Part shown: positions 1 to 64,000 of the stretch, piece after piece
Layout: every line of letters begins with the position of its first letter
How positions within the stretch are numbered: position 1 is the first letter of the stretch
Source: Tridacna crocea
Lineage: Eukaryota > Mollusca > Bivalvia > Cardiida > Cardiidae
DNA length: 64,000 nt
Direction: 5' to 3'
Assembly (NCBI GenBank): GCA_943736015.1
Contig: OX031062.1
Location: 29,857,462-29,921,461 of the forward strand
Notes under the pieces: generated by a model
The model's database searches: none
The model's input: only the letters and a program-made list of their open reading frames with translations
Told to the model about the DNA's origin: nothing
Translations under genes and position numbers: made by a program

Positions 1-54
1 CTGGTGACCTAGTACAAAGAGGGACAGGGCTTTACTGTTGTGATAAGGCATTTT

Positions 55-255
55 GTTATCCAATCAAACTGATCCCTGACAAAGAAGACTTTAGAAAAGA
101 TTGTGGGAAAAGGAGAAAATGCTGGTAACCTTTTCCCACAATGTTATCTACCCTTCACAAAACAACTTTCAAATTTTCAGTCACTTTTATTTTTTCATCT
201 ACAAATGCTTTCCATTTGGACAACCCTAAAATGTTGTCGTTTGGTAATGAGTTAA
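55..255 (+). mobile_element. Pal-A MITE with half palindrome
   Basis: After GCTGGTAACC the second arm resumes at TTTTCCCACAATG, losing about 13 bp. Ends ATGAGTTAA. Confidence 0.85.
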
Positions 256-359
256 CTATAACCAGACGACAAAATTTTTATAACTGGCCATAATTGAAAG
301 ATGTTGCAGACAACATAAATCTTCAAATTAGTAAAACTTGTATCAAAAAGGGTAGAAAT

Positions 360-430
360 TATTGTGTAAAACTAAGAAAATGCAGGTTACTTTTATTTTC
401 TTCTTTTCTCACAATGTTTTTCATAGCCTT
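360..430 (-). mobile_element. Pal-A palindrome remnant
   Basis: Weak TTATTGTGTAAAAC... and TCTCACAATGTTTTTC halves. Confidence 0.35.
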
Positions 431-1499
431 TTTTCTTAAAATGCAGTAATGAATGGTAATTGTTAAAAATTTCTCTTCACCGTTACAGAAAAATCAGGCC
501 TGTGGAGCGATACAGGCGCTCAAGCACCTCTAGTTATTTTCCACAAGAATATTTTCTGTATGTGGTCTAAACCAATGTGGAAAAAGATGACTTCAGCATA
601 TGCAAACTTAAGCAATATGCACTAGATTCCCATTCAGCTGTAATTAATAAATTTAACACCTGTAAACGGCATTTATTAATGATTTATTTATTTATAAATA
701 TATCTAAATATAGGCTAGCATACTTATAACTTGAAAAGCCTATCACATAGAAGCTAAGACTAGTAACATTCTACACTTGATGTACAGAATAACTTTTAAA
801 ATATTGTGCATTGTTTGATATTTCAGGGTGAAAGATCTTCAAGAGAATGGACTTTCAAAGTTTGTTGTTGACCCGGATGGATCAGAATGTAGTCAGAATG
901 TGTTAACTGAGGCAGACTGCGGAATCCATAAAGATATTAATTTTCCACTTCCATTACTGAGAAACTGGACAACAAATATGGGTTCTATTCCAAGAGGTTT
1001 CAACTATGCTTGCATAGTTGACTATCTAGTTAAAAGAAAATTAATGATAGTTCATGCTGCAGACTCTGACATTGAAGACTGTTACGATCACAGATTTACC
1101 TGTTGCCCAGAAACCACTGAGGAAAGGTTTTAACTTTTTTAAATCTGGTCATATAAGTGATGTAAAATTTAATAAACTGGAAGACTACACACATGTCAGC
1201 GGAATGGTGTTGTCATCATACAAGAGCAAGACATTTCAAACAGATTTAGTTTTAAAAAACAGCACTGGTGAAGTTATGAAAGGAAAGTACAGATTTATGT
1301 GCAGCAGGACTTGGAGGAAAGTGCAATCATATAGCCATTGTACTTTTTGGCCTATTGGACTTTCAAGAATCTTTAAATGATGCACCAGAAAGCTGCACTT
1401 CCAAGGAACAGAAATAGCACCTGCCTTCAAGAAAAGCAAGGAAGCTAACCAAACCCATAAAAACAGGTATTTTTTTTTACATTGTCCAGTTGTGATAAA

Positions 1500-1647
1500 A
1501 AATCTATAAAATGTCTTTGATAGGGTAGAAAACAATGCGGGAAATGGAGAAAATGCTGGTTATCAGCATTTTCTCCTTTTCCCACAATGTTTTCAAAATG
1601 CTTCTTTGTTTGGGTTGTTTAAAGTCAGGATTGTGTGGTAGAGTTAA
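1500..1647 (-). mobile_element. Pal-A MITE, left truncated
   Basis: Palindrome from about 1530 and right flank GGATTGTGTGGTAGAGTTAA. Confidence 0.82.
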
Positions 1648-1739
1648 AATAGAGGTCTTGTGCATTTTCATTATACAATGTACAGTACTACAACAAACAT
1701 CAGAAGCTTTCCCCATTTGTTCTGAAAATTTGTGACATT

Positions 1740-1930
1740 TGTGTGATGCTTTGCATCGCTTTCGAAGTGTATTTATAATGTTTGCTGTCGCTTTCGACAA
1801 TTTTTTTTTCATTTTATATTTCTCATGTGACCAGAAGGTCTGTTGTTGGGACTTGAAACTTTGAACCACAATCAGTGTGACCACAATACCTCACAGGTCT
1901 GAGATTACAAGCTTTAACCACTGAGCCTCA
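1740..1930 (-). mobile_element. Possible tRNA-derived SINE
   Basis: On the minus strand GGCTCAGTGG fits an A box and GTTTCAAGTCC nearly fits a B box about 50-60 bp downstream. The 3' body is not recognised. Confidence 0.4.
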
Positions 1931-2484
1931 CTAACCCTGTTATGCATTTGGAAATGAACTTGGACTAAGAATGGAAACCAAAATGTTTGGTGAACAAAAG
2001 ATCCATGCTAATCAAACTGTGTTCTTTTAACATTTTTACAAAAAATCTGATTCTCCCATTTCAGGTGTTCGTGTTGTCCAAAAACATGTATTTGGACGCT
2101 CTGTATGACGAAAAAGACCACTTGAAAACTATGATGGGTACAGTGTACGAATGAAAAAGGCCATCTTAGATACCACTGCCTTAAAAGAAGACTTGAAGCA
2201 ATTACTTCATGAAAAAGGCTTGCTGATGGTAAGCACTAAAATTTCAACATTGATGAAAACCATTCTTGGAGCTTCTTTGAAATAAGTAACATTTACATGC
2301 AGTGTCTTTTTCATTGTTGAAAATAATCACAGGGACAGCACTGTGCCAATCTTTCAGGTGGTTGACAAATGTATTCTTTAACATTTACGTTGACTTTTGT
2401 CAACATTTACAATGCTGAGTAAACATGATGAACTTTTTTCAAACATTGTGCAAGGTTGTTTCAACCATAACCTGTAGTAAGGTA

Positions 2485-2556
2485 TTGGACAATATAGATC
2501 AAAGATTAGTCTGCATGCTCTGTGTAGTCTGATCTTGATCTGCACTGATGGTAAAA
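2485..2556. repeat. Pal-C palindrome core
   Basis: GACAATATAGATCAAAGAT and TCTTGATCTGCACTG flank the loop; element ends are not clear. Confidence 0.55.
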
Positions 2557-2812
2557 GCAAGTTTACTTGAATTTAGCATTGTGAAGGTTAGAATGAAAAG
2601 CAAAGGATAAAAAGGATAAAAAATAACCCAACATACATGAAAAACTATTTAATTCATTTTCTTCAGATTCTTAACTCAAGCACTGATACTGCTAGTGAAG
2701 GTGAAGAAGAGAGGATTAATACTCATCAACTTCCAGAGGAAATAGTTTGTCAAAAACTTAAGATATTTACATATAAGACTTTATCTTATAATTTTTTATC
2801 AACAACCTCAGT

Positions 2813-3041
2813 TTAACTCATCACAAAAGGACAATATTTTAGGCTGGTCCAAATCGATAGCAATTGCAGACAACAAAATAATAATGACTGAAAATTTGAA
2901 ATATGTGTTGTGAAGGGTAGAAAACATTGTGGGAAAAGGAGAAAATGCTGGTAACCAGCATTTTCTCCTTTTCGCACAATGTTTTCTAAAGGCTTCTTTC
3001 TCAGGATCGTCGAAAGTAGGGATAGTGTGGTAATGGATTAA
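2813..3041 (-). mobile_element. Pal-A MITE, full length 229 bp
   Basis: Inserted in the intron of the YqaJ pseudogene; TTAACTC start and GGATTAA end. Confidence 0.92.
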
Positions 3042-3075
3042 ATTACCTCAGTAAGAAAGTTAACATAAAGTTCTG

Positions 3076-3283
3076 TTAACTCCTTACGGAACAACAAAGT
3101 TTTAGACTTGTCCAAATTGAAAGCTTTTGCAGATGACAAAATTAATGTGACACAAAAAATGAAATTTAATTTGTGAAGGGTAGAAAACATTGTGGGAAAA
3201 GGAGAAAATGCTGGTTACCATGTTTTCAAACAACTTCTGTCTCTGGAGTCCTGAAAACCAGGGATTGTTTGGTAAAGGGTTAA
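3076..3283 (-). mobile_element. Pal-A MITE with half palindrome
   Basis: Second arm lost between GGTTACCA and TGTTTTCAAA. Confidence 0.88.
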
Positions 3284-3372
3284 AGACATCAAATCTTTAA
3301 GCAAGCAACATTTTTCATCTGCAATATTTTACATTAGGTTTAGTAAAGAAAGAAAAAGGTTGATTTTTTTCC

Positions 3373-3505
3373 CAGCAGGGTCAAAAACAATGTGTGAAAA
3401 GGATGAAATGCTGGTTACCAGCATTTTCTCCTTTTCCCATAGGGTTTTCTAAAAGGTTTTTTTCTCAGGGTCATTAAAAGTCCGGATTGTGTGATAAAGA
3501 GTTAA
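3373..3505 (-). mobile_element. Pal-A MITE, left truncated
   Basis: Palindrome and right flank ending ATAAAGAGTTAA. Confidence 0.82.
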
Positions 3506-3553
3506 CTTGAAAGCAGTCGATAAATGATAACAGCTAATTTATTGCCTTTATAG

Positions 3554-4120
3554 GTCACAGAGGCACGACAGAAAGAAATCAAAAAGCAAACTCATGGACA
3601 AGCAAATAACCCATTGTGGTTCAGGCACAAGAAAGGCAGGATTACAGCAAGCAAGGCGAAAAAGTTTGTCGGAAAGGGAAATATTGGAACCCTAGTTAAA
3701 GATATTATTCAGATAAGAAAACCAAAATTGACATCCATTCCAGCTGTCAAATATGGGATAGATAATGAAGTTGTTGTCGTTAAATACAAGCAGCAGAAAG
3801 CAGCACAAGGTGTAAATATAACAGTCTGTGGGTGTGGTTTGTTTGTTGATTTGGAATTTGGGCAGCTTGCTGCTAGTCCTGATGGCCTGATTACAGATCC
3901 TTCAGAGAAAGATCCACATGGATTGGTTGAAATTAAGTACATTTATTCGTGTAGAGATATTTCTCCTAAAGAAGCCATTGAAAGAAAAGGGTCTTCTAGC
4001 CAGTTTTCACTTAAAGCATTTGGAGAAACAATCATTATGAAAGAAAGCCATTCTCAAAAAGTTGTTGGACTTCCACACAATGAACATTGTACCTACTTTG
4101 GTAGCTCAGGGGTTTTATAA
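3554..4120 (+). pseudogene. YqaJ-like nuclease exon
   Basis: Open for 188 codons after the TTTATAG acceptor. Nuclease residues are retained although upstream exons are broken. The C-terminal strand with the expected Q-x-Q-G motif is absent. Confidence 0.7.
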
Positions 4121-4142
4121 AAAAAGGATAAAAATAGGTCTT

Positions 4143-4268
4143 GAGTGGTAGAAAACATTGTGGGAAAAGGAGAAAATGTTTCCATTACTTTTTCCTTTTC
4201 CTACAATTTTTTCGAAAAGCCTTCTTTCTAAGGAGTGTTAAAAGATGGGATTGTATGCTATGTGTTAG
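4143..4268 (-). mobile_element. Pal-A MITE, left truncated and eroded
   Basis: Starts just after the YqaJ stop codon; damaged palindrome. Confidence 0.7.
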
Positions 4269-4284
4269 AACAAAGAATTTGCAT

Positions 4285-4622
4285 TTAACCCTCTACCAAA
4301 CAATCCCTGGTTTTTACGACCCAGAGGAAGCAGCCTTCTGAAAACATCGCAGGAAAAGGAGAAAATGCTGGTAACCAGCATTTTCTCCTTTTCCCAAAAT
4401 TTTTTCTACACATCTAAAGTAAAGTTTCAGTTTTTGAATCACGTTTATATTGTCGTCTGCCGAATTTGGACAAATCTAAAAATTTGTCGTTAGGTAAAAC
4501 CTAGAGCACTTGTGAGAAAATAGAAACTACTGGTAACCAGCATTTCCTCCTTTTCTCACAAAGTTTTCTAGAGCTTTCTTTCTTATGATAATCAAAACTC
4601 AAGGTTGTTTGGTAATGTGTTA
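4285..4622. mobile_element. Two Pal-A copies
   Basis: + copy 4285-4497 (TTAACCCTCTACCAAACAAT start) and a truncated - copy 4503-4622. Confidence 0.8.
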
Positions 4623-4744
4623 ATTTAAGATGTCCACAATGTCTACAATTATGCATTTTTTCTTCCATTTAAGACTTTCACTGATAAACATAATATATAT
4701 TATGTAAAAAAGACTAAGGAAAGTTGACACATAATTTATTTTAC

Positions 4745-4956
4745 TAGATGACAGAATTGTAGACTTACTCACTTTGAAAGCATTAGCAGATCACAAATAA
4801 AATGTCAATGAAATATGAAATTTGTCTCTCATCTAAAGAAAGGAAACTTGGAAAGGGAGAAAATGCTGGTTACCAGCACTTTTTCTATCTTTCCACAATG
4901 TTTTCAAAAGTTTTTTTATAGTGAAATGCTTAATTCAGGACTGTGTGGTAATAGAT
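4745..4956 (-). mobile_element. Pal-A MITE, diverged
   Basis: First arm partly replaced; ends GGTAATAGATTGAA. Confidence 0.72.
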
Positions 4957-5232
4957 TGAAATTCACAACACTTACTCACCATGTTTATAAAATGTGCCAT
5001 TTAAATAAAAAATTTTGAAATTTAGTAATTGTTACTTCTTCAAAACATTTGTCCTGATGAAAATGGAAATAAAATGTAAGTGAAAAATTTAGACTCTGGT
5101 TAGCCTGCAGTCAGATTTATGAAAGTGGATGCTTTTCCCTTTTCCAGAGAAACCTTTAATAGCTAACATTTGTTTTACTGACAAGTAATACGTGGGTAAA
5201 AATGGAACACATTTGCACAGAAAGATTAATTA

Positions 5233-5400
5233 TTAACCCTGTCCCAAACGACAAATTTTAGACTCTTCTCAATTGAAAGGGCTTGCAGACGATAATTTTA
5301 AGTTTCACTCATTACAAGCAATTTCTCCTTTCCCACAGTATTTTCAAAAGATTTGTATGGCAGACAAGTAAAAACCAGAGCTTGTTTGGGAAAGGGTTAA
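5233..5400 (-). mobile_element. Pal-A MITE with first arm deleted
   Basis: TTAACCCTGTCCCAAACGAC start, second arm GAGCAATTTCTCC-type only; ends AAAGGGTTAA. Confidence 0.87.
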
Positions 5401-5620
5401 TTAAAACTTTAAAGTTTTCAAATGCATTATTTCCAAGAGGAGTTGACAGTTGGCACTGCAGGATAAAGGTTCAAATCTTTACCAGACGACAAAATTTCAG
5501 ACCTTTGTCAAAATTGTATCTGCAGATGACAAGTTCACTTTGTTAAATAATGACTGCTCTGCATTCATAATTCTGTTGAAAAGTACGTGTATCATCACCA
5601 TTTTGTTGGATGAGTTCAAT

Positions 5621-5669
5621 ACCATTCTAAGTGCCTATACAATGTACATGTATAGGCACTTAGAATGGT
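5621..5669. repeat. Perfect 20-bp inverted repeat with 9-nt loop
   Basis: ACCATTCTAAGTGCCTATAC is followed by nine bases and then its exact reverse complement. It lies 20 bp beyond the 3' end of the transposase CDS and may act in the transcript 3' region or be an unrelated inverted duplication. Confidence 0.8.
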
Positions 5670-5688
5670 TCTGCACTCACTCATCAAT

Positions 5689-6850
5689 TTACTCAGAGTC
5701 CTTATCTACTAATGGGGGCCAAAATAAAACCAACATTACACACAACTGGAAGATGTGATTAATGTGCTTCCAAAAAGTGATAGGCACTTTAGAAGACAAA
5801 ATGACCCACTGCTTCAAGCGCCCCGTGAGCCTTTCAACATGAATTCTGACACGAGCAATAGAAACAGATTCAACAAGATTCTGTATTTGCATTTGGTCTT
5901 TATTGCTCAAGAAATGTGGCGTTACAAGTCTAATTTTATGTTTTGCAAGAGACTCCCGTCCTGTAAATCCACGGTCTGCCATGATGGCATCTCCCTCCTG
6001 AAGTTTTTCAACCAATCCACTATCAAAAATTATCTGATTGTCAGAAATAATCCCTTCGAAAAGATCTGAAACGAATGTCGGAATTCCATTTGGACTTATA
6101 CCAATGAGGTCTTTCAACGTGTTGCAACTCTTGTACGTGGAGTAAGTTGCTGCCTGTACTTCAAAGTCAGATGGTCTTTCCAGTGATATTTCTGTACAGT
6201 CAATTATAATCTGTACATCCTGGTAAATTTTCTTGAATATATTTGGACTGTTACGCCTTATTTTTCCATTTGACATCCAAATGTCTAAACTACACAAGAC
6301 ACTGTGCATAAAGTTCACCCATGTAATAAATATGCGTGACACATGGATTTCACTAATACCAAACCTCTCTGCCAGATCCAAGTTGGCAGAGCCTTGCCTT
6401 AGTTTCACTAGGGTCATGAACATTTCATCCATTGGAATAAGTGTTCTCTTTCTGCCACATTTCAAACTGTCTCCATCTTTAGTGGTTGAGTTATTTGCGC
6501 CCCAGTACTGTAAACATTTTGCCTCCTGCTCCAGCATATTATGATAGAATGTCATCAAAGCCTGGTAGGAGTAAAATCCTGTCCAAAAACCTAATGTCCG
6601 AATCACTTCCCTCAAACCTTTTTAGGAAAAATCTGTCATAATGTCTTAACTCAACCACACAGTCCAACTGCTCTTCCACATTCATAAGCAATTTGGTCAC
6701 AACAATCAGCAGGGCTTGTAATTCCCTTATACTGTTTGGATCGGGGTCAGAATCTTGGGAGGATAATTTGTTTAGAATATTTTGGAGCAGCTGTTGAAGT
6801 TTGTCTTTTACTATTACCGTACTACCCTTTTGGTTTTTGCAGGCTTTTTC
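5689..6850 (-). pseudogene. Transposase exon 3, DDE catalytic domain
   Basis: Starts after TTTCAG with EKACKNQKGSTVIVKDKLQQ, a helix-rich region. The frame slips at 6585-6589, then the HTH-like segment (LDLAERFGISEIHVSRI) and the full DDE domain follow. All three catalytic acidic residues are present. Confidence 0.87.
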
Positions 6851-6922
6851 CTGAAATACAAAATTATGATTTGGAATATAATAGTCTTAAAGGAACAAGT
6901 CTTTTTGACTTGATTTTGTTCC

Positions 6923-7151
6923 TTAACCCTTTACTCCATAGATACTCATTTCTACTCATTGCTTGCAGGAGCCTATGGAAAACATTGTGGCAAAAGGTAA
7001 AATTGCTCGTGACAAGCAATTTCACCTTTTGTCACAATGTTTTCTATGCTGTCAAAAGGTAACATATACACATAAGAAACGGCTTCATCCTTGTTGTTAT
7101 TTAGGGTCAATTAGAGATACCACAGAAATGCCTTATGGGGTAAAGGGTTAA
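6923..7151 (+). mobile_element. Pal-B MITE, full length 229 bp
   Basis: TTAACCCTTTACTCCATAGA start; palindrome AATTGCTCG...; sits in the transposase intron 2. Confidence 0.92.
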
Positions 7152-7219
7152 CCAGCTGTTTTTTTAGGTATTTGTTCATCTTGCCAAAGCAAAGAATGCA
7201 GGTCTTTTATGAACCTATC

Positions 7220-7610
7220 AAAAACTGAGGAGTGAAAAAGGGAGAAAATGCTTGTGTTCTGTATTTCCTCCTTTTTCCATACTTCTTTCTCCTGTAGGAG
7301 AAACAAACTTCATACTTTTGATAACATTTGTAATCTGCAACCAAAACTAAAACTTTGTACGATGCTAGGGCTCTGAAATGCTATGCTACAGTCTTGCCAG
7401 TTTTTCTCAACCACAATGCAAGATAACATCATGGGTTATAAATGTTACAAAATTTATTCTAAATCTTAAAACATTGACAATTTAAAGTTAACTTTGGGAA
7501 AAGACAAAAATACTTGTACCAGTAACCACAAAGTTTTCAACCCTACAAGATGCATATTTTGTGTAACATTTTAACTGTTATTTACAGACTCTTTCATAAA
7601 AATTTCTTGC
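7220..7610. mobile_element. Decayed Pal-A remnants
   Basis: Weak palindromes near 7235-7290 and 7495-7555. Confidence 0.45.
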
Positions 7611-7645
7611 CTGGTAAAGAGTTAAGAAAAAGACAATATTATAAC

Positions 7646-7762
7646 CTGAGCATTTGGCTGTCCGACTGTCTCTAACAACAAATGATTTTCATCTGCGATT
7701 GTAGATTCATCCAAGCTTACTGTATATGATGTTCTCTCCACATTTAAGGTACTGATATTTGC
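7646..7762 (-). pseudogene. Transposase exon 2
   Basis: 39 codons between ATTTCAG and CAG|GTTATA, phase 0 at both ends, fully open (ANISTLNVERTS to ETVGQPNAQ). No domain recognised; a linker. Assigned because phase and splice sites fit exons 1 and 3. Confidence 0.65.
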
Positions 7763-8059
7763 CTGAAATAGACAATACAGTATGAAAAGAAAAAATTACA
7801 CCTTCATGTGGACCAAAAGATAGTGGAGGCTCCGAGTTAAAGCGTCACTGGATACACTATGTTTTTTATTGGAGTGTCCTGGGCAAGACACTTCAGGGCA
7901 CCAGCCTTGTACTACAGAAACCCAGGAAATACATGAATATGTGATACCAGTTAAACAATCCTTCAATCAAGTAAACTACACCATCAAGATCAAGGGTAAT
8001 ATTTTAGACAAAATATTGTGAAATAGCAAGAGACAGACTGAATCCTTTCAATGTTAGGC

Positions 8060-8578
8060 CAGTGGACTACCCTCTTTAAACTAGTCCTAATTCAAAGCAC
8101 TTGCAGATGACAAATTAAAGGTAACTAAAAAATCAAAATTGTTTTGGGAAAGGTGGAAAACCTTTTGGGAAAAGGAGAATAATTATGCCGGTAACCAGCA
8201 TTCAAAATCTTTCGACAACACCCCTTCCAAGCGCGGATCCAGATATCTTTCTCAGGGGGGGTCCCACCGAAAACACACTTGTCTTATTATATGATACTTT
8301 GGTTTACGGATTTCAGTGGATGTAAGCCGTTTACAAGAAAAGTCAACGTTTCCAGTTCTAACCATGAGGAAGTCTCCACATTTAGAACCTTTCTTTTTTA
8401 AAGTTATGGCTGTATTTTACATAAATGCTGTGCAATATCAAACCAGTACCATTTCACGAATCCGGCAACCGCATTATTGCCAAAATTCCAGGGGTGTCCG
8501 GACCCCCAGTCCCCCCCTCTGGAGCCGCCCATGCCTTCGTTGGGTCGTTACAAGGTAGGATTGTGTGGTAAAGAGTTA
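8060..8578 (-). mobile_element. Pal-A MITE split by a later insertion
   Basis: Left part 8060-8230 carries GCAGATGACAAAT and a decayed palindrome; right part 8534-8578 carries GGATTGTGTGGTAAAGAGTT. The element at 8231-8533 separates them. Confidence 0.6.
8231..8533. mobile_element. About 300-bp element with GCGGATCCAGA-type inverted ends
   Basis: GCGCGGATCCAGATAT at the left mirrors TCTGGAGCCGCCCATG at the right, and G-rich and C-rich runs lie just inside. It has split a Pal-A MITE, whose left part ends at 8230 and right part resumes at 8534; CCTTCC/CCTTCG may be the target duplication. Confidence 0.6.
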
Positions 8579-8594
8579 AGCCAATACCAGCTCT

Positions 8595-8790
8595 TAACAA
8601 CCATATGGAAGAAGCATTTTGAAAACCAGATGGGAAAAGGAGAAATGCTGTTAAACAGCATTTTCTCCTTTTCTCACAATGTTTTCTATAGGAGTGGCAA
8701 CATAAATCATCATTTGGTATGATGTGTTGTCTGCAAATGCTTTGAATGTGGTCCATTTAAAAACTTTGTTGTTTGGTAAAGAACTAAGCT
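8595..8790 (+). mobile_element. Pal-A MITE, diverged
   Basis: Palindrome around GCTGTTAAACAGC and the GTTGTTTGGTAAAGAACTAA tail. Confidence 0.8.
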
Positions 8791-8848
8791 AATTTGCTGT
8801 TAGTTTGTTTGATTGAACTTTAATCTTAGTAAGTTACGGGTTGTGATT

Positions 8849-9025
8849 TTAACCCTTGACCAAACAACAGACAATATTTGACACATCCAACTTTGCCGAT
8901 GACATATTTGTCACTGACAGGTATGAAAACATTGTGGGTTAAGGAAAAATTGTTGGTTACTATAATCTTTTCAAAATGTTTCTTTCACATGGTCGTTTTA
9001 AAGTCGGGCTCGTTTGGTAAAAAAA
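8849..9025 (-). mobile_element. Pal-A MITE, palindrome eroded
   Basis: TTAACCCTTGACCAAACAAC start, CTCGTTTGGTAAAA end. Confidence 0.75.
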
Positions 9026-9096
9026 AAGTGATTGGTTGGTTATTGTCCAAAATATGCATCCATTTGCATCTATTGATTTAAAAGAATATGGTATAC

Positions 9097-9498
9097 CTGT
9101 GTATCAAAAAGTCTTTTTCTCATCCTCTTTTCTCTTGCTGTACTTCCGTCTTCACCAGTTTTCTGTCTTTTCCTGTAAGACTGAGGCTGAACCATTTTGA
9201 ATGATCTGAATTTCGGTCTTGCAGGGTCAGATCTGTTGTTATACGTGTAAATTACTTTCTCCCAATCTTGCGACCTTGGAAAGATTGTAGGACAAGAGTC
9301 ATCATATGTCTTGCGTCCATTAACAAAGTGGAGACTGCACACGCTGGTCCATTGAGACTCAGTTCGCAAGTTTTCGTTCCGAATCAGCCTTATCCAAGTC
9401 TATCTTTCACCCGTTCCTTTCTTGGGAAGCCGATAAAAAGGTAGGTTACCTTTAGATTCGGCAGTACACAAAGGAACACAATAATTTACTCGAGGCAT
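9097..9498 (-). pseudogene. Transposase exon 1, THAP zinc finger
   Basis: 134 codons from ATG 9498 to the donor CAG|GTATAC. It contains the C2CH THAP ligands and a basic tail (REKRMRKRLF). The only lesion is the in-frame TAG at codon 33. THAP fingers give such transposases sequence-specific DNA binding. Confidence 0.82.
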
Positions 9499-9570
9499 GG
9501 TGAAAATGCAGCGCGACTGATATTTGTTTACCAGAGTGACATCATAGGGGTAGAGGTCTGATTGGTCGAT

Positions 9571-9851
9571 TAATACGTGCGCACGTAATAGTTATTACGT
9601 GCGCACGTATTAGTTAATACGTGCGCACGTATTAGCTACTGCGTGCGCACGTAATACTATTGCGTGCGCACGTATTAACTAATACGTGGGCACGTAATAA
9701 CTAATACGTGCGCACGCAATAGTATTACGTGCGCACGCAGTAGCTAATACGTGCGCACATATTAACTAATACGTGCGCACGTAATACTATTGCGTGCGCA
9801 CGTATTAACTATTACGTGGGCACGTAATAACTATTACGTGCGCACGTAGTA
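9571..9851. repeat. Array of 13 GTGCGCAC-centred palindromes upstream of the transposase
   Basis: Thirteen units of 21-22 bp, each around ACGTGCGCACGT with TAAT/ATTA spacers; two units have GTGGGCAC. The array starts 73 bp upstream of the transposase ATG. Units 1-11 are also mirror-symmetric about 9689/9690, so about 237 bp (9571-9807) is one large imperfect palindrome, and a segment near 9650-9715 recurs 130 bp downstream. Period close to two helical turns suggests protein binding sites, plausibly for the THAP finger (inference). Confidence 0.85.
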
Positions 9852-10007
9852 CAAAATATATCTTCCATGTCACTTTTGTGCCACCGTATTTCAAATATCA
9901 AACATAAGAGAGTTCAGATTCAAGATCAGACTGCATGTTCATTGCAGTCTGAAATCGATCATCACTTTGCTGAAAAGTGTGTAGTTATCTTCTCAGCACA
10001 AGACATG

Positions 10008-10228
10008 CAGAATCTTTGACTGGTCCAAATTGAAAGGGTTTGCAGATGACAATTAATGCCGTATAGAATAATGATCTAGTATTTAAATGATGGAAATTTA
10101 TTTGAGTGGGTATAGAAACTATTATTGGAAAAGGAGAAAATGCTGGTTACCAGCATTTAATCCTTTTCCTACAATGTTTTCATAAGGCTTCCTCCGAATC
10201 TTTAAAAATCAGGATTGTGTCGTAAAGG
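10008..10228 (-). mobile_element. Pal-A MITE, eroded ends
   Basis: Good inner palindrome around GGTTACC; no TTAA left. Confidence 0.8.
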
Positions 10229-10369
10229 ATTGTGCTTCACAGGCCAAGGGTTATTTAAGAAGAATGCAATATGCGTGTTCCACTATGCACACTGAATATT
10301 AGTGTTGTGCATAGTACTTTGGAAAGATACCCATGACCAATTGCACTAACTGGCACATGAATGAAATGT

Positions 10370-10757
10370 TTAACCCTTTACCTGTAAAGAAGACAATTTA
10401 TGAAAACAGTATGGAAATAGGAAAAAATACTGGTAACCAGCATGTCTTCCTTTTCTCAGGGTATTTTCAACCCATCCAAAAATGAATTTCATTTTTTAGC
10501 CACACTTACTTTTTTGTCTACTAGTGCTTTCAATTTGTACAAGTCATTTACCCTAGTGCTTTCAAGGAAGATGCCTTTTGATAACACTGTGGGTAAAGGA
10601 GAAAATACTGGTAACCAGCATTTTCTCCCTTTCCCACAATGTTTTCTACTCATTCAAAGACAAATTCCATCCTTCCAAGTTCCAGCCACATTTAAATTGT
10701 TGTTTCCAAATGTTTTCAATTGGACAAGTCTAGGATCTATCCTGTGATAAAGAATTA
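10370..10757 (+). mobile_element. Two Pal-A copies in series
   Basis: 10370-10550 with a damaged palindrome, and 10560-10757 with a good palindrome and AAGAATTAA end. Confidence 0.8.
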
Positions 10758-11129
10758 AGCATTTTTGCTCTGGTTAGCTAAAAACTTCTATTCAGAAGTA
10801 CTATACATGTATTTACAAACATATCTTACTAATATACTTTCAGAGCTTTCTCCTGGTAGAAGAATGACACTAAAAAGGAACCATGACTGCAAGACAACTG
10901 CACATTACAGGGACCACATGTTATGCAGTGGTGTTCTCATATATGTATAATTGGACATGCAGTCATTTAAACATTTAATTAAAGAAAAATAGTACTATAG
11001 TATTAATGTTCTATGTTTACCATCTTTGCACCACAAAGAAGTTCATGCTAACATTTACCGGTACTGTTCAATAGTTAAAAGGGTATTTAAATCCTAACGA
11101 GAAATGACACTAATTTAAAACAGCATTGC

Positions 11130-11850
11130 AGCAGACTGCTTTTGAAAATATTGTGACCAAATATGTTATTGCTCACAGTTAGCAATATCTATTTGCAACA
11201 ATGTTTTCATCTCAATCTTTCAATTATTTTTCTCCATTTGCCTCTATCTAGTGTTAAAAGTAAAGTTAGGTTTCAAGACTTTGTTAAATAAAGAAAAAGT
11301 AATATTCTTGTTTATATTTAGAACAAAAATCCCTAATGCTCCTTGAAGAGTGAAAGCAATAAACATGTGGTAAAATTCACTCAATGACATTGTGCAGAAA
11401 AAGAAATTTTGTTACATAGAAGTCTTATTAGCTGCACAAAATTAATAGTTGTTTGAAAACATTGTGAGAAATGGCAAATTAATAAACAGTTTTGCATTTT
11501 TTCTGAAGCAGAAATTTGCTCCATCAAGGAACCCAAGTAACATGACAATAATGCAAAAGTGTTTTGTTACTACAAATGTAATAAAGATAAATATCTACAA
11601 AACTTTTAAGACTTTTCATGTTTATTTTGTTTAATCTTTACCAACTGATAAAACTCTGCACTTCTTCAAATTCAAAGCATTTGCAGACAATTGATTGATT
11701 TTGACTCACATTTTACAATTTACCTAATAAAAGGTAGAAAACATTGTGTTGAAAGTAAAAATTATTAGTTGTCTTTTCACACAATGTTTCCTAAAGTATT
11801 TTTCTGCAGGGTTGTTAAAAGTCAGGATTTTTTGGTAAAGATTTACAAGT
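11130..11850. mobile_element. Old Pal-A remnants
   Basis: Palindrome traces at 11145-11205 and 11450-11480; a diverged - copy at 11634-11850. Confidence 0.6.
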
Positions 11851-12264
11851 CATCAAAAATAATAAAATTGCTGCTGAAACATATTTGCAGCACAAAACTT
11901 CAGAAGCATCCTTGTGAATGCGAAAAAAAATAATCAAGGAGTAAAGCTTGAGTATTCGTTAAATCATGTCACAATTAGACATTACTTATTTTGACCAATT
12001 TGTCCTTAGGTCAAAATGTTTTCAAAATTGGTCTGCTGCAAGACACAAAAAGTTGTCTACAGGAGACAGACCACTGACCCCTTTATCTGCTGGTATAAAA
12101 TTACTGGGCTGTCTCTGGTCCAACAACACTTGCAAGGATGAATTAAACAAGGGCTTTATAAGAAGACATGCAACCATTTTAATCTTTTACCATCTAACAA
12201 AATTTTCATCATGTCTATTTTGAAAGCAAAGTTGGAGGATGAAAAATTGTAGCCTAAATGATTA

Positions 12265-12404
12265 GGTTTATGACTGAGAGGAAACATTGTGAAAAATGTA
12301 TAAAAAGCCGACGACCATTTTTTCTCTCCTCTTCCTTCAATGTTTTCGAAAGCCCTGTGCTTCAGGGCAATTTATTAGGAACAAAATTGTTTGGTAAAGG
12401 GTTA
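12265..12404 (-). mobile_element. Pal-A MITE, left truncated, diverged
   Basis: Ends TTGTTTGGTAAAGGGTTAA. Confidence 0.7.
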
Positions 12405-12917
12405 AGTCACAGAACAAAATTTCGACTGGTTCAAGCTGAGAGGATTAGCAGGTGATATGCAAATGAACTGTTGAATTTTGTCTTTGAATGGATGCAAAAC
12501 ACCACAGAAAAAATGATTTCCAATATTTTCTCACATTTATTGTCCTGGCTTCCCTCCCCCTAGCTGTTTTGACACAAGCTTTTTTGAAGAAAATGCCCTG
12601 CAAATCATATCTTGTGTAGTACATCCTGTTGCATCTGCTGTCATTTGGACAGTCATGAATTAATCTTCTGTTTTAGTTGTTTGGCATTTCCAATGAGTCT
12701 AAAGTAGGTGATGTTTCATGTGGCACTGTACAGATGTTATTGTGATTGTTAGGATTTCATGGCCTATCTGCCCTCCTGCAAAAAAAAAAAAAAACAGGCT
12801 AAAGCAATGTATTCAAAAAGACTTTCTGCAGAATATTTCACCATAAGAAGCATTACACTTGTTAAGGCTACATCAAAATAGGCAAGCACAAGTACTGATT
12901 CTGAGTATTCAAATAGT

Positions 12918-13137
12918 CTACAATTCTTTGTTATAACCATCAAAGTGCCTTTGACCACTTTAGTTGCTTTTGTGATCAATGTACATCATGACTAGACTGT
13001 ACAAAGTCTGCAGTCTGATCTACATTGATCGCTTTACTAAGACCGTCCAGACGAGGGCAACTTCAACATTATTCTCACGATCTTATTTATAAAATGAAAT
13101 GCGTCTTTGATTTATTCCGTGCTCTTTAAAGGGTTAA
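12918..13137 (-). mobile_element. Pal-C MITE, left end decayed
   Basis: Right end CTTTAAAGGGTTAA; core GTCTGCAGTCTGATCTACAT. Confidence 0.6.
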
Positions 13138-13982
13138 GCTTATATACCTAGTTTTGAACTAGAAATGATGAATTTAACTGAAAATAATTCCACAAAAGAT
13201 GCTAAAATAGGTTCTGAAGCCAATAATTCACGACCATTTAAGAATGGCTGTCTAAGGCAATTCAATTAATAAAATGAGGCCGAATAATTCCAACTGTCAT
13301 TACCGGCAACATTCAATATAGTGCAAAGGAGACTTGGGTGCGAAACTGCACTGGTGCGAAACATATCAAAACCGCAGTATGTTTCTAAACGCCCCTGAAG
13401 ACGCGATATGAGTGCATTTCTAGAACAAGTGGCTTCTTTAAAAAAGAAGCCAGGAGAGGTCGACATCATTTTTTTCTAATACTTTTTATGCTTTTACGTT
13501 AAATATAATCTAGGTACATGTAAAGAAACAAGCAAGACAATAAACGGGTAGTTGAAATCTGTTCAGTTGTACATACACATTCATCAAAGTGGATGGCAAA
13601 CACAGGATTCCGTATTCATCCGTCCTTGTAATTTATATAAGTCACACGACCTTCTTCCCGCGTTTTAAGGTCACGTGATTTTTTCCGCTGTGTTCGTTTC
13701 TATTTTTAACGAAATTCTTTTTTCTTTTTCTTCTTTTTGTTAAGATTTAAGATTGTTATATAAAATTAAAATTGTTGGAAAGGGAATATGCAATTAAATC
13801 CTTACAATTTTGTTGAAATTCGTGATATAGAAACAAACCACGTCTATTTCCTATTTCAGTTTTTAGACTTCGATTTCTTTATAAAATCATGACGAAACAG
13901 ACTGTGTATCGTAACAATTCCCCTACAAAGATTGGATTTAGACAGCAATTTCTGAGGCAGTCTGCCTTTTAAACTCAACACT

Positions 13983-14010
13983 GTTGGAGAGGTCTGATGA
14001 CCTCTCCAAC
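13983..14010. repeat. Perfect 11-bp hairpin
   Basis: GTTGGAGAGGT and its exact complement flank a six-base loop. It is isolated in otherwise unremarkable sequence and not a histone-type stem-loop. Function unknown. Confidence 0.6.
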
Positions 14011-14515
14011 TAAAAAACATTATTTTATTGCCATAACTAGGTTAGTTTGGCCTTCTTAGATCAGAAATCGACCGAGTACATATCAATTGCAACGATGTAC
14101 GAAAACTGGGTTACGGATTTTCGCTGATTTCCACGGCCTGTATTTAAATCACAAAATTATTTCTAAACAATATTTTGACCCTTACCAACATCTTTCATCT
14201 CCAGTTTTTCCTCTCCAAACCCATTTTTGAGAATTTGAAGAATATGCACATCGGTGTAGCGTCACGAATGTCGGTACATGCATAAGCAAAATAGTGGAAA
14301 GTATCTCAATATGTCGACCAGTCCCCCGGAAGTGCATTTCATCTAAACGAGACTTACTGACCCTATTGACCTTTTTCTTGCATTTATTTTAGAAATTATC
14401 GTTTTTGCTATGTACTTTTTTGTTTTTCAATGATTTCATCTAAAAATTGACTTTAACCGCGAAAAAAAATTTTTTGACATACGGAGAAGGGTCGGTCCGT
14501 TCGTTTGGTTGCAAA

Positions 14516-14525
14516 GTCACGTGAC
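14516..14525. promoter_or_regulatory. Palindromic GTCACGTGAC E-box
   Basis: A perfect CLEAR/bHLH-Zip palindrome, followed by CATGTGAC. It lies just upstream of the pogo remnant and 7.8 kb from MON1, so relevance to MON1 is doubtful; it may belong to the transposon promoter. Confidence 0.25.
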
Positions 14526-14606
14526 TGTCATGTGACCTCAGTGATCGGTTCGGTACAGGGTATTTTAAAAGTGTTGGAACCTTATATAATTTTTTTTGGC
14601 AAACAG

Positions 14607-15491
14607 ATGGTGAGAATATTTGTTACTATTGTTGTAAAGTGAATAAAAAGCATTTTTTCTTTCTATATCATTTATTTATCTATATTTCTTCTTTCATTTC
14701 AGGCAAACCCTGTGTCTTCTACATCAAAATACAGGATTTTTTCACCAACAGCAATGACCAATGCCTACCAAGCAGTAAGAAAAATGCAGATGCCAGTTAA
14801 AACTGCTGCACGACAATATGTTGTTCCCCAGACAACCTTAAGGGATCGTGTTCTTGGACGAATTGATCCAGAAACGACATCATCAGGGCCACAAGCGTTA
14901 CTGAGTCAACATGAAGAGGCAGTATTTGTGGAGCATATCAAGTCTATGTCTCAGCTCGGTTATGGATATTCCCGAAGTGAGGTTATCAATCAAGCATCAA
15001 ATTATGCTGTGTTCCTTGGAAAATGAGATGAGGAACATCCATTGAGTGACAGATGGTACAGGTCTTTCATGGACAGATGGCCAGAACTTAAGAAAGTGAA
15101 ATCTAGATCTCTTGTCAACTATAGGGCACAAGCAACCTCCAAAGAAAATGTATCTTCATATTTTGATAATGTACAATCTGTATTACAAAGAAATAACCTT
15201 ATGAACAAACCAGAGCACATATACAACGTTGATGAAAAAGGTGTGCAGACTGAGCATAGACCACCATATATCATCTGCGCAGATAATTCTGTCCCCACAA
15301 TAACATCATCCAGAACATGCATTACTACAGTTATAGGATGTGGCAATGCCATTGGTACACAAATACCACCTTACTTCATTTTCAAAGGAAAACGCCTCAC
15401 AAGTGAACTCCTACAGGGAGCAAGTCCTGGTACGCAAGGAACAGTCACTGAAACTGGTTGGTCAAATTCAGATGTCATCAGTATATCATAA
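14607..15491 (+). pseudogene. Pogo/Tigger-type (Tc1/mariner) transposase, truncated
   Basis: A main exon starts after TTTCAG at 14703. A possible one-codon first exon ATG|GTGAGA at 14607-14609 joins it in phase. The reading shows an HTH_psq region (AMTNAYQAVRKMQMPVKTAA, QYVVPQTTLRDRVLGRID), a CENP-B-type segment (LSDRWYRSFMDRWPELKKVK) and the start of a DDE_1 domain (HIYNVDEKGVQTEH, FKGKRLTSELLQGA, ETGWSNSDVI). TGA at 15024-15026 interrupts it where related proteins have arginine (CGA to TGA fits CpG decay). It ends before the second catalytic aspartate, so about half of the DDE domain is missing. Confidence 0.82.
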
Positions 15492-17474
15492 GATAAAACA
15501 AACTACCATCAATGATATTAACAATTTTCTTAATTGACAACACACTTAACGCATCAGACAACCTTAACCTGACACTGAATTTTTTCATTAACTTAAACCT
15601 CTCTGTAGAATCAGACATTCTATAAACTTTTCCAAAGGTTTATAATTCAGTGTTATTTTAATTTGGTATGATGCTGAGATGACTTTACTAGACCAACGAA
15701 AGCAATAAGTATCGTTAATTCTATTATTCTGTGGCAAAACAGAGATTTGTTCCAATTGGAATTCAATTGTTTGTTTAAACGTGTAAATCTGTTACATTGT
15801 ACGTCGCCCCCGTAATTCGCCCTTTAAATACATCTCCGTTTGTAAATTAGTTAAGTATCTTTAAATTGCTTTCTGAGAATTTATCATCGATAGAAATATA
15901 TATGATTAAAAAACATTTTCCAGAATTTTATTGAGAGAAACAGTCATGACAGCACCATTTAAGAAGCCTATCTGCTATACTGTGTATGTATTGACTACGT
16001 TTGTTTGTGAGACCTTGGCAACAGTAACTAAGGTAATCGGTTTATCTTATCACCACGGATCCATGTATTTGATTGCGCCATGAATATTTATAGATCGAGG
16101 TAATAGACCATTTGCCAAATACCGTTACTGACGCGTCACCACGAGTTACTTCCCTTTCCATCCGACAATTTTTTTCCAATCCTGTATATATACCCTAATG
16201 GTGAACGTGTCATATTTTTTAAATGGATTACATACTAAACGCGATAAATAAACAACCTAAAACGGCCGTGCGTTAGTTTCATCAATTATATTTTTCGAAG
16301 ACACACACAAAAAAGAACTGTTGTTTTATGAATTTTTCGGTAGACTTCAGAGAGTAAAGCGGTATCGGTATCATTTATAAGTGTTGTCTCCTGCCGGGCG
16401 TGTTGATAGAGCTTTTGTATGCAGACTGCATTAACCCTTTCGCTACCAAGTGCGACTCGATGACCTTTTGCAGACAATATAGATTCAGATCACACCAGGA
16501 AGAACCTGCAGTTTGATCCTAGATCTACACTATCTGATACGGAGATATTTTTTCCGAGATATTCCTTTAAAATAACTTTTTAGGTTTTACTATCGGCTTT
16601 AAAAGTGGCATTTAATATATTTAGTAAAATAAGGTTTAACTTAAATTAAACAAATACCCACCTCCAAATTTACTAAAGAAATTAGTGCAAATATACCGTT
16701 TAAAGTGGGACCTGTTAACCCAGGTTACATAATGCACTTGAAAAAAAAATTTTCAGGCAGAAAAATGCATCTTTTGGCACCAGTAATTAGAACAGACTTA
16801 CCTTCCGTTACAGCTTTTAACAATTCCAAACCTTTACAAGTGATCAACGTCAGACTAAACGGGATAAACACTTAATTATGACACGTGTGTGTTTACTAGT
16901 CGGTGCCTAAAAAGTACACAGCAGCTTTTCAAATAGATCATCCACTTTGACGGTGAAACACCGAGATCAAACGTACACCCAGCTAACCCTTGACTAGCTT
17001 TTCAATGAAAATAAGTACATGTATAGCACGTACAGTGTATTAGCTTCCTGAAAATGAATCTGTAACATCTTTTCTTCTAGAGGGAATGGAAAGTTTGAAA
17101 TTTGAATTAAACTTTGTTATTACGATAGTCAACTTACAAGGTAGTTCAAACAGGAACATGGCAAACATGCAACTATACAGATTTTTAAAAATGTTATTTC
17201 AAAGTTAAGATTTCTGCTATAAATTCAAAATGTTTGATTTCCCAGTTTCTTGTAAGTAGACTGTCTCTGTCTTTTAGCAGATACTGGTACGATTTTTTGG
17301 AAAAATTATCACATTAATAGCTTAAATAAATCAAACCACAGATTCCTGGACTTCGAGCCTGTACTTTACAAATTTAGCTACAGAATTACGCAAACATTGG
17401 TTGAATAATCAGACATAAAATTAGGAAAGGTCTATTGCAGGTATATTGATGTTATCCCCCACACCCCATTTTCA
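15492..17474. other. No gene seen
   Basis: Apart from the Pal-C-like copy at 16431, nothing recognisable; short frames only. Confidence 0.5.
16431..16620 (+). mobile_element. Pal-C-like MITE, diverged
   Basis: TTAACCCTTTCGCTACCAAG start; core has TGCAGTTTGATCCTAGATCT. Right end uncertain. Confidence 0.5.
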
Positions 17475-17554
17475 CAATGGAGAGATCTTACGAACTTGCT
17501 CCTGGTCAACGTTACTGTCCCTGTCAATTTTACGTACCCGCTTGAGTAAAAAAC

Positions 17555-17581
17555 ATGGCTTCGCCCACAAGATTACACAAG
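17555..17581 (+). other. First-exon-like unit MASPTRLHK (left copy)
   Basis: ATG in context AAACATGG opens nine codons that end at AAG|GTAAGC. The same unit occurs inverted at 19999-20025, with upstream sequence also conserved. No downstream exon was identified and the product is not recognised. Confidence 0.35.
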
Positions 17582-18218
17582 GTAAGCACAAAAACATTTT
17601 TTTAACATGTTATTGAATAGATATGCAGTTGCATTTGTCGCATGGAATGTCCGGGATATCAGTGCACGTTAATATTTAGTTCTTTTGGTGTTTAATCGTT
17701 TGTTGAAGACGTTTAATCCAACAAAGTTTCGTCGGCGACTACGATTTCTGGAAAAAACACTACTGTGAGTCTCTAAAAACCTTTGTAAAACATATACACT
17801 CGATATTCTTAAGTGTGTGCCGTGTCAGATGACCAATACAGTGATTATCCGCAGAACTATAAACCGATAAAAAGTCATATTGCAGTTATTAAAGGATATT
17901 TTGCCATTTTTACATTACAACGTAAGATGCTTCTAAATTTAATACAACGATTCAGCTTCTGAGCTGAAAATACGTTAAGCGTATTTGTGTTACAGTGAAC
18001 AATTTTGTCATTTTGGTCAAGATTCTATATTGATTATCGTAGTCACAGTCGTAGTGTAGTTTAATAAATACTTGAATGAAACTACAATTCTAAAACACGT
18101 TGAACTCGTTTTTCTATCAATAGACCTAATGTTACTGGGCATGTATTCAGGTGATCTCGGGTTCTCTGTTTCTATCCCAAATTTTATTAAGCTGGTAGAA
18201 TCAGACACCCATCGTGAA

Positions 18219-18245
<27 letters not shown>
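18219..18245. repeat. (AG)n microsatellite
   Basis: About 13 uninterrupted AG units. Confidence 0.9.
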
Positions 18246-18249
<4 letters not shown>

Positions 18250-18596
18250 TCCTTAGGTAGACTGGTCCTTGAAAATACAGAAAATTGACCTAAATGCACA
18301 ATGCACAAGCTGACCTAGGCAGATTATTTTCGCAAAAGTCCCCTTTTCAGAGAGTATCGCTGATAAATATTGAAAACATAGTATTAGATATTACTAGTTA
18401 CTTTTAGGTGTGCCGCTTACAAAGCATACCAATGATTGTTCGTTGGTGATCATTATTATTACATTATATTCACGAAAACGAGTCACTTGATGATGATATT
18501 GAAGATGATATTTATAATACAATGTAGTTATGGATCTTCTGCACGATAGTTATGATAGATATCCTTTGCATGATACTGTCTGTCATCAACCTCTGC

Positions 18597-18967
18597 ATCT
18601 ATATCACAGGAATTTGACATTCTATAACCAAAATAAATGATTAATGTGAAAAGAAAATCCCCCCCCCCAATATAATGTAAACACATGGAATGCAACGTCT
18701 CGATCACCGGCGCCTGCACAAGACAGCCTTTCCCACCCAAAATCACCCATGAAACAAACATTGATCATAATTTCCTTTAGCCTACCGATAGACAACACAA
18801 AATGTACCTGCGACATTTGGCGATTTCTCAGTAGACACATTTTAACCGGAAATATCCGTCATTACATTTTTTTTTGACAATTTCTATCCATCGACGAGGC
18901 AATTCACTGACGTCACGCGAGGATTCCCAGGAAGGACCAGGAAGTGTATTTTCGGATTACGTATTAG
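18597..18967. repeat. Inner inverted-repeat arm (left)
   Basis: Reverse complement of 19092-19462 with moderate divergence. It contains the CRE-type palindrome TGACGTCA near the centre side. A C-run at about 18660 is not in the other arm. Confidence 0.75.
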
Positions 18968-19091
18968 AGTCAAATATCTTTTCTTTGAAAGAGAATACGG
19001 TCAAATACTTTTCTTAGTTACTTCTAGAAAAATCTTAAGTATCATGTGATGTCCATAAATATATCTTAAAAACGAAAAAAAATATTAAAAA

Positions 19092-19462
19092 CTAATACGT
19101 AATCCGAAAATACGCTTCCTGGCTCTTCCCGTGACGTCAACAAATGGCCTCCTCTATGGATAGAAATTGTCAAAAAAATTGTAAAACATGACGGATTTCT
19201 CCGGTTAAAAGGTGTCTTCTGAGAAATCGTCGAATGTCTCAGGTACATTTTTGTGTTGTCTATCGCTAGGCTAAAGCAAATTATGATCAATGTTTGTTTC
19301 GTGGGTGATTTTGGGTTGGAAAGGCTGTCTTGTGCTGGCACTTGAAATCGAGATGTTGCATTCCTTGTGTTTATATTATATAGGGGCGACTTTTTTCCAT
19401 ATTTTATCATTAATTTTATTTTGGTTATAGAATGTCAAATTCCTGTGTCTATATCAAGGCAT
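19092..19462. repeat. Inner inverted-repeat arm (right)
   Basis: Partner of the left arm, separated by a 124-bp loop. It also keeps TGACGTCA. An ATG-initiated frame present in the left arm (MCLLRNRQMSQ then GTACAT) is lost here. Confidence 0.75.
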
Positions 19463-19998
19463 TTCATTTCAAAAGCATAAAAAAGGACAATAAACTTGAC
19501 GGAAAGAAAAACCGAAAGATGGACAAGTAGATAGTTATACATATTGATTAAAAAAGGGGGAAAAATCATTAAACTCGTACACAATCACATTATGATATCG
19601 TTCTGTTTCAATTCAGGAACTGGATCGTTTTATTGTGTTCTGGAGCGTGGAGCGTTGCCTACAAAAATTGACAGAAAAGTGTTTTTTTTAAATGGAAGTC
19701 GTATAGTTTTTGTTTTCAACTGTGGTGAATAAAGCATATGTGATTCACTTGACACAACACAAACTTCAGATTATTGTGTTTGTATGTTTAAAAAAGCCTT
19801 TCGCTGACTCCCGCGTGTTGATTACTCAGAAATCGCAGTCGCTGGAGGAAGTTTGTTGGATTAAACGTCTTTAACAAGTAACAAACCACCAAAGGGACAA
19901 TACAGAAATATGCACTGACATCCCAGACATTCCGTGCGACAACCATCTACAGCACATCTACTCATCTGGTTGTTATAGAAGTATGTTTTTGTGCTTAC

Positions 19999-20025
19999 CT
20001 TGTGTAATCTTGTGGGCGCAGCCAT
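19999..20025 (-). other. First-exon-like unit MAAPTRLHK (right copy)
   Basis: Inverted partner of the unit at 17555: nine codons, one Ser-to-Ala change, then the same GTAAGC donor. Preservation of start codon and donor in both copies suggests an ancestral 5' exon, but a real gene is not shown. Confidence 0.35.
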
Positions 20026-20118
20026 GTTTTTTACTCGAGCGGGTACGTAAAATTGACAGGGGGCAGTAACGTTGACCAAGAGCAAGTTCGTAAGGTCTCT
20101 CCAGTGTGATTTTTTATA

Positions 20119-20565
20119 ACACAATCTTTCACCAACTCTTTACGAAACAAAAATTTGGGACTTGCCCACATTGGAAGTCTTTGCAGATAAAAATTTGAAT
20201 GTGGATTAAAAATGAAATTTTCTTTATGAAGGATAGCAAGGGAAAAGGACAAAAGGTTGGTTACTAGAATTTTAACCCTTTTCAACAACATTTTTAAAAA
20301 ACTACATTATATTTCTAAGGGTCGTAAGAAACTTGGGTTATGTGGCATAGGGTTTTAAATAGTTACTGCGAATGTTTTCACCCGAAGACAACACTTTGGA
20401 CTCGTCCAGATACTTAGCATGTGGAGACGATTGAATAAATGTGGGTCAAATGGTTGTAATTGTCTTTTAAAAAGTAAAAAAAAAAATTGTTGAAACAGGA
20501 GAAAATGCATGTTGCAAGCCCTTCCTTTTTTCCTCAAATATTTTCGCTCACACTTTGAAAATTAG
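20119..20565. mobile_element. Two old Pal-A copies
   Basis: A - copy 20130-20357 with all blocks diverged and a + remnant 20380-20560; both abut the inverted duplication. Confidence 0.65.
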
Positions 20566-20622
20566 TTCTTTTTCACAAACGTTTATGAACTACATATTGA
20601 TTACTTTCAGTTTTCGGTTTTT

Positions 20623-20653
20623 TGAAAGTGTGTGTGTGTGTGGGGGGGGGGGT
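20623..20653. repeat. (TG)n / poly-G simple repeat
   Basis: TG dinucleotides run into a run of G bases. Confidence 0.8.
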
Positions 20654-21446
20654 TAAGGTTGAGAAAGTGAGACAAATAACAGACAGTGTGACAAATCAGC
20701 ACGTCTGCCCCCTTTTTACACGGGTCGCTCGAAATACTTTGGTAAAAGTTTGATTAGCTGTTTAGTGTCTTCAGAAAGACAGGGACAAAGTCCATTTAGT
20801 GATTTTAAAGTACTATTATCAAACATCCTTGTTGCACTTTCAGGCATGTACCTATTGACGAATAACTTATGTTATCGATCATGAACAAAAGAAACGTGGC
20901 TTCAGATCAAAATTCAGACCTTCCATAACTTCTTTTAAGCTTCATTTTGAGTCTAAAAAATATGTATCTAATGAAGTCTTACAAAAAAAAAAGGGTCAAG
21001 GATTAAATCGGTGTTCCTTTGATCTCGGTATCGCACTGCAGAGTGGGTGACCTTTAGAACAGCTGTAATGTATTGCTTCTTACAGATTAGCACACACGTG
21101 TCACATTAAATTGACTCTTCTCATCTTTTGTTTCATATTAATTTACCCCTTTGGTGATCGTTAATGGTCAGGATTATGAATTTTATACAGGTTTCAGAGG
21201 CTAAGTCCGTTCTTAGTCTCTACATGCTCTTTATTTAAATATGATTTTATAAAATGCATATTTTGTCTTTGTGATTTTCTTTTTCAAAGGCAATATCATG
21301 AAATATGTTTGAATTGTGTTAGAATTGATTTCTGTAGATTTCTTGCTATGTCATTTTCTTTTCAGTTATGAATTTGTCCAAATTTAAAGGATTTGCGAAC
21401 GGGACATACGGCATTTGTTACTGAATTAATGCTTTGATTGTCCGGT

Positions 21447-21456
21447 GTCACGTGAT
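21447..21456. promoter_or_regulatory. CLEAR-like E-box upstream of MON1
   Basis: GTCACGTGAT matches nine of ten bases of the GTCACGTGAC element bound by TFEB/MITF at vertebrate lysosomal genes. It lies about 0.84 kb upstream of the MON1 start. Whether it works in this organism is unknown. Confidence 0.25.
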
Positions 21457-22288
21457 ACTGCTGGTGCGCCACTTACGATAAAATGGAAATATCGCTTACC
21501 GTCTATTGATTGTAATGTTGGAAATTGAATGTAAAATGCTAGAGATGTTTCATAATTATAGTTTTCAGGAACAAACTTAATTTTGTTCGATATATCAACA
21601 GGATTTTTGTCTCTATTTGTCATGCATCCTTCTGTCAAGGGGTGTTATTCCTGCTTCTTCCTCATGATCAAAAGGAGGCCACTTATACAAAAATAAACCA
21701 AACTTTGTCATGAATACTCTCCCTTCAACCGAAAAGGTATTCTTTTGCTTAGTGGGTTGACTTTTAAGCCAATATCTGAACAATATGTCTCTGTTTCTTT
21801 CAAACTATTAATTCCACACATGGATTTCCTTGACAAATACCACTTCAGCGTTTTCAACGCTTTGATTTATTCATGTGTGACTGCTTGAGACAGATTTGGC
21901 TATATCTGAACTTTCATTAAATATAATATTTCTTACCATTCTTACCATCCTAGACATCTATTGTAGACATAATATTTAATGAGAATTTAGCAACTTTTAA
22001 TTCCAAAAAGCCAGATTCCACTTTTATTTATTTCATATAGACGTTGATCTCTGTATTCATTGATAAATCTTGATTCTCTACAATTTAGATTCACCTATCA
22101 CTGCCTTAGATTTACTCCCAGCTGGAAAAAGATGAATTTTCCTTAAAGTTGAGATCCAAGAGAATACCATCGTTACTGGTATTTCGGCAGTTTCTTTCTC
22201 GATTCCGCACACCGTGTTGTTCGGAACTTTGCCTATGCCAATCGGAGTACTCTCTAGATTTGAAAACACGATTAGTATATCAGACAAA

Positions 22289-22600
22289 ATGGCCGCTAGA
22301 GAGGCGGAACTTGACGAAGAGATAGATGTTGACGAAGAATTACTTGAAGATCAAGCACCAGGTAACTCCAGCAATGTCATGTTGATAGCTGCTGATTCCT
22401 ATGAAAATCTCAGCATCGATAATTTAGAGATTGAAGAGCCACAACGGAAGAAAAAAAGTCACATACACGAAATAGTCCGACAGGGTTCCGTTGATCATGA
22501 CAGTTCCTCAGGGGGTGAAAGTGTTGCGCATGTCAACAACGTAGATGTCAACGACAAAGAAGTACCATCTTCCAGCGATGAATCAGGAGATCATGTTGAT
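22289..22600 (+). CDS. MON1: MON1 coding exon 1
   Basis: This exon encodes 104 residues of acidic, low-complexity N terminus (DEEIDVDEELLED, serine-rich SSSDESGD) and ends in phase 0 at a strong GTAAGT donor. The N-terminal tail is poorly conserved in the family, so assignment rests on the phase match with exon 2 and the strong start context. Confidence 0.88.
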
Positions 22601-25600
22601 GTAAGTATTCAATGAGGAAGGCGTTGAAAATATTTGTATTTCAAACGAAGGAATATTGAATGTATGGCATTTTCTCATTTCTCCGTTCTTTCTCGCTTCT
22701 CCGTTCATGCACTAAAGCGGAAGGAATAAGCGCTCTTGACGTTTTGTTCCACCCTGGTTCTATTCTACTGTGTCAGATATTATGAATAACAACCTATCCT
22801 ACATCGATACTATTTTTCTATCGAATAAGACAAAAAAGTGCAACAAAAGAGAGTATTTTTCACAGCTTGAAAGAAAAAATTTCATTAGATACAATAAAAA
22901 GCAAATTTTCAATGTTTTTCAACATTAAATACGCCTAAAAGGGTTGTGTTTACCCTTTACTATGAATAAGCTAGTCCTTCTGAACAAGAGTATAGAATAT
23001 TTATCAGTCTTTAGCGACCAGCCTTGACTTTCAATCAGATGAATGGAAAAATGAGAAAGTGGCCATACTACCCATGTTGGCGAGGTAGGTTTGAAAAAAT
23101 CTTCGGATCGAACCTTTTGATGCAAGTTGTAGTGACTTTTTTTAGTAACAAGTTTGATTTAGATTTTATATTTGATCACTACACGAAAATTTTGATTCCT
23201 TGACTGAAAATGTGAATTTTGTGAGCTTATTTAGGCTTAGGTGAACGGAGAAAGGAGAACACAGTATACAAGCAACAGGTATGTTTAAATCCTAGTTTTG
23301 TGGTCTGTTTGTGAAATTATAAGAGTTCAAACTTGTGCACAAAATCTGTGTGGAACTTTTAGCTGATTTTGTCCAGATTGTCTCTGTACCCTGGGGCGAC
23401 CAGTCAAAAAGTAACATTGTCTTTGGGGACAGTTATCTGTACTATCACAGCCCTTTCTCAGTCTTTTGATTCAATTGTGGTTTCCTCGAGTGCCCAAACT
23501 GCGCCACTCTAAGATTGATCTTGGAACAAAAATATCAATAGAAAATATACGAAAAGAAAATAAATGCAAAAGTCAAATGTGTTCTTTTTCCATCAATCTC
23601 CACCAAAATTCATGTGTACAATAATTTTAAACTTACAAAACTTGATCAAACTTTATAATTAAATACATGTCAAACAAACAATCGCCATTTTGTGTGTGCC
23701 TAACTCCGCCACCTGGCGTAACATGACAAATTCTCACAAGTCTCAGTAAAATTAGGCCTAATTATTAATGTTATTTTTTTTTTTTTAACAAATGTAACTT
23801 CAACATTGAGTTGTTTCAAAATAAATAACTTCAGGGGTTTGTCATTACTTTCATATGTTCCACTAGTTCTAGTAGCGTCAATGAAGGTGATTTACCAGTG
23901 GTTATTGTTTGAGGATGCACTTTTCTTGGTAACCTGTACCTGAGAGTGGCCCGAGATACGTCAAATATATAGTGACCATGTTAATTGTCATGTTCTTCTC
24001 TAACATTTCTTGTTAAGCTTTCTTAGATGCAACATGGGAATATTGTTTATTTGTTCATCTGATCGTTCATGAGTTGGGCTTTAATTAAAATGGAGGAGGC
24101 AAATATCAGTTAAGGACCGTGGAACCAAAACTTATCTATAAAGATTTGCTTGGCCTTAGCGAAATTTGTTTTGTCACATGGTTTTCTTTCATAAAATGTT
24201 AACATTTGCAGATGAAATGTCTCAGACGTGTTTACAGTTGTATTTCATGAGGTGATTTAGAGGTGATTTTTGTCGGAAAAAAATTGCATTATGAAAATAC
24301 ATAGGGAAACAGTGAGAGGACATAAAAATCAAAATAAATATCAGCTTATATCTCAATTTGGGGTGAAAACCATTGGAATGTATTTACTATGATGTAGTAA
24401 AAACTTTTCGCACTGTAAGTCTCGCACACTCTGAAACATTGCGAGATTTTGATGAAAATAAGAAAGGTGGCGGAGTTAGGGCAGTTGCGCAGTAAGTGCA
24501 CTCGACGATATTTTAAAAATTAAAGCCAAATGCAGGGCATGGAAATATCAAAATACTGATAATACCAGAATATACAAATTACACCGAGATACACATCGAT
24601 ATACACTTTATACACAAAATAGATCTGAGAAAAGTACACTTTAACCCATTAGCACACAATCCCTACTTTTGACGCCCTTGAGAAAGAAGCCTTTAGAAAA
24701 CATTATGGGAAAAGGAGAAAATGCTGGTAACCAGCATTTTCTCCTTTTCCCACAATGTTTTCTACCCTTCCCAGAAGAAATTTCAATTTTTCAGTCACCT
24801 TTATTTTGTCGTCTGTAAATGCTTTCAATTTGAACCAGTCTAAAATTTTGTCGTGTGGTAATGAGTTAAGTTATTAATATTCATCAATGTTCATCTTTGT
24901 TATTAATATTATGTCCAAATAATTCATTAGGTTTGTGAATTTTGTGACTTTTTTTTTTATTTGTGAGAACACTGTTGTACAGAAATACGCCACAGAGTTG
25001 TGCAATATTGTAAGTAAAAAGTTACACCCAAATGAAACAATATGCATTTTAGTTACCAAATTATACCCAGAAAAATACAAGGTTACATTTAGTTTAGTTT
25101 GGAATTTGTAAATTAGTCATCACATGATAATATTATGTCCCAAAAAGTTCATTATTTGCAAATTTATGAATACCGAAATACACCCCGTATCGAAATAAAC
25201 CAAAATACACTAAAATACACCTTATCCTGGAATATACCAAAATACTGTTACACATGAAAATATCCAAATACGCTTTATAAACCGAATAGATCCGAGAAAA
25301 ATACACTTAAAGTTATCAGTATCTATCAGTGTTCATCTTTGATAAATATTATGTCTAAATAATTCATTAGGTTTGCGAATTTGTGACTTTTTTGGGGGGT
25401 TTGTGAGAACACTGTCGTGACGAAATACACAACAGAGTTGTGCGATATTGTAAGTATGTTACACCCAAATAAACCAAAATACCTTTTTGTAACCAAATTA
25501 TACCTAACTTACCTAATTCAACATTGTTATTATGTACTTAGGTATTTCCATGTCCATGTGTATTTCAGTATATTCGGGTATAAGGTGTATTTTGGTATTT

Positions 25601-28600
25601 CCATGCACCCAGCCAAATGAGGTTTTAATCCAAAACTCACTGCTTACAAGGCTATAGCTTCAACAACAGGGAGACCAGAGGCTTTACTTGGTTAGACAGA
25701 TTTCCTGATACTATGATGTGTCAAAATTTTTGACACCCCACAATAAAATGCTGAATCTCATACTGTTTTTCTCCGAATAGTTACATTTTGTGCAAAGTTG
25801 GTCTTTGTGTACTAAAAATGGAATAAGTGCTGTAAGCTGAAACTGTTAACATTTAAAGTGTTGAATTAATGAGTTAAACCTTTTCAAGCAGGAAAAGTAA
25901 CCCTAAAATTGTTATTTCAAGATTGTTTCAGTCACAGCTTGGAATAAGGTAGCAGATACTGTAGATCTACAATCAGACCTCATGTTCACGTGCAGTCTGA
26001 TCGTGATCTGCAATGTCTGCAAAACCAAATTATTTTGATTACAGCACTGTAAGCTTTAACCCTTTCCCAAACAATCCCTGGTTTTTACGGGTCAGGAATA
26101 GAAGCCTTTTGAAAACATTGTGGGAAAAGGAGAAAATGCTGGTAACCAGCATTTTCTCCTTTTCCCGCAATGTTTTCTGCCCTATCATATAGAAAAATCA
26201 TCTTTTTAGCAACTGTTAATTTGTCACCTGCAAAATGCTTTCAATTTGATCTGGTCCAAAAGTTGCTATTTGGGAAAGGGTTGATGTGTTTGTGTGTTTT
26301 ATTTCAGCCTTCCAAGGAGCTGTCTGAAACATTGGACACAGCATTGAAAGTAGATCAAGAGACTCGTGCAATAGCAGAAGAGGAAGAAGATGTGAAAACC
26401 CCAGAATGGAGAAGCCAGAGAAAACATGTGTTTATTTTGAGTGATTCAGGAAAACCCGTTTATTCCAGGTATTCACTTATCACTTTTTTTTCCTGCCCTT
26501 TACAGAACAACCCAGACTTTTGATATGCCAGGGACAAGAATGTTGGTTAAAACATTGTTGGAAATGAAAAATAATGGTAACCACCATTTTTTTTCCTTTT
26601 TCCTACAATGTTTCCTATCCTATCAAGGATGAATCTTTCCATATGAGCAATATTTAATTTGTGATCTGCAAACACTTTCAATTTGGACTAGTCCAAAATT
26701 TTATTGAGGTAAAGACTGAAGGTGCCTTCATTATCAGAAATTACTGTTGCAGCCAATGCAGATGAAACTCAGATGGCTCCAAACATGTACGGTAATTCTA
26801 TCTGTTATCTGCTTTGTCTCCTATACTGATATTCTGAAGAAAAATATTCTTGAAATTCATTTGAAAACCCTCTACAGGCTTTGAAAGACAAATTTAAAGG
26901 TAAAGTGTGTGATAAATATGCAGTATGCATATCTAAAGAGTTTTTTTAAAAGCATCCAGTTGTATGGACACAAATACTTTCACACTTCCTTTTTGTGCAC
27001 TAATGGCCTCAGCTTATGATCAGCTTTCTTTTTTCCCCGACAGGTATGGCAATGAGGACAAATTAGTGACTATATTTGGTGTGATGCAAGCACTAGTGTC
27101 CTTTGTCCAAGACTCAGGTCATGACATGATTAGATCCATCATTGTTGCTGACCACAGAGTTGTCTTCCTTCATCAAGAACACCTCATTCTTGTGTGCGTG
27201 TCACGAGGCTCAGAGTCCGATCGTCAGATACGCATCCAGCTGAACTATTTATACAATCAAATTCTTAGTGTATTGACTTCTTCATCGTTGAAAAAAATAT
27301 TCAAGCAAAGACGGAATTACGATTTACGTCGACAGCTTAGTGGTAGTGAAAAGTTTTTGGACAATTTATTAAATATGATGGATACTGAACCAGGGTTGTT
27401 GCTGAGTGCAGTGAGATGCTTACCGCTAGAAAGTTCTACCCGTGATATGATTGCTCAAAGTATAGTGCAGTGTGCCAAAGTAAAGGTCTGTAGTTTGAAA
27501 GTTTTATTTCACTCATTATCCCATTACCACACAATCCCTACTTTTGATGCCCTGAGAAAGAAGCCTTTTGAAAACACTGTAGGAAAAAGAGAAAATGCTG
27601 GTAACCAGCATTTTCTCCTTTTCCCACAGTGTTTTTTACCCTTCCCAGAACAAATTTCAATTTTTCAGTCACTTTTATTTTGTCTTCTGCAAATGCTTTC
27701 AATTTGGACAAACCTAAAATTTTATCGTCTGATAATGAGTTAACCCATTACCACACAATCCCTACTTTTGACACCCCTGAGAAAGAAGCACTTAGAAAAC
27801 ATTGTGGGAAAAGTAGAAAATGCTGATAACCAGCATTTTCTCCTTTTCCCATAATGTTTTCTACCCTTCACAAAACAAATTTCAAATCTTCAGTCACTTT
27901 AATTTTGTCATCTGCAAATGCTTTCAATTTGGACCAGTCTAAAATACTGTCATTAGGTAATGGGTTAAGCCACTCCACATTTAGGTGTTTAAATTTATTT
28001 GTCCAAATTTTCATAGCTTCATGTTCACATGGTTTAGTAAACATTTTTTTTTTAACCCTTTCCCAAACAATCCCTGGTTTTTACAATCCTGAGATAGAAA
28101 GCTTTTAAAAACATTGTAGGAAAAGGAGAAAATGCTGGTAACCAGCATTTTCTCCTTTTCCCACAATGTTTTCAACCCTGCTGGAAACAAATTTTATTTT
28201 TTAGTAAGGTTTATTTTGTCGTCTGCAAGTGCTTTCAATTTGGACCAGTCTAAAATTATGTCGTTTGGTAAAGAGTTAAATTGTTATTTCTGACTTAGAT
28301 TTACAATTTTCAAGTTATCTTCTCTTATAAAGGTCACTTGTTTACAAATATAAACAATTTTGTGTTCAATGGCAGACAAGTATAAATCATGCTATTTAAA
28401 AACATGGAAATTGTAATGAATCTACATGTAATAATGTATTACATTGGAATCTCTCAAGATTTCGGTCACTTCAGAGCTCCAGATAAGAGGGAGTGATGGT
28501 ATTCTAAATCCATTATTTCTATTCCAAATGCAATGTTGTGGGTACTCATTAGAATTTTCTTGATCCATAACATAGGGTTTAGTTGAGAACAATTGATACT

Positions 28601-31600
28601 TTACATTTTGAAAACAGAATCACTCCCTCTAACTGGAGCTATGCACTTGCAAAACAACTGCATTGGAAAAGTAAAACAATAGTTGCGAACTGTTGTTCTA
28701 GTCTTGCTGTACATTTTTTTTGCCAGCAACTTGAACTTTGGCATATTGCACTATAAGACATCGGTTCATAATAGTATCTATACATTCTTTTTAAGTGGTA
28801 TTAACTCTACCAAACAACAAAATTTTGGTCAAGTCCAAATTGACTGCATTTGCAGATGACAAAACAGATGTTACTCAGAAAATGAAATCTGATTTGCGAA
28901 GGGTAGAAAACATGGTGGGAAAAGGAGAAAATGGTAACAAGCATTTCCTTTTTTTCCACACTGCATTTTAATTCCTGCATTGTTTATTTTTAGCTGCTTG
29001 TGTGCCTTTAACTCTTTAAAGAATAACGAAGTGTTAAATTCATCAACTTTAACCCTTTCCCAAACAGCAAATTTTGGACCAGACCAAATTGAAAGCATAT
29101 TTGCTGGTGACTTATTAACAGTTGCTAAAAAGATGATTCTTCTATATGACAGGGTAGAAAACAGTATGGGAAAAGGAGAAAATGCTGGTTACCAGCATTT
29201 TCTCCTTTTCCCACAGTGTTTTCAAAAGGCTTCTATTCCTGACCTGTAAAAACCAGGGATTGTTTTGGAAAGGGTTAAACATACATGTATTTGAAGGAAA
29301 CAAAAATAGAAAAATGGATGACTTTCATCTCTGAAAAAGTAGAAGACTTCGTGGGAAAAGGAGAAAATGCTGGTTATCAATATTTCTCTTTTTTTTTTCC
29401 TTTTCCTATGATGTTTTTTGAAAGCTGGTATTTATTAAATCTTTAGGGCTCTCAAACACAGAATTGTCCAGTACATGGTAAAACAATGAGAGAGACAAAA
29501 AATAAATGTCTCATAGTCACATGGCAAAATGCAGTCACCCTTACTGTTCACAAAACAAGACAGTTTTACATTAAAATGTTGTCCAGATTAAGTTTTATGG
29601 ACAAGAAATTAAGTGTTATTTGATTGATTAAATTTGGTTCTGGAAAGAGAGGGAAACATTGTATAAAAAGGAGAAAACACTACTTACCAGCATTTTCTCC
29701 TTTCTCAGCAATGTTTTCAAAAGTTTTTTCCTCACCATTGTTTAACAAAGTACATGTAATTGTGTGTTTATGGAAAGAGAGGGAAATATTCTGAAAAAAG
29801 GAGAACATGCTACTTACCAACAATTTCTCCTTTCTCAAAAATGTTTTCAAAAGTTTTTCTCCTCAGCATTGTTTTAGTGTGGTAAAGATTAACCCATTAC
29901 CACATAATCCCTAATTTTGACGACCCTGAGAAAGAAGCCTTTAGAAAACTTTGTGGGAAAAGGAGAAAATGCTGATAACCAGAATTTTCTCCTTTTCCCA
30001 CATTGTTTTGTACCCTTTTCTACCCATCACTAAACAAACTTCAAAATTTTATCACTTGTCGTCTGCATATGCTTTCAATTTGGACAAGTCAAAACTTGTT
30101 GTTTGGTAATGAGTTAACCCTTTACCACATGACAAGATTTTAGACCTGTTCAAATTGAAACTATTTGCTTATGACAGTTTCAATGTGGCTCATATGAAAT
30201 GATTTTTCTTTGAAAGGCAAGAAAATATTGTGGGAAAAGGAGAAAATGCTGGTAACCAGCATTTTCTCCCTTTCCCACAATATTTTCAAAAGCCTTCTCT
30301 TTCATGGCTGTTAAAAGTTGGGATTGTGTGGTAAAAGGTTAAGAATGTGCTATAACCTTTCATCTATCTACTACAGGACTTGGTGTTTGCTCTGATCATA
30401 GCCAACAGTCAACTGGTGACACTTGTTAGAATGAAGAAATACTACTTACACCCAATGGACCTACACATTATCATCAATTTGATCAATGCCGCAGAGTCTT
30501 TCAAGGCAGCCGAGTCTTGGACACCCATTTGTTTACCAAAGTTTGATTCCAGGTTGGACATTTATATGTAACTTAATCTTTTATCACACAGTGACGAATT
30601 TTAACGCCCTTGAGGAAGAAGCCTTTTAAAAACACTGTTGGAAAAGGAGAAAATGCTGGTTACCAGCATTTTCTCCTTTTCCAACAGTGTTTTCTACCCT
30701 ATCAGGGTCAAAATTCATTGAGTCACATTTAAATTGTTGTCTGCAAATGCTTTCAATTTGGACAAGGTCAAAATTTTGTCACCTGGTAAAGAGTTAACCC
30801 TCAACAACGCAACCCTGACTGTTAACGCTTCTTCAGAAGACAGCCATTGGAAGCAATGTAGGAAACGGGGAAAATGCTGGGAACAAGCATTTCCTCCTTT
30901 CGCCTGCAATGTTTTCTACTCTGACAACATGGACTTTCATTTTTTAACTCTTTACCACACAATGATGACTTTTAACCACCTTGACAAAAAGGCCTTTTGA
31001 AAACATTGTGGAAAAAGGAGAAAATGCTTGTAACCAGCATTTTCTCCTTTTTTCCACAAAGTTTTCGACCATCAAAAAGAAAAAATTGCGTCATTTGGGC
31101 AACTATGAAATTGTCGTCTGCAAGGGCTTTTAATTTGGATAGGTCTAAAATTTTGCCGTGTGGTAAAGGGTTAAGCCACATTTATTTTGACACCTCTATA
31201 ATGCCTCGAATGGGACAAATCTAATATGTTTTGGTTTGGTAACAGCATTTTTTCCTTTTCCCACGGTGTTTTATAGTCTTTCAAAGACAGAATATTTGAG
31301 TAACTGTTATGTTGTCCTCTGCTTTCAATGTGGATAAGTAAAAAAATGTTGTTTGCGAAAGAGCAAAGTTGTATGTCAGTGAAAGTTGGGCAATAGTCTT
31401 CATTTGTCTGATTTTGCACACAATAACAATTGTGGGAAAAGGAGAAAATGCAGGTTACCTGCATTTTCTCTTTTTCCTAAAATGTTTTCAAAGGCTTTCT
31501 TTCTCAAGGTCGTTAAAAGTCGGGATTGTGTGGTAAAGGTTTAACATATAAATCTGCGTGCATAACTTAGCCAATTATTTGATGTACCATATGTTTTGAT

Positions 31601-34600
31601 AATTCTCTGATGGATTTCTTTATCGGAAGGCAATGGCTTAGCTTTTTACCACACAATGCCGACTTTAGATGTTCCTGGAAAAGAAGCCTTAAATAGGCTT
31701 TTGAAAACATTGTGGGGAAAGAAGAAAACACTGGTAACCAGCATTTATCTTTTTCCCACAATGTTCAGTTGGTAATATACGTGGAGTTGCTGGTTAACTC
31801 ATTACCAAACAACAATATTTTAGGCTTGTCCAAATGGAAAGCATTTGCAGACGACAAAATAAAAGTGACTGAAATTTTGAAATTGGTTTTATGAAGAGTA
31901 GAAAACATTGTGGGAATAAGGAGAAAATCCTGGTTACCAGCATTGTCTCCTTTTCCTACAATGTTTTCAAAAGACTTAGTAGAATAGAAAATGAGTTGAA
32001 CACATTCTTACATGTACAAATAAACTTAATAATTTCAGTGGTTTTTTACAAGCACATATATCCTACCTAGATGAAGAATGTCAGACATGTTTATTACTGT
32101 TGTCTGTAGACAGGGATTCCTTCTTTGCTCTCTCAGATTGTAGGAACAGAATAAAAGAGGTAAGTGGTCTATGGTTTTGTGGATGAAAGGCTACCAAAAA
32201 ACAAAGTACAACAGGGCCACTACATTACCTCTACATTTTGTTAGAAAAAGTCAAACTAAAAATTGTAATTCAAGCAAGGTTCTGGGAATAAAAGGGAGTG
32301 AAGAATGATATTAAACAGACTTTGCTGATTTTAACTTATTAACAAACGACAATATTCGGGGCCTGTCCAAATTGAAAGCTTTTGCAGACGACAAAATAAA
32401 GTGACTGAAAATTTGAAACTTGTTTTGTGAAGAGTAGAAAACATCGTGGAGAAAAGGAGAAAATGCTGGTTACCAGGATTATCTCCTTTTCCGACAATGT
32501 TTTCAAAAGGCTCCTGTCACAAGGTCGTCAAAATTAGGGATTTTGTGGTTATGGGTTAAACATTTTATCTTTTGAAACATCACCATTCTGTGATACATTA
32601 TATGAAAAATAGATTTGCTGGATGGATTTATATCTTGTTTCTCAACTCATAACTGTTTAACAGTGTTTAGCCTTCACCATGTTTTGGAAAGTTTTAACAA
32701 CCCTCAGAAAGAGGCCTTTTGAAAACATTGCAGGAAAAGAAGAAAATTCTGAAAATGCTGGTAAGCAGCATATTTTTCTTTTTCCAAAATGTTTTTATCC
32801 TGTTTCAATTGCAGATTCCATCAGTTTAGCAGCATTTAACTCTTAAGATAAATGTAATTACAGAATTGAATTTTATTTCCAGCTTGGTAGAAAACATTGT
32901 GGGAAAAGGAAAAAATGCTGGTAATCGGGATTTTCTCCTTTTCCCACAATGTTTTCAAAAGGCTTCTATTTCAGGGTCATAAAAACCAGGGATTGTTTGG
33001 TGAAGGGTTAATTTGTCAACTGCCAGTGCTTTCAGTATGTGTAAATATCAAATTTTGTCATCTGGTACATGGTTAAATAGATAAAAGATGTACATTTTTA
33101 GTGAGCAGATAACTTCATTAATTTGCTGTATTATCCAGAATAGCCATGCAAAATACTAAGCAATGAAATATATTATGCATCATATGGCATCGTCTTTGTA
33201 GCCAACTCTTGTTCTGGTCTGTCAATAAGGTAAAATAGCAATACCTTTGCTAGAAACAGGTAAATGAAGCACACAGTTGCTGTTTATGCTAGAACATTTT
33301 ATTATACTTAAGGAAGGGGGAGCATACAGTTGCCACTTTGTCTGTCCATCCATCTGTCTGTCCGCATGTCCATCCATCCAAAGCCATTTCTCCACAACCC
33401 CTGCTTCAAATGGATGAAACTTCACATATGAACTTTTTATGATATAGCAGTGATTATGTTTTTCTGGTTTTCCAATTTCGCTCTTATGTTGTTGCACATG
33501 TATGTTATTTTCACCTTGCATTATTGTTTACTAGGTAAGTGCGCCCAATATGACCTAAGTTATTGACGGGCCTTAAAACGCTATTCATTCATTTGATTCC
33601 AATTTCACTCTGTGTCATGGAAAAAGGTGTTTATTATAAATTTCTCTAGTGACCGGCTATTTATTGACAACCTTCACTTTCCTGAAAAAGACCTGTTTTG
33701 CGAGCATAAACAGTCTACAATGGCTCTTGATTACATGTTGGATAGTGTAAGTCAAAGAGGAGACCATAGGTTCATAGCAGTCAAACTTTGATTTACACTA
33801 ATCCCGACTTTTAAGAACCCTGAGAAAGCTTTTGAAAACATTGTTGGAAAAGGAGTAAATTCTAATAACCAGCATTTTATCCTTTTGCCCGCTATGTTTT
33901 CTACCCTATCAAAGATAGAAATCCTCATTTTAAGACAACTTAAATTGTCATTTGCAAAGGTTTTGAATTTAACCCTGTACCAAACATGACCCTGACATAA
34001 AGGCCTTTCGAAAACATTGTGAGTAAAGGAGAAAATGCTGGTAACCAGCATTTTCTTTTTCCTACAATGTTTTCTTCTCATCCTAAAACACTTTTAAATT
34101 TTTAAGTCACATTATTCTGTCGTTTGCAAATGCTCTCAATCTGGGCTAGTCTAAAATTTTGGTAAAGAGTTAATCAAATTAGAAAAAAGAAAATTGTACC
34201 AGATGCGTAAGATACCTGTATTTTCTTAACTCATATGCCTGTATATAAATATGTATAATAAAGATTTTTATTTTCTGTTTACAGAGGCTTGTAAAATATA
34301 ATGGTCTAAAAGCAATCAGTGATTCACTCAGAAAAGACAGTTATAACATAAAAAACTGCGGGATTTCTGATCTCCGACATTTCTTGTATAAAAACAAAAG
34401 TACAGCCCAGTACACCAGTCCAGAGGTGGAGGCGCCATACTTAACTGTAGATCAGAGAGAGCGGCTGTTTGGCCTCTACTATAGTCTACATAATAGAGTA
34501 CATTCCGTGTCCAGACCTTTGAAAATACTCTACCATGTTGGGCAATATGAAGCTGTACTTGGCTGGGTAAGTTCTAGATTTGTGATTTTTAGCTTGGCTT

Positions 34601-37600
34601 TTTTTTTTTTGAGAAAAAAACCAACAAGTTACAATTATTAATTCATTACCAAACAACAAAATTTTGGGTTTGTCCAAATCGAAAGCTTTTGCAGACGATA
34701 AAATAAAAGAGACTGGAAATTTGAAATTTGTTTTATGAAGGGTATAAAACATAGTGGGAAAAGGAGAAAATGCTGGTTACCAGCATTTTCTCCTTTTCCC
34801 ACAATGTTTTCTAAAGGCTTTTTTCTCAAGGGCATCAAAAGTAGGGATCATATGGTAATGGGTTAATGCTCTGGCATTGTCGTTGTGTTTGTAAATTTTG
34901 ACAAATTGTGATATCTCTGTTATTATTTAAGATATTTACCTCAAATTACTGAAGGTATTTACTTCAAAATTTGGACAAGATGTTAGCTATCAAAAGAGGA
35001 ATTCATACAAGGGCAGATAATCATCAAGGACAGGTGTTTTTTACATAGTTGTACCACTTTTTATACGCCCGTCGAAGACGGGACGTATTATGGGATCACC
35101 TGTGGCGGGCGGGCGGGCGTCCGGGCGGGCGGGCGGCGTCCAGTTCTTTGTCCGGAGCATATCTCCAAAACTATACTAGCTAGGGTTATGAAATTTCATG
35201 GGTGGATACATCTCATCGAGGGGGAGTGCAGTGCACAAGAATCATAACTCTTGCTTGCTTAATTTTTGAGTTATTGCCCTTTGTTGTTTTTCATACTTGA
35301 ATTTTGTCCGGAGCATATCTCCAAAACTATAGTAGCTAGGGTTATGAAATTTCATGGCTGGATAGATCTCATCAAGGGGGAGTGCAGTGCACAAGAATCA
35401 TAACTCTTGCTCGCTTAATTTTTGAGTTATTGCCCTTTGTTGTTTTTCATACTTGAATTTTGTCCGGAGCATATCTCCAAAACTATACTAGCTAGGGTTA
35501 TGAAATTTCATGGGTGGATAGATCTCATTGACGGGGAGTGCAGTGCACAAGAATCATAACTCTTGATTGCTTAATTTTTGAGTTATTGTCCTTTGTTTTT
35601 TTTCATACTTGAATTTTGTCCGGAGCCTATCTTCAAAACTATAGTAGCTAGGGTTATGAAATTTCATGGGTGGATAGATCTCACCGAGGGGGAGTGCAGT
35701 GCACAGGAATCATAACTCTTGCTTGCTTAATTTTTGAGTTATTGCCCTTTGTCGTTTTTCATACTTGAATTTTGTCCGGAGCATATCTCCAAAACTATAC
35801 TAGCTAGGGTTATGAAATTTTATGGGTGGATAGATCTCATCGAGGGAGAGTGCAGTGCACACGAATCATAACTCTTGCTCGCTTATTTTTGAGTTATTGC
35901 CCATTGTTGTTTTTCATACTTGAATTATGTCCGGAGCATATCTCCAAAACTATACTAGCTAGGGTTATGAAATTTCATGGCTGGATAGATCTTACCGAGG
36001 GTGTGTGCAGTGCATAAGAATCATAACTCTTGCTTGCTTAATTTTTGAATTATTGCCCTTTGTCGTTTTTCATACTTGATTTTTGTACGGAGCATATCTC
36101 CAAAACTATAGTAGCTAGGGTTATGAAATTTCATGGGTGGATAGATCTCATCCATGGGGAGTGCAGTGCACAGGAATCACAACTCTTGCTTGCTTTATTT
36201 TTGAGTTATTGCCCTTTGTTGTTTTTCATACTTGAATTTTGTCCGGTGCATGCCCCACCTTTACAACTTGGGGTAAGACGGGCATATCTTGCGACAATTT
36301 GCCGCTCTTGTTCAGCTTTGAATTTCCACTGAAAATTAAGTGCTTGCAGCCAAGTTTGGGCACCTGCATGCTGCTGCAGTACTCATGTTGTCTCCTAGGT
36401 CTATGTTCTTGATAAAATGCCAAGTGTTATTCTCAGGAATTTTGTTAATTTTGTTGTTACACAATTTCTGATTGGCTAAACCAAATGGTTTAGCACTGGC
36501 TGGTTTGGCCACTCAGAAATTGTGTTACTCTCTGAATGTAGAATTAGATTTTACAATGCAGTAAACAATGGTTTGTGAGTAGAGTTCCTAGGGGTTCCCA
36601 AGGATACTTAAGGTCCACCATGGGATCCACCTATCTATTCTGAATGTCCACCTGCCCTTTAACCCTTTACAGTACAATGCTGACTTTAAATGAACCTGAG
36701 AAGAAGGGCATTTGAAAACATTGTGGGAAAAGGAGAAAATGCTGGTAAGGAGCATTTTCTTCTTTTCTCACAGTGTTTTCCATACTATCAAAGACAAGTT
36801 CCATTATTGAGGCCACATTTAAATTGTCGTCTGCAAATGCTTTCAAATAAGATGATTCAAAATTTGTCTCATGTAGTAAAGGGTTTAAAGCTGGGACTAT
36901 GTACACCAATCGTTTGTAAGAATATTCTTAGTCACAAATTACATCATGTGAGACACATCCTATTTGTCACCTGCAAATGCTTTCAATTTGGATAAATCTA
37001 AAATGTGTTTGGTAAAGAGTTGGTAATAACTGCAATCCTTCCCTCTTTTTTTAAAAGTATGCGCTGTACTTCAAGACCTGGGTCTGTATTCACCAACCAT
37101 TCTTAAGAATGTTCTTGGTCTTATATTTCAGGATTTCCTGACTGTGAAAGTAACAGAAATTCTGATTGGCTAAACCAAATGGTTTAACCAGTCAGAAGTT
37201 CTGTCAATTTCACATTGACAAAATTCTGAAGAATAGGCCTGAAAATGTTATGAAGAATGGTTGGTGATGTTAGTCGTAGTTAAAGCTTCTAAGTTAACCT
37301 TTAACCGTAAAACAAAATGTTAGACTTGATAAAGTCTAATACATTTGCAGACGACATTTTAAATGTGGCTCAGATGATGGAATTTGTCTTTGAAAAGGTA
37401 AAATGATATTGTTGTAAAAGGAAAAAAATGCTGGTTATGAGCATTTTCTCTGTTTCCCACAATATTTTTATAAAGGCTTCTTTCTCAGTGTCTTTGAAAC
37501 TTGGGGTTGTTGTGTAAATGGTTGAATTTTATAAGCCTTGCAAAGTTGGTTTGTCCTGACAGAAAGAGCAAGACCACAGCAACTCAAATGAAATTCAAAT

Positions 37601-37769
37601 CTATGGCTGTCTTTCCCTTGTTTTACAGGTGACACAGGGTTTTGAACTGTATGCAGTATTTGGACCACTAGTGACCAAATCCCTGGCAATCAATGCAATC
37701 AACAAACTCATGGCTTGGATACGGAAAGAAGCACATAGATTATTTATACTGGACTCTGTGACTTTTTAG
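22289..37769 (+). CDS. MON1: MON1 vacuolar/lysosomal fusion protein (complete gene, 7 coding exons)
   Basis: Mon1 pairs with Ccz1 as the guanine-nucleotide exchange factor that loads Rab7 during the Rab5-to-Rab7 switch on endosomes and autophagosomes. The spliced CDS is 22289-22600, 26308-26468, 27044-27485, 30377-30552, 32039-32159, 34285-34566 and 37629-37769. All introns are GT-AG, phases match throughout, and the total is 1635 bp (544 aa), close to human MON1A/B. Recognisable family blocks in order: acidic N-terminal tail (about 1-140), QRKHVFILSDSGKPVYSR at the first longin domain, NYDLRRQLSGSEKFLDNLL, LHPMDLHIIINLI and ESWTPICLPKFDS, GISDLRHFLYKNK with the SPEVEAPY block, and C-terminal KLMAWIRKEAHRLFIL. 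The start at 22289 has a good context (caaaATGG) and the MAAREAEL tail; an in-frame upstream ATG-like codon exists but is less convincing. No internal stops or frameshifts are seen. Confidence 0.96.
22601..24535. other. MON1 intron 1, first part: nothing recognised
   Basis: About 1.9 kb without MITEs or exon-like frames, unlike the rest of the gene's introns. Confidence 0.5.
24536..25613. repeat. Dispersed repeat with internal 440-bp duplication (MON1 intron 1)
   Basis: Ends are inverted (GCATGGAAATATCAAAATAC and GTATTTTGGTATTTCCATGC). About 205 bp at 24867-25082 recurs at 25308-25510, both rich in ATACAC and ACACCCAAAT motifs. A Pal-A MITE sits in the first copy at a TTAA that is still empty in the second (25307-25310). 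Confidence 0.75.
24641..24869 (+). mobile_element. Pal-A MITE, full length 229 bp (MON1 intron 1)
   Basis: TTAACCCATTAGCACACAAT start, 67-bp palindrome centred at 24729, end GTGGTAATGAGTTAA. The paired empty site at 25307-25310 proves TTAA targeting. Confidence 0.93.
25846..26059 (-). mobile_element. Pal-C MITE (MON1 intron 1)
   Basis: TTAACATTTAAAGTGTTGAA start and CAGCACTGTAAGCTTTAA end with the AGTCTGATC palindrome; shares its TTAA with a Pal-A copy. Confidence 0.85.
26056..26284 (+). mobile_element. Pal-A MITE, full length, 24 bp before MON1 exon 2
   Basis: Starts in the TTAA that ends a Pal-C copy (25846-26059). Near-perfect palindrome; right flank mutated to TTGA. Confidence 0.92.
26308..26468 (+). 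CDS. MON1: MON1 coding exon 2
   Basis: Begins after TTTCAG. It encodes an acidic linker, then the hallmark QRKHVFILSDSGKPVYSR start of the first longin domain. It ends in phase 2 at AG|GTATTC. A Pal-A MITE ends 24 bp upstream of the exon. Confidence 0.95.
26496..26724 (+). mobile_element. Pal-A MITE, diverged (MON1 intron 2)
   Basis: Recognisable ACCACCATT centre and TTTGTGATCTGCAAACACTT block; begins about 30 bp after the exon 2 donor. Ends are decayed. Confidence 0.75.
27044..27485 (+). CDS. MON1: MON1 coding exon 3
   Basis: Begins GGTATGGC after CGACAG. It encodes the main part of longin domain 1 and the linker (YGNEDKLVTIFGVMQALVSF, then the IRSIIVADHRVVFL, NYDLRRQLSGSE and AVRCLPLES blocks). 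It ends in phase 0 at AAG|GTCTGT. Confidence 0.96.
27515..27743 (+). mobile_element. Pal-A MITE, full length (MON1 intron 3)
   Basis: Left flank mutated (TTATCC). Palindrome outer ends carry the paired change CACTGT/ACAGTG. It shares its right TTAA with the next copy. Confidence 0.92.
27740..27968 (+). mobile_element. Pal-A MITE, full length, chained
   Basis: Head-to-tail with the previous copy through a single TTAA (27740-27743). Confidence 0.93.
28052..28279 (+). mobile_element. Pal-A MITE, full length
   Basis: CCCAAACAATCCCTGGTTTT subtype of the left flank; intact palindrome and TTAA ends. Confidence 0.93.
28470..28642. repeat. Weak foldback
   Basis: AGCTCCAGATAAGAGGGAGT is mirrored by ACTCCCTCTAACTGGAGCT about 140 bp away. 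Confidence 0.45.
28801..28970 (-). mobile_element. Pal-A MITE, 3' truncated
   Basis: Intact left flank to the palindrome, whose second arm is degraded. Confidence 0.75.
29049..29278 (-). mobile_element. Pal-A MITE, full length
   Basis: TTAACCCTTTCCCAAACAGC start; perfect inner palindrome; AAAGGGTTAA end. Confidence 0.93.
29330..29892 (-). mobile_element. Degraded Pal-A copies, one duplicated in tandem
   Basis: A palindrome remnant at 29340-29420, then two similar 125-bp segments (29640-29765 and 29766-29892), both starting TGGAAAGAGAGGGAAA. Confidence 0.65.
29889..30117 (+). mobile_element. Pal-A MITE, full length
   Basis: TTAACCCATTACCACATAAT start; CTACCC is duplicated after the palindrome. 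It shares the right TTAA with the next copy. Confidence 0.92.
30114..30342 (-). mobile_element. Pal-A MITE, full length, tail-to-tail with previous
   Basis: Opposite orientation to its neighbour, one shared TTAA; ends 35 bp before MON1 exon 4. Confidence 0.93.
30377..30552 (+). CDS. MON1: MON1 coding exon 4
   Basis: Encodes DLVFALIIANSQLVTLV, LHPMDLHIIINLI and ESWTPICLPKFDS of longin domain 2. It ends in phase 2 at CCAG|GTTGGA. The exon is flanked closely by Pal-A MITEs, ending at 30342 and starting at 30573. Confidence 0.95.
30573..30797 (+). mobile_element. Pal-A MITE with arm-matched variant palindrome
   Basis: Perfect 65-bp palindrome 30629-30693 with CACTGTTGG in one arm and CCAACAGTG in the other. 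Starts 20 bp after the exon 4 donor. Confidence 0.92.
30794..30947 (+). mobile_element. Pal-A MITE, truncated between two others
   Basis: Shares TTAA with the previous copy; the right third was lost where the next copy starts. Confidence 0.75.
30944..31174 (+). mobile_element. Pal-A MITE, full length
   Basis: TTAACTCTTTACCACACAAT start; slightly diverged palindrome; ends AAAGGGTTAA. Confidence 0.9.
31230..31545. mobile_element. Two Pal-A fragments
   Basis: A right half (31240-31360, +) and a left-truncated copy (31420-31543, -) whose loop reads GCAGGTTACCTGC in both arms. Confidence 0.7.
31640..31980. mobile_element. Two Pal-A copies, truncated at their junctions
   Basis: A + copy (31640-31770) and a - copy (31795-31980) ending 58 bp before MON1 exon 5. 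Confidence 0.7.
32039..32159 (+). CDS. MON1: MON1 coding exon 5
   Basis: Encodes GFLQAHISYLDEECQTCLLL and LSVDRDSFFALSDCRNRIKE, matching the family stretch after the PKFN motif. It starts after TTTCAG and ends in phase 0 at GAG|GTAAGT. Confidence 0.94.
32331..32559 (-). mobile_element. Pal-A MITE, full length
   Basis: TTAACTTATTAACAAACGAC start; palindrome with a few arm mismatches. Confidence 0.9.
32640..33076. mobile_element. Pal-A remnants
   Basis: A diverged + copy (32650-32815), a left-truncated - copy (32885-33012) and a tail fragment (33010-33076). Confidence 0.65.
33290..33450 (+). repeat. GTCC-rich dispersed repeat fragment
   Basis: GGGGGAGCATACAGTTGCCA is followed by TCTGTCCATCCATCTGTCTG and CTCCACAACCCCTGC. 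Confidence 0.55.
33788..34173 (+). mobile_element. Two Pal-A copies in series
   Basis: A truncated copy (33788-33970) runs into a second (33969-34173) at a TTAACCC junction. Confidence 0.75.
34285..34566 (+). CDS. MON1: MON1 coding exon 6
   Basis: Encodes 94 residues with GISDLRHFLYKNK, the SPEVEAPY block, ERLFGLYYSLHNRVH, SRPLKILYHVGQYEAVLGW: the third longin region. It starts after TTTACAG and ends in phase 0 at TGG|GTAAGT. Confidence 0.96.
34638..34866 (-). mobile_element. Pal-A MITE, full length 229 bp (MON1 intron 6)
   Basis: TTAATTCATTACCAAACAAC start, intact palindrome, TAATGGGTTAA end; begins 72 bp after the exon 6 donor. Confidence 0.93.
35059..36311 (+). repeat. Dispersed element with seven 156-bp tandem units (MON1 intron 6)
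   Basis: Begins TTTATACGCCCGTCGAAGAC with a CCCGTC/GACGGG mini-hairpin and a (GGGC)n run. TCCGG marks recur at 35151, 35307, 35463, 35620, 35776, 35931, 36086 and 36243, giving units of 155-157 bp. It ends near TTGCCGCTCTTG. This head, core array and tail layout resembles non-autonomous Helitron or pearl-like bivalve elements (recalled, not verified). Confidence 0.85.
36455..36530. repeat. Pal-D foldback core
   Basis: TTCTGATTGGCTAAACCAAA with an imperfect complement ending AATTGTGTTAC. Confidence 0.65.
36659..36888 (+). mobile_element. Pal-A MITE, full length
   Basis: Palindrome arms differ by a few bases; both TTAA flanks are kept. Confidence 0.88.
37078..37268. mobile_element. Pal-D foldback MITE
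   Basis: GGTCTGTATTCACCAACCAT start, ATTGGCTAAACC centre, GAATGGTTGGTGA end. Confidence 0.8.
37294..37525 (-). mobile_element. Pal-A MITE, diverged
   Basis: Ends TTAACC and GGTTGAA; ends 103 bp before MON1 exon 7. Confidence 0.8.
37629..37769 (+). CDS. MON1: MON1 terminal coding exon 7
   Basis: Encodes the C terminus (VTQGFELYAVFGPL to KLMAWIRKEAHRLFILDSV) and ends with TAG at 37767-37769. It starts after TTTTACAG. Confidence 0.95.
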   Translation: MTQGFELYAVFGPLVTKSLAINAINKLMAWIRKEAHRLFILDSVTF

Positions 37770-37839
37770 TCCTCGTTGTTACACTGTTTTTGTTGTAGTT
37801 AGGTATTTATTTCTGTAATAACATGATCAATACCGTAAC

Positions 37840-37980
37840 AAAAAAACCCAAGTTTTAATGGTCCTGAGAGAGAATGCTTTTTGAAAACAATGTGAGAAAG
37901 GAGAAAATGCTGGAAACCAGCAGTTTCTCTTTTTCCCACACTGTTTTCTACCTTTATAGAAATAAATTACATTGTTTTAA
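37840..37980 (+). mobile_element. Pal-A MITE, truncated
   Basis: Left flank and palindrome only; holds the candidate AATAAA after MON1. Confidence 0.75.
37961..37966 (+). promoter_or_regulatory. Candidate polyadenylation signal of MON1
   Basis: AATAAA lies 192 bp after the MON1 stop and is the first canonical hexamer seen downstream. It lies inside a truncated Pal-A MITE. Whether it is used is not shown by the sequence. Confidence 0.3.
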
Positions 37981-38203
37981 CCCTTTACCATGCCATCCCT
38001 ACTTTTGAGGACTCTGTGAAAAACACTATTTGAAAACATTATGGGAAAAGGAGAAAATGCTGATAACCAGTAGTTTCTCCTTTTCCCACAATGCTTTATA
38101 CTCTATCAAAAACAAATTTCAATTTTGAGTCCCACTTATTTCATCGTCTGAAAATGCTTTGAATTTGGACCTGTCAAAAATTTGTCGTATGGTAAAAAGT
38201 TAA
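37977..38203 (+). mobile_element. Pal-A MITE, full length
   Basis: TTAACCCTTTACCATGCCAT start; inserted in or next to the previous copy at TTAA. Confidence 0.9.
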
Positions 38204-38463
38204 CTATATTAAAATTTTGTCATATGCCAGTGCTTTCAAGTGGGGCTAAGTTATTTAGTGAAGAGTCAAGTGTGACATGGAAATATGAATTAAATGATTT
38301 GAATTCCATGCCTGTTTGAGTCATAATAACTTACAAAAAAATAGGAAAATGTAGATCCAAGTTCAAGTAGATTGACTAATCCATGCTATCTGATCTTTAC
38401 CCAACATTGTCTGCTAGAACAGCTGAAGTGGTTCTTGGCACTCTGAAGTTAGAGTGGGTATAT

Positions 38464-38692
38464 TTAACTCTTTACCAAACGACAAAACTATTGACTGGTC
38501 CAAATTGAAAACATGTGCAGACAACATATTAAATGTGACTGAAAAATTGAAGTTTGGCTTAGAAAGGGTAGAAAACATTGTGGGAAAAGGAGAAAATGCT
38601 GGTTACCAGCATTTTCTCCTTTTCCTACAATGTTTTCAAAAAGATTTTTTTCCAGGGTCGTTAAAAGTTGGGATTGTGTGGTAAAGAGTTAA
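38464..38692 (-). mobile_element. Pal-A MITE, full length 229 bp
   Basis: TTAACTCTTTACCAAACGAC start and GTGGTAAAGAGTTAA end, close to the consensus. Confidence 0.94.
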
Positions 38693-38912
38693 ACCTTTGC
38701 AACATAATCTAGAGTTATAACAATCGTGAGGAAGGTGTCTTCTGAAAACATTTTGGGGAAATGAGAAAATGGTAGTTAATAGAATTTTCTTCATTTCCTA
38801 CATTTGCTACCCTTTCTCCAACAACTTTTTCCTTTGTGAGCTACATTTAATTTGTTGTAGGCAAATGCTTTTATTCGGACATGTCCATAGACTTTGTCAT
38901 GTAAAAAGGGGC
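38689..38912 (+). mobile_element. Pal-A MITE, diverged, chained
   Basis: Shares TTAA with the previous copy; the palindrome has decayed. Confidence 0.75.
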
Positions 38913-38929
38913 CATCTCTAAACTGCAAC

Positions 38930-39245
38930 AAATGTCAACCCTGGTCAACCTGGGCGAATTGTGCAAGCTCACCAGAGTCAATGCTTTTGCTTTTGTTTTA
39001 ATTATGAAAAGTGGTCATTCTACCTTACCATACAATCATTTATTGAACTTTCAACTTAAACTGACCTGCACTATCTTTGATCAGTTTTCATCTAAATGAT
39101 ACACAGGTATCCCAGATGGTCCCTTTTTGTGCGTCAGGTCACAATTGTGTGTGTTGTTTTGATTTATTTTGTGACAACTTGTTAGACAAATTTCACCTAA
39201 AAAGCGCAGTCATGCATTTTCTAGTTTTTCCCAGTGCTGTCATTC
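38930..39245 (+). repeat. Dispersed repeat, copy 1
   Basis: AGTGGTCATTCTACCTTACC, CTTAAACTGACCTGC and TTTTCATCTAA blocks recur inverted at 60935-61232. Confidence 0.7.
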
Positions 39246-39269
39246 CATTGTGTAAATGAAAAATTACCA

Positions 39270-39496
39270 TTAACCCTTTACCAAATGACAAAATTTTGGA
39301 CCGATCCAAATTGAAAGCACTTGCAGCCGACAAAATCAAAGGACCTCAAAAATGGAAACTTGTTTCCAACAGGGTATAAAACATTGTTGGAAAAGGAGAA
39401 AATGCTGGTTACCAGCATTTTCTCCTTTTCCCACAATGTTTTCAAAAGGCTTTTATCTCAGTTGTAAAAACCAGGGATTGTTTGGTTAAGGTTTAA
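39270..39496 (-). mobile_element. Pal-A MITE, full length
   Basis: Intact inner palindrome; GGTTAAGGTTTAA end. Confidence 0.9.
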
Positions 39497-39499
39497 AGT

Positions 39500-40120
39500 A
39501 TAGATTAACCCTGCAAAAAACAATCATGACTTTTAAGAGCCCTGTGTGAGAAGGCTGTAAAAAGAATATACACAATGCCAAAAATGGTGGCAATCAGCAT
39601 TTTTTTTTATTTTACATATTTTTTTCAACTCTACTGTATAACAGAACTTAGGCTAATTTCTACCATTTTCAAATTTGTTGTCAGAAGATGCATTAAAATT
39701 TGAAGAGTGAATTTATTTTTAGTGACTAAAAAATTGAAATTTGTTTTTGGGAAGAGTAGAAAAAATTGTGGTAAAAGGAGAAAATGCTGGATATCAACCT
39801 TATCTCCTTTTCCCACAATGTTTTCGAAAGGCTTCTTTCACAGGGTTGTTAAAAGTCGGGATTGTGTGGTAAAGAGTTAACTATTTAACTTATAATTATG
39901 AGTTTAAATGACTCCAAGACAGAATGCTTTTGAAAGCTTTATGGGAAAGGAGGGGATGTTGAATACAAACATTTTCTCCTTTGCCCACATTGTTTTCTAC
40001 TCTACCAAAGACTTATTTTATCATCAGGGAAATTTAACCACATACTGAACAATCTGTTACAAGTATTTTCTTCTTTTCCTACATTGTTTTCTATCATTCT
40101 GAAGTAATTTTTTTTCTTTT
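39500..40120. mobile_element. Cluster of decayed Pal-A copies
   Basis: Fragments at 39510-39690, 39715-39880 (ends GTGGTAAAGAGTTAA), 39895-40020 and 40033-40110. Confidence 0.65.
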
Positions 40121-40124
40121 TTCT

Positions 40125-40559
40125 TTAACTCTTTACCACAAAGTGATGAGCCTAACAGGCCCTAACAAAAAAAAAGGCCTTTTGAAAACATTGTGATGAA
40201 AAGAGAAAGTGCTGGTTATCAGCAGTTTCTTCTTTTTCCCACTACATGTATGTCAAAGACAAAATTAATCATTTTAATAGTACTGAATTTGTTGTCTGCA
40301 AATGGTTTGAATTTGGTCCAGTCCAAACTTATGAGGTTTTTACCACACAATAAAATTTTAGACTTGACCAAATCAAAAGGGTCTGCAGACAACAATATGA
40401 ATGTGATTGGAAACTAAAATATGTTTTTGTAATAGTAGAAAACATTGTGGGAATAGGAGAAAATGCTGGTTACCAGCATTTTCTCCTTTTCCCACTATGT
40501 TTTCAAAAGGATTCTTTTTCAGGGTTGTTATATGTTGAAATCATGTGGTAAAGGGTTAA
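40125..40559. mobile_element. Two adjoining Pal-A copies in opposite orientation
   Basis: + copy 40125-40338 and - copy 40338-40559; the second has a good palindrome and an AAGGGTTAA end. Confidence 0.82.
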
Positions 40560-40807
40560 ATGCTTTCAATTTGTGAGAGTCTGAAATTTTGATGTATTGC
40601 ACAGAACTAACTTGTTATCTGTAAATACTTTGATTTGGACAAGTCTATAAGATTTTTGTCTGGCAAAGTGTTGAGTGCAAAGCTAGCCAGTATAATATTG
40701 TTATAGTTTTATTTGATTTTTTTGTTTGTCCAGAAAAGTTTTGTTTCGAATTTGCAATTCAATTTTTGTTTGTTATATATGAGCCACTTTCTTTAAAAAA
40801 AGGGAGC

Positions 40808-41037
40808 TTAACCCATTACCACACAATCCCTATTTTTGACGCCCTTGAGAAAGAAGCCTGTAGAAAACATTGTGGGAAAAGGAGAAAATGCTGGTAACCA
40901 GCATTTTCTCCTTTTCCCACAATGTTTTCTAACCTTCACTAAACAAATTTCAAATTTTCAGTCACTTTTATTTTGTCGTCTGCAAATGCTTTGGATTTGG
41001 ACTAGTCTAAAATTTTCTCCAGTGGTAAAGAGCTTAA
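40808..41037 (+). mobile_element. Pal-A MITE, full length
   Basis: Perfect 67-bp palindrome around GGTAACC; TTAACCCATTACCACACAAT start. Confidence 0.93.
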
Positions 41038-41044
41038 TGCATCT

Positions 41045-41140
41045 CCAGAAAGTATTGACCCATGTCAGCCAAGCCAGGCCGACATGGGTTGAAAGTGTGT
41101 GTCATTTGTGAACTTTGTGCATGACAAATGACCATTTTAC
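41045..41140. repeat. Short palindromic repeat fragment
   Basis: TTGACCCATGTCAGCC and GGCCGACATGGGTTGA face each other; resembles the core of the repeat at 60935. Confidence 0.5.
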
Positions 41141-41231
41141 CTCCAGATCAAGTATATTGTTAGACTAAATGAATTTTATAGCTCTGTAATTATGTGATGA
41201 CTTGTTTGGTATGCTGCACCATGGAGGTCCA

Positions 41232-41370
41232 GCCACGGTAGCTCAGTCGGTAGCGGACAGGACTTAAGAACAGGGGGTCGTGAGTTCGATGCATGGATAA
41301 GTGCACTGGCTGCTGTGATATAACTGAAATAATGTTGAAAGTGGCATAAAACACCATACAATCAAACCAT
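41232..41370 (+). mobile_element. tRNA-derived SINE
   Basis: The tRNA-like head has an A box (TAGCTCAGTCGGTAG, 41240-41254) and a B box (GAGTTCGATGC, 41282-41292). The body reads GATATAACTGAAATAATGTT and the tail is CAATCAAACC. The anticodon arm is degenerate, so this is a SINE rather than a tRNA gene. Confidence 0.8.
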
Positions 41371-41386
41371 AGCATAATGAACATGC

Positions 41387-41614
41387 TTAACCCTTTCCCA
41401 AACAAGCCCTGGTTTTTACGTGTCTGCAGTAAAAGTCTTTTGAAAACACTGTGGGAAAAGGAGAAATTGCTCGTAACGAGCAATTTCTCCTTCTCCCACA
41501 GTGTTTTCTACCCTTCTTGAGAACTTTCTGCCATTTTCTCCTAATCAAAAATTGTCATCTGCAAACTCTTTTGGTTTGGAAGAGTCCAAAATTTGCCGTT
41601 TAGGAAAGGGTTAA
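41387..41614 (+). mobile_element. Pal-A MITE, TTGCTCGT-loop subtype
   Basis: Palindrome loop is AATTGCTCGTAACGAGCAAT, changed in both arms relative to AATGCTGG. Shares TTAA with the next copy. Confidence 0.92.
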
Positions 41615-41999
41615 CTCTTTACCAAACGATAAAAAAGTTTAGACTGGTCCAAATTCAGAGCATTTGTAGACGACAAATTAGATGTGACTCAAAAATTGCA
41701 TTTTGTTTCCTGCAAGGTAGAAAACAGTGGGAAAAGGAGAAAATGCTGGTTACCAGCATTTTCTCCTTTTCCTACAATGTTTTCAGAAGGCTTCATTCTA
41801 AGGGTTATTAAAAGTCAAAAGAGCACTTTCAGATGACAAACATAACTCAGAAATTGAATTTTGTTTCCTGCAAGGTAGAAAACATGGTGGGAAAAGGAGA
41901 AAATACTGGTTACCAGTATTTTCTCCTTTTCCTAAAATGTTTTCAAAGACTTTCTTTCTTAGGGTTGTTAAAAGTTAAGATTGTATGGTAAAGAATTAA
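41611..41999 (-). mobile_element. Pal-A MITE with internal partial duplication
   Basis: Two palindromes in one element; the second reads AATACTGGTTACCAGTATT, an arm-matched change. About 180 bp are repeated. Confidence 0.85.
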
Positions 42000-42039
42000 A
42001 TGATAGTATTTTGGCCTGAGTGGCTAGAAATCAATACAC

Positions 42040-42398
42040 ATATTTTCAGAAGGCTTCAATGTCAGGGCCGATAAAAGTCAGAATTGTGTGGTAAAGTGAT
42101 AAACCGCCCTTTTGTCAGAGCTTTACTACTGATATACCGATACTCGTTTACTGGTGACAGCCATCATCATCCTGGTGCATTTCCCGGCAAGATGTTGTTT
42201 TGATATTTTCTGTTGAAACCGTCTGAGAACATAGCAACAAATTTCTAAAATTATTGCAAATTTATAAACTGTTTTACCGAACAATCCTGTGTATTTATAA
42301 CTCTCTGGAAAAAAATCTTAAACTCTTTACCAAACAACAGAAATTAAGACTGGTTCAAACTGAAAGCATGTATAGACGACAATTTAAAAGTTGCTTAA
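42040..42398. mobile_element. Pal-A fragments
   Basis: A right-end fragment at 42050-42105 and a left-end fragment at 42318-42395. Confidence 0.6.
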
Positions 42399-42622
42399 CT
42401 CTTTACCAAACGACAAAATTTTAGACTTTCCCAAATTGAAAGCATTTGCAGACAACAAAATAAATGTGAATTAAAAGTTGAAATTTGATTTGGAAAGGGT
42501 AGAAAACATTGTGGGAAAAGGAGAAAATGTGGTTACCAGCATTTTCACCTTTTCGTACAATGTTTTTAAAGACTTTCTTTGTCAGGGTCTTTAAAAGTCG
42601 ACTTTTTATGGTAAAGAGTTAA
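42395..42622 (-). mobile_element. Pal-A MITE, full length
   Basis: TTAACTCTTTACCAAACGAC start; the palindrome has a one-base loop deletion. Confidence 0.9.
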
Positions 42623-42639
42623 GTAATAGTAATTTGTCC

Positions 42640-42943
42640 TGAGCGGCAAGAAATCATAGCGAGAAAAGGAGAAATTGCTGGTTTTTCTTTTTTCATCCAC
42701 TGTTTTCAAAAGGTTTCTTAGTAGGGTTATTAAAACTTCGGATTATGTGTTAAACGTTAAATAAAAAGAAATTCTAGAAAGAAACTTTTTGAAAACAGTT
42801 TAGGAAAAGGAGAAAGTACTGGTAAGCAGCACTTTCTCCTTATTCCATGGTGTTTTTAACCTTCTCAGAAGTAACTATTTTGTCATCTGCAACTGGTTTT
42901 GGTTTGGACAAGTTAAGAATCATGTCATGTGATAAAGGGTTAA
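42640..42943. mobile_element. Two truncated Pal-A copies
   Basis: Decayed palindromes at 42655-42715 and 42785-42850; the latter has arm-matched AAGTACTGG/CAGCACTTT variation only in part. Confidence 0.6.
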
Positions 42944-42983
42944 TTAAACTGGGATAAAGGGTTAATTAAACTGGAAACGATGA

Positions 42984-43212
42984 TTAACCCTTCACTAAAC
43001 AATCCCTGGTTTTTACGACCCTGAGATAGAAGCCTTGTGAAAACATTGCAAGAAAAGGAGAACATGCTGGTAACCAGCATTTTCTCCTTTTCCCACAATG
43101 TTTTCTAACCTACTGGAAACAAATATCAGTTTTTGATTTACATTTATTTTGTCATCTGCAAGTGTTTTCATTTTGGACTGGTCTAAAATTTTGTCATTTG
43201 GGAAAGGATGAA
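42984..43212 (+). mobile_element. Pal-A MITE, full length
   Basis: TTAACCCTTCACTAAACAAT start; right end GGGAAAGGATGAA has lost the TTAA. Confidence 0.9.
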
Positions 43213-43303
43213 TCATTTGGGAAAGGATGAATAATTATGGATGAAAATATGTATTTATCTGGTTGCCATGACATTTTTAGAGCTTTGGTTTGTAGAAGAA
43301 GGT

Positions 43304-43532
43304 CTTAACTCTTTCTCAAACATCAAATTTTAGACTCTTCCAAACTCAAAGAGTTTGCAGACGACAATTTCAAATTTGATAAAAATGGCAGAAAGTTCTC
43401 CAAGTGGGTAGAAAACACTGTGGAAAAAGGAGAAATTGCTCGCTACGAGCAATTTCTCCTTTTCCCATAGTGCTTTTAAAAGGCTTGTATTGCAGACACG
43501 TAAAAACAAGGGCTTGTTTGGAAGAGGATTAA
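43304..43532 (-). mobile_element. Pal-A MITE, TTGCTCGC-loop subtype
   Basis: Loop AATTGCTCGCTACGAGCAAT; 229 bp; ends GGATTAA. Confidence 0.92.
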
Positions 43533-43589
43533 GTTGTTGTCATGTGCAGTTTTAAGCGCTAGCAAATATATTGTCCTATAGTATTTTAA

Positions 43590-43731
43590 TTAACCCATTA
43601 CCGCACAATTCCTACTTTTGACGACCCTGAAAAAGAAAACAAATTTCAAATTTTCAGTCACTTTTATTTTGTTGTCTGCAAATGCTTTTATTTGGACTAC
43701 CCTAAAATTTTGTCATTTGGTAAAGAGTTAA
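43590..43731 (+). mobile_element. Pal-A derivative lacking the palindrome (142 bp)
   Basis: Both ends and flanks are intact, but everything from the GAAGCC block through the palindrome to CTACCC is missing, joined at AGAA/AACAAATTTC. Confidence 0.9.
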
Positions 43732-43949
43732 ATGAACTCCATTTCAGAAATGAAGTTATTTAATCAACAGCATGTCTCTTTACTTCAGTGAAATTTTCTT
43801 GGTAAATATAAAACATGATATTTTGTATTTGTCTTTTTACACAGTGTAAAGAAATAAATCAGACACAATAAAGAAATGAACTAAAACAGAATTTGAGGTT
43901 TTGATTTTCTTTTCAAATCATGAAGGATTCAAGCACAGATAGATTCTTT

Positions 43950-44072
43950 AACCCTTTCCCAAACAACCCCTGGTTTTCATGACCGTATAAAAAAAAAATT
44001 TTGAAAAAATCGTTGGAAAAAGAGAAAATGAAATGCTGGTAACCAGCATTTTATCCTTTTCTTCAATGTTTT
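43950..44072 (+). mobile_element. Pal-A MITE, right part missing
   Basis: TTAACCCTTTCCCAAACAAC start and palindrome; interrupted at about 44073 by another repeat. Confidence 0.75.
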
Positions 44073-44232
44073 TAAAGAGGACATCCCAAGGAACATTCCT
44101 GCTAAGTTTGGTCCAAATTGGCTCAGCGGTTTAGGAGGAGTTGATGTTTAAAGAATTGTTGACGACGCACGACGGACACCCAGTGACCCTAAAAGCTCCC
44201 CTTGAGCACATTGTGCTCAGATGAGCTAAAAA
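44073..44232 (+). repeat. End fragment of a dispersed element with terminal hairpin
   Basis: GACGACGCACGACGGACACC is followed by the hairpin TTGAGCACATTGTGCTCA and GAGCTAAAA. Similar ends cap the 166-bp-unit elements. Confidence 0.6.
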
Positions 44233-44485
44233 TGTTGGTTTAGCAGTATTTCTCCTCTTCCCTCCCCAGCGTATTAAAACATCTTTTTTGGGTTTATTAA
44301 TTGATGGGAGCTTTTTGGTAATATGGAAGTTTCGTTGTGGGTAGGTACTGCAAACTCTATACCCCATGACACACAGGTGAATGGTAAAATCAATTTATTT
44401 TGGAATGGGAGATCATAGTAACTCAACATCATTTCAATTATATCGCAGGGGCATGTGCACCTATCCATTCTCTCCTGAAGTTTCT

Positions 44486-44695
44486 TTAACCCTTTAAGAC
44501 AAAATGACGACTTTAACACTAATGAAAGAGAAAGCTTCTGAAAACATTGTGGGAAAAGGAGAAAATGCTGGTTACCAGCATTTTCTCCTTTTCCCATAAT
44601 GTTTTCTACTCTCTCAGATAAAGAAACATTTGATATGAGCCATACTAAAACTGTCATCTGCAAATGCTTTCAATTCAGACTTGCAATATTTTTTT
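44486..44695 (+). mobile_element. Pal-A MITE, right end eroded
   Basis: Near-perfect palindrome; the tail ends in CAATTCAGACTTG without TTAA. Confidence 0.85.
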
Positions 44696-44831
44696 CCAAG
44701 CCACATGCACATACAACATTACTGAAATAATGACCAGCGATGACAGAGGAGTTAATTCTGACACAATGACTAGCATCAATCCAGGAAAAGAAATTCACCA
44801 AGATGGGGAATTTTGAATCAGCAACCCCAGA

Positions 44832-45039
44832 GATCCACATTCACCAACCATTCTTAAGAATATTTTAACTCACATTCTCAAAGATTTTCTATATTTTTTT
44901 CTACATTTGAAAGTAACACAACTTCTGATTGGCTTAACCAGCTGGTTTAGCCAATCAGAAGTTATGTAACTTTCAAGAGAAAATTCTGTATAATAAGACT
45001 CAGAATCTCTCAAGAGAAAAAGATGAATACAGACCCTGG
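44832..45039. mobile_element. Pal-D foldback MITE
   Basis: Centre CTTCTGATTGGCTTAACCAG with its complement; ends TTCACCAACCATTCTTAAG and GAATACAGACCCTGG. Confidence 0.82.
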
Positions 45040-45555
45040 TTTCAAGCCCTGTTTGCTACTGAACTACCAGGCCTGCCAACCACAAGATACAATACAGCCT
45101 CCACCATGGCTGATGGATTACACAAGGAACTCGATTGGCATTAAAATAATTTATTTTATTATTTTTTAATACATAATGGAGAAATAAAAAAAAAGAACAT
45201 TTCTATTACATTAGCATGACAACCCAAACAAAAAACAACAACTGTCAGTCATGAACATACAATCCTAACTAATATATCTATCTATAATCAAATGTTTAAG
45301 ATTGTATCTAATCTAAATTAAGTAAAAATGAGTAATGATCTGCGAAAAGGTGGTTTAATGCATATGTTAAAAAATTTCGAGCCACATCAGCCTGCACCAG
45401 CTGACAATGGTAAAAAGTTTTTGCTATGGAAAAATTATCTGCATGGCTAAGTCCCATTCTACCTCTATGATTCAGTCTGCTATGAGGAAAGTAAGTTTTA
45501 TGGAATCATAATAATGTTTTAACTTTGCTCAGTATAATGCACTAAAAAGTTGCCC

Positions 45556-45930
45556 CGTTATCCCTTTACCCCATAAGGCATTTCTATGGTATCTTTAACC
45601 CTTAAAGCGCTGGAACCGACTTAACTTGTTTTTGTGGATAGTGTAGATCAAGATCAGACTGCACAGAATATGCAGTCTGATCTTAGATCTACATTGTCCA
45701 CTATTTTGTTACATATTCTGGAAAAGAAAAAACTTGGTACAGAAATATATCAGATGATTTTCCTGTTTAAAAATGTCTCTTGTTTTAATTCAGCACTTTA
45801 AGGGCTAATTGACCCTAAATAACAGCATAGAAAACATTGTGACAAAAGGTGAAATTGCTCGTCACGAGCAATTTCACCTTTTGTAACAATGTTTTCCACG
45901 AGTATCTATGGAGTAAAAATCAGATATATG
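45556..45930 (-). mobile_element. Pal-B MITE split by Pal-C
   Basis: Starts CCCTTTACCCCATAAGGCAT; the Pal-C copy 45595-45812 sits at its internal TTAA. It continues CCCTAAATAACAGCA with an internal deletion, then palindrome 45827-45893 (one mismatch). Confidence 0.85.
45595..45812 (+). mobile_element. Pal-C MITE, full length 218 bp
   Basis: TTAACCCTTAAAGCGCTGGA start, CAGCACTTTAAGGGCTAA end, central palindrome GATCAGACTGCA...TGCAGTCTGATC; TTAA left and TTGA right flank. Confidence 0.88.
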
Positions 45931-46135
45931 TATATCCACTATATATCCACCTTAGCAAACATACCTTTGTGTCTCGACTCATCAATGGTTAAACTTTAAA
46001 ATTCCTAGCCACATTGCCATGTGTAACCATATGGCAAAAGAAGAAATCAGTGTTGTTGAATTTCTCCTTCAATGACTACAATGTTTTCAAAAATAAAAAA
46101 AAGATAATGAAGGTAATCAGTTACATAAAATGAAA

Positions 46136-46360
46136 TTAACCCTTTAACAAACAATCCTGTATTCAATAATTCCATGGAAAGGGTGATTGAAAACAATATG
46201 GGAAAAGGAGAAAATGCTGTTACCCAGCATTTTTTCCTTTTCCCACAATATTTTCTATCTATTCAGGGATCTAATCGTGATTAGATTTAAATGAACTTGT
46301 TGTCTGAACATGCCTTTATTTGTACAAGTCTACAGTTTTGTTGTGTGGTAAAGAGGTTAA
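46136..46360 (+). mobile_element. Pal-A MITE, full length
   Basis: Flanks diverged, palindrome loop GCTGTTACCCAGC; TTAA at both ends. Confidence 0.87.
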
Positions 46361-46426
46361 GTAAATTAAAATTCAATGATCTCTACCTTCAGTTTAAAAT
46401 CTACAACAAATGAAATAGAAGATAGA

Positions 46427-46878
46427 ACACGGCGGGGAATCACGTGACACAACAACAACAAGAATGACCGTTATTTGAAAAAATTCCCCGGCTTCAGGTA
46501 AGAAAATCTTCAATAATTCCGTTAATACATGACCGATTGGAACTTGGTTTAAAGCAGAGAAAGGGGAAGAACTCCAGGGATTTGCTTGATGTGTTAGATT
46601 TTTTTAAACAACACCTGATAAAAAAGTTATTGACGAGCAAACAAATTTTTTACCCTGGATAATTTGTTTGCTCGTCAATAACTTTTTTATCAGGTGTTGT
46701 TTAAAAAATCTAACACATCAAGCAAATCCCTGGAGTCCTTCCGCCTTCTCTGCTTCAAACCAAATTCCAATCGGTCACATATTAATGGAATTATTTAAGA
46801 TTTTCTTATCTGAAGTTGGGGAATTTTTTTCAAATAACGGTCATTGTTGTTGTTGAGTCGCGTGATTCCTCGCCGTGT
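46427..46878. mobile_element. 452-bp foldback element
   Basis: Two arms of about 215 bp, near-identical reverse complements, meet around a short loop at 46645-46660. Ends read ACACGGCGGGGAATCACG and its complement CGTGATTCCTCGCCGTGT. A target duplication is not clear. A palindrome this long and little diverged suggests recent origin. Confidence 0.85.
46655..46662. other. Loop of the 452-bp foldback
   Basis: The short unpaired centre (ACCCTGGA) between the two long arms. Confidence 0.5.
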
Positions 46879-46913
46879 AGAAGGAGGCTAATTATAATGA
46901 TTAAGGACTTCAG

Positions 46914-47142
46914 TTAACCCATTACCACACAATCCCTACTTTTGATGCCCCGGAGAAAGAAGCCTTTTGAAAACACTGTAGGAAAACGAGAAAATGCTGG
47001 TAACCAGCATTTTCTCCTTTTCCCACAGTGTTTTCTACCCTTTCCAGAACAAATTTCAATTTTTCAGTCACCTTTATTTTGTCGTCTGCAAATCCTTTCA
47101 ATTTGAATCAGTCTAAAATTTTGTCGTGTGGGAAAGAGTTAA
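46914..47142 (+). mobile_element. Pal-A MITE, full length 229 bp
   Basis: CACTGTAGG/CCCACAGTG partly arm-matched; close relative of the copy at 27515. Confidence 0.93.
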
Positions 47143-47385
47143 GAAAATGAAACACATTAAAGTTTTGTATGACAACATAAAATGTTTTCTTCGAGCATAT
47201 ATCAAAAGAATTTATGAAAGTGAGCCATTGAGTATTGAAAATAGAATCTAGACAGGACATACAATGAGATCCAAAATATTGCTGAGATTTCTTATCTAGT
47301 TCCTACATGTACATAGAAGCCTTCACACAGTGGATGTGGAAATGGAGAGTACGAATTACAAGTATTTTGTTTTTCGCAGATGTTT

Positions 47386-47613
47386 TTAAATCTTTACCAA
47401 ACAACAAAATTATAGACTGGTCCAAATTGAAAGCATTTGCAGACGACAAAATGAATGTGATGAAAGAAATGATATTTGTTTAGGAAGGGAAGAAAAAATT
47501 GTGGGAAAAGGAGAAAATGCTGGTTACCAGCATTTTCTCCTTTTCCCACACTGTTTTCAAAAGCCTTCTCCTACAAGGTCGTTAAAACATGGGACTGTGT
47601 GGTAATGGGTTAA
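47386..47613 (-). mobile_element. Pal-A MITE, full length
   Basis: Good palindrome; TTAAATCTTTACCAAACAAC start. Confidence 0.92.
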
Positions 47614-47619
47614 AACAAA

Positions 47620-47960
47620 ACCAGTAGACACTACAGACACCTTGGTGCCAAAGAAACACGAATGCTTGTGAGAGGCAATATCTCCTCTTGCCACATTGTT
47701 TTCACTTGAACTCAAGGTGCAACTATTTACCGGACGACAAAGGTTTTGACCTGTCCAAATGGAAGCATTTGTACAGAACATGTTTAAAAAGACTTTAAAA
47801 AGAAATTAATTAAGGTTACCTTTCTTACATTTTTACAATCCAATGTTCCATTAAGCCTGGTGAAAGGGTATTTGCAAACATTTCGGGAAAGGAAAACATG
47901 TAAGCTGTATTTTCTTCCACAATTTCACAAGCATGTTTGCCTTTTCCCACAATGCTTTTA
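47620..47960. mobile_element. Decayed Pal-A remnants
   Basis: Fragments such as CGGACGACAAAGG with GTCCAAATGGAAGCATTTG, and CTTTTCCCACAATGCTTTT. Confidence 0.45.
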
Positions 47961-48364
47961 GCCTGTCATTTCAGGCACAAAACTTTATCATGTAGCAGCG
48001 AATAGACAGGTTTAACTCCCCAATGACAACATAATCATTATAACATTTGCAATTATACACTATTCTTAAATATACATAACTCTATGTACAAACCAAATTA
48101 TTCACATCATCAACACAATATTTCATACAGCTGGTACAAAAATGTAAATAAATTGCTCAACAACAAAGTTTACAATATATTAAAAAATGTGATTATAAGA
48201 TATAATTATGAAACAAAGACAAAATAGTACATTTGCTATTGCAATTGTTCAAAATACTGGCCCAGTACCCTTGTTTTAAAGGAACAATAATATTCCAGAT
48301 CCATACATTCATTCACAACAATATTTCTTGCAGAAGTATACAACTTTTTTAAACTTTTTAACTA
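47961..48364. other. No feature seen
   Basis: AT-rich intergenic sequence. Confidence 0.5.
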
Positions 48365-48579
48365 GCAATGTAGGTTAAAACCTATCTGAATTGAAAATAT
48401 TTGCAGTTGACAAATAAATAGGACTCAAAAACAGAAATTTCTCTTTTGAAGTGTTGGGAAAAATCAAAGGAGAAGAAGAGAATGCTGGTAATCAGTATTT
48501 TCTCCTTTTCCCACAATTTTTCCATAGTCCATCTTTCTAAGGGTCATTAAAACTTGAGGTTTGTGTGGTCATGGGTTAA
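48365..48579 (-). mobile_element. Pal-A MITE, diverged
   Basis: Right half well kept, ending GTCATGGGTTAA. Confidence 0.75.
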
Positions 48580-48599
48580 GTATTCTAAGGATATACATC

Positions 48600-49032
48600 A
48601 TGATGACATCCCATAGTTCCCTGTGAGAGCCCAACAGAGCATGATATCAAGTGCCTAGAAAAAACTTCCTAAGCCTTTACACCAACTACCTCAACAGCTC
48701 TATGTGATCTCTCTTATCATCAAGAAAACAGTTGGAAAAAGACAATCCTGATTTTCAGTTTCAAACAATTATATGTTTTCTTCAGGGTCACAGAATCATA
48801 AGATGGTCTGCAAAAGGTTATCTGTAGCTGTTTGTGGGTCTTTGAAAAGGAACATGTCCTGCTATCAAAAATAGCTTCAATAAATGCCAGGAAAGTATAA
48901 ACATAAATAAAGGATATCAAGTTAAACATCAGTGAATCTATATATGAGAGGCACACTGGCATAAGGGGGTTTCCAGCATCCGCAGAAATTGTTGACCCAG
49001 GCCAGCCTGCTAAGTCTGTACAACTTGTGTGC
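48600..49032. other. No gene seen
   Basis: Only a small repeat fragment (TTGACCCAGGCCAGCC near 48990). Confidence 0.45.
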
Positions 49033-49260
49033 TTAACCCTTTACTCCATACATACTCATTTCTACTCATTGCTTGTAGGAGTCTTTGGAAAACATAGTGG
49101 CAAAAGGTGAAATTGCTCTTGACGAGCAATTTCACCTTTTGCCACAATGTTTTCTATGCTATCAAAAGGTGTCAATACACATAAGAAACAGCTTCATCCT
49201 TGCTGTTATTTAGGATCAATTTGAGATACCATAGAAATGCCTTATGGGGTTAAGGGTTAA
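49033..49260 (+). mobile_element. Pal-B MITE, full length 228 bp
   Basis: TTAACCCTTTACTCCATACA start, palindrome centred at 49121 (88 bp from the start), end GGGTTAAGGGTTAA. Confidence 0.92.
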
Positions 49261-49485
49261 CTCTTTACTAAACAACCGATCTTTGGAATGGACCAAATTG
49301 AAAGCGTTTGCAGACAACAAAATAAATGCAACTAAAAAATTGAAATATGGTTTAAGAAGGGTTGAAAACATTGTGGGAAAATGAGAAAATGCTGGTAACC
49401 AGCATTTTCTCCTTTTCCCACAATGTTTTCAAAAGGCTTTTTCCTCAGGGTCATTAAAAGTTGTCATAGTGTGGTAAAGGCTTAA
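49257..49485 (-). mobile_element. Pal-A MITE, full length, chained to Pal-B
   Basis: Shares TTAA with Pal-B on the left and with another Pal-A on the right. Confidence 0.92.
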
Positions 49486-49694
49486 CTACTTTTGACGACC
49501 CTGAGAAAGAAGCCTTTAGAAAACATTGTGGGAAAAGGAGAAAATGCTGGTAATCAGCATTTTCTCCTTTGCCCACAATGTTTTTCTTCCTTTTCCAAAA
49601 CAAATTTCAAATAATCAGTCACTTTTATTTTGTCGTCTGCAGATGCTCTCGATTTTGGACTAGCCTCAAATATTCTTGTTTGGTAATGAGTTAA
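49482..49694 (+). mobile_element. Pal-A MITE, third in chain
   Basis: First 16 or so bases missing after TTAA; the rest is intact. Confidence 0.9.
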
Positions 49695-50019
49695 GGCAAT
49701 TTTTTTGCATGATAAAGGACTATTCTATCTGATGCTACAGTTGTTTGTGTTTATAAAAACAAGGATTTTAAGGTAAGTATAATGCACTTCCCCCTTTTTC
49801 CAAAGCATAGCTCTCATGTACACAAAGTCATACAGATATAAAACATAAAAAAAAAACCAATTTCCCACACCTCTTTGCAGAGATCTCTACAAATTGTTGG
49901 ACAATTTTAGCACTAGTAAAACCCATCACCAAATTTTATGTCAAGTTGTTACCATTTACCTTTTTGCAGAATTTATGCAAAGTCGTCTTTTATTAGTTTA
50001 AGGTAAAAATGCAACATTT
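49695..50019. other. No feature seen
   Basis: AT-rich sequence before the 35-bp array. Confidence 0.45.
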
Positions 50020-50335
50020 CTTTATTTTGCTAGAAAATTAACCTAGTAATTTTTTGCTACAAAAATAACACTAGTTTTAGTGCTAATTTGCTAGGAAATA
50101 ACACTACTTCCAGTCGTATTTGGCTAGAAATTAACAATAGTTTTTGTACTATTTTGCTTGAAAATAATCAGTTCTAGCATTATTTTGATAGAATATATTT
50201 CTAGTTCAAAAACTATTTTGCAAGAAAATAACCAGAAATCTACCACTGACAGAAAATATTTCTAGTTCAAGAACTATTTTGCCAGAAAATAACCCTAGTT
50301 CTAGTACTGTTTTGGTAGAAATTAACTCCAGTCTA
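50020..50335. repeat. Degenerate tandem array of about 35 bp
   Basis: Repeated AATAACACTAGTTCTAGTAC / ATTTTGCTAGAA-like units, eight or so, strongly diverged. No coding potential seen. Confidence 0.7.
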
Positions 50336-50394
50336 GATCATGGAGAATAGCATAATCATTGCTTTGAAAACTCATTTGCTTATATTTGCCCTTT

Positions 50395-50612
50395 ACCAGG
50401 TGAGAAAATATCAGACTTATTTATATTGACCACAATTGGAGGCAACATATTACATGTGGCTCAAATGGTGGAAATTGTCTGACAGGGTAGAAAACATTGT
50501 GGGAAAAGAAGAAAATGCTGGTTACCAGTATTTTCACCTATTTCCAAAAAATTTTAAGGAGACTTCTTTTTAAGGGTTTTCAAAATTTAGAAATTTTATG
50601 GTGAAAGGTTTC
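50395..50612 (-). mobile_element. Pal-A MITE, diverged
   Basis: First palindrome arm good, second eroded. Confidence 0.7.
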
Positions 50613-50639
50613 AATATTGTCGTAAAGTGGACATTGCTC

Positions 50640-51355
50640 ATGACCAGTAATTTCATGTTAAGTAAAACAGTTACTGCTCTCAGAAGTGGTCCACTTGAGG
50701 ACAAGAAATTATCCAAGTTTTAGCATGATGATACAGATGGCAATGTGGACAAAAAAAGAGGCAAGCTTAAAGTGAAAAATCTGTGTGTGATGTTATATTG
50801 GGTCTGTATTACTCTATGTAAAGAAACTATTTGGCACTATGTTTTATACTGGCTTATGATTAGTGCTGAAGCTATAAAGGGATTTTCAAGATAGATTTTA
50901 GAGCTGAATGATACAACACTATAGAACTAGAATTTCACTGTAGAGAAACTCAGGAAAATTTCATGGTATATTGCTCTTTATCTGTGGACAATTTACCTGT
51001 TCCTCACCATTTATTTAAAGGTTTTTAACTTCATAAGTATCAAAATATGCCTTAATGCAAGTATTAATGAACAAATTTGAGGTAGCTTCAGAAAATGGCA
51101 TCTGTATAAAATAAAAGATGGGTTCTCCTAAGAACCCAATTACTTGAAGACGTAAAAAAGGTAGCAACAAAATTTTCTCATTTCTCCAAGACACTAACAT
51201 GCACGAGCAGTTTCTCCTCGTGAAGTGTTTTGACAAGTTTGCATTTTATAAAACCTTATTTTTTAACTTATGCTACTTAACATTTATATTCTACAAGCAC
51301 ATTTTTGAAATCTATTCCAGGATGTAATGGATTAACATCTTAATGCAATGTAAAA
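50640..51355. other. No feature seen
   Basis: AT-rich intergenic sequence without recognisable repeats or exons. Confidence 0.45.
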
Positions 51356-51680
51356 ATGAAACTCTTCACCAAAATACAAAATTTTAGAAAAGTTCAAATT
51401 CAAAGCAAACTCTAGATGACAAAATAAATGTGACTCAAAAATTGAAATTTTCTTTGGGACGGATAGAAAAGATTGCGGAAAAAGAGAGAATGTAGGTTGG
51501 AATTGTAAGCATGTGCAGACGACACAATAAATGTAGCTGAAAAATTGAAACTTGTATTGGGAAGGGTAGAAAACACCATGGGAAAAGGAGAAACCAGCAT
51601 TTTCTCCTTTTCCCACAATGTTTTCAGTAGGGTTTTTTCTCAGGGTCGTTAAAAGTCGGGATTGTGTGGTAAAAGGTTAA
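51356..51680 (-). mobile_element. Chimeric Pal-A, two left parts
   Basis: A truncated copy (51356-51500) is followed by a second left flank and a shortened palindrome, ending AAAAGGTTAA. Confidence 0.75.
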
Positions 51681-51907
51681 AAGTCTGGATCATATGGGAT
51701 AGGGTTAATACCTCTAATTTTGCCTGTATGTGAAAATTTCATGTCTGGTGATGATGACATGGAACGGACATTGCACATCACACCCTGAGTGTTGAAATCC
51801 ACACTGACCGTGTGTATGTAACGAGGCATCTCATTGGACGGACTTATCTCTTTATACATAGCTATAAAACACCTGTGGTACCTTTACCTGTGCTACCTGA
51901 CAAAATC

Positions 51908-52140
51908 CGGGCTTGTATTCACAATCCATTCATAACATCTTTCTCAGTCCTAGTCTAAATCCTTTTTCTTAATTTGAATGTAACAACTTTTGACTGGCTA
52001 AACCTGTTAAAAATTACACAACTTCTGATTGGATAAACTAAATAGTTTAGCCTATCATGAGTTGTGTAACTTTAAATTTAGAATATCTTGAAGAATAAGA
52101 CTAAAAATGGTCTTAGAACAGTTGGTAGATACAAACCGTG
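51908..52140. mobile_element. Pal-D foldback MITE
   Basis: Centre ACTTCTGATTGGATAAACTA; a partial duplication of the left core precedes it. Confidence 0.78.
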
Positions 52141-52530
52141 GGCCCCATTTCACAAAAAACATAAAAATATCATATTTTGCTCAAGTCTGCAGACAGACCC
52201 CATTTCTGACTTGAGACAAGTTTTTTAATTTAGATCCATTTTACTTATATTAACAGACTTAGGTAACATTCTCAATTTTTAGACTGGCACAACATTTCAA
52301 ACTCAACTCTGCAAAATAATGAACTCAATCTGTTAAAATGATTTAATTCCATTATTTTATTGAGCCGAGTCTGAAACACTGTGTCAACTTAGAATTTGAG
52401 AATGTTTTTAAGTCTCTTAATGTCAGTGAACTGCATCAGAAATAACAAAGTCAACTTAATTTGAAACACAAGTCTGTAAGCAGAATTCAGCAAAATATGA
52501 GACTTAAGTTTTTCCTGGAAATCAAGCCAT
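52139..52530. repeat. Foldback repeat of about 390 bp
   Basis: ATCATATTTTGCTCAAGTCT near the left is mirrored by AGCAAAATATGAGACTTAAG at the right; imperfect. Confidence 0.55.
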
Positions 52531-52842
52531 GGTGTTCTCTCTAAATTAATCAAATAGCCTTATGTGTGTTTATGTGTTATGGTGTGTTTCCTTTTGCTAT
52601 TACTGAATTTTGTTTTGATTCTTCTATTATTATAGGAAGAAAAAAAAAACAAGAACATTGCATGGAAGAAGAATAATTTCAAAAAGGAGAATAACTGTGT
52701 CAAGACTATTTTGAAGGTTACCTGCCCTTCAAGCCACATCTTGAAATCTATACCTTCAGAATACTATCCAGAAATATGACGTTTTAACACCATGACAATC
52801 CAGAAAATTAAAGTGCTGTGACAATATTCTAACATTTTCCTC

Positions 52843-53077
52843 TTAACTCTTTACCACATGAGAAAATTTTAGACTGGTCCAAATTGGAAGCATTAAATTT
52901 TGCAGACGACAAAATAAAGGTGACTGAAAATTTGAAATTTGTTCTGGGAAGGATAGAAAACCCTGTGGGAAAAGGAGAAAATGCTGGTTACCAGCACTTT
53001 CTCCTTTTCCAACAGTGTTTTCAAAAGGCTTCTTTCTCAGGGGCGTCAAAAGTTGGGATTGTGTAGTATTGGGTTAA
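52843..53077 (-). mobile_element. Pal-A MITE, full length
   Basis: A six-base insertion in the left flank; shares TTAA with the next copy. Confidence 0.9.
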
Positions 53078-53300
53078 CTCTTGACCACATGAGAAAATTT
53101 TAGCCCAGTCTAAATGGAAAGCATGTGCAGACAAAATAAATGTGACTGAAAAATTGAAATTTGCTTTGGGAAGGGTAGAAAACATTGTGGGAAAAGGAGA
53201 AAATAATGGTTACCAGCATTTTTCTGCTTTTCCCACAATGTTTTCTCAAGGCTTCCTTCTCAGGGTTGTCAAAAGTAGGGATTTTGTGGTGAAAGGTTAA
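53074..53300 (-). mobile_element. Pal-A MITE, full length, chained
   Basis: Same orientation as its neighbour; GTGAAAGGTTAA end. Confidence 0.92.
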
Positions 53301-53337
53301 ACAGCCTAGCCAGGAAAAACCTCTGAAAACCAACTGT

Positions 53338-53567
53338 CTAGACCCTTTACCATACAATTCCAGATTTTAACAGCCCTTAGCAAGAAAAGTTTTGAAAACA
53401 TTGTGGGAAAAGAAGAAAATGCTGGTTACCAGCATTTTCTCTTTTTCCCACAATGTTTTCTGCTCTTGCAAGGAAAAAATGTGTCTTTTTTCCACTTTTA
53501 CTTTTTTCGTCCGCATTCGCTTTCAATTAGGACAAGTCTAAAATTTTGTCATTTGGTAAAGAGTAAA
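53338..53567 (+). mobile_element. Pal-A MITE, TTAA flanks eroded
   Basis: Good palindrome with one mismatch (AGAAG/CTCTT); ends ATTTGGTAAAGAGTAAA. Confidence 0.87.
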
Positions 53568-53928
53568 TAGTCTTCAAATTTTTCAACCTTTGAACAAATT
53601 ATATTACAAAATGTTTTCTTTCAGCACTCCCATCCTGTAGACATAACTCTGAGGTGAAGATACAATGTCTGTGTTAATTGCAAATTCAACTATTAAATTT
53701 CAGATCTGCTACATGGCAACTGTTTCCTGATTCCACCAAATACTTTATGAAAGCTGAGTAAATAACAATAAAATGACTTTTAAAAAAAAAATGAATAAAA
53801 TGATGCACTGGCATAAAAGGTTACAAATATTGCAAAAGGCATAGATCTAGTCAAAAAAATAGATAAAATGAAGACTGAAACAGATGAATGGTAATTAAAA
53901 AAAAATAATATGTAAAAACAAATTAAAA

Positions 53929-54245
53929 CCAGAGCTATCACTAAACGTGGTTATACCCCCCAACAGCTCCTTGTCACAAAACAGGTCTTTGTCAAAGAAT
54001 GCAGAATGATTTAGTACAAAAGTAAGAGTTGAAAAAAAAAAAATCAAGGGGAGGTAATTCTGCAACAAAATGCAGCAGGGTCATGAAAATTACACATGCA
54101 TAACTTCATATAGGAACACTATGTAAAATTGAGGTCAGTACCTGAAAAACTGTATTTCCCCAGACAAATTTGTGTCTACAGATAGACTGACAGACAGCCA
54201 TGGTGATTCCATTATACCCGCCTCAACTTCATGTGGGGGGGTAAA
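53929..54245 (+). repeat. Dispersed repeat of about 315 bp
   Basis: Begins AGAGCTATCACTAAACGTGG with CCCCCCAACAGCTCC and ends ATTATACCCGCCTCAACTT, a layout I associate with common bivalve repeats (recalled). Confidence 0.5.
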
Positions 54246-54527
54246 ATAAAAATACAGTGGGTCAATTTCATAAACATGAGATAAATGTTATTTTACACAA
54301 ATTTAAATGTAAAGATAGAATCTTGATAAATAAAATCAAGTTTCTACATTAAAGTACATAACTATAAAACTTTTTTTAAATGATTATAATATCTAAGTTG
54401 TGAAGAATCAGTCTTATATACAAATTGTACAGTTCCTCATGTGTGGATTTAACAATGTAAATATCTAGTCAAAATCTAGTTTCACAAACAAAACACAGAA
54501 TACTACAGTTACAGTAAATGGTCTGTA

Positions 54528-54602
54528 ATATGCCAAAAGGGGCAAAAGGACATTTGCTTAAAGAGTCATTCCGGATCAGTCTGTGAACTCCACACAGACT
54601 AA
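54528..54602. repeat. Short palindromic repeat (GATCAGTCTGTG type)
   Basis: GGATCAGTCTGTG and CACAGACTAATCAG face each other; a related fragment lies at 54893-54960. Confidence 0.5.
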
Positions 54603-54624
54603 TCAGAAACAACACTTTCCATTT

Positions 54625-54850
54625 TTAACTCTTTCCCAAACAACAAATTTTGGACTCTTCCAAATCGAAAGAGTTTGCAGATGACAATTTTAGATTTTGA
54701 GAAAAAGGCAGAAATTTCTCAAAAAGGGTAGAAAACACTGTGGGAAAAGGAGAAATTGCTCGTTACGAGCAATTTCTCCTTTTCCCACAGTGTTTTCAAG
54801 ACTTTTACTGCAGACACGTAAAAACCAGGGCTTGTTTGGGAAAGGGTTAA
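54625..54850 (-). mobile_element. Pal-A MITE with perfect 67-bp palindrome, TTGCTCGT subtype
   Basis: Palindrome 54731-54797 has 33-bp arms with no mismatch and CACTGT/ACAGTG outer variant. Confidence 0.94.
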
Positions 54851-55019
54851 ATAATTATCTATTTTGCACAAGTCTACAGAATGACAAATTTTAGTGCAGT
54901 GGCAAAGTGCCATCTCAGATCAGCCTGCGCCCGAGACGACATTTTTACGTAAATGTCTGAATGCACCTTTTCGCATGTTGCATGCCAAATATATTAACCA
55001 ATTACCATACATTTACATC

Positions 55020-55225
55020 TCTTAGCCCTCAACCCCTTTTAAACAATCCTGAGTCTTAACAAGTCTGAAAAAAAAAAATCCTTTTAATCCGGTGGTAAAA
55101 GGAGAAAATACTTGTGACAGCATTTTCTCCTTATTCCACAATGTTTTCTTCCTGTCAAAGACAGCTGTCGATTTGAATAGTCATGCAAATACAAGTGTAC
55201 CATTTTGTTGTGTGATAAAGCTAAC
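55020..55225 (+). mobile_element. Pal-A MITE, diverged
   Basis: Palindrome remnant at 55090-55150 and TTGTGTGATAAAG tail. Confidence 0.65.
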
Positions 55226-55407
55226 CAAATGAAAAAAATTATGAAAGAATCAGCAGATGAAAAACCAGACCTGGCTCAAATGATAAAATTTGTTTATGTA
55301 AGGTTCAAAACATGTCAGAAAGTTAAAACTGCTAATTACAAGCCGCCTTTCTTTTTCACATAATGTTTTCAAAAAAGTTCTTCCTGACCCAATTGTATAG
55401 TGAAAAG

Positions 55408-55636
55408 TTAACCCTTTACCAAACAATCCCTGGTTTTTACGACCCTGAGATAGAAGCGTTTTGAAAACTTTGTGAGAAAAGGAGAAAATGCTGGTAACCA
55501 GCATCTTCTCCTTTTCCCATTATGTTTTATACACCGCTGGAAACAAATTTCAATTATTGAGTTATATTTATTTTGTTGTCTGCAGGTGCTTTCAAGTTGG
55601 ACCAGTCTAAAATTTTGTCGTTTGGTAAAGGATTAA
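55408..55636 (+). mobile_element. Pal-A MITE, full length 229 bp
   Basis: TTAACCCTTTACCAAACAAT start and TAAAGGATTAA end. Confidence 0.93.
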
Positions 55637-55779
55637 GGTTCCTGCAGCACATAGCACTTGAAAACAGCGTTGTAAAGAGAGCTAGTACTTGTTACAAACA
55701 ACTGTTCCTTTTCCCATATGCTTTCAATATCCATTTCTATACTGGCATTTTCCCTTTCCTTTTTATATATAACATCTCC

Positions 55780-56214
55780 TTTTTACTTCTTTACCACATG
55801 ACAAAATTTTAGATGAAGATATAATGTAGTGCAAATGACAAAACAAGAGTGGTTCAAATAATGAAACTTGGCTTTGAGCAGAAAGTAAAAAACTGGTTAT
55901 CAGCATTTTCTCTTTTTCCAGCAGTCTTTGCAAAAGCTGTCTTTCTCACTCTCCTTGAAACTCATGACTGTGCAGTACAGGGTCAACTCTTTACCAAATG
56001 ACAAAATTTTAGACTGGTCGAAATTGAAACCTTTTGCAGATGACACTTTAAATTTATCTCAAATGATTATAATTATTGCTTGTAAAAGTGTAGAAAACTT
56101 TGTGGGAAAAGGAGAAAATGCTAGTTATTAGCATTTTCTCCTTTTCCCACAATGTTTTCCAAAGGCTATTTCCCCAGGGTTGTTAAAACTCAGGATTATG
56201 TGGTAAAGAGTTAT
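55780..56214 (-). mobile_element. Truncated Pal-A followed by a full copy
   Basis: 55790-55985 is decayed. 55983-56214 is complete, with an arm-matched loop AATGCTAGTTATTAGCATT. Confidence 0.85.
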
Positions 56215-56422
56215 ACAAGAAATGACTAAAATTAGCCTGTATGGTAATGGGTTCACACATCACACACTCCTACAATGTTCCAGCCTCACAGATGAAATAG
56301 ATGATATTTACAATGCTGATGCTGTCCACTTCTACACATAGCACATCTGAAAATGAAAAAATCAGTACATGGTTAACAAAACACCACAAGCATGTCTGCT
56401 AATGCTCAGCTGTAAATACTTT

Positions 56423-56666
56423 TTAACCTTTTGCCACATAATCCCAAGTTATAATAACCCTACAGAAAAAGGCTTGAAAACAATGTGTAAAAAGGAGAAA
56501 ATGCTGGTTTTCATTTTCCGGTTTCCGGCATTTTCTCCTTTTCACACAATGTGTTTTTATCCTATTATCTACAAATTCCATCATTTGAGAGCCACATTTA
56601 AACTTTCATCTGCAAGTCTTTTCAATTCTAACAAGTCTACATTTTTGTTGTCAGGTAAAGAGTTAA
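56423..56666 (+). mobile_element. Pal-A MITE with enlarged loop
   Basis: The loop contains an extra CATTTTCCGG stretch; outer arm change GTGTAAAAAGG/CCTTTTCACAC is partly matched. Confidence 0.88.
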
Positions 56667-56860
56667 AGACGCATCTTTTCTTGTTTTCACCCAGTTTTGT
56701 AACCAAATTTTTCTTTATCTTATTAAACTATAATCATTCTAGTACCTCCATGCCAAAATGTTGCCCCCGAGGGTGGCAAAGTTGCACAGATTACAACGGA
56801 TAAAAAATGCACATCATTCCATTGTGGCTAGGCATAAAAATGACAACCACAGTTTCTGGT

Positions 56861-57089
56861 TTAACCCTTTACCCCATAAGGCATTTCTATGGTATCTCTA
56901 ATTAACCCTAAATAACAGCAAGGATGAAGCAGTTTCTTCTATGTATATGACACCTTTTGATAGCATAGAAAACATTGTGACAAAAGGTGAAATTGCTCAT
57001 CATGAGCAATTTCACCTTTTGCCACAATGTTTTCCAAAGGTTCCTACAAGCAATGCGTAGAAATGAGTACCTGTGGAGTAAAGGGTTAA
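56861..57089 (-). mobile_element. Pal-B MITE, full length 229 bp
   Basis: Reverse orientation; palindrome centre 57001 lies 88 bp from the right end. Confidence 0.93.
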
Positions 57090-57112
57090 ATTGAAGACAA
57101 ATCGCTGGCTTC

Positions 57113-58003
57113 TCTTTATTACATACTCTACAAAACTTGTGACCCCCTGTGATGGGGCTAAAATTGACCCCAGGGCTATAATTTGGGCACCCTTTGGTAG
57201 AGACCCCCTAGATAAAGCTACATGCAAAATTTGATAGCCCTAGCCCTTATAGCTAGGTGCGAGAAGATTTTGAAAGTATTCCCCATATAAGCCCATGTAA
57301 AATTTGTTAACCCCCCAGGGCGGGGCAAAATTTGACCCCTGGGCTATAAGTTGGACACCCTTGGTAGAGGTCCACTAGATAAAGGTAAATGCCAAATTTG
57401 GTAGCTCTAGGCCCTATGGCTAGGTGGAAGAAGAATTTTAAATTTCCCCCTATAAAAGCCCATGTAAAACTTGGTACCCATGGGGCGGAGCCAATTTTGA
57501 CCCCAGGGCTATAATTTAGACACTCTTGGTAGAGGTCCACTAGATAAAACAACATCCCAAATTTGGTAACCCTAGGCCCTATGCCTAGGTAGAAGAGGAG
57601 TTTTAAAGTTCTCCCTAAATAAGCCCATGTAAAACTTGTGACCCCGGGGCGGGGCCAATTTTGACCCCAGGGCTATGATTTGAAGACACTTGGTAGAGGT
57701 CCACAAGATAAAGCTACATGCCAAATTTGGTAGCCCTAGGCCTTACGGTTTCAGACAAGAAGATTTTTTCAAAATTTTTCAGTTTTGTTGCCATGGCAAC
57801 CAGAGTTTTTGAAGGAATTAAATTCTTTCAAGAAATTCTGAAGAGGACCATGGCAGGATCATTTCTGTCAAGTTTCATCAAAATTGGATGGGTAGTTTCA
57901 GAGAAGAAGATGTTTAAAGAAAAAGTTAACGGACGCACGCACGCACGCACAACGGACAACGGGCCATGACAGAAGCCCGCTGGCCTTCGGCCAGTGGAGC
58001 TAA
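57113..58003 (+). repeat. Dispersed element with about four 166-bp tandem units
   Basis: Units carry GACCCCAGGGCTATAATTTG and GTAGAGGTCCACTAGATAAA-like blocks, with starts near 57141, 57310, 57475 and 57640. The tail has (ACGC)n at 57936-57952 and a terminal GGCCTTCGGCC hairpin before GGAGCTAA. Related to the array at 63350-64000. Confidence 0.82.
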
Positions 58004-58491
58004 CTAGGAATAGTGTTGTAAAATGTTAAGTAATGTCTGCTTGTTTTGTCGTACCAGTAAAATAGTAAAATTCTTTGCTGAGTTTCAGTGGTTTGTATAT
58101 TTAGCCTTCAACAGTATAATCTTAAATATTTGGAGCTGATAGAGTAACAAAAAATAGTTCACTTTTCTACAAAACTGTTGGTTTTCTAAATGTGGTTGAC
58201 AGAACACTTCTGTAAATCTGTAAAATTGCTGTAATCTTGGCACCAAGATTTCTAATTAGAAGAGTATATAGCAACATTGGTGAATAGAAGCTGAGACTGA
58301 TTATAGCTGGTAACAATGACAATGTAACGATAACAATAATATAACCCAACAGAAAATTGATTCATTTTAATAAGAAAGCCTTACCTTGTTAGCTGTGTCA
58401 GCACAGCCAATGAAAGACAGAGTTAAATTTAATAAATAGATCACCCAAACACCCCCAATGACACAAGAAGCGGGTGGGGGTCCAGTTTCTG

Positions 58492-58578
58492 TTACGTCAA
58501 CACTTGGAGCTGTATACCATGCTCTGAGGAGCACCAACCACACACACCACCACACCAACCTTTAATGATTTCTCCCTC
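58492..58578 (-). CDS. GON-domain terminal exon E
   Basis: A 28-codon last exon, easily missed because a longer unrelated frame overlaps it. It starts after ATTTCAG with EGEIIKGWCGGVCGWC and ends IQLQVLT then TAA, matching the family ending with the CGG-CG-C cysteine motif. Confidence 0.9.
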   Translation of the reverse strand, partial: EGEIIKGWCGGVCGWCSSEHGIQLQVLT

Positions 58579-61500
58579 CTGAAATATTACAAACAGTCCA
58601 GTTCTAATGACAAGCTACCAAATAATATTACTTTACTAGTGGTATGATCTGTGCAGTCTGATCTACATCAAAATCAATCAATCAACCATAAAACCACAAC
58701 CACTTATGACTGGCACTCCATGTTTAAGCAAGGCACTGTACAGGGTATTTTGACAGGTTAAACTTTTTTTTAATGTTAACAGTTACTGCTTTCAACAATT
58801 ATGGACTAGTATAAAATTTTATCCTCTGTTAAAGAGACAGTAAAGTAAAAATGAACTTACACATTTATCCCTTGAAGTAACTGGTTTGGTTTGTATTGGA
58901 ACTTAAAGCCATTTTATTAGTTTTGGTCATATCATGGGAGACAATGAAAAACCCATGTGTTTCCTGGCTTTCTCACCCCAGTACTGACACAAGTTTCTTT
59001 CCAAAGCCACCGACTAATTTTTTACGTGCATTAGAGGTGAGAGGCCAAAAATCACCAAAGAGAAAGTTTGCTGCAACCAGGTATCAATAATCTCCAATTC
59101 ATGAGTGAGATAATCGCTAAGCTACCCGGCAAGGCCCCTTAACCCCTTACCAAACAATCCCTGGTTTTCACCCAGCGACAGAAGCCTTTTGAAAACATTG
59201 TGGGAAAAGGAGAAAATGCTGGTACCCAGCATTTTCTCTTTCCCACAATGTTTTCTACTCTACCTGAAATAATTTTCGATTTTCGATTTTGGTTTGTTTT
59301 GTCATCTGGGAGTGCTTTCAATCTGGCCTAGTCTAAAATTTTGTCGTTTGGTGAAGAGTTAAGTAAGGAGCATAGTTCATCAATTCTGAAAATTCTGTTT
59401 ACACTGTGATTGGTTGGTCTGTAACAAAAAACCTTTTACCTGTAACCTTGCCAATCTTTGAGATGCATGTGAACCCTGCGATACCCAGGTAGTATTAGGC
59501 GATACTATGAGCCCTGTTCCTGAGAGGTTGATGGAGAACTGACCCTGGGGACAATCAGCTGAACTGTAACAGTCGCCTGCTGACCCATACGGAATGTCTT
59601 TATTGTTTATGGATGATGTGAATGTCATATCAGTGGCTGAAAGGAATGAGAAATGGAGGAATGTAAAAGTAAATCATGATGACCTTCATATAAACTCTTT
59701 CTTTCTCATTGACAGCACAACAAGCTTTGATGGACAGTGCAGATCAAGATCAGACTGCAGAGAATGGTCCATTACCTGATCTACATTGTCCGCTCTTTTA
59801 TTCTAGGCTGTATCTGAACTATCTCTTCATCTTGCAGTGGAACTGTATTTGTAGCCATTAAAAAAGTAGCAAAACTGTATTTGTAGCCATTAAAAAATAG
59901 TGGAATCGTATTAGTAGCCATTAAAAGAGTAGGGGAACTGAATTTGTAGCTAATAAAAAAAGTAGCAGAACTGTATTTGTAGCCATTAAAAAAGTAGGAG
60001 AACTGTACTTGTAGCCATTAAAAAAGGAAGGGAACTGTATTTCTAGCCACTAGAAAAGTAGGGGAACTGTATTTTTAGCCATTAAAAAAGTAGGAGAACT
60101 GTATTTATAGTCATAAAAAAGTAGGGGAACTGTATTTGTTGCCATTAAAAAAAAGTAGATGAACTGTATTTGTAGCCATTAAAAAAGTAGCTGAACTGTA
60201 TCTATTGCAGTCACAAAAGTAAAGGTTACTTATTTGGTAGAGAAATAATTAACCCTAATAAACAGCATTTTCTCCATTTTCAAACAATATTTTCTACTGT
60301 ATCAGAAAACTTCTGTTCATGTTTTAGAATTTAAAGATGCTGTGAATTTTCAGCAACCTACAGTTTGGAAAAGTTTAACTGATAATAACTAAAATGATGG
60401 ACATTTGTTATTGTGTAAAACAAAACCAAACTGCTGCTATTTCTAGAAAAGTTACAAATTTCTGAAGGCAAAGCATAACAAAAACATACCGGTAATAGGA
60501 GTCACTGCTTGTTGTAAGCTATTGTTCCTCTTTCCGTTCTGTTTTTCAAAGTTCTTATACCATTCAAAAGACATTAATGTATTTCTGTACAGAAACTAAT
60601 GGAATGAAAAACAAAACTATGTATTCCAAACAAATGTATTCCTTACCTTTTATTTTGAGAGTGAGTATATCTATTTTGATTTTTGAGAACATGGTCTTCC
60701 CAGCATTTTTATACATGGCATTTCTACATAGTTTACTGCTGCATGGATCCTCTCTTGTTCCATTATATGGACATGTTTTTTGTCTTTTTAACCTGCAAGT
60801 AGAAAAAGTTTTCATGTGTATATATATTACGGTACACATTTCATGTACCCCTTCAACAAATATCAAACAATTAGACCATTATTTTTATATATTAACCAAG
60901 ACAGAATCATGTTTTGTTGGCCCTGGAATTGGATGGCTTTTGAATGGCTTTTAAAAAAATTGTAAAAAAGAAAGAAAATGATGACATAATCTCCATTGTT
61001 TCCTCTTTGATATATGTGATCTGTCACACAAAAAGGGATGATCTGGAAATTCAGGGCATCAGTTAGATGAAAACAGATCAAAGATAAAGCAGGTCAGTTT
61101 AAGTTCATAGTTCAAAAAAGATTGTATAGTATGGTAGAATGACCACTTTTTAAACAGAAAGTTTCACAAAATCAAAATGTGTTGACACTGGTCAGCCTGT
61201 GCAATCTATGCAGGCTGACCAGGGTCAACACTTTTTGCAACGCCAAGATGGTCCGTTTTTGCAAGACGGGTTTCATACGTTTATTGGCATTTCTATGTAA
61301 AAGCCTGTTATCAGGGTTTCTTGTCTCCAAATACTTTCAATATGAACAAGAACCTACAATATAAGTTCCATCTCTGGATACTCATAGATTTTAATGCAAA
61401 AATTGCCAATCTGGTACTGTAAGGGTGAAGAATTGGATCTACTGTAGTCATACTTATCAATCTTTTTTTATTTCAAACAAATTACATATCAAAAAAAAAA

Positions 61501-62991
61501 TGTCCAAGTGAAATTACTTAACTACTTACCTATATGGGTAGATTTCAGCAAAGTTTTCTCTTTCACCAGCTGGTAAGGTTAGAAATTCCTCTGGTAAAGG
61601 CCTCTTCATATTCTTACAGTATATCTATAAGTTTGGAGAAAGAAAAACAAGAAATTATTCAATTTGTCAAAAATCATTTATAATTGTCAGTAGTATTATG
61701 AAAAAAGCTGAATGTGGAGGTTAATGCCTTTACATTTTGCTACTCATCTTTGCGAGCCAAGGTTACAATCACTACTTGGCTCTTACCTTGGCGGATCAAG
61801 CCCGATTTCAAGATTTCCATGATACGCCTCCTATTGGATGTTGCTTATTATCTCCCTTTACATCGTATTTCTTATAGCCAAATTATTATCGTTTTACAAA
61901 CCACTCATGAATACAGTAATTCAACATGAAGCAATAACCACAAACATACTTCGACATTCCATCGTCAGGTGCTGGGATATAGCCAAAACCCTTTGATAAC
62001 TGATTGGCCACAATGAAACTTTCTGTAAATATTGTTCATCTATGTTTTTTTCGGTAATAAATCATTACAGATCCTGCACACATCCACGAAGGTATTCATG
62101 TTTACCTTCTATTTTTATCTGAAAGGTCGCGACCTTGTTCTATTTTCATCAAAGATGAAATGCTATGAGTGATTCGATTCGTGAAGTTAGAGCTAGCTTC
62201 AACCCATGAAAATGTGTATCGGGGGAATGTTGAAATCAAGCTCGATCCGCCAAGGGTAGATACTTGCTACCTTACCATCAAGTTTCCAAAATATGATTGG
62301 AATCAGAACATTCTTAGAGTCAACTCTTTACTACAAAGTCCAGAGTTTGAACAACCCTAAGTTGGAAAGCTTTGAAAACATTGCAGGGAAAGGAGAAAAT
62401 GCTGGCAACCAGCTCCTCCAAAAACAACTTTCAATTTTGAGTGACATTTGATTTGTAGTGTGCAAAAACTTTCAATTTGGACAAGTCTAACATTTTGTTG
62501 TATGGCATATGGACTTATGTTCAATGTATATTACATCAAATTCATTTGAATCAAGACGTATCCTTCAGATTAACTGTACTAGCTAAAATATTTCATGGTA
62601 TTTGTGTCTTATGAAAGACTCTGTGATTTCTGTATGTACCGTGTACCATTCTGAATATTTCTCATAAATTTATTTACAACAAATATCCTAAATCAACAGA
62701 ATGAAGTATGAATAAGATCCATGCAATTCTTTTTTTGCAAAAGAAATTTCTTTACCCTGTGCATGCCAAAAGGAACCAAGGTAGGGGTGGCTTTAGTAAA
62801 CAGAGCAGATATGATTAGGCAGCACAGAACAGAAAGTTTGATCTTTGATGATTTTTTTCAAGCAGCACATGCCTTTGGCATGCTAATACTAAGATTTACC
62901 TCAATGAGCCTTCCTTGAACAAATAGTTTATAGCTTCCATCTTTTCTGATTGATGTTTGCTCTTTTAGCTGTTTACATGAAGATGCATAAC
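58492..62991 (-). CDS. GON-domain protein, probably ADAMTS9/20 (GON-1)-like, 3' part of gene
   Basis: Five consecutive exons on the minus strand encode a complete GON domain, the C-terminal module of ADAMTS9/ADAMTS20 and nematode GON-1, secreted matrix metalloproteases. Exons: 62900-62991, 61530-61624, 60647-60792, 59440-59636, 58492-58578. All junctions are GT-AG with matching phase; total 617 bp, about 204 residues. Visible landmarks in order: SCKQLKEQTSIRKDGSYKL, IYCKNM with EEFLTLPAGE, CPYNGTREDPC with FSKIKIDILTLKI, GDCYSSADCPQGQFSINLSG with WVSQGSHA, then CGGVCGWC and the C-terminal IQLQVLT. Protease, disintegrin and thrombospondin exons are not in the window and should lie beyond 64000. 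A GON protein without the protease cannot be excluded. Confidence 0.9.
59139..59362 (+). mobile_element. Pal-A MITE, full length (GON gene last intron)
   Basis: TTAACCCCTTACCAAACAAT start; a few bases lost in the second arm. Confidence 0.92.
59440..59636 (-). CDS. GON-domain exon D
   Basis: Begins after CTTTCAG. Encodes IPYGSAGDCYSSADCPQGQF and SINLSGTGLIVSPNTTWVSQ, the most recognisable GON block. Donor TACAG|GTAAAA in phase 0; an alternative GTTACA five bases earlier was not chosen because it breaks phase with exon E. Confidence 0.92.
59725..59810. repeat. Pal-C palindrome fragment
   Basis: GATCAAGATCAGACTGCAGA and CTGATCTACATTGTCC are both present; ends missing. Confidence 0.5.
59836..60220. 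repeat. 33-bp tandem array (GON gene intron)
   Basis: About 12 units of GAACTGTATTTGTAGCCATT plus an A-run and GTAG. Units are diverged by scattered substitutions. It lies in the intron between GON exons C and D. Confidence 0.9.
60647..60792 (-). CDS. GON-domain exon C
   Basis: Begins after CTTGCAG and encodes TCPYNGTREDPC and KTMFSKIKIDILTLKIK, equivalent to the CPYNGT and FSKIRIDL blocks of ADAMTS9/20. Ends in phase 1 at AAAAG|GTAAGG. Confidence 0.9.
60935..61232 (-). repeat. Dispersed repeat, copy 2
   Basis: Inverted copy of 38930-39245, with a clearer palindrome GTTGACACTGGTCAGCCTG / CAGGCTGACCAGGGTCAAC. Confidence 0.72.
61530..61624 (-). CDS. GON-domain exon B
   Basis: Begins after CTTATAG with IYCKNM, matching the conserved IYCAGM block of GON domains, followed by EEFLTLPAGERENFAEIYPY. 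Ends in phase 2 at AG|GTAAGT. Confidence 0.88.
62319..62515 (+). mobile_element. Pal-A MITE, palindrome partly deleted (GON gene intron)
   Basis: First arm and GCAACCAGC loop, then directly CTCCAAAAACAAC. Confidence 0.75.
62900..62991 (-). CDS. GON-domain exon A
   Basis: Starts after TTTCAG with two bases completing an incoming codon, so an upstream exon must exist. Encodes YASSCKQLKEQTS to LFVQGRLIE, the first GON strands with the first domain cysteine. Phase 0 donor GAG|GTAAAT. Confidence 0.87.
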
Positions 62992-63050
62992 CTGAAATGA
63001 ACAGATCCCTCATAACAATAATAAATCTTATTACATTGCACTGATAAAGA

Positions 63051-63151
63051 TTAACTCTTTACCAAATGACAAATTTTTTGACTTGTTGAAATTGAAAGCA
63101 TAAATCTTCCATAGGATCGTTAAAAGTTGGGATTGTTGGGTAAAGAGTTAA
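63051..63151 (-). mobile_element. Pal-A derivative lacking the palindrome (101 bp)
   Basis: Both TTAA ends intact; the junction is AAGCAT/AAATCTTCC. Confidence 0.88.
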
Positions 63152-63349
63152 TACTAATCTAGAATTTGCATTGACTTGACATATTTCAAACAATTTTTTG
63201 TCAATCAAATACCTGAATATCGCAAATGCCTTTGGCTGACCTCTGCTGTAGCGGTACAGTCAACTGTAGGTTTTAACTAAATTTGATATGTATCTAACTC
63301 AACCCCCATCAAATTATGAGTGCATCAAGAAAACAATAACAAAGATAAG

Positions 63350-64000
63350 AGGGCCATTGGCCCTGGAGTGCTCACCTATGAATATATCTTTGTATCAAAG
63401 CTGCCATCAAGTTTCAGAGAAGAAAATTCTTAAAGTTTTCCTTCTTTGTTCCTGTGTTCGAACTTATGACCCCCCAGGGCTGGGCTAGTTTTTACCCCAA
63501 GGGCAGCAAATGAACAAACTTAGTAGAGGTCCACTAGGAGATACTACACATCAAATATCAAAGCTCTATGCCTTTTAGTTTTTGAGAAGAATATTAAATT
63601 TTTCATTCTTTGTTCCTATGTTTGAACTTGTAACTCCCAGGGCGGGGCCAGTTTTGACCCCAGGGACATCATATGAACAAACTTAGTAGAGGTCCACTAG
63701 GAGTTGCTACATACAAAATATCAAGGCTATTATATGCCTTCAAGTTTCAGAGGAGAAGATTTTTAAAGTTTTCCTTCATTGTTCCTATGCTCAAATTTGT
63801 GACCTCCGGGGTGGGGCCAGTTTTGACCCCAGAGGCATCATTTGAACAAATTACGTAGAGGTCCACCAGGGATGCCACATACCAAATATCAAAGCTCTAC
63901 GCCATCTAGTTTCAGAGGAAAAGATTTTTAAAGTTTTCCTTCTTTGTTCCTATGCTCTAACTTGTGTACTTCAGGGTGGGCCAGTTTTGACCCCAGGGGC
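63350..64000 (+). repeat. Second 166-bp-unit element, continues past the window
   Basis: Starts with the GGGCCATTGGCCC hairpin and GAGTGCTCACC, then repeats of about 165-170 bp marked by TTTGTTCCTATG at about 63446, 63609, 63779 and 63943. Units share the GTAGAGGTCCACTAG block with 57113-58003. Confidence 0.82.

Follow-up and report, generated by a model that had tools for sequence, protein, structure and literature searches.

CMITEs of the coral Acropora insert at TTAA targets, have ends of the CC[C/T]T type (several families start with CCCTTT), occur in tandem copies and carry a 75-base internal region that is conserved between families beyond the TIRs, and it was suggested that this internal sequence matters for transposition (PMC2872659, in the sections drawn on here). 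TTAA is also the target of piggyBac and piggyBat, where, in the portion of PMC11707139 considered, a palindrome is bound by the two cysteine-rich domains (CRD) of the dimer. In the window, by which we mean the whole 64-kb stretch of DNA that was analysed, a 228-bp TTAA-flanked MITE houses all five palindromes cited in the first-pass annotation, and it has the TTAA targets, the tandem copies and the conserved internal region in common with the CMITEs, while of its ends it is mostly the left one that resembles theirs.

Abundance and insertion of the element

Based on a 228-position model, 120 pieces of the MITE were found in the window, and the sampled loci (25 of 10 kb each on contigs C1-C10, 250 kb in total) contained another 316, which makes it a short element of many copies. 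It covered 22% of the sampled loci of this 1.05-Gb genome, and its inner 31-bp palindrome was matched exactly at 191,599 places genome-wide. TTAA was present at both ends in 99 of the 102 full-span copies, as expected of a TTAA target-site duplication, and two nested insertions had TTAA flanks. Among the 12 commonest classes listed for the full-span copies, the left TIR started with CCC in at least 70, CTC in at least 13, TCC in at least 5 and CCT in at least 4, and the right end, read as TIR, with CTC in at least 52, CCC in at least 39 and CTT in at least 4. Over the three letters read, the left end thus mostly agrees with a CC[C/T]T terminal motif, whereas the right end is frequently CTC. 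The MITE is a TTAA-inserting non-autonomous element, probably of the piggyBac type, and its partner transposase would be one that has a piggyBac DDE domain and TTAACCCTTTACC-like ends. The copies that were located in the window and are discussed here are the following.

6923..7150, + strand: subfamily C copy; pairs 8, 13 and 20 changed, with an unmatched change at 3; spacers differ from those of A by about 50%
30573..30796, + strand: MITE copy with the cited palindrome 30629-30693; pair 22 changed from G-C to T-A and pair 26 from T-A to C-G
30944..31173, + strand: nested MITE copy with TTAA at both junctions; host copy 30794-30946 plus 31172-31242
31428..31544, - strand: truncated MITE copy with the cited palindrome 31432-31486; pair 4 changed from T-A to A-T; one-sided changes at 22, 24 and elsewhere
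40808..41033, + strand: MITE copy with the consensus core fully paired (40861-40931)
41387..41613, + strand: subfamily B copy; pairs 3, 8 and 26 changed
41820..41999, - strand: MITE copy with the cited palindrome 41876-41945; pair 6 changed from G-C to A-T; one-sided changes at 22, 24 and 25
43306..43532, - strand: subfamily B copy; pairs 3, 8 and 26 changed, with further one-sided changes
46914..47141, + strand: MITE copy; 26:CG paired, 22:A one-sided
49033..49259, + strand: subfamily C copy; pairs 3, 8, 13 and 20 changed
54626..54850, - strand: subfamily B copy (B cluster) with the cited palindrome 54731-54797; pairs 3, 8 and 26 changed
55985..56213, - strand: MITE copy of the cited 55983-56214, centre 56126; pair 3 changed from G-C to A-T; one-sided changes at 2 and 27
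56862..57089, - strand: subfamily C copy; pairs 2, 3, 8, 13 and 20 changed

The window also holds a longin exon (Pfam Fuz_longin_1), which we take to be of the MON1 type.

The element was not named in any result of a literature search, and the part of a paper on bivalve transposons that was considered does not mention palindromes (PMC10294476). A scan of viral_contigs and genome_contigs, sets from which the window's own genome is possibly excluded, gave no match to the element, and a DNA-mode genome search, by a method that skips very common words, returned zero matches.

Paired and one-sided changes in the copies

Each of the five cited places was read directly, and the concerted arm changes that had been described were present at all of them. 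The palindrome 30629-30693 (centre 30661, 32 of 33 pairs) has arms that are perfect for 32 bp, with CACTGTTGG in both, and 54731-54797 (centre 54764, 33 of 33 pairs) carries CACTGTGGG and TTGCTCGT in both arms. The forms AATACTGG/CCAGTATT and GCAGG/CCTGC were likewise found in 41876-41945 (30 of 33 pairs) and 31432-31486 (26 of 33 pairs). In 55983-56214 (core centre 56126, 31 of 33 pairs) one change is paired as described, but the adjacent change is unpaired (GCTAGT against GCTAAT). The variants of the first four palindromes are not unique to single copies: 2,443 arms (a number of arms and not of copies) are identical genome-wide to the 32-base arm of 30629, the 54731 variant is that of subfamily B, and the inner variants of the 41876 and 31432 types have two-sided forms at 156 and 44 genomic places, respectively.

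The annotation had proposed to check for covariation over the copies, and this was above shuffles in the cores of both the window and the genome sample. The 120 window pieces included 95 with enough core, and after 8 of subfamilies B and C were set apart, the remaining 87 main-family cores had 49 compensated pairs, compared to 22.3 ± 4.3 when shuffled. Similarly, 117 gap-free cores from the window and the genome sample had 39 cells changed on both sides, compared to 8.6 when shuffled and 6-19 when the partner was slid. One-sided changes were far more numerous than paired ones, with 499 against 49 in the 87 window cores. Of 436 pieces, 298 were kept, 269 of them main family, and in the best 149 of these (score of at least 150) the counts were 400 and 31. 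Position 26 accounted for 16 of these 31, and without it there was still a paired excess (15 compared to 5.9 ± 2.3). The one-sided 22:A, found 18 times on the left and 4 times on the right in the window, also occurred unpaired in 9 of the 16 copies with 26:CG; as this one-sided form is common and probably inherited, a perfect core is not strictly required.

Haplotypes were counted genome-wide for comparison with the 191,599 clean cores, and the count was restricted to cores in which the rest of the 31-bp background was exact. The 6A variant (41876 type) was two-sided in 156 and one-sided in 6,194 cases, and the 4A variant (31432 type) in 44 and 3,233, so that 2.5% and 1.3% of the carriers were two-sided. 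As a single non-partner control pair we used 6A with 3A on the opposite arm, and this double was found 230 times where 95.4 were expected. Over this control the two-sided forms were 1.29 times as frequent for 6A (156 against 120.7 expected) and 1.34 times for 4A (44 against 32.9 expected), which exceeds the expectation by 0.6% and 0.3% of the carriers; two-sided changes were thus not well above the non-partner doubles, as judged on one control pair. The pooled ratio was 1.30, with an interval of 1.08-1.57 that excludes 1 by counting error; the expected counts assume equal numbers of left and right one-sided forms, and with unequal numbers the expectation falls and the ratio rises.

The annotation had offered correction from arm to arm within single copies as one of two causes. 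That gene conversion or hairpin-templated repair is still active in individual resident copies would agree with the paired changes above shuffles in every set tested, with the pooled genome-wide ratio, and with two cores in which a paired change is the only one (pair 20 in L019:1923-2150 and pair 2 in L014:3416-3643). However, the dominance of one-sided changes in the 149 copies, the small two-sided fraction and excess of 6A and 4A, and the 18 window copies in which 22:A is still one-sided all speak against it, and unbiased conversion could, by reasoning, not push the divergence of the core under that of the spacers. We consider this reading very unlikely. As a general ongoing process, arm-to-arm correction in resident copies was rejected based on the one-sided dominance and the pooled ratio; it is at most slight, and the pooled excess leaves room for such a slight effect or for small subfamilies.

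Subfamilies and constraint on the core

Of the 436 pieces, 239 entered a cluster analysis that gave five spacer-defined clusters of at least four copies, covering 97 copies. The cores of two clusters differ from the main consensus core, by four and three changes, and all seven are paired and none is broken; the identical seven were obtained with a less strict cut, which gave six clusters with 143 copies. Pairs 3 and 8 are common to both divergent subfamilies, leaving five distinct pairs, and with only two such subfamilies the independent events may be as few as five. At the copy level we counted 195 one-sided changes, 20 paired changes and 3 unmatched doubles within the five clusters, and 355, 25 and 7 within the six. 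The covariation above shuffles thus resides mainly in the lineages. Matching arm changes mostly mark subfamilies whose parents had matched palindromes, and the decay of single copies mainly affects one arm without the other. The best explanation for the cited concerted copies is that they are subfamily members plus near-chance double hits; the annotation's own counter-scenario, a few subfamilies with no continuing covariation, is largely what was found, except for the slight paired excess that remains in resident copies.

In 45 copies the divergence from the consensus was 5.9% and 5.2% in the two arms, 15.6% in the TIR and 19.4% in the spacer, so that, like in the CMITEs, an internal region is conserved above the TIRs, here with a core whose divergence is about a third of that of the TIRs or spacers. 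The ratio of core to spacer distance was 0.72 in the closest bin and dropped to about 0.40 (bins were picked using the other half of the spacer). The A1 group had singletons at 30 of 983 core sites and 71 of 1,711 spacer sites, and 16 shared variants in the core compared to 98 in the spacer. Core singletons were likewise below spacer singletons in A2, B and C, and together with a closest-bin ratio that is 0.72 and not 1 this leaves room for some difference after insertion.

It is probable that the palindrome acts in cis, that selection preserves the match of its arms in those source lineages that transpose, and that it then decays in the daughter copies. The symmetric core would be a signal that aids the mobilisation of the small number of source copies. 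Most likely it would be the symmetric binding site for a dimer of the transposase or an accessory protein, or alternatively it would be extruded as a hairpin. Selection on the source copies would keep the arms matched and make lineage-level changes paired, and daughter copies, being uncorrected, would drift apart in their arms.

The palindrome could also be remade in one step in the source lineages, one arm being copied onto the other by hairpin-templated synthesis when the element is excised, replicated or repaired; the paired subfamily changes would then be traces of such events and not of selection. This is rather unlikely; the seven paired consensus changes lack a broken intermediate and the B copy 54731-54797 is perfect across 33 bp, as it would predict, but paired 26:CG often coexists with unpaired 22:A and copying alone does not explain the low divergence of the core. 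It is unlikely, too, that the palindrome is used in a folded state during mobilisation and one arm is then copied onto the other, such that sources are self-templated and integrated copies decay. If true, copying in a folded intermediate would mean that a DNA element remakes its symmetric core upon moving.

Exchange of cores between subfamilies by interlocus gene conversion or recombination would spread paired blocks such as 26:CG and homogenise the core, which is indeed more alike than the spacers. Some A1 copies, subfamily B and the copy 30573 all have 26:CG and are separate on a tree built from the spacers of 76 copies, but the branch supports of this tree are low, so that a single origin of 26:CG is possible, and we regard exchange as improbable.

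Selection for a hairpin had been offered by the annotation as the other cause of concerted change. Selection for a palindrome or hairpin is supported in the source lineages by the paired consensus changes and the conserved core, but a plus-sense RNA hairpin is not supported. The cited cores fold at -20.6 to -38.2 kcal/mol (DNA parameters) and covary, and at A-T pairs G.U was slightly above A.C (53 compared to 42). However, zero Rfam families reached the gathering score within the window, and among the G-C pairs A.C was commoner than G.U when the core was read as plus-sense RNA (111 compared to 68, 87 copies), which argues against wobble tolerance on that strand, although 22:A makes up 18 of the 111 A.C and the opposite strand may differ. 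That the target of selection is an RNA hairpin, as a small-RNA precursor or structured transcript, is therefore highly improbable.

Comparison with known systems

With an estimated one fifth of the 1.05-Gb genome, the MITE group represents a very large natural experiment on the evolution of palindromic DNA, in which two easily confused levels were separated: pairing is maintained in transposing lineages and lost in resident copies. Palindromes of chromosomes with arm-to-arm gene conversion (PMC3403216, in the part considered) also have arms that are kept alike, but these are inverted duplicates on sex chromosomes, whereas here 33-bp arms diverge after insertion. The Kolobok/T2-MITE of Xenopus shares the TTAA target and is a predominant, long-lived MITE with subfamilies, but its ends are AGGRR in contrast to the pyrimidine-rich CCC/CTC here, and 'palindrom-' is absent from the main text of PMC6004289. 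According to the portion of PMC11707139 used, the palindromes of piggyBac and piggyBat are end-region sequences of about 14-19 bp, whereas the one described here is 67 bp long and internal.

The coral CMITEs are, by analogy, the nearest published parallel that we found. Their length is about 100 bp and the authors estimate about 1,600 copies for A. millepora, as given in the sections of PMC2872659 used, compared to 228 bp and far more copies here. The conserved core here is a 2 x 33-bp palindrome, whereas the CMITE main text is without 'palindrom-' or 'hairpin'. Our results fit the suggestion made for the internal sequence of the CMITEs, and add symmetry as its likely key property.

The element and its surroundings

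The 64-kb window held 120 non-overlapping pieces of one MITE of 228 positions, as found with a profile built from the window. TTAA flanked both ends in 99 of the 102 full-span copies from the window and a genome sample; the adjoining letters at the left end were mostly CCC, and those at the right end mostly CTC or CCC. The centre of the element is a palindrome of 2 x 33 bp with a one-base centre. Two nested copies, each inside another copy, also had TTAA on both sides. The sample consisted of 25 loci of 10 kb at round coordinates on ten contigs of the assembly (1,048,827,098 bp), and 22.4% of its 250 kb was occupied by the element; each locus held between 1 and 30 pieces, for a total of 316. 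By extrapolation, we infer about 1.3 million pieces in the whole genome. The inner 31-bp palindrome, exact apart from any centre base, occurred at 191,599 places in the genome. Among the publications listed in literature searches, none named the present element.

Features of the window
within 3614-6615, + strand: YqaJ-like recombinase domain, 168-aa ORF
within 3614-6615, beside the YqaJ-like ORF, - strand: DDE_Tnp_4/HTH_Tnp_4 transposase, 308-aa ORF
26964-27743: longin-domain exon (Fuz_longin_1)
30944-31173: nested MITE copy inside another copy, TTAA on both sides

The pair of ORFs at 3614-6615 resembles an ISL2EU-type element. We read the longin-domain exon as MON1 and about 30480-30550 as a later exon; MITEs sit between the two, and the ORF from 26964 continues into the MITE at 27516. 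A CpG-rich, near-palindromic tandem array of ~22-bp units (TAATACGTGCGCACGTAATA) lies at 9571-9852. At 35147-36251 a 156-bp unit is repeated in tandem 7 times with 92% matches, and a period of 467 bp was reported there as well. Similar-looking tandem repeats of 165 and 169 bp with GACCCC..GGGGC motifs occupy 57132-57742 and 63402-64000. The inverted repeat at 46478-46829 (130 nt at 90%), which encloses a perfect 48-nt inverted repeat, is apparently a separate foldback element. Adjoining MITE copies with one TTAA in common were seen at 27516-27967, 29889-30342 and 49033-49485, and 27 of 410 consecutive piece pairs abutted (gap ≤2 bp, both members >150 bp).

Paired changes in subfamilies and in single copies

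The first-pass annotation had described arms changing in concert at five palindromes, and these changes were present at all five. In the covariation check, 87 main-family cores of the window held 49 compensated pairs versus 22.3 +/- 4.3 in shuffles, together with 33 unmatched doubles and 499 one-sided changes, and doubles of any kind numbered 82 versus 52-68 with slid partners. Among 117 gap-free cores (104 distinct) from window and sample, 39 two-sided cells were found versus 8.6 shuffled and 6-19 slid. Of these, 31 fell on columns 8/60, 26/42 and 31/37, that is positions 26, 8 and 3, which are subfamily markers, and the other eight were scattered across seven pairs. The arm variant at 30629 does not represent an event in one copy: the arm was found 2,443 times in the genome, with 15 adjacent two-arm pairs among the matches listed.

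Clustering of 239 copies on spacer sequence only placed 97 of them in five clusters, each with four or more members, and the consensus core departed from the rest in two of them, subfamilies B (pairs 3, 8 and 26) and C (pairs 3, 8, 13 and 20). All seven consensus-level changes were paired and none was broken, and a less stringent cut, with 143 copies in six clusters, returned the same seven; because B and C have two pairs in common, they represent five to seven independent events. Within clusters the balance reversed, with 195 one-sided changes, 20 paired and 3 unmatched doubles in the five clusters, and 355, 25 and 7 in the six looser ones. Of the 31 compensated pairs carried by the 149 best main-family copies, position 26 accounted for 16. 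With this position left out, 15 remained versus 5.9 +/- 2.3 shuffled, beside 387 one-sided changes; in two of the 149 copies the core was clean except for a single paired change. The small paired remainder is therefore either real or derived from small subfamilies.

Correction between the arms

Arm-to-arm correction, one of the explanations offered for the concerted changes, was assessed by counting haplotypes genome-wide on an otherwise exact 31-bp core background. The change at 41876 (6A) was two-sided 156 times versus 50.1 expected under independence (one-sided, 3,116 and 3,078), and that at 31432 (4A) 44 times versus 13.6 (1,696 and 1,537). Because copies vary in age, a non-partner double was used as control, with 6A in one arm and 3A (one-sided count 5,903) in the other; it was observed 230 times versus 95.4 predicted, a 2.41-fold excess. 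Once this was allowed for, the paired excess was 1.29 for 6A and 1.34 for 4A. The pooled value, based on one control pair, was 1.30, and its interval of 1.08-1.57, which covers counting error only, excludes 1. As a share of carriers, the excess amounted to 0.6% for 6A and 0.3% for 4A.

A left-arm GTAGG (22:A) with unchanged right arm was present in 18 window copies and its mirror change in 4, and 22:A was carried by 9 of 16 high-scoring copies with the paired change 26:CG. As the sequence context is symmetric, we infer that this imbalance favours inheritance over a hot spot. If 22:A is inherited, the broken pair has been passed on through transposition. This would count against correction being efficient, even in sources, and would show that the palindrome need not be perfect.

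Core constraint and a putative role in mobilisation

In 45 main-family copies the arms diverged from the consensus by 5.9% and 5.2%, the terminal inverted repeats (TIRs) by 15.6% and the spacers by 19.4%. For comparisons between copies the spacer columns were split, one half defining the bins and the other giving the distances; the core/spacer ratio was 0.72 for the closest bin and dropped to ~0.40. A ratio near 1 in the closest pairs was set aside, since using identical columns for both steps biases it upward. Singletons in group A1 affected 30 of 983 core and 71 of 1,711 spacer sites, and shared variants numbered 16 and 98, respectively. Core singletons were also fewer than spacer singletons in A2, B and C. 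Taken together, constraint operates mainly in source lineages, and it may have a lesser effect after insertion.

The constrained symmetric core, the paired changes of lineages and the mostly one-sided changes of copies suggest a putative cis-acting palindrome that would aid mobilisation. In the piggyBac superfamily, a transposase dimer is described as binding a palindrome via two cysteine-rich domains (PMC11707139). Such dimer binding would readily account for symmetric co-change in duplex DNA, with no hairpin involved; use of a hairpin during mobilisation would be a bolder reading. A cis-acting role of the core would have a parallel in the coral CMITEs, whose authors propose a transposition role for a conserved internal region. 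The core of the present MITE is a palindrome, whereas the coral text makes no mention of one. Both share TTAA and tandem copies, the abutting copies here resembling the tandem arrays of CMITEs, and in both the internal region is more conserved than the TIRs. CMITE ends are of the type CC[C/T]T, with which the left end here mostly agrees, the right end being often CTC (PMC2872659).
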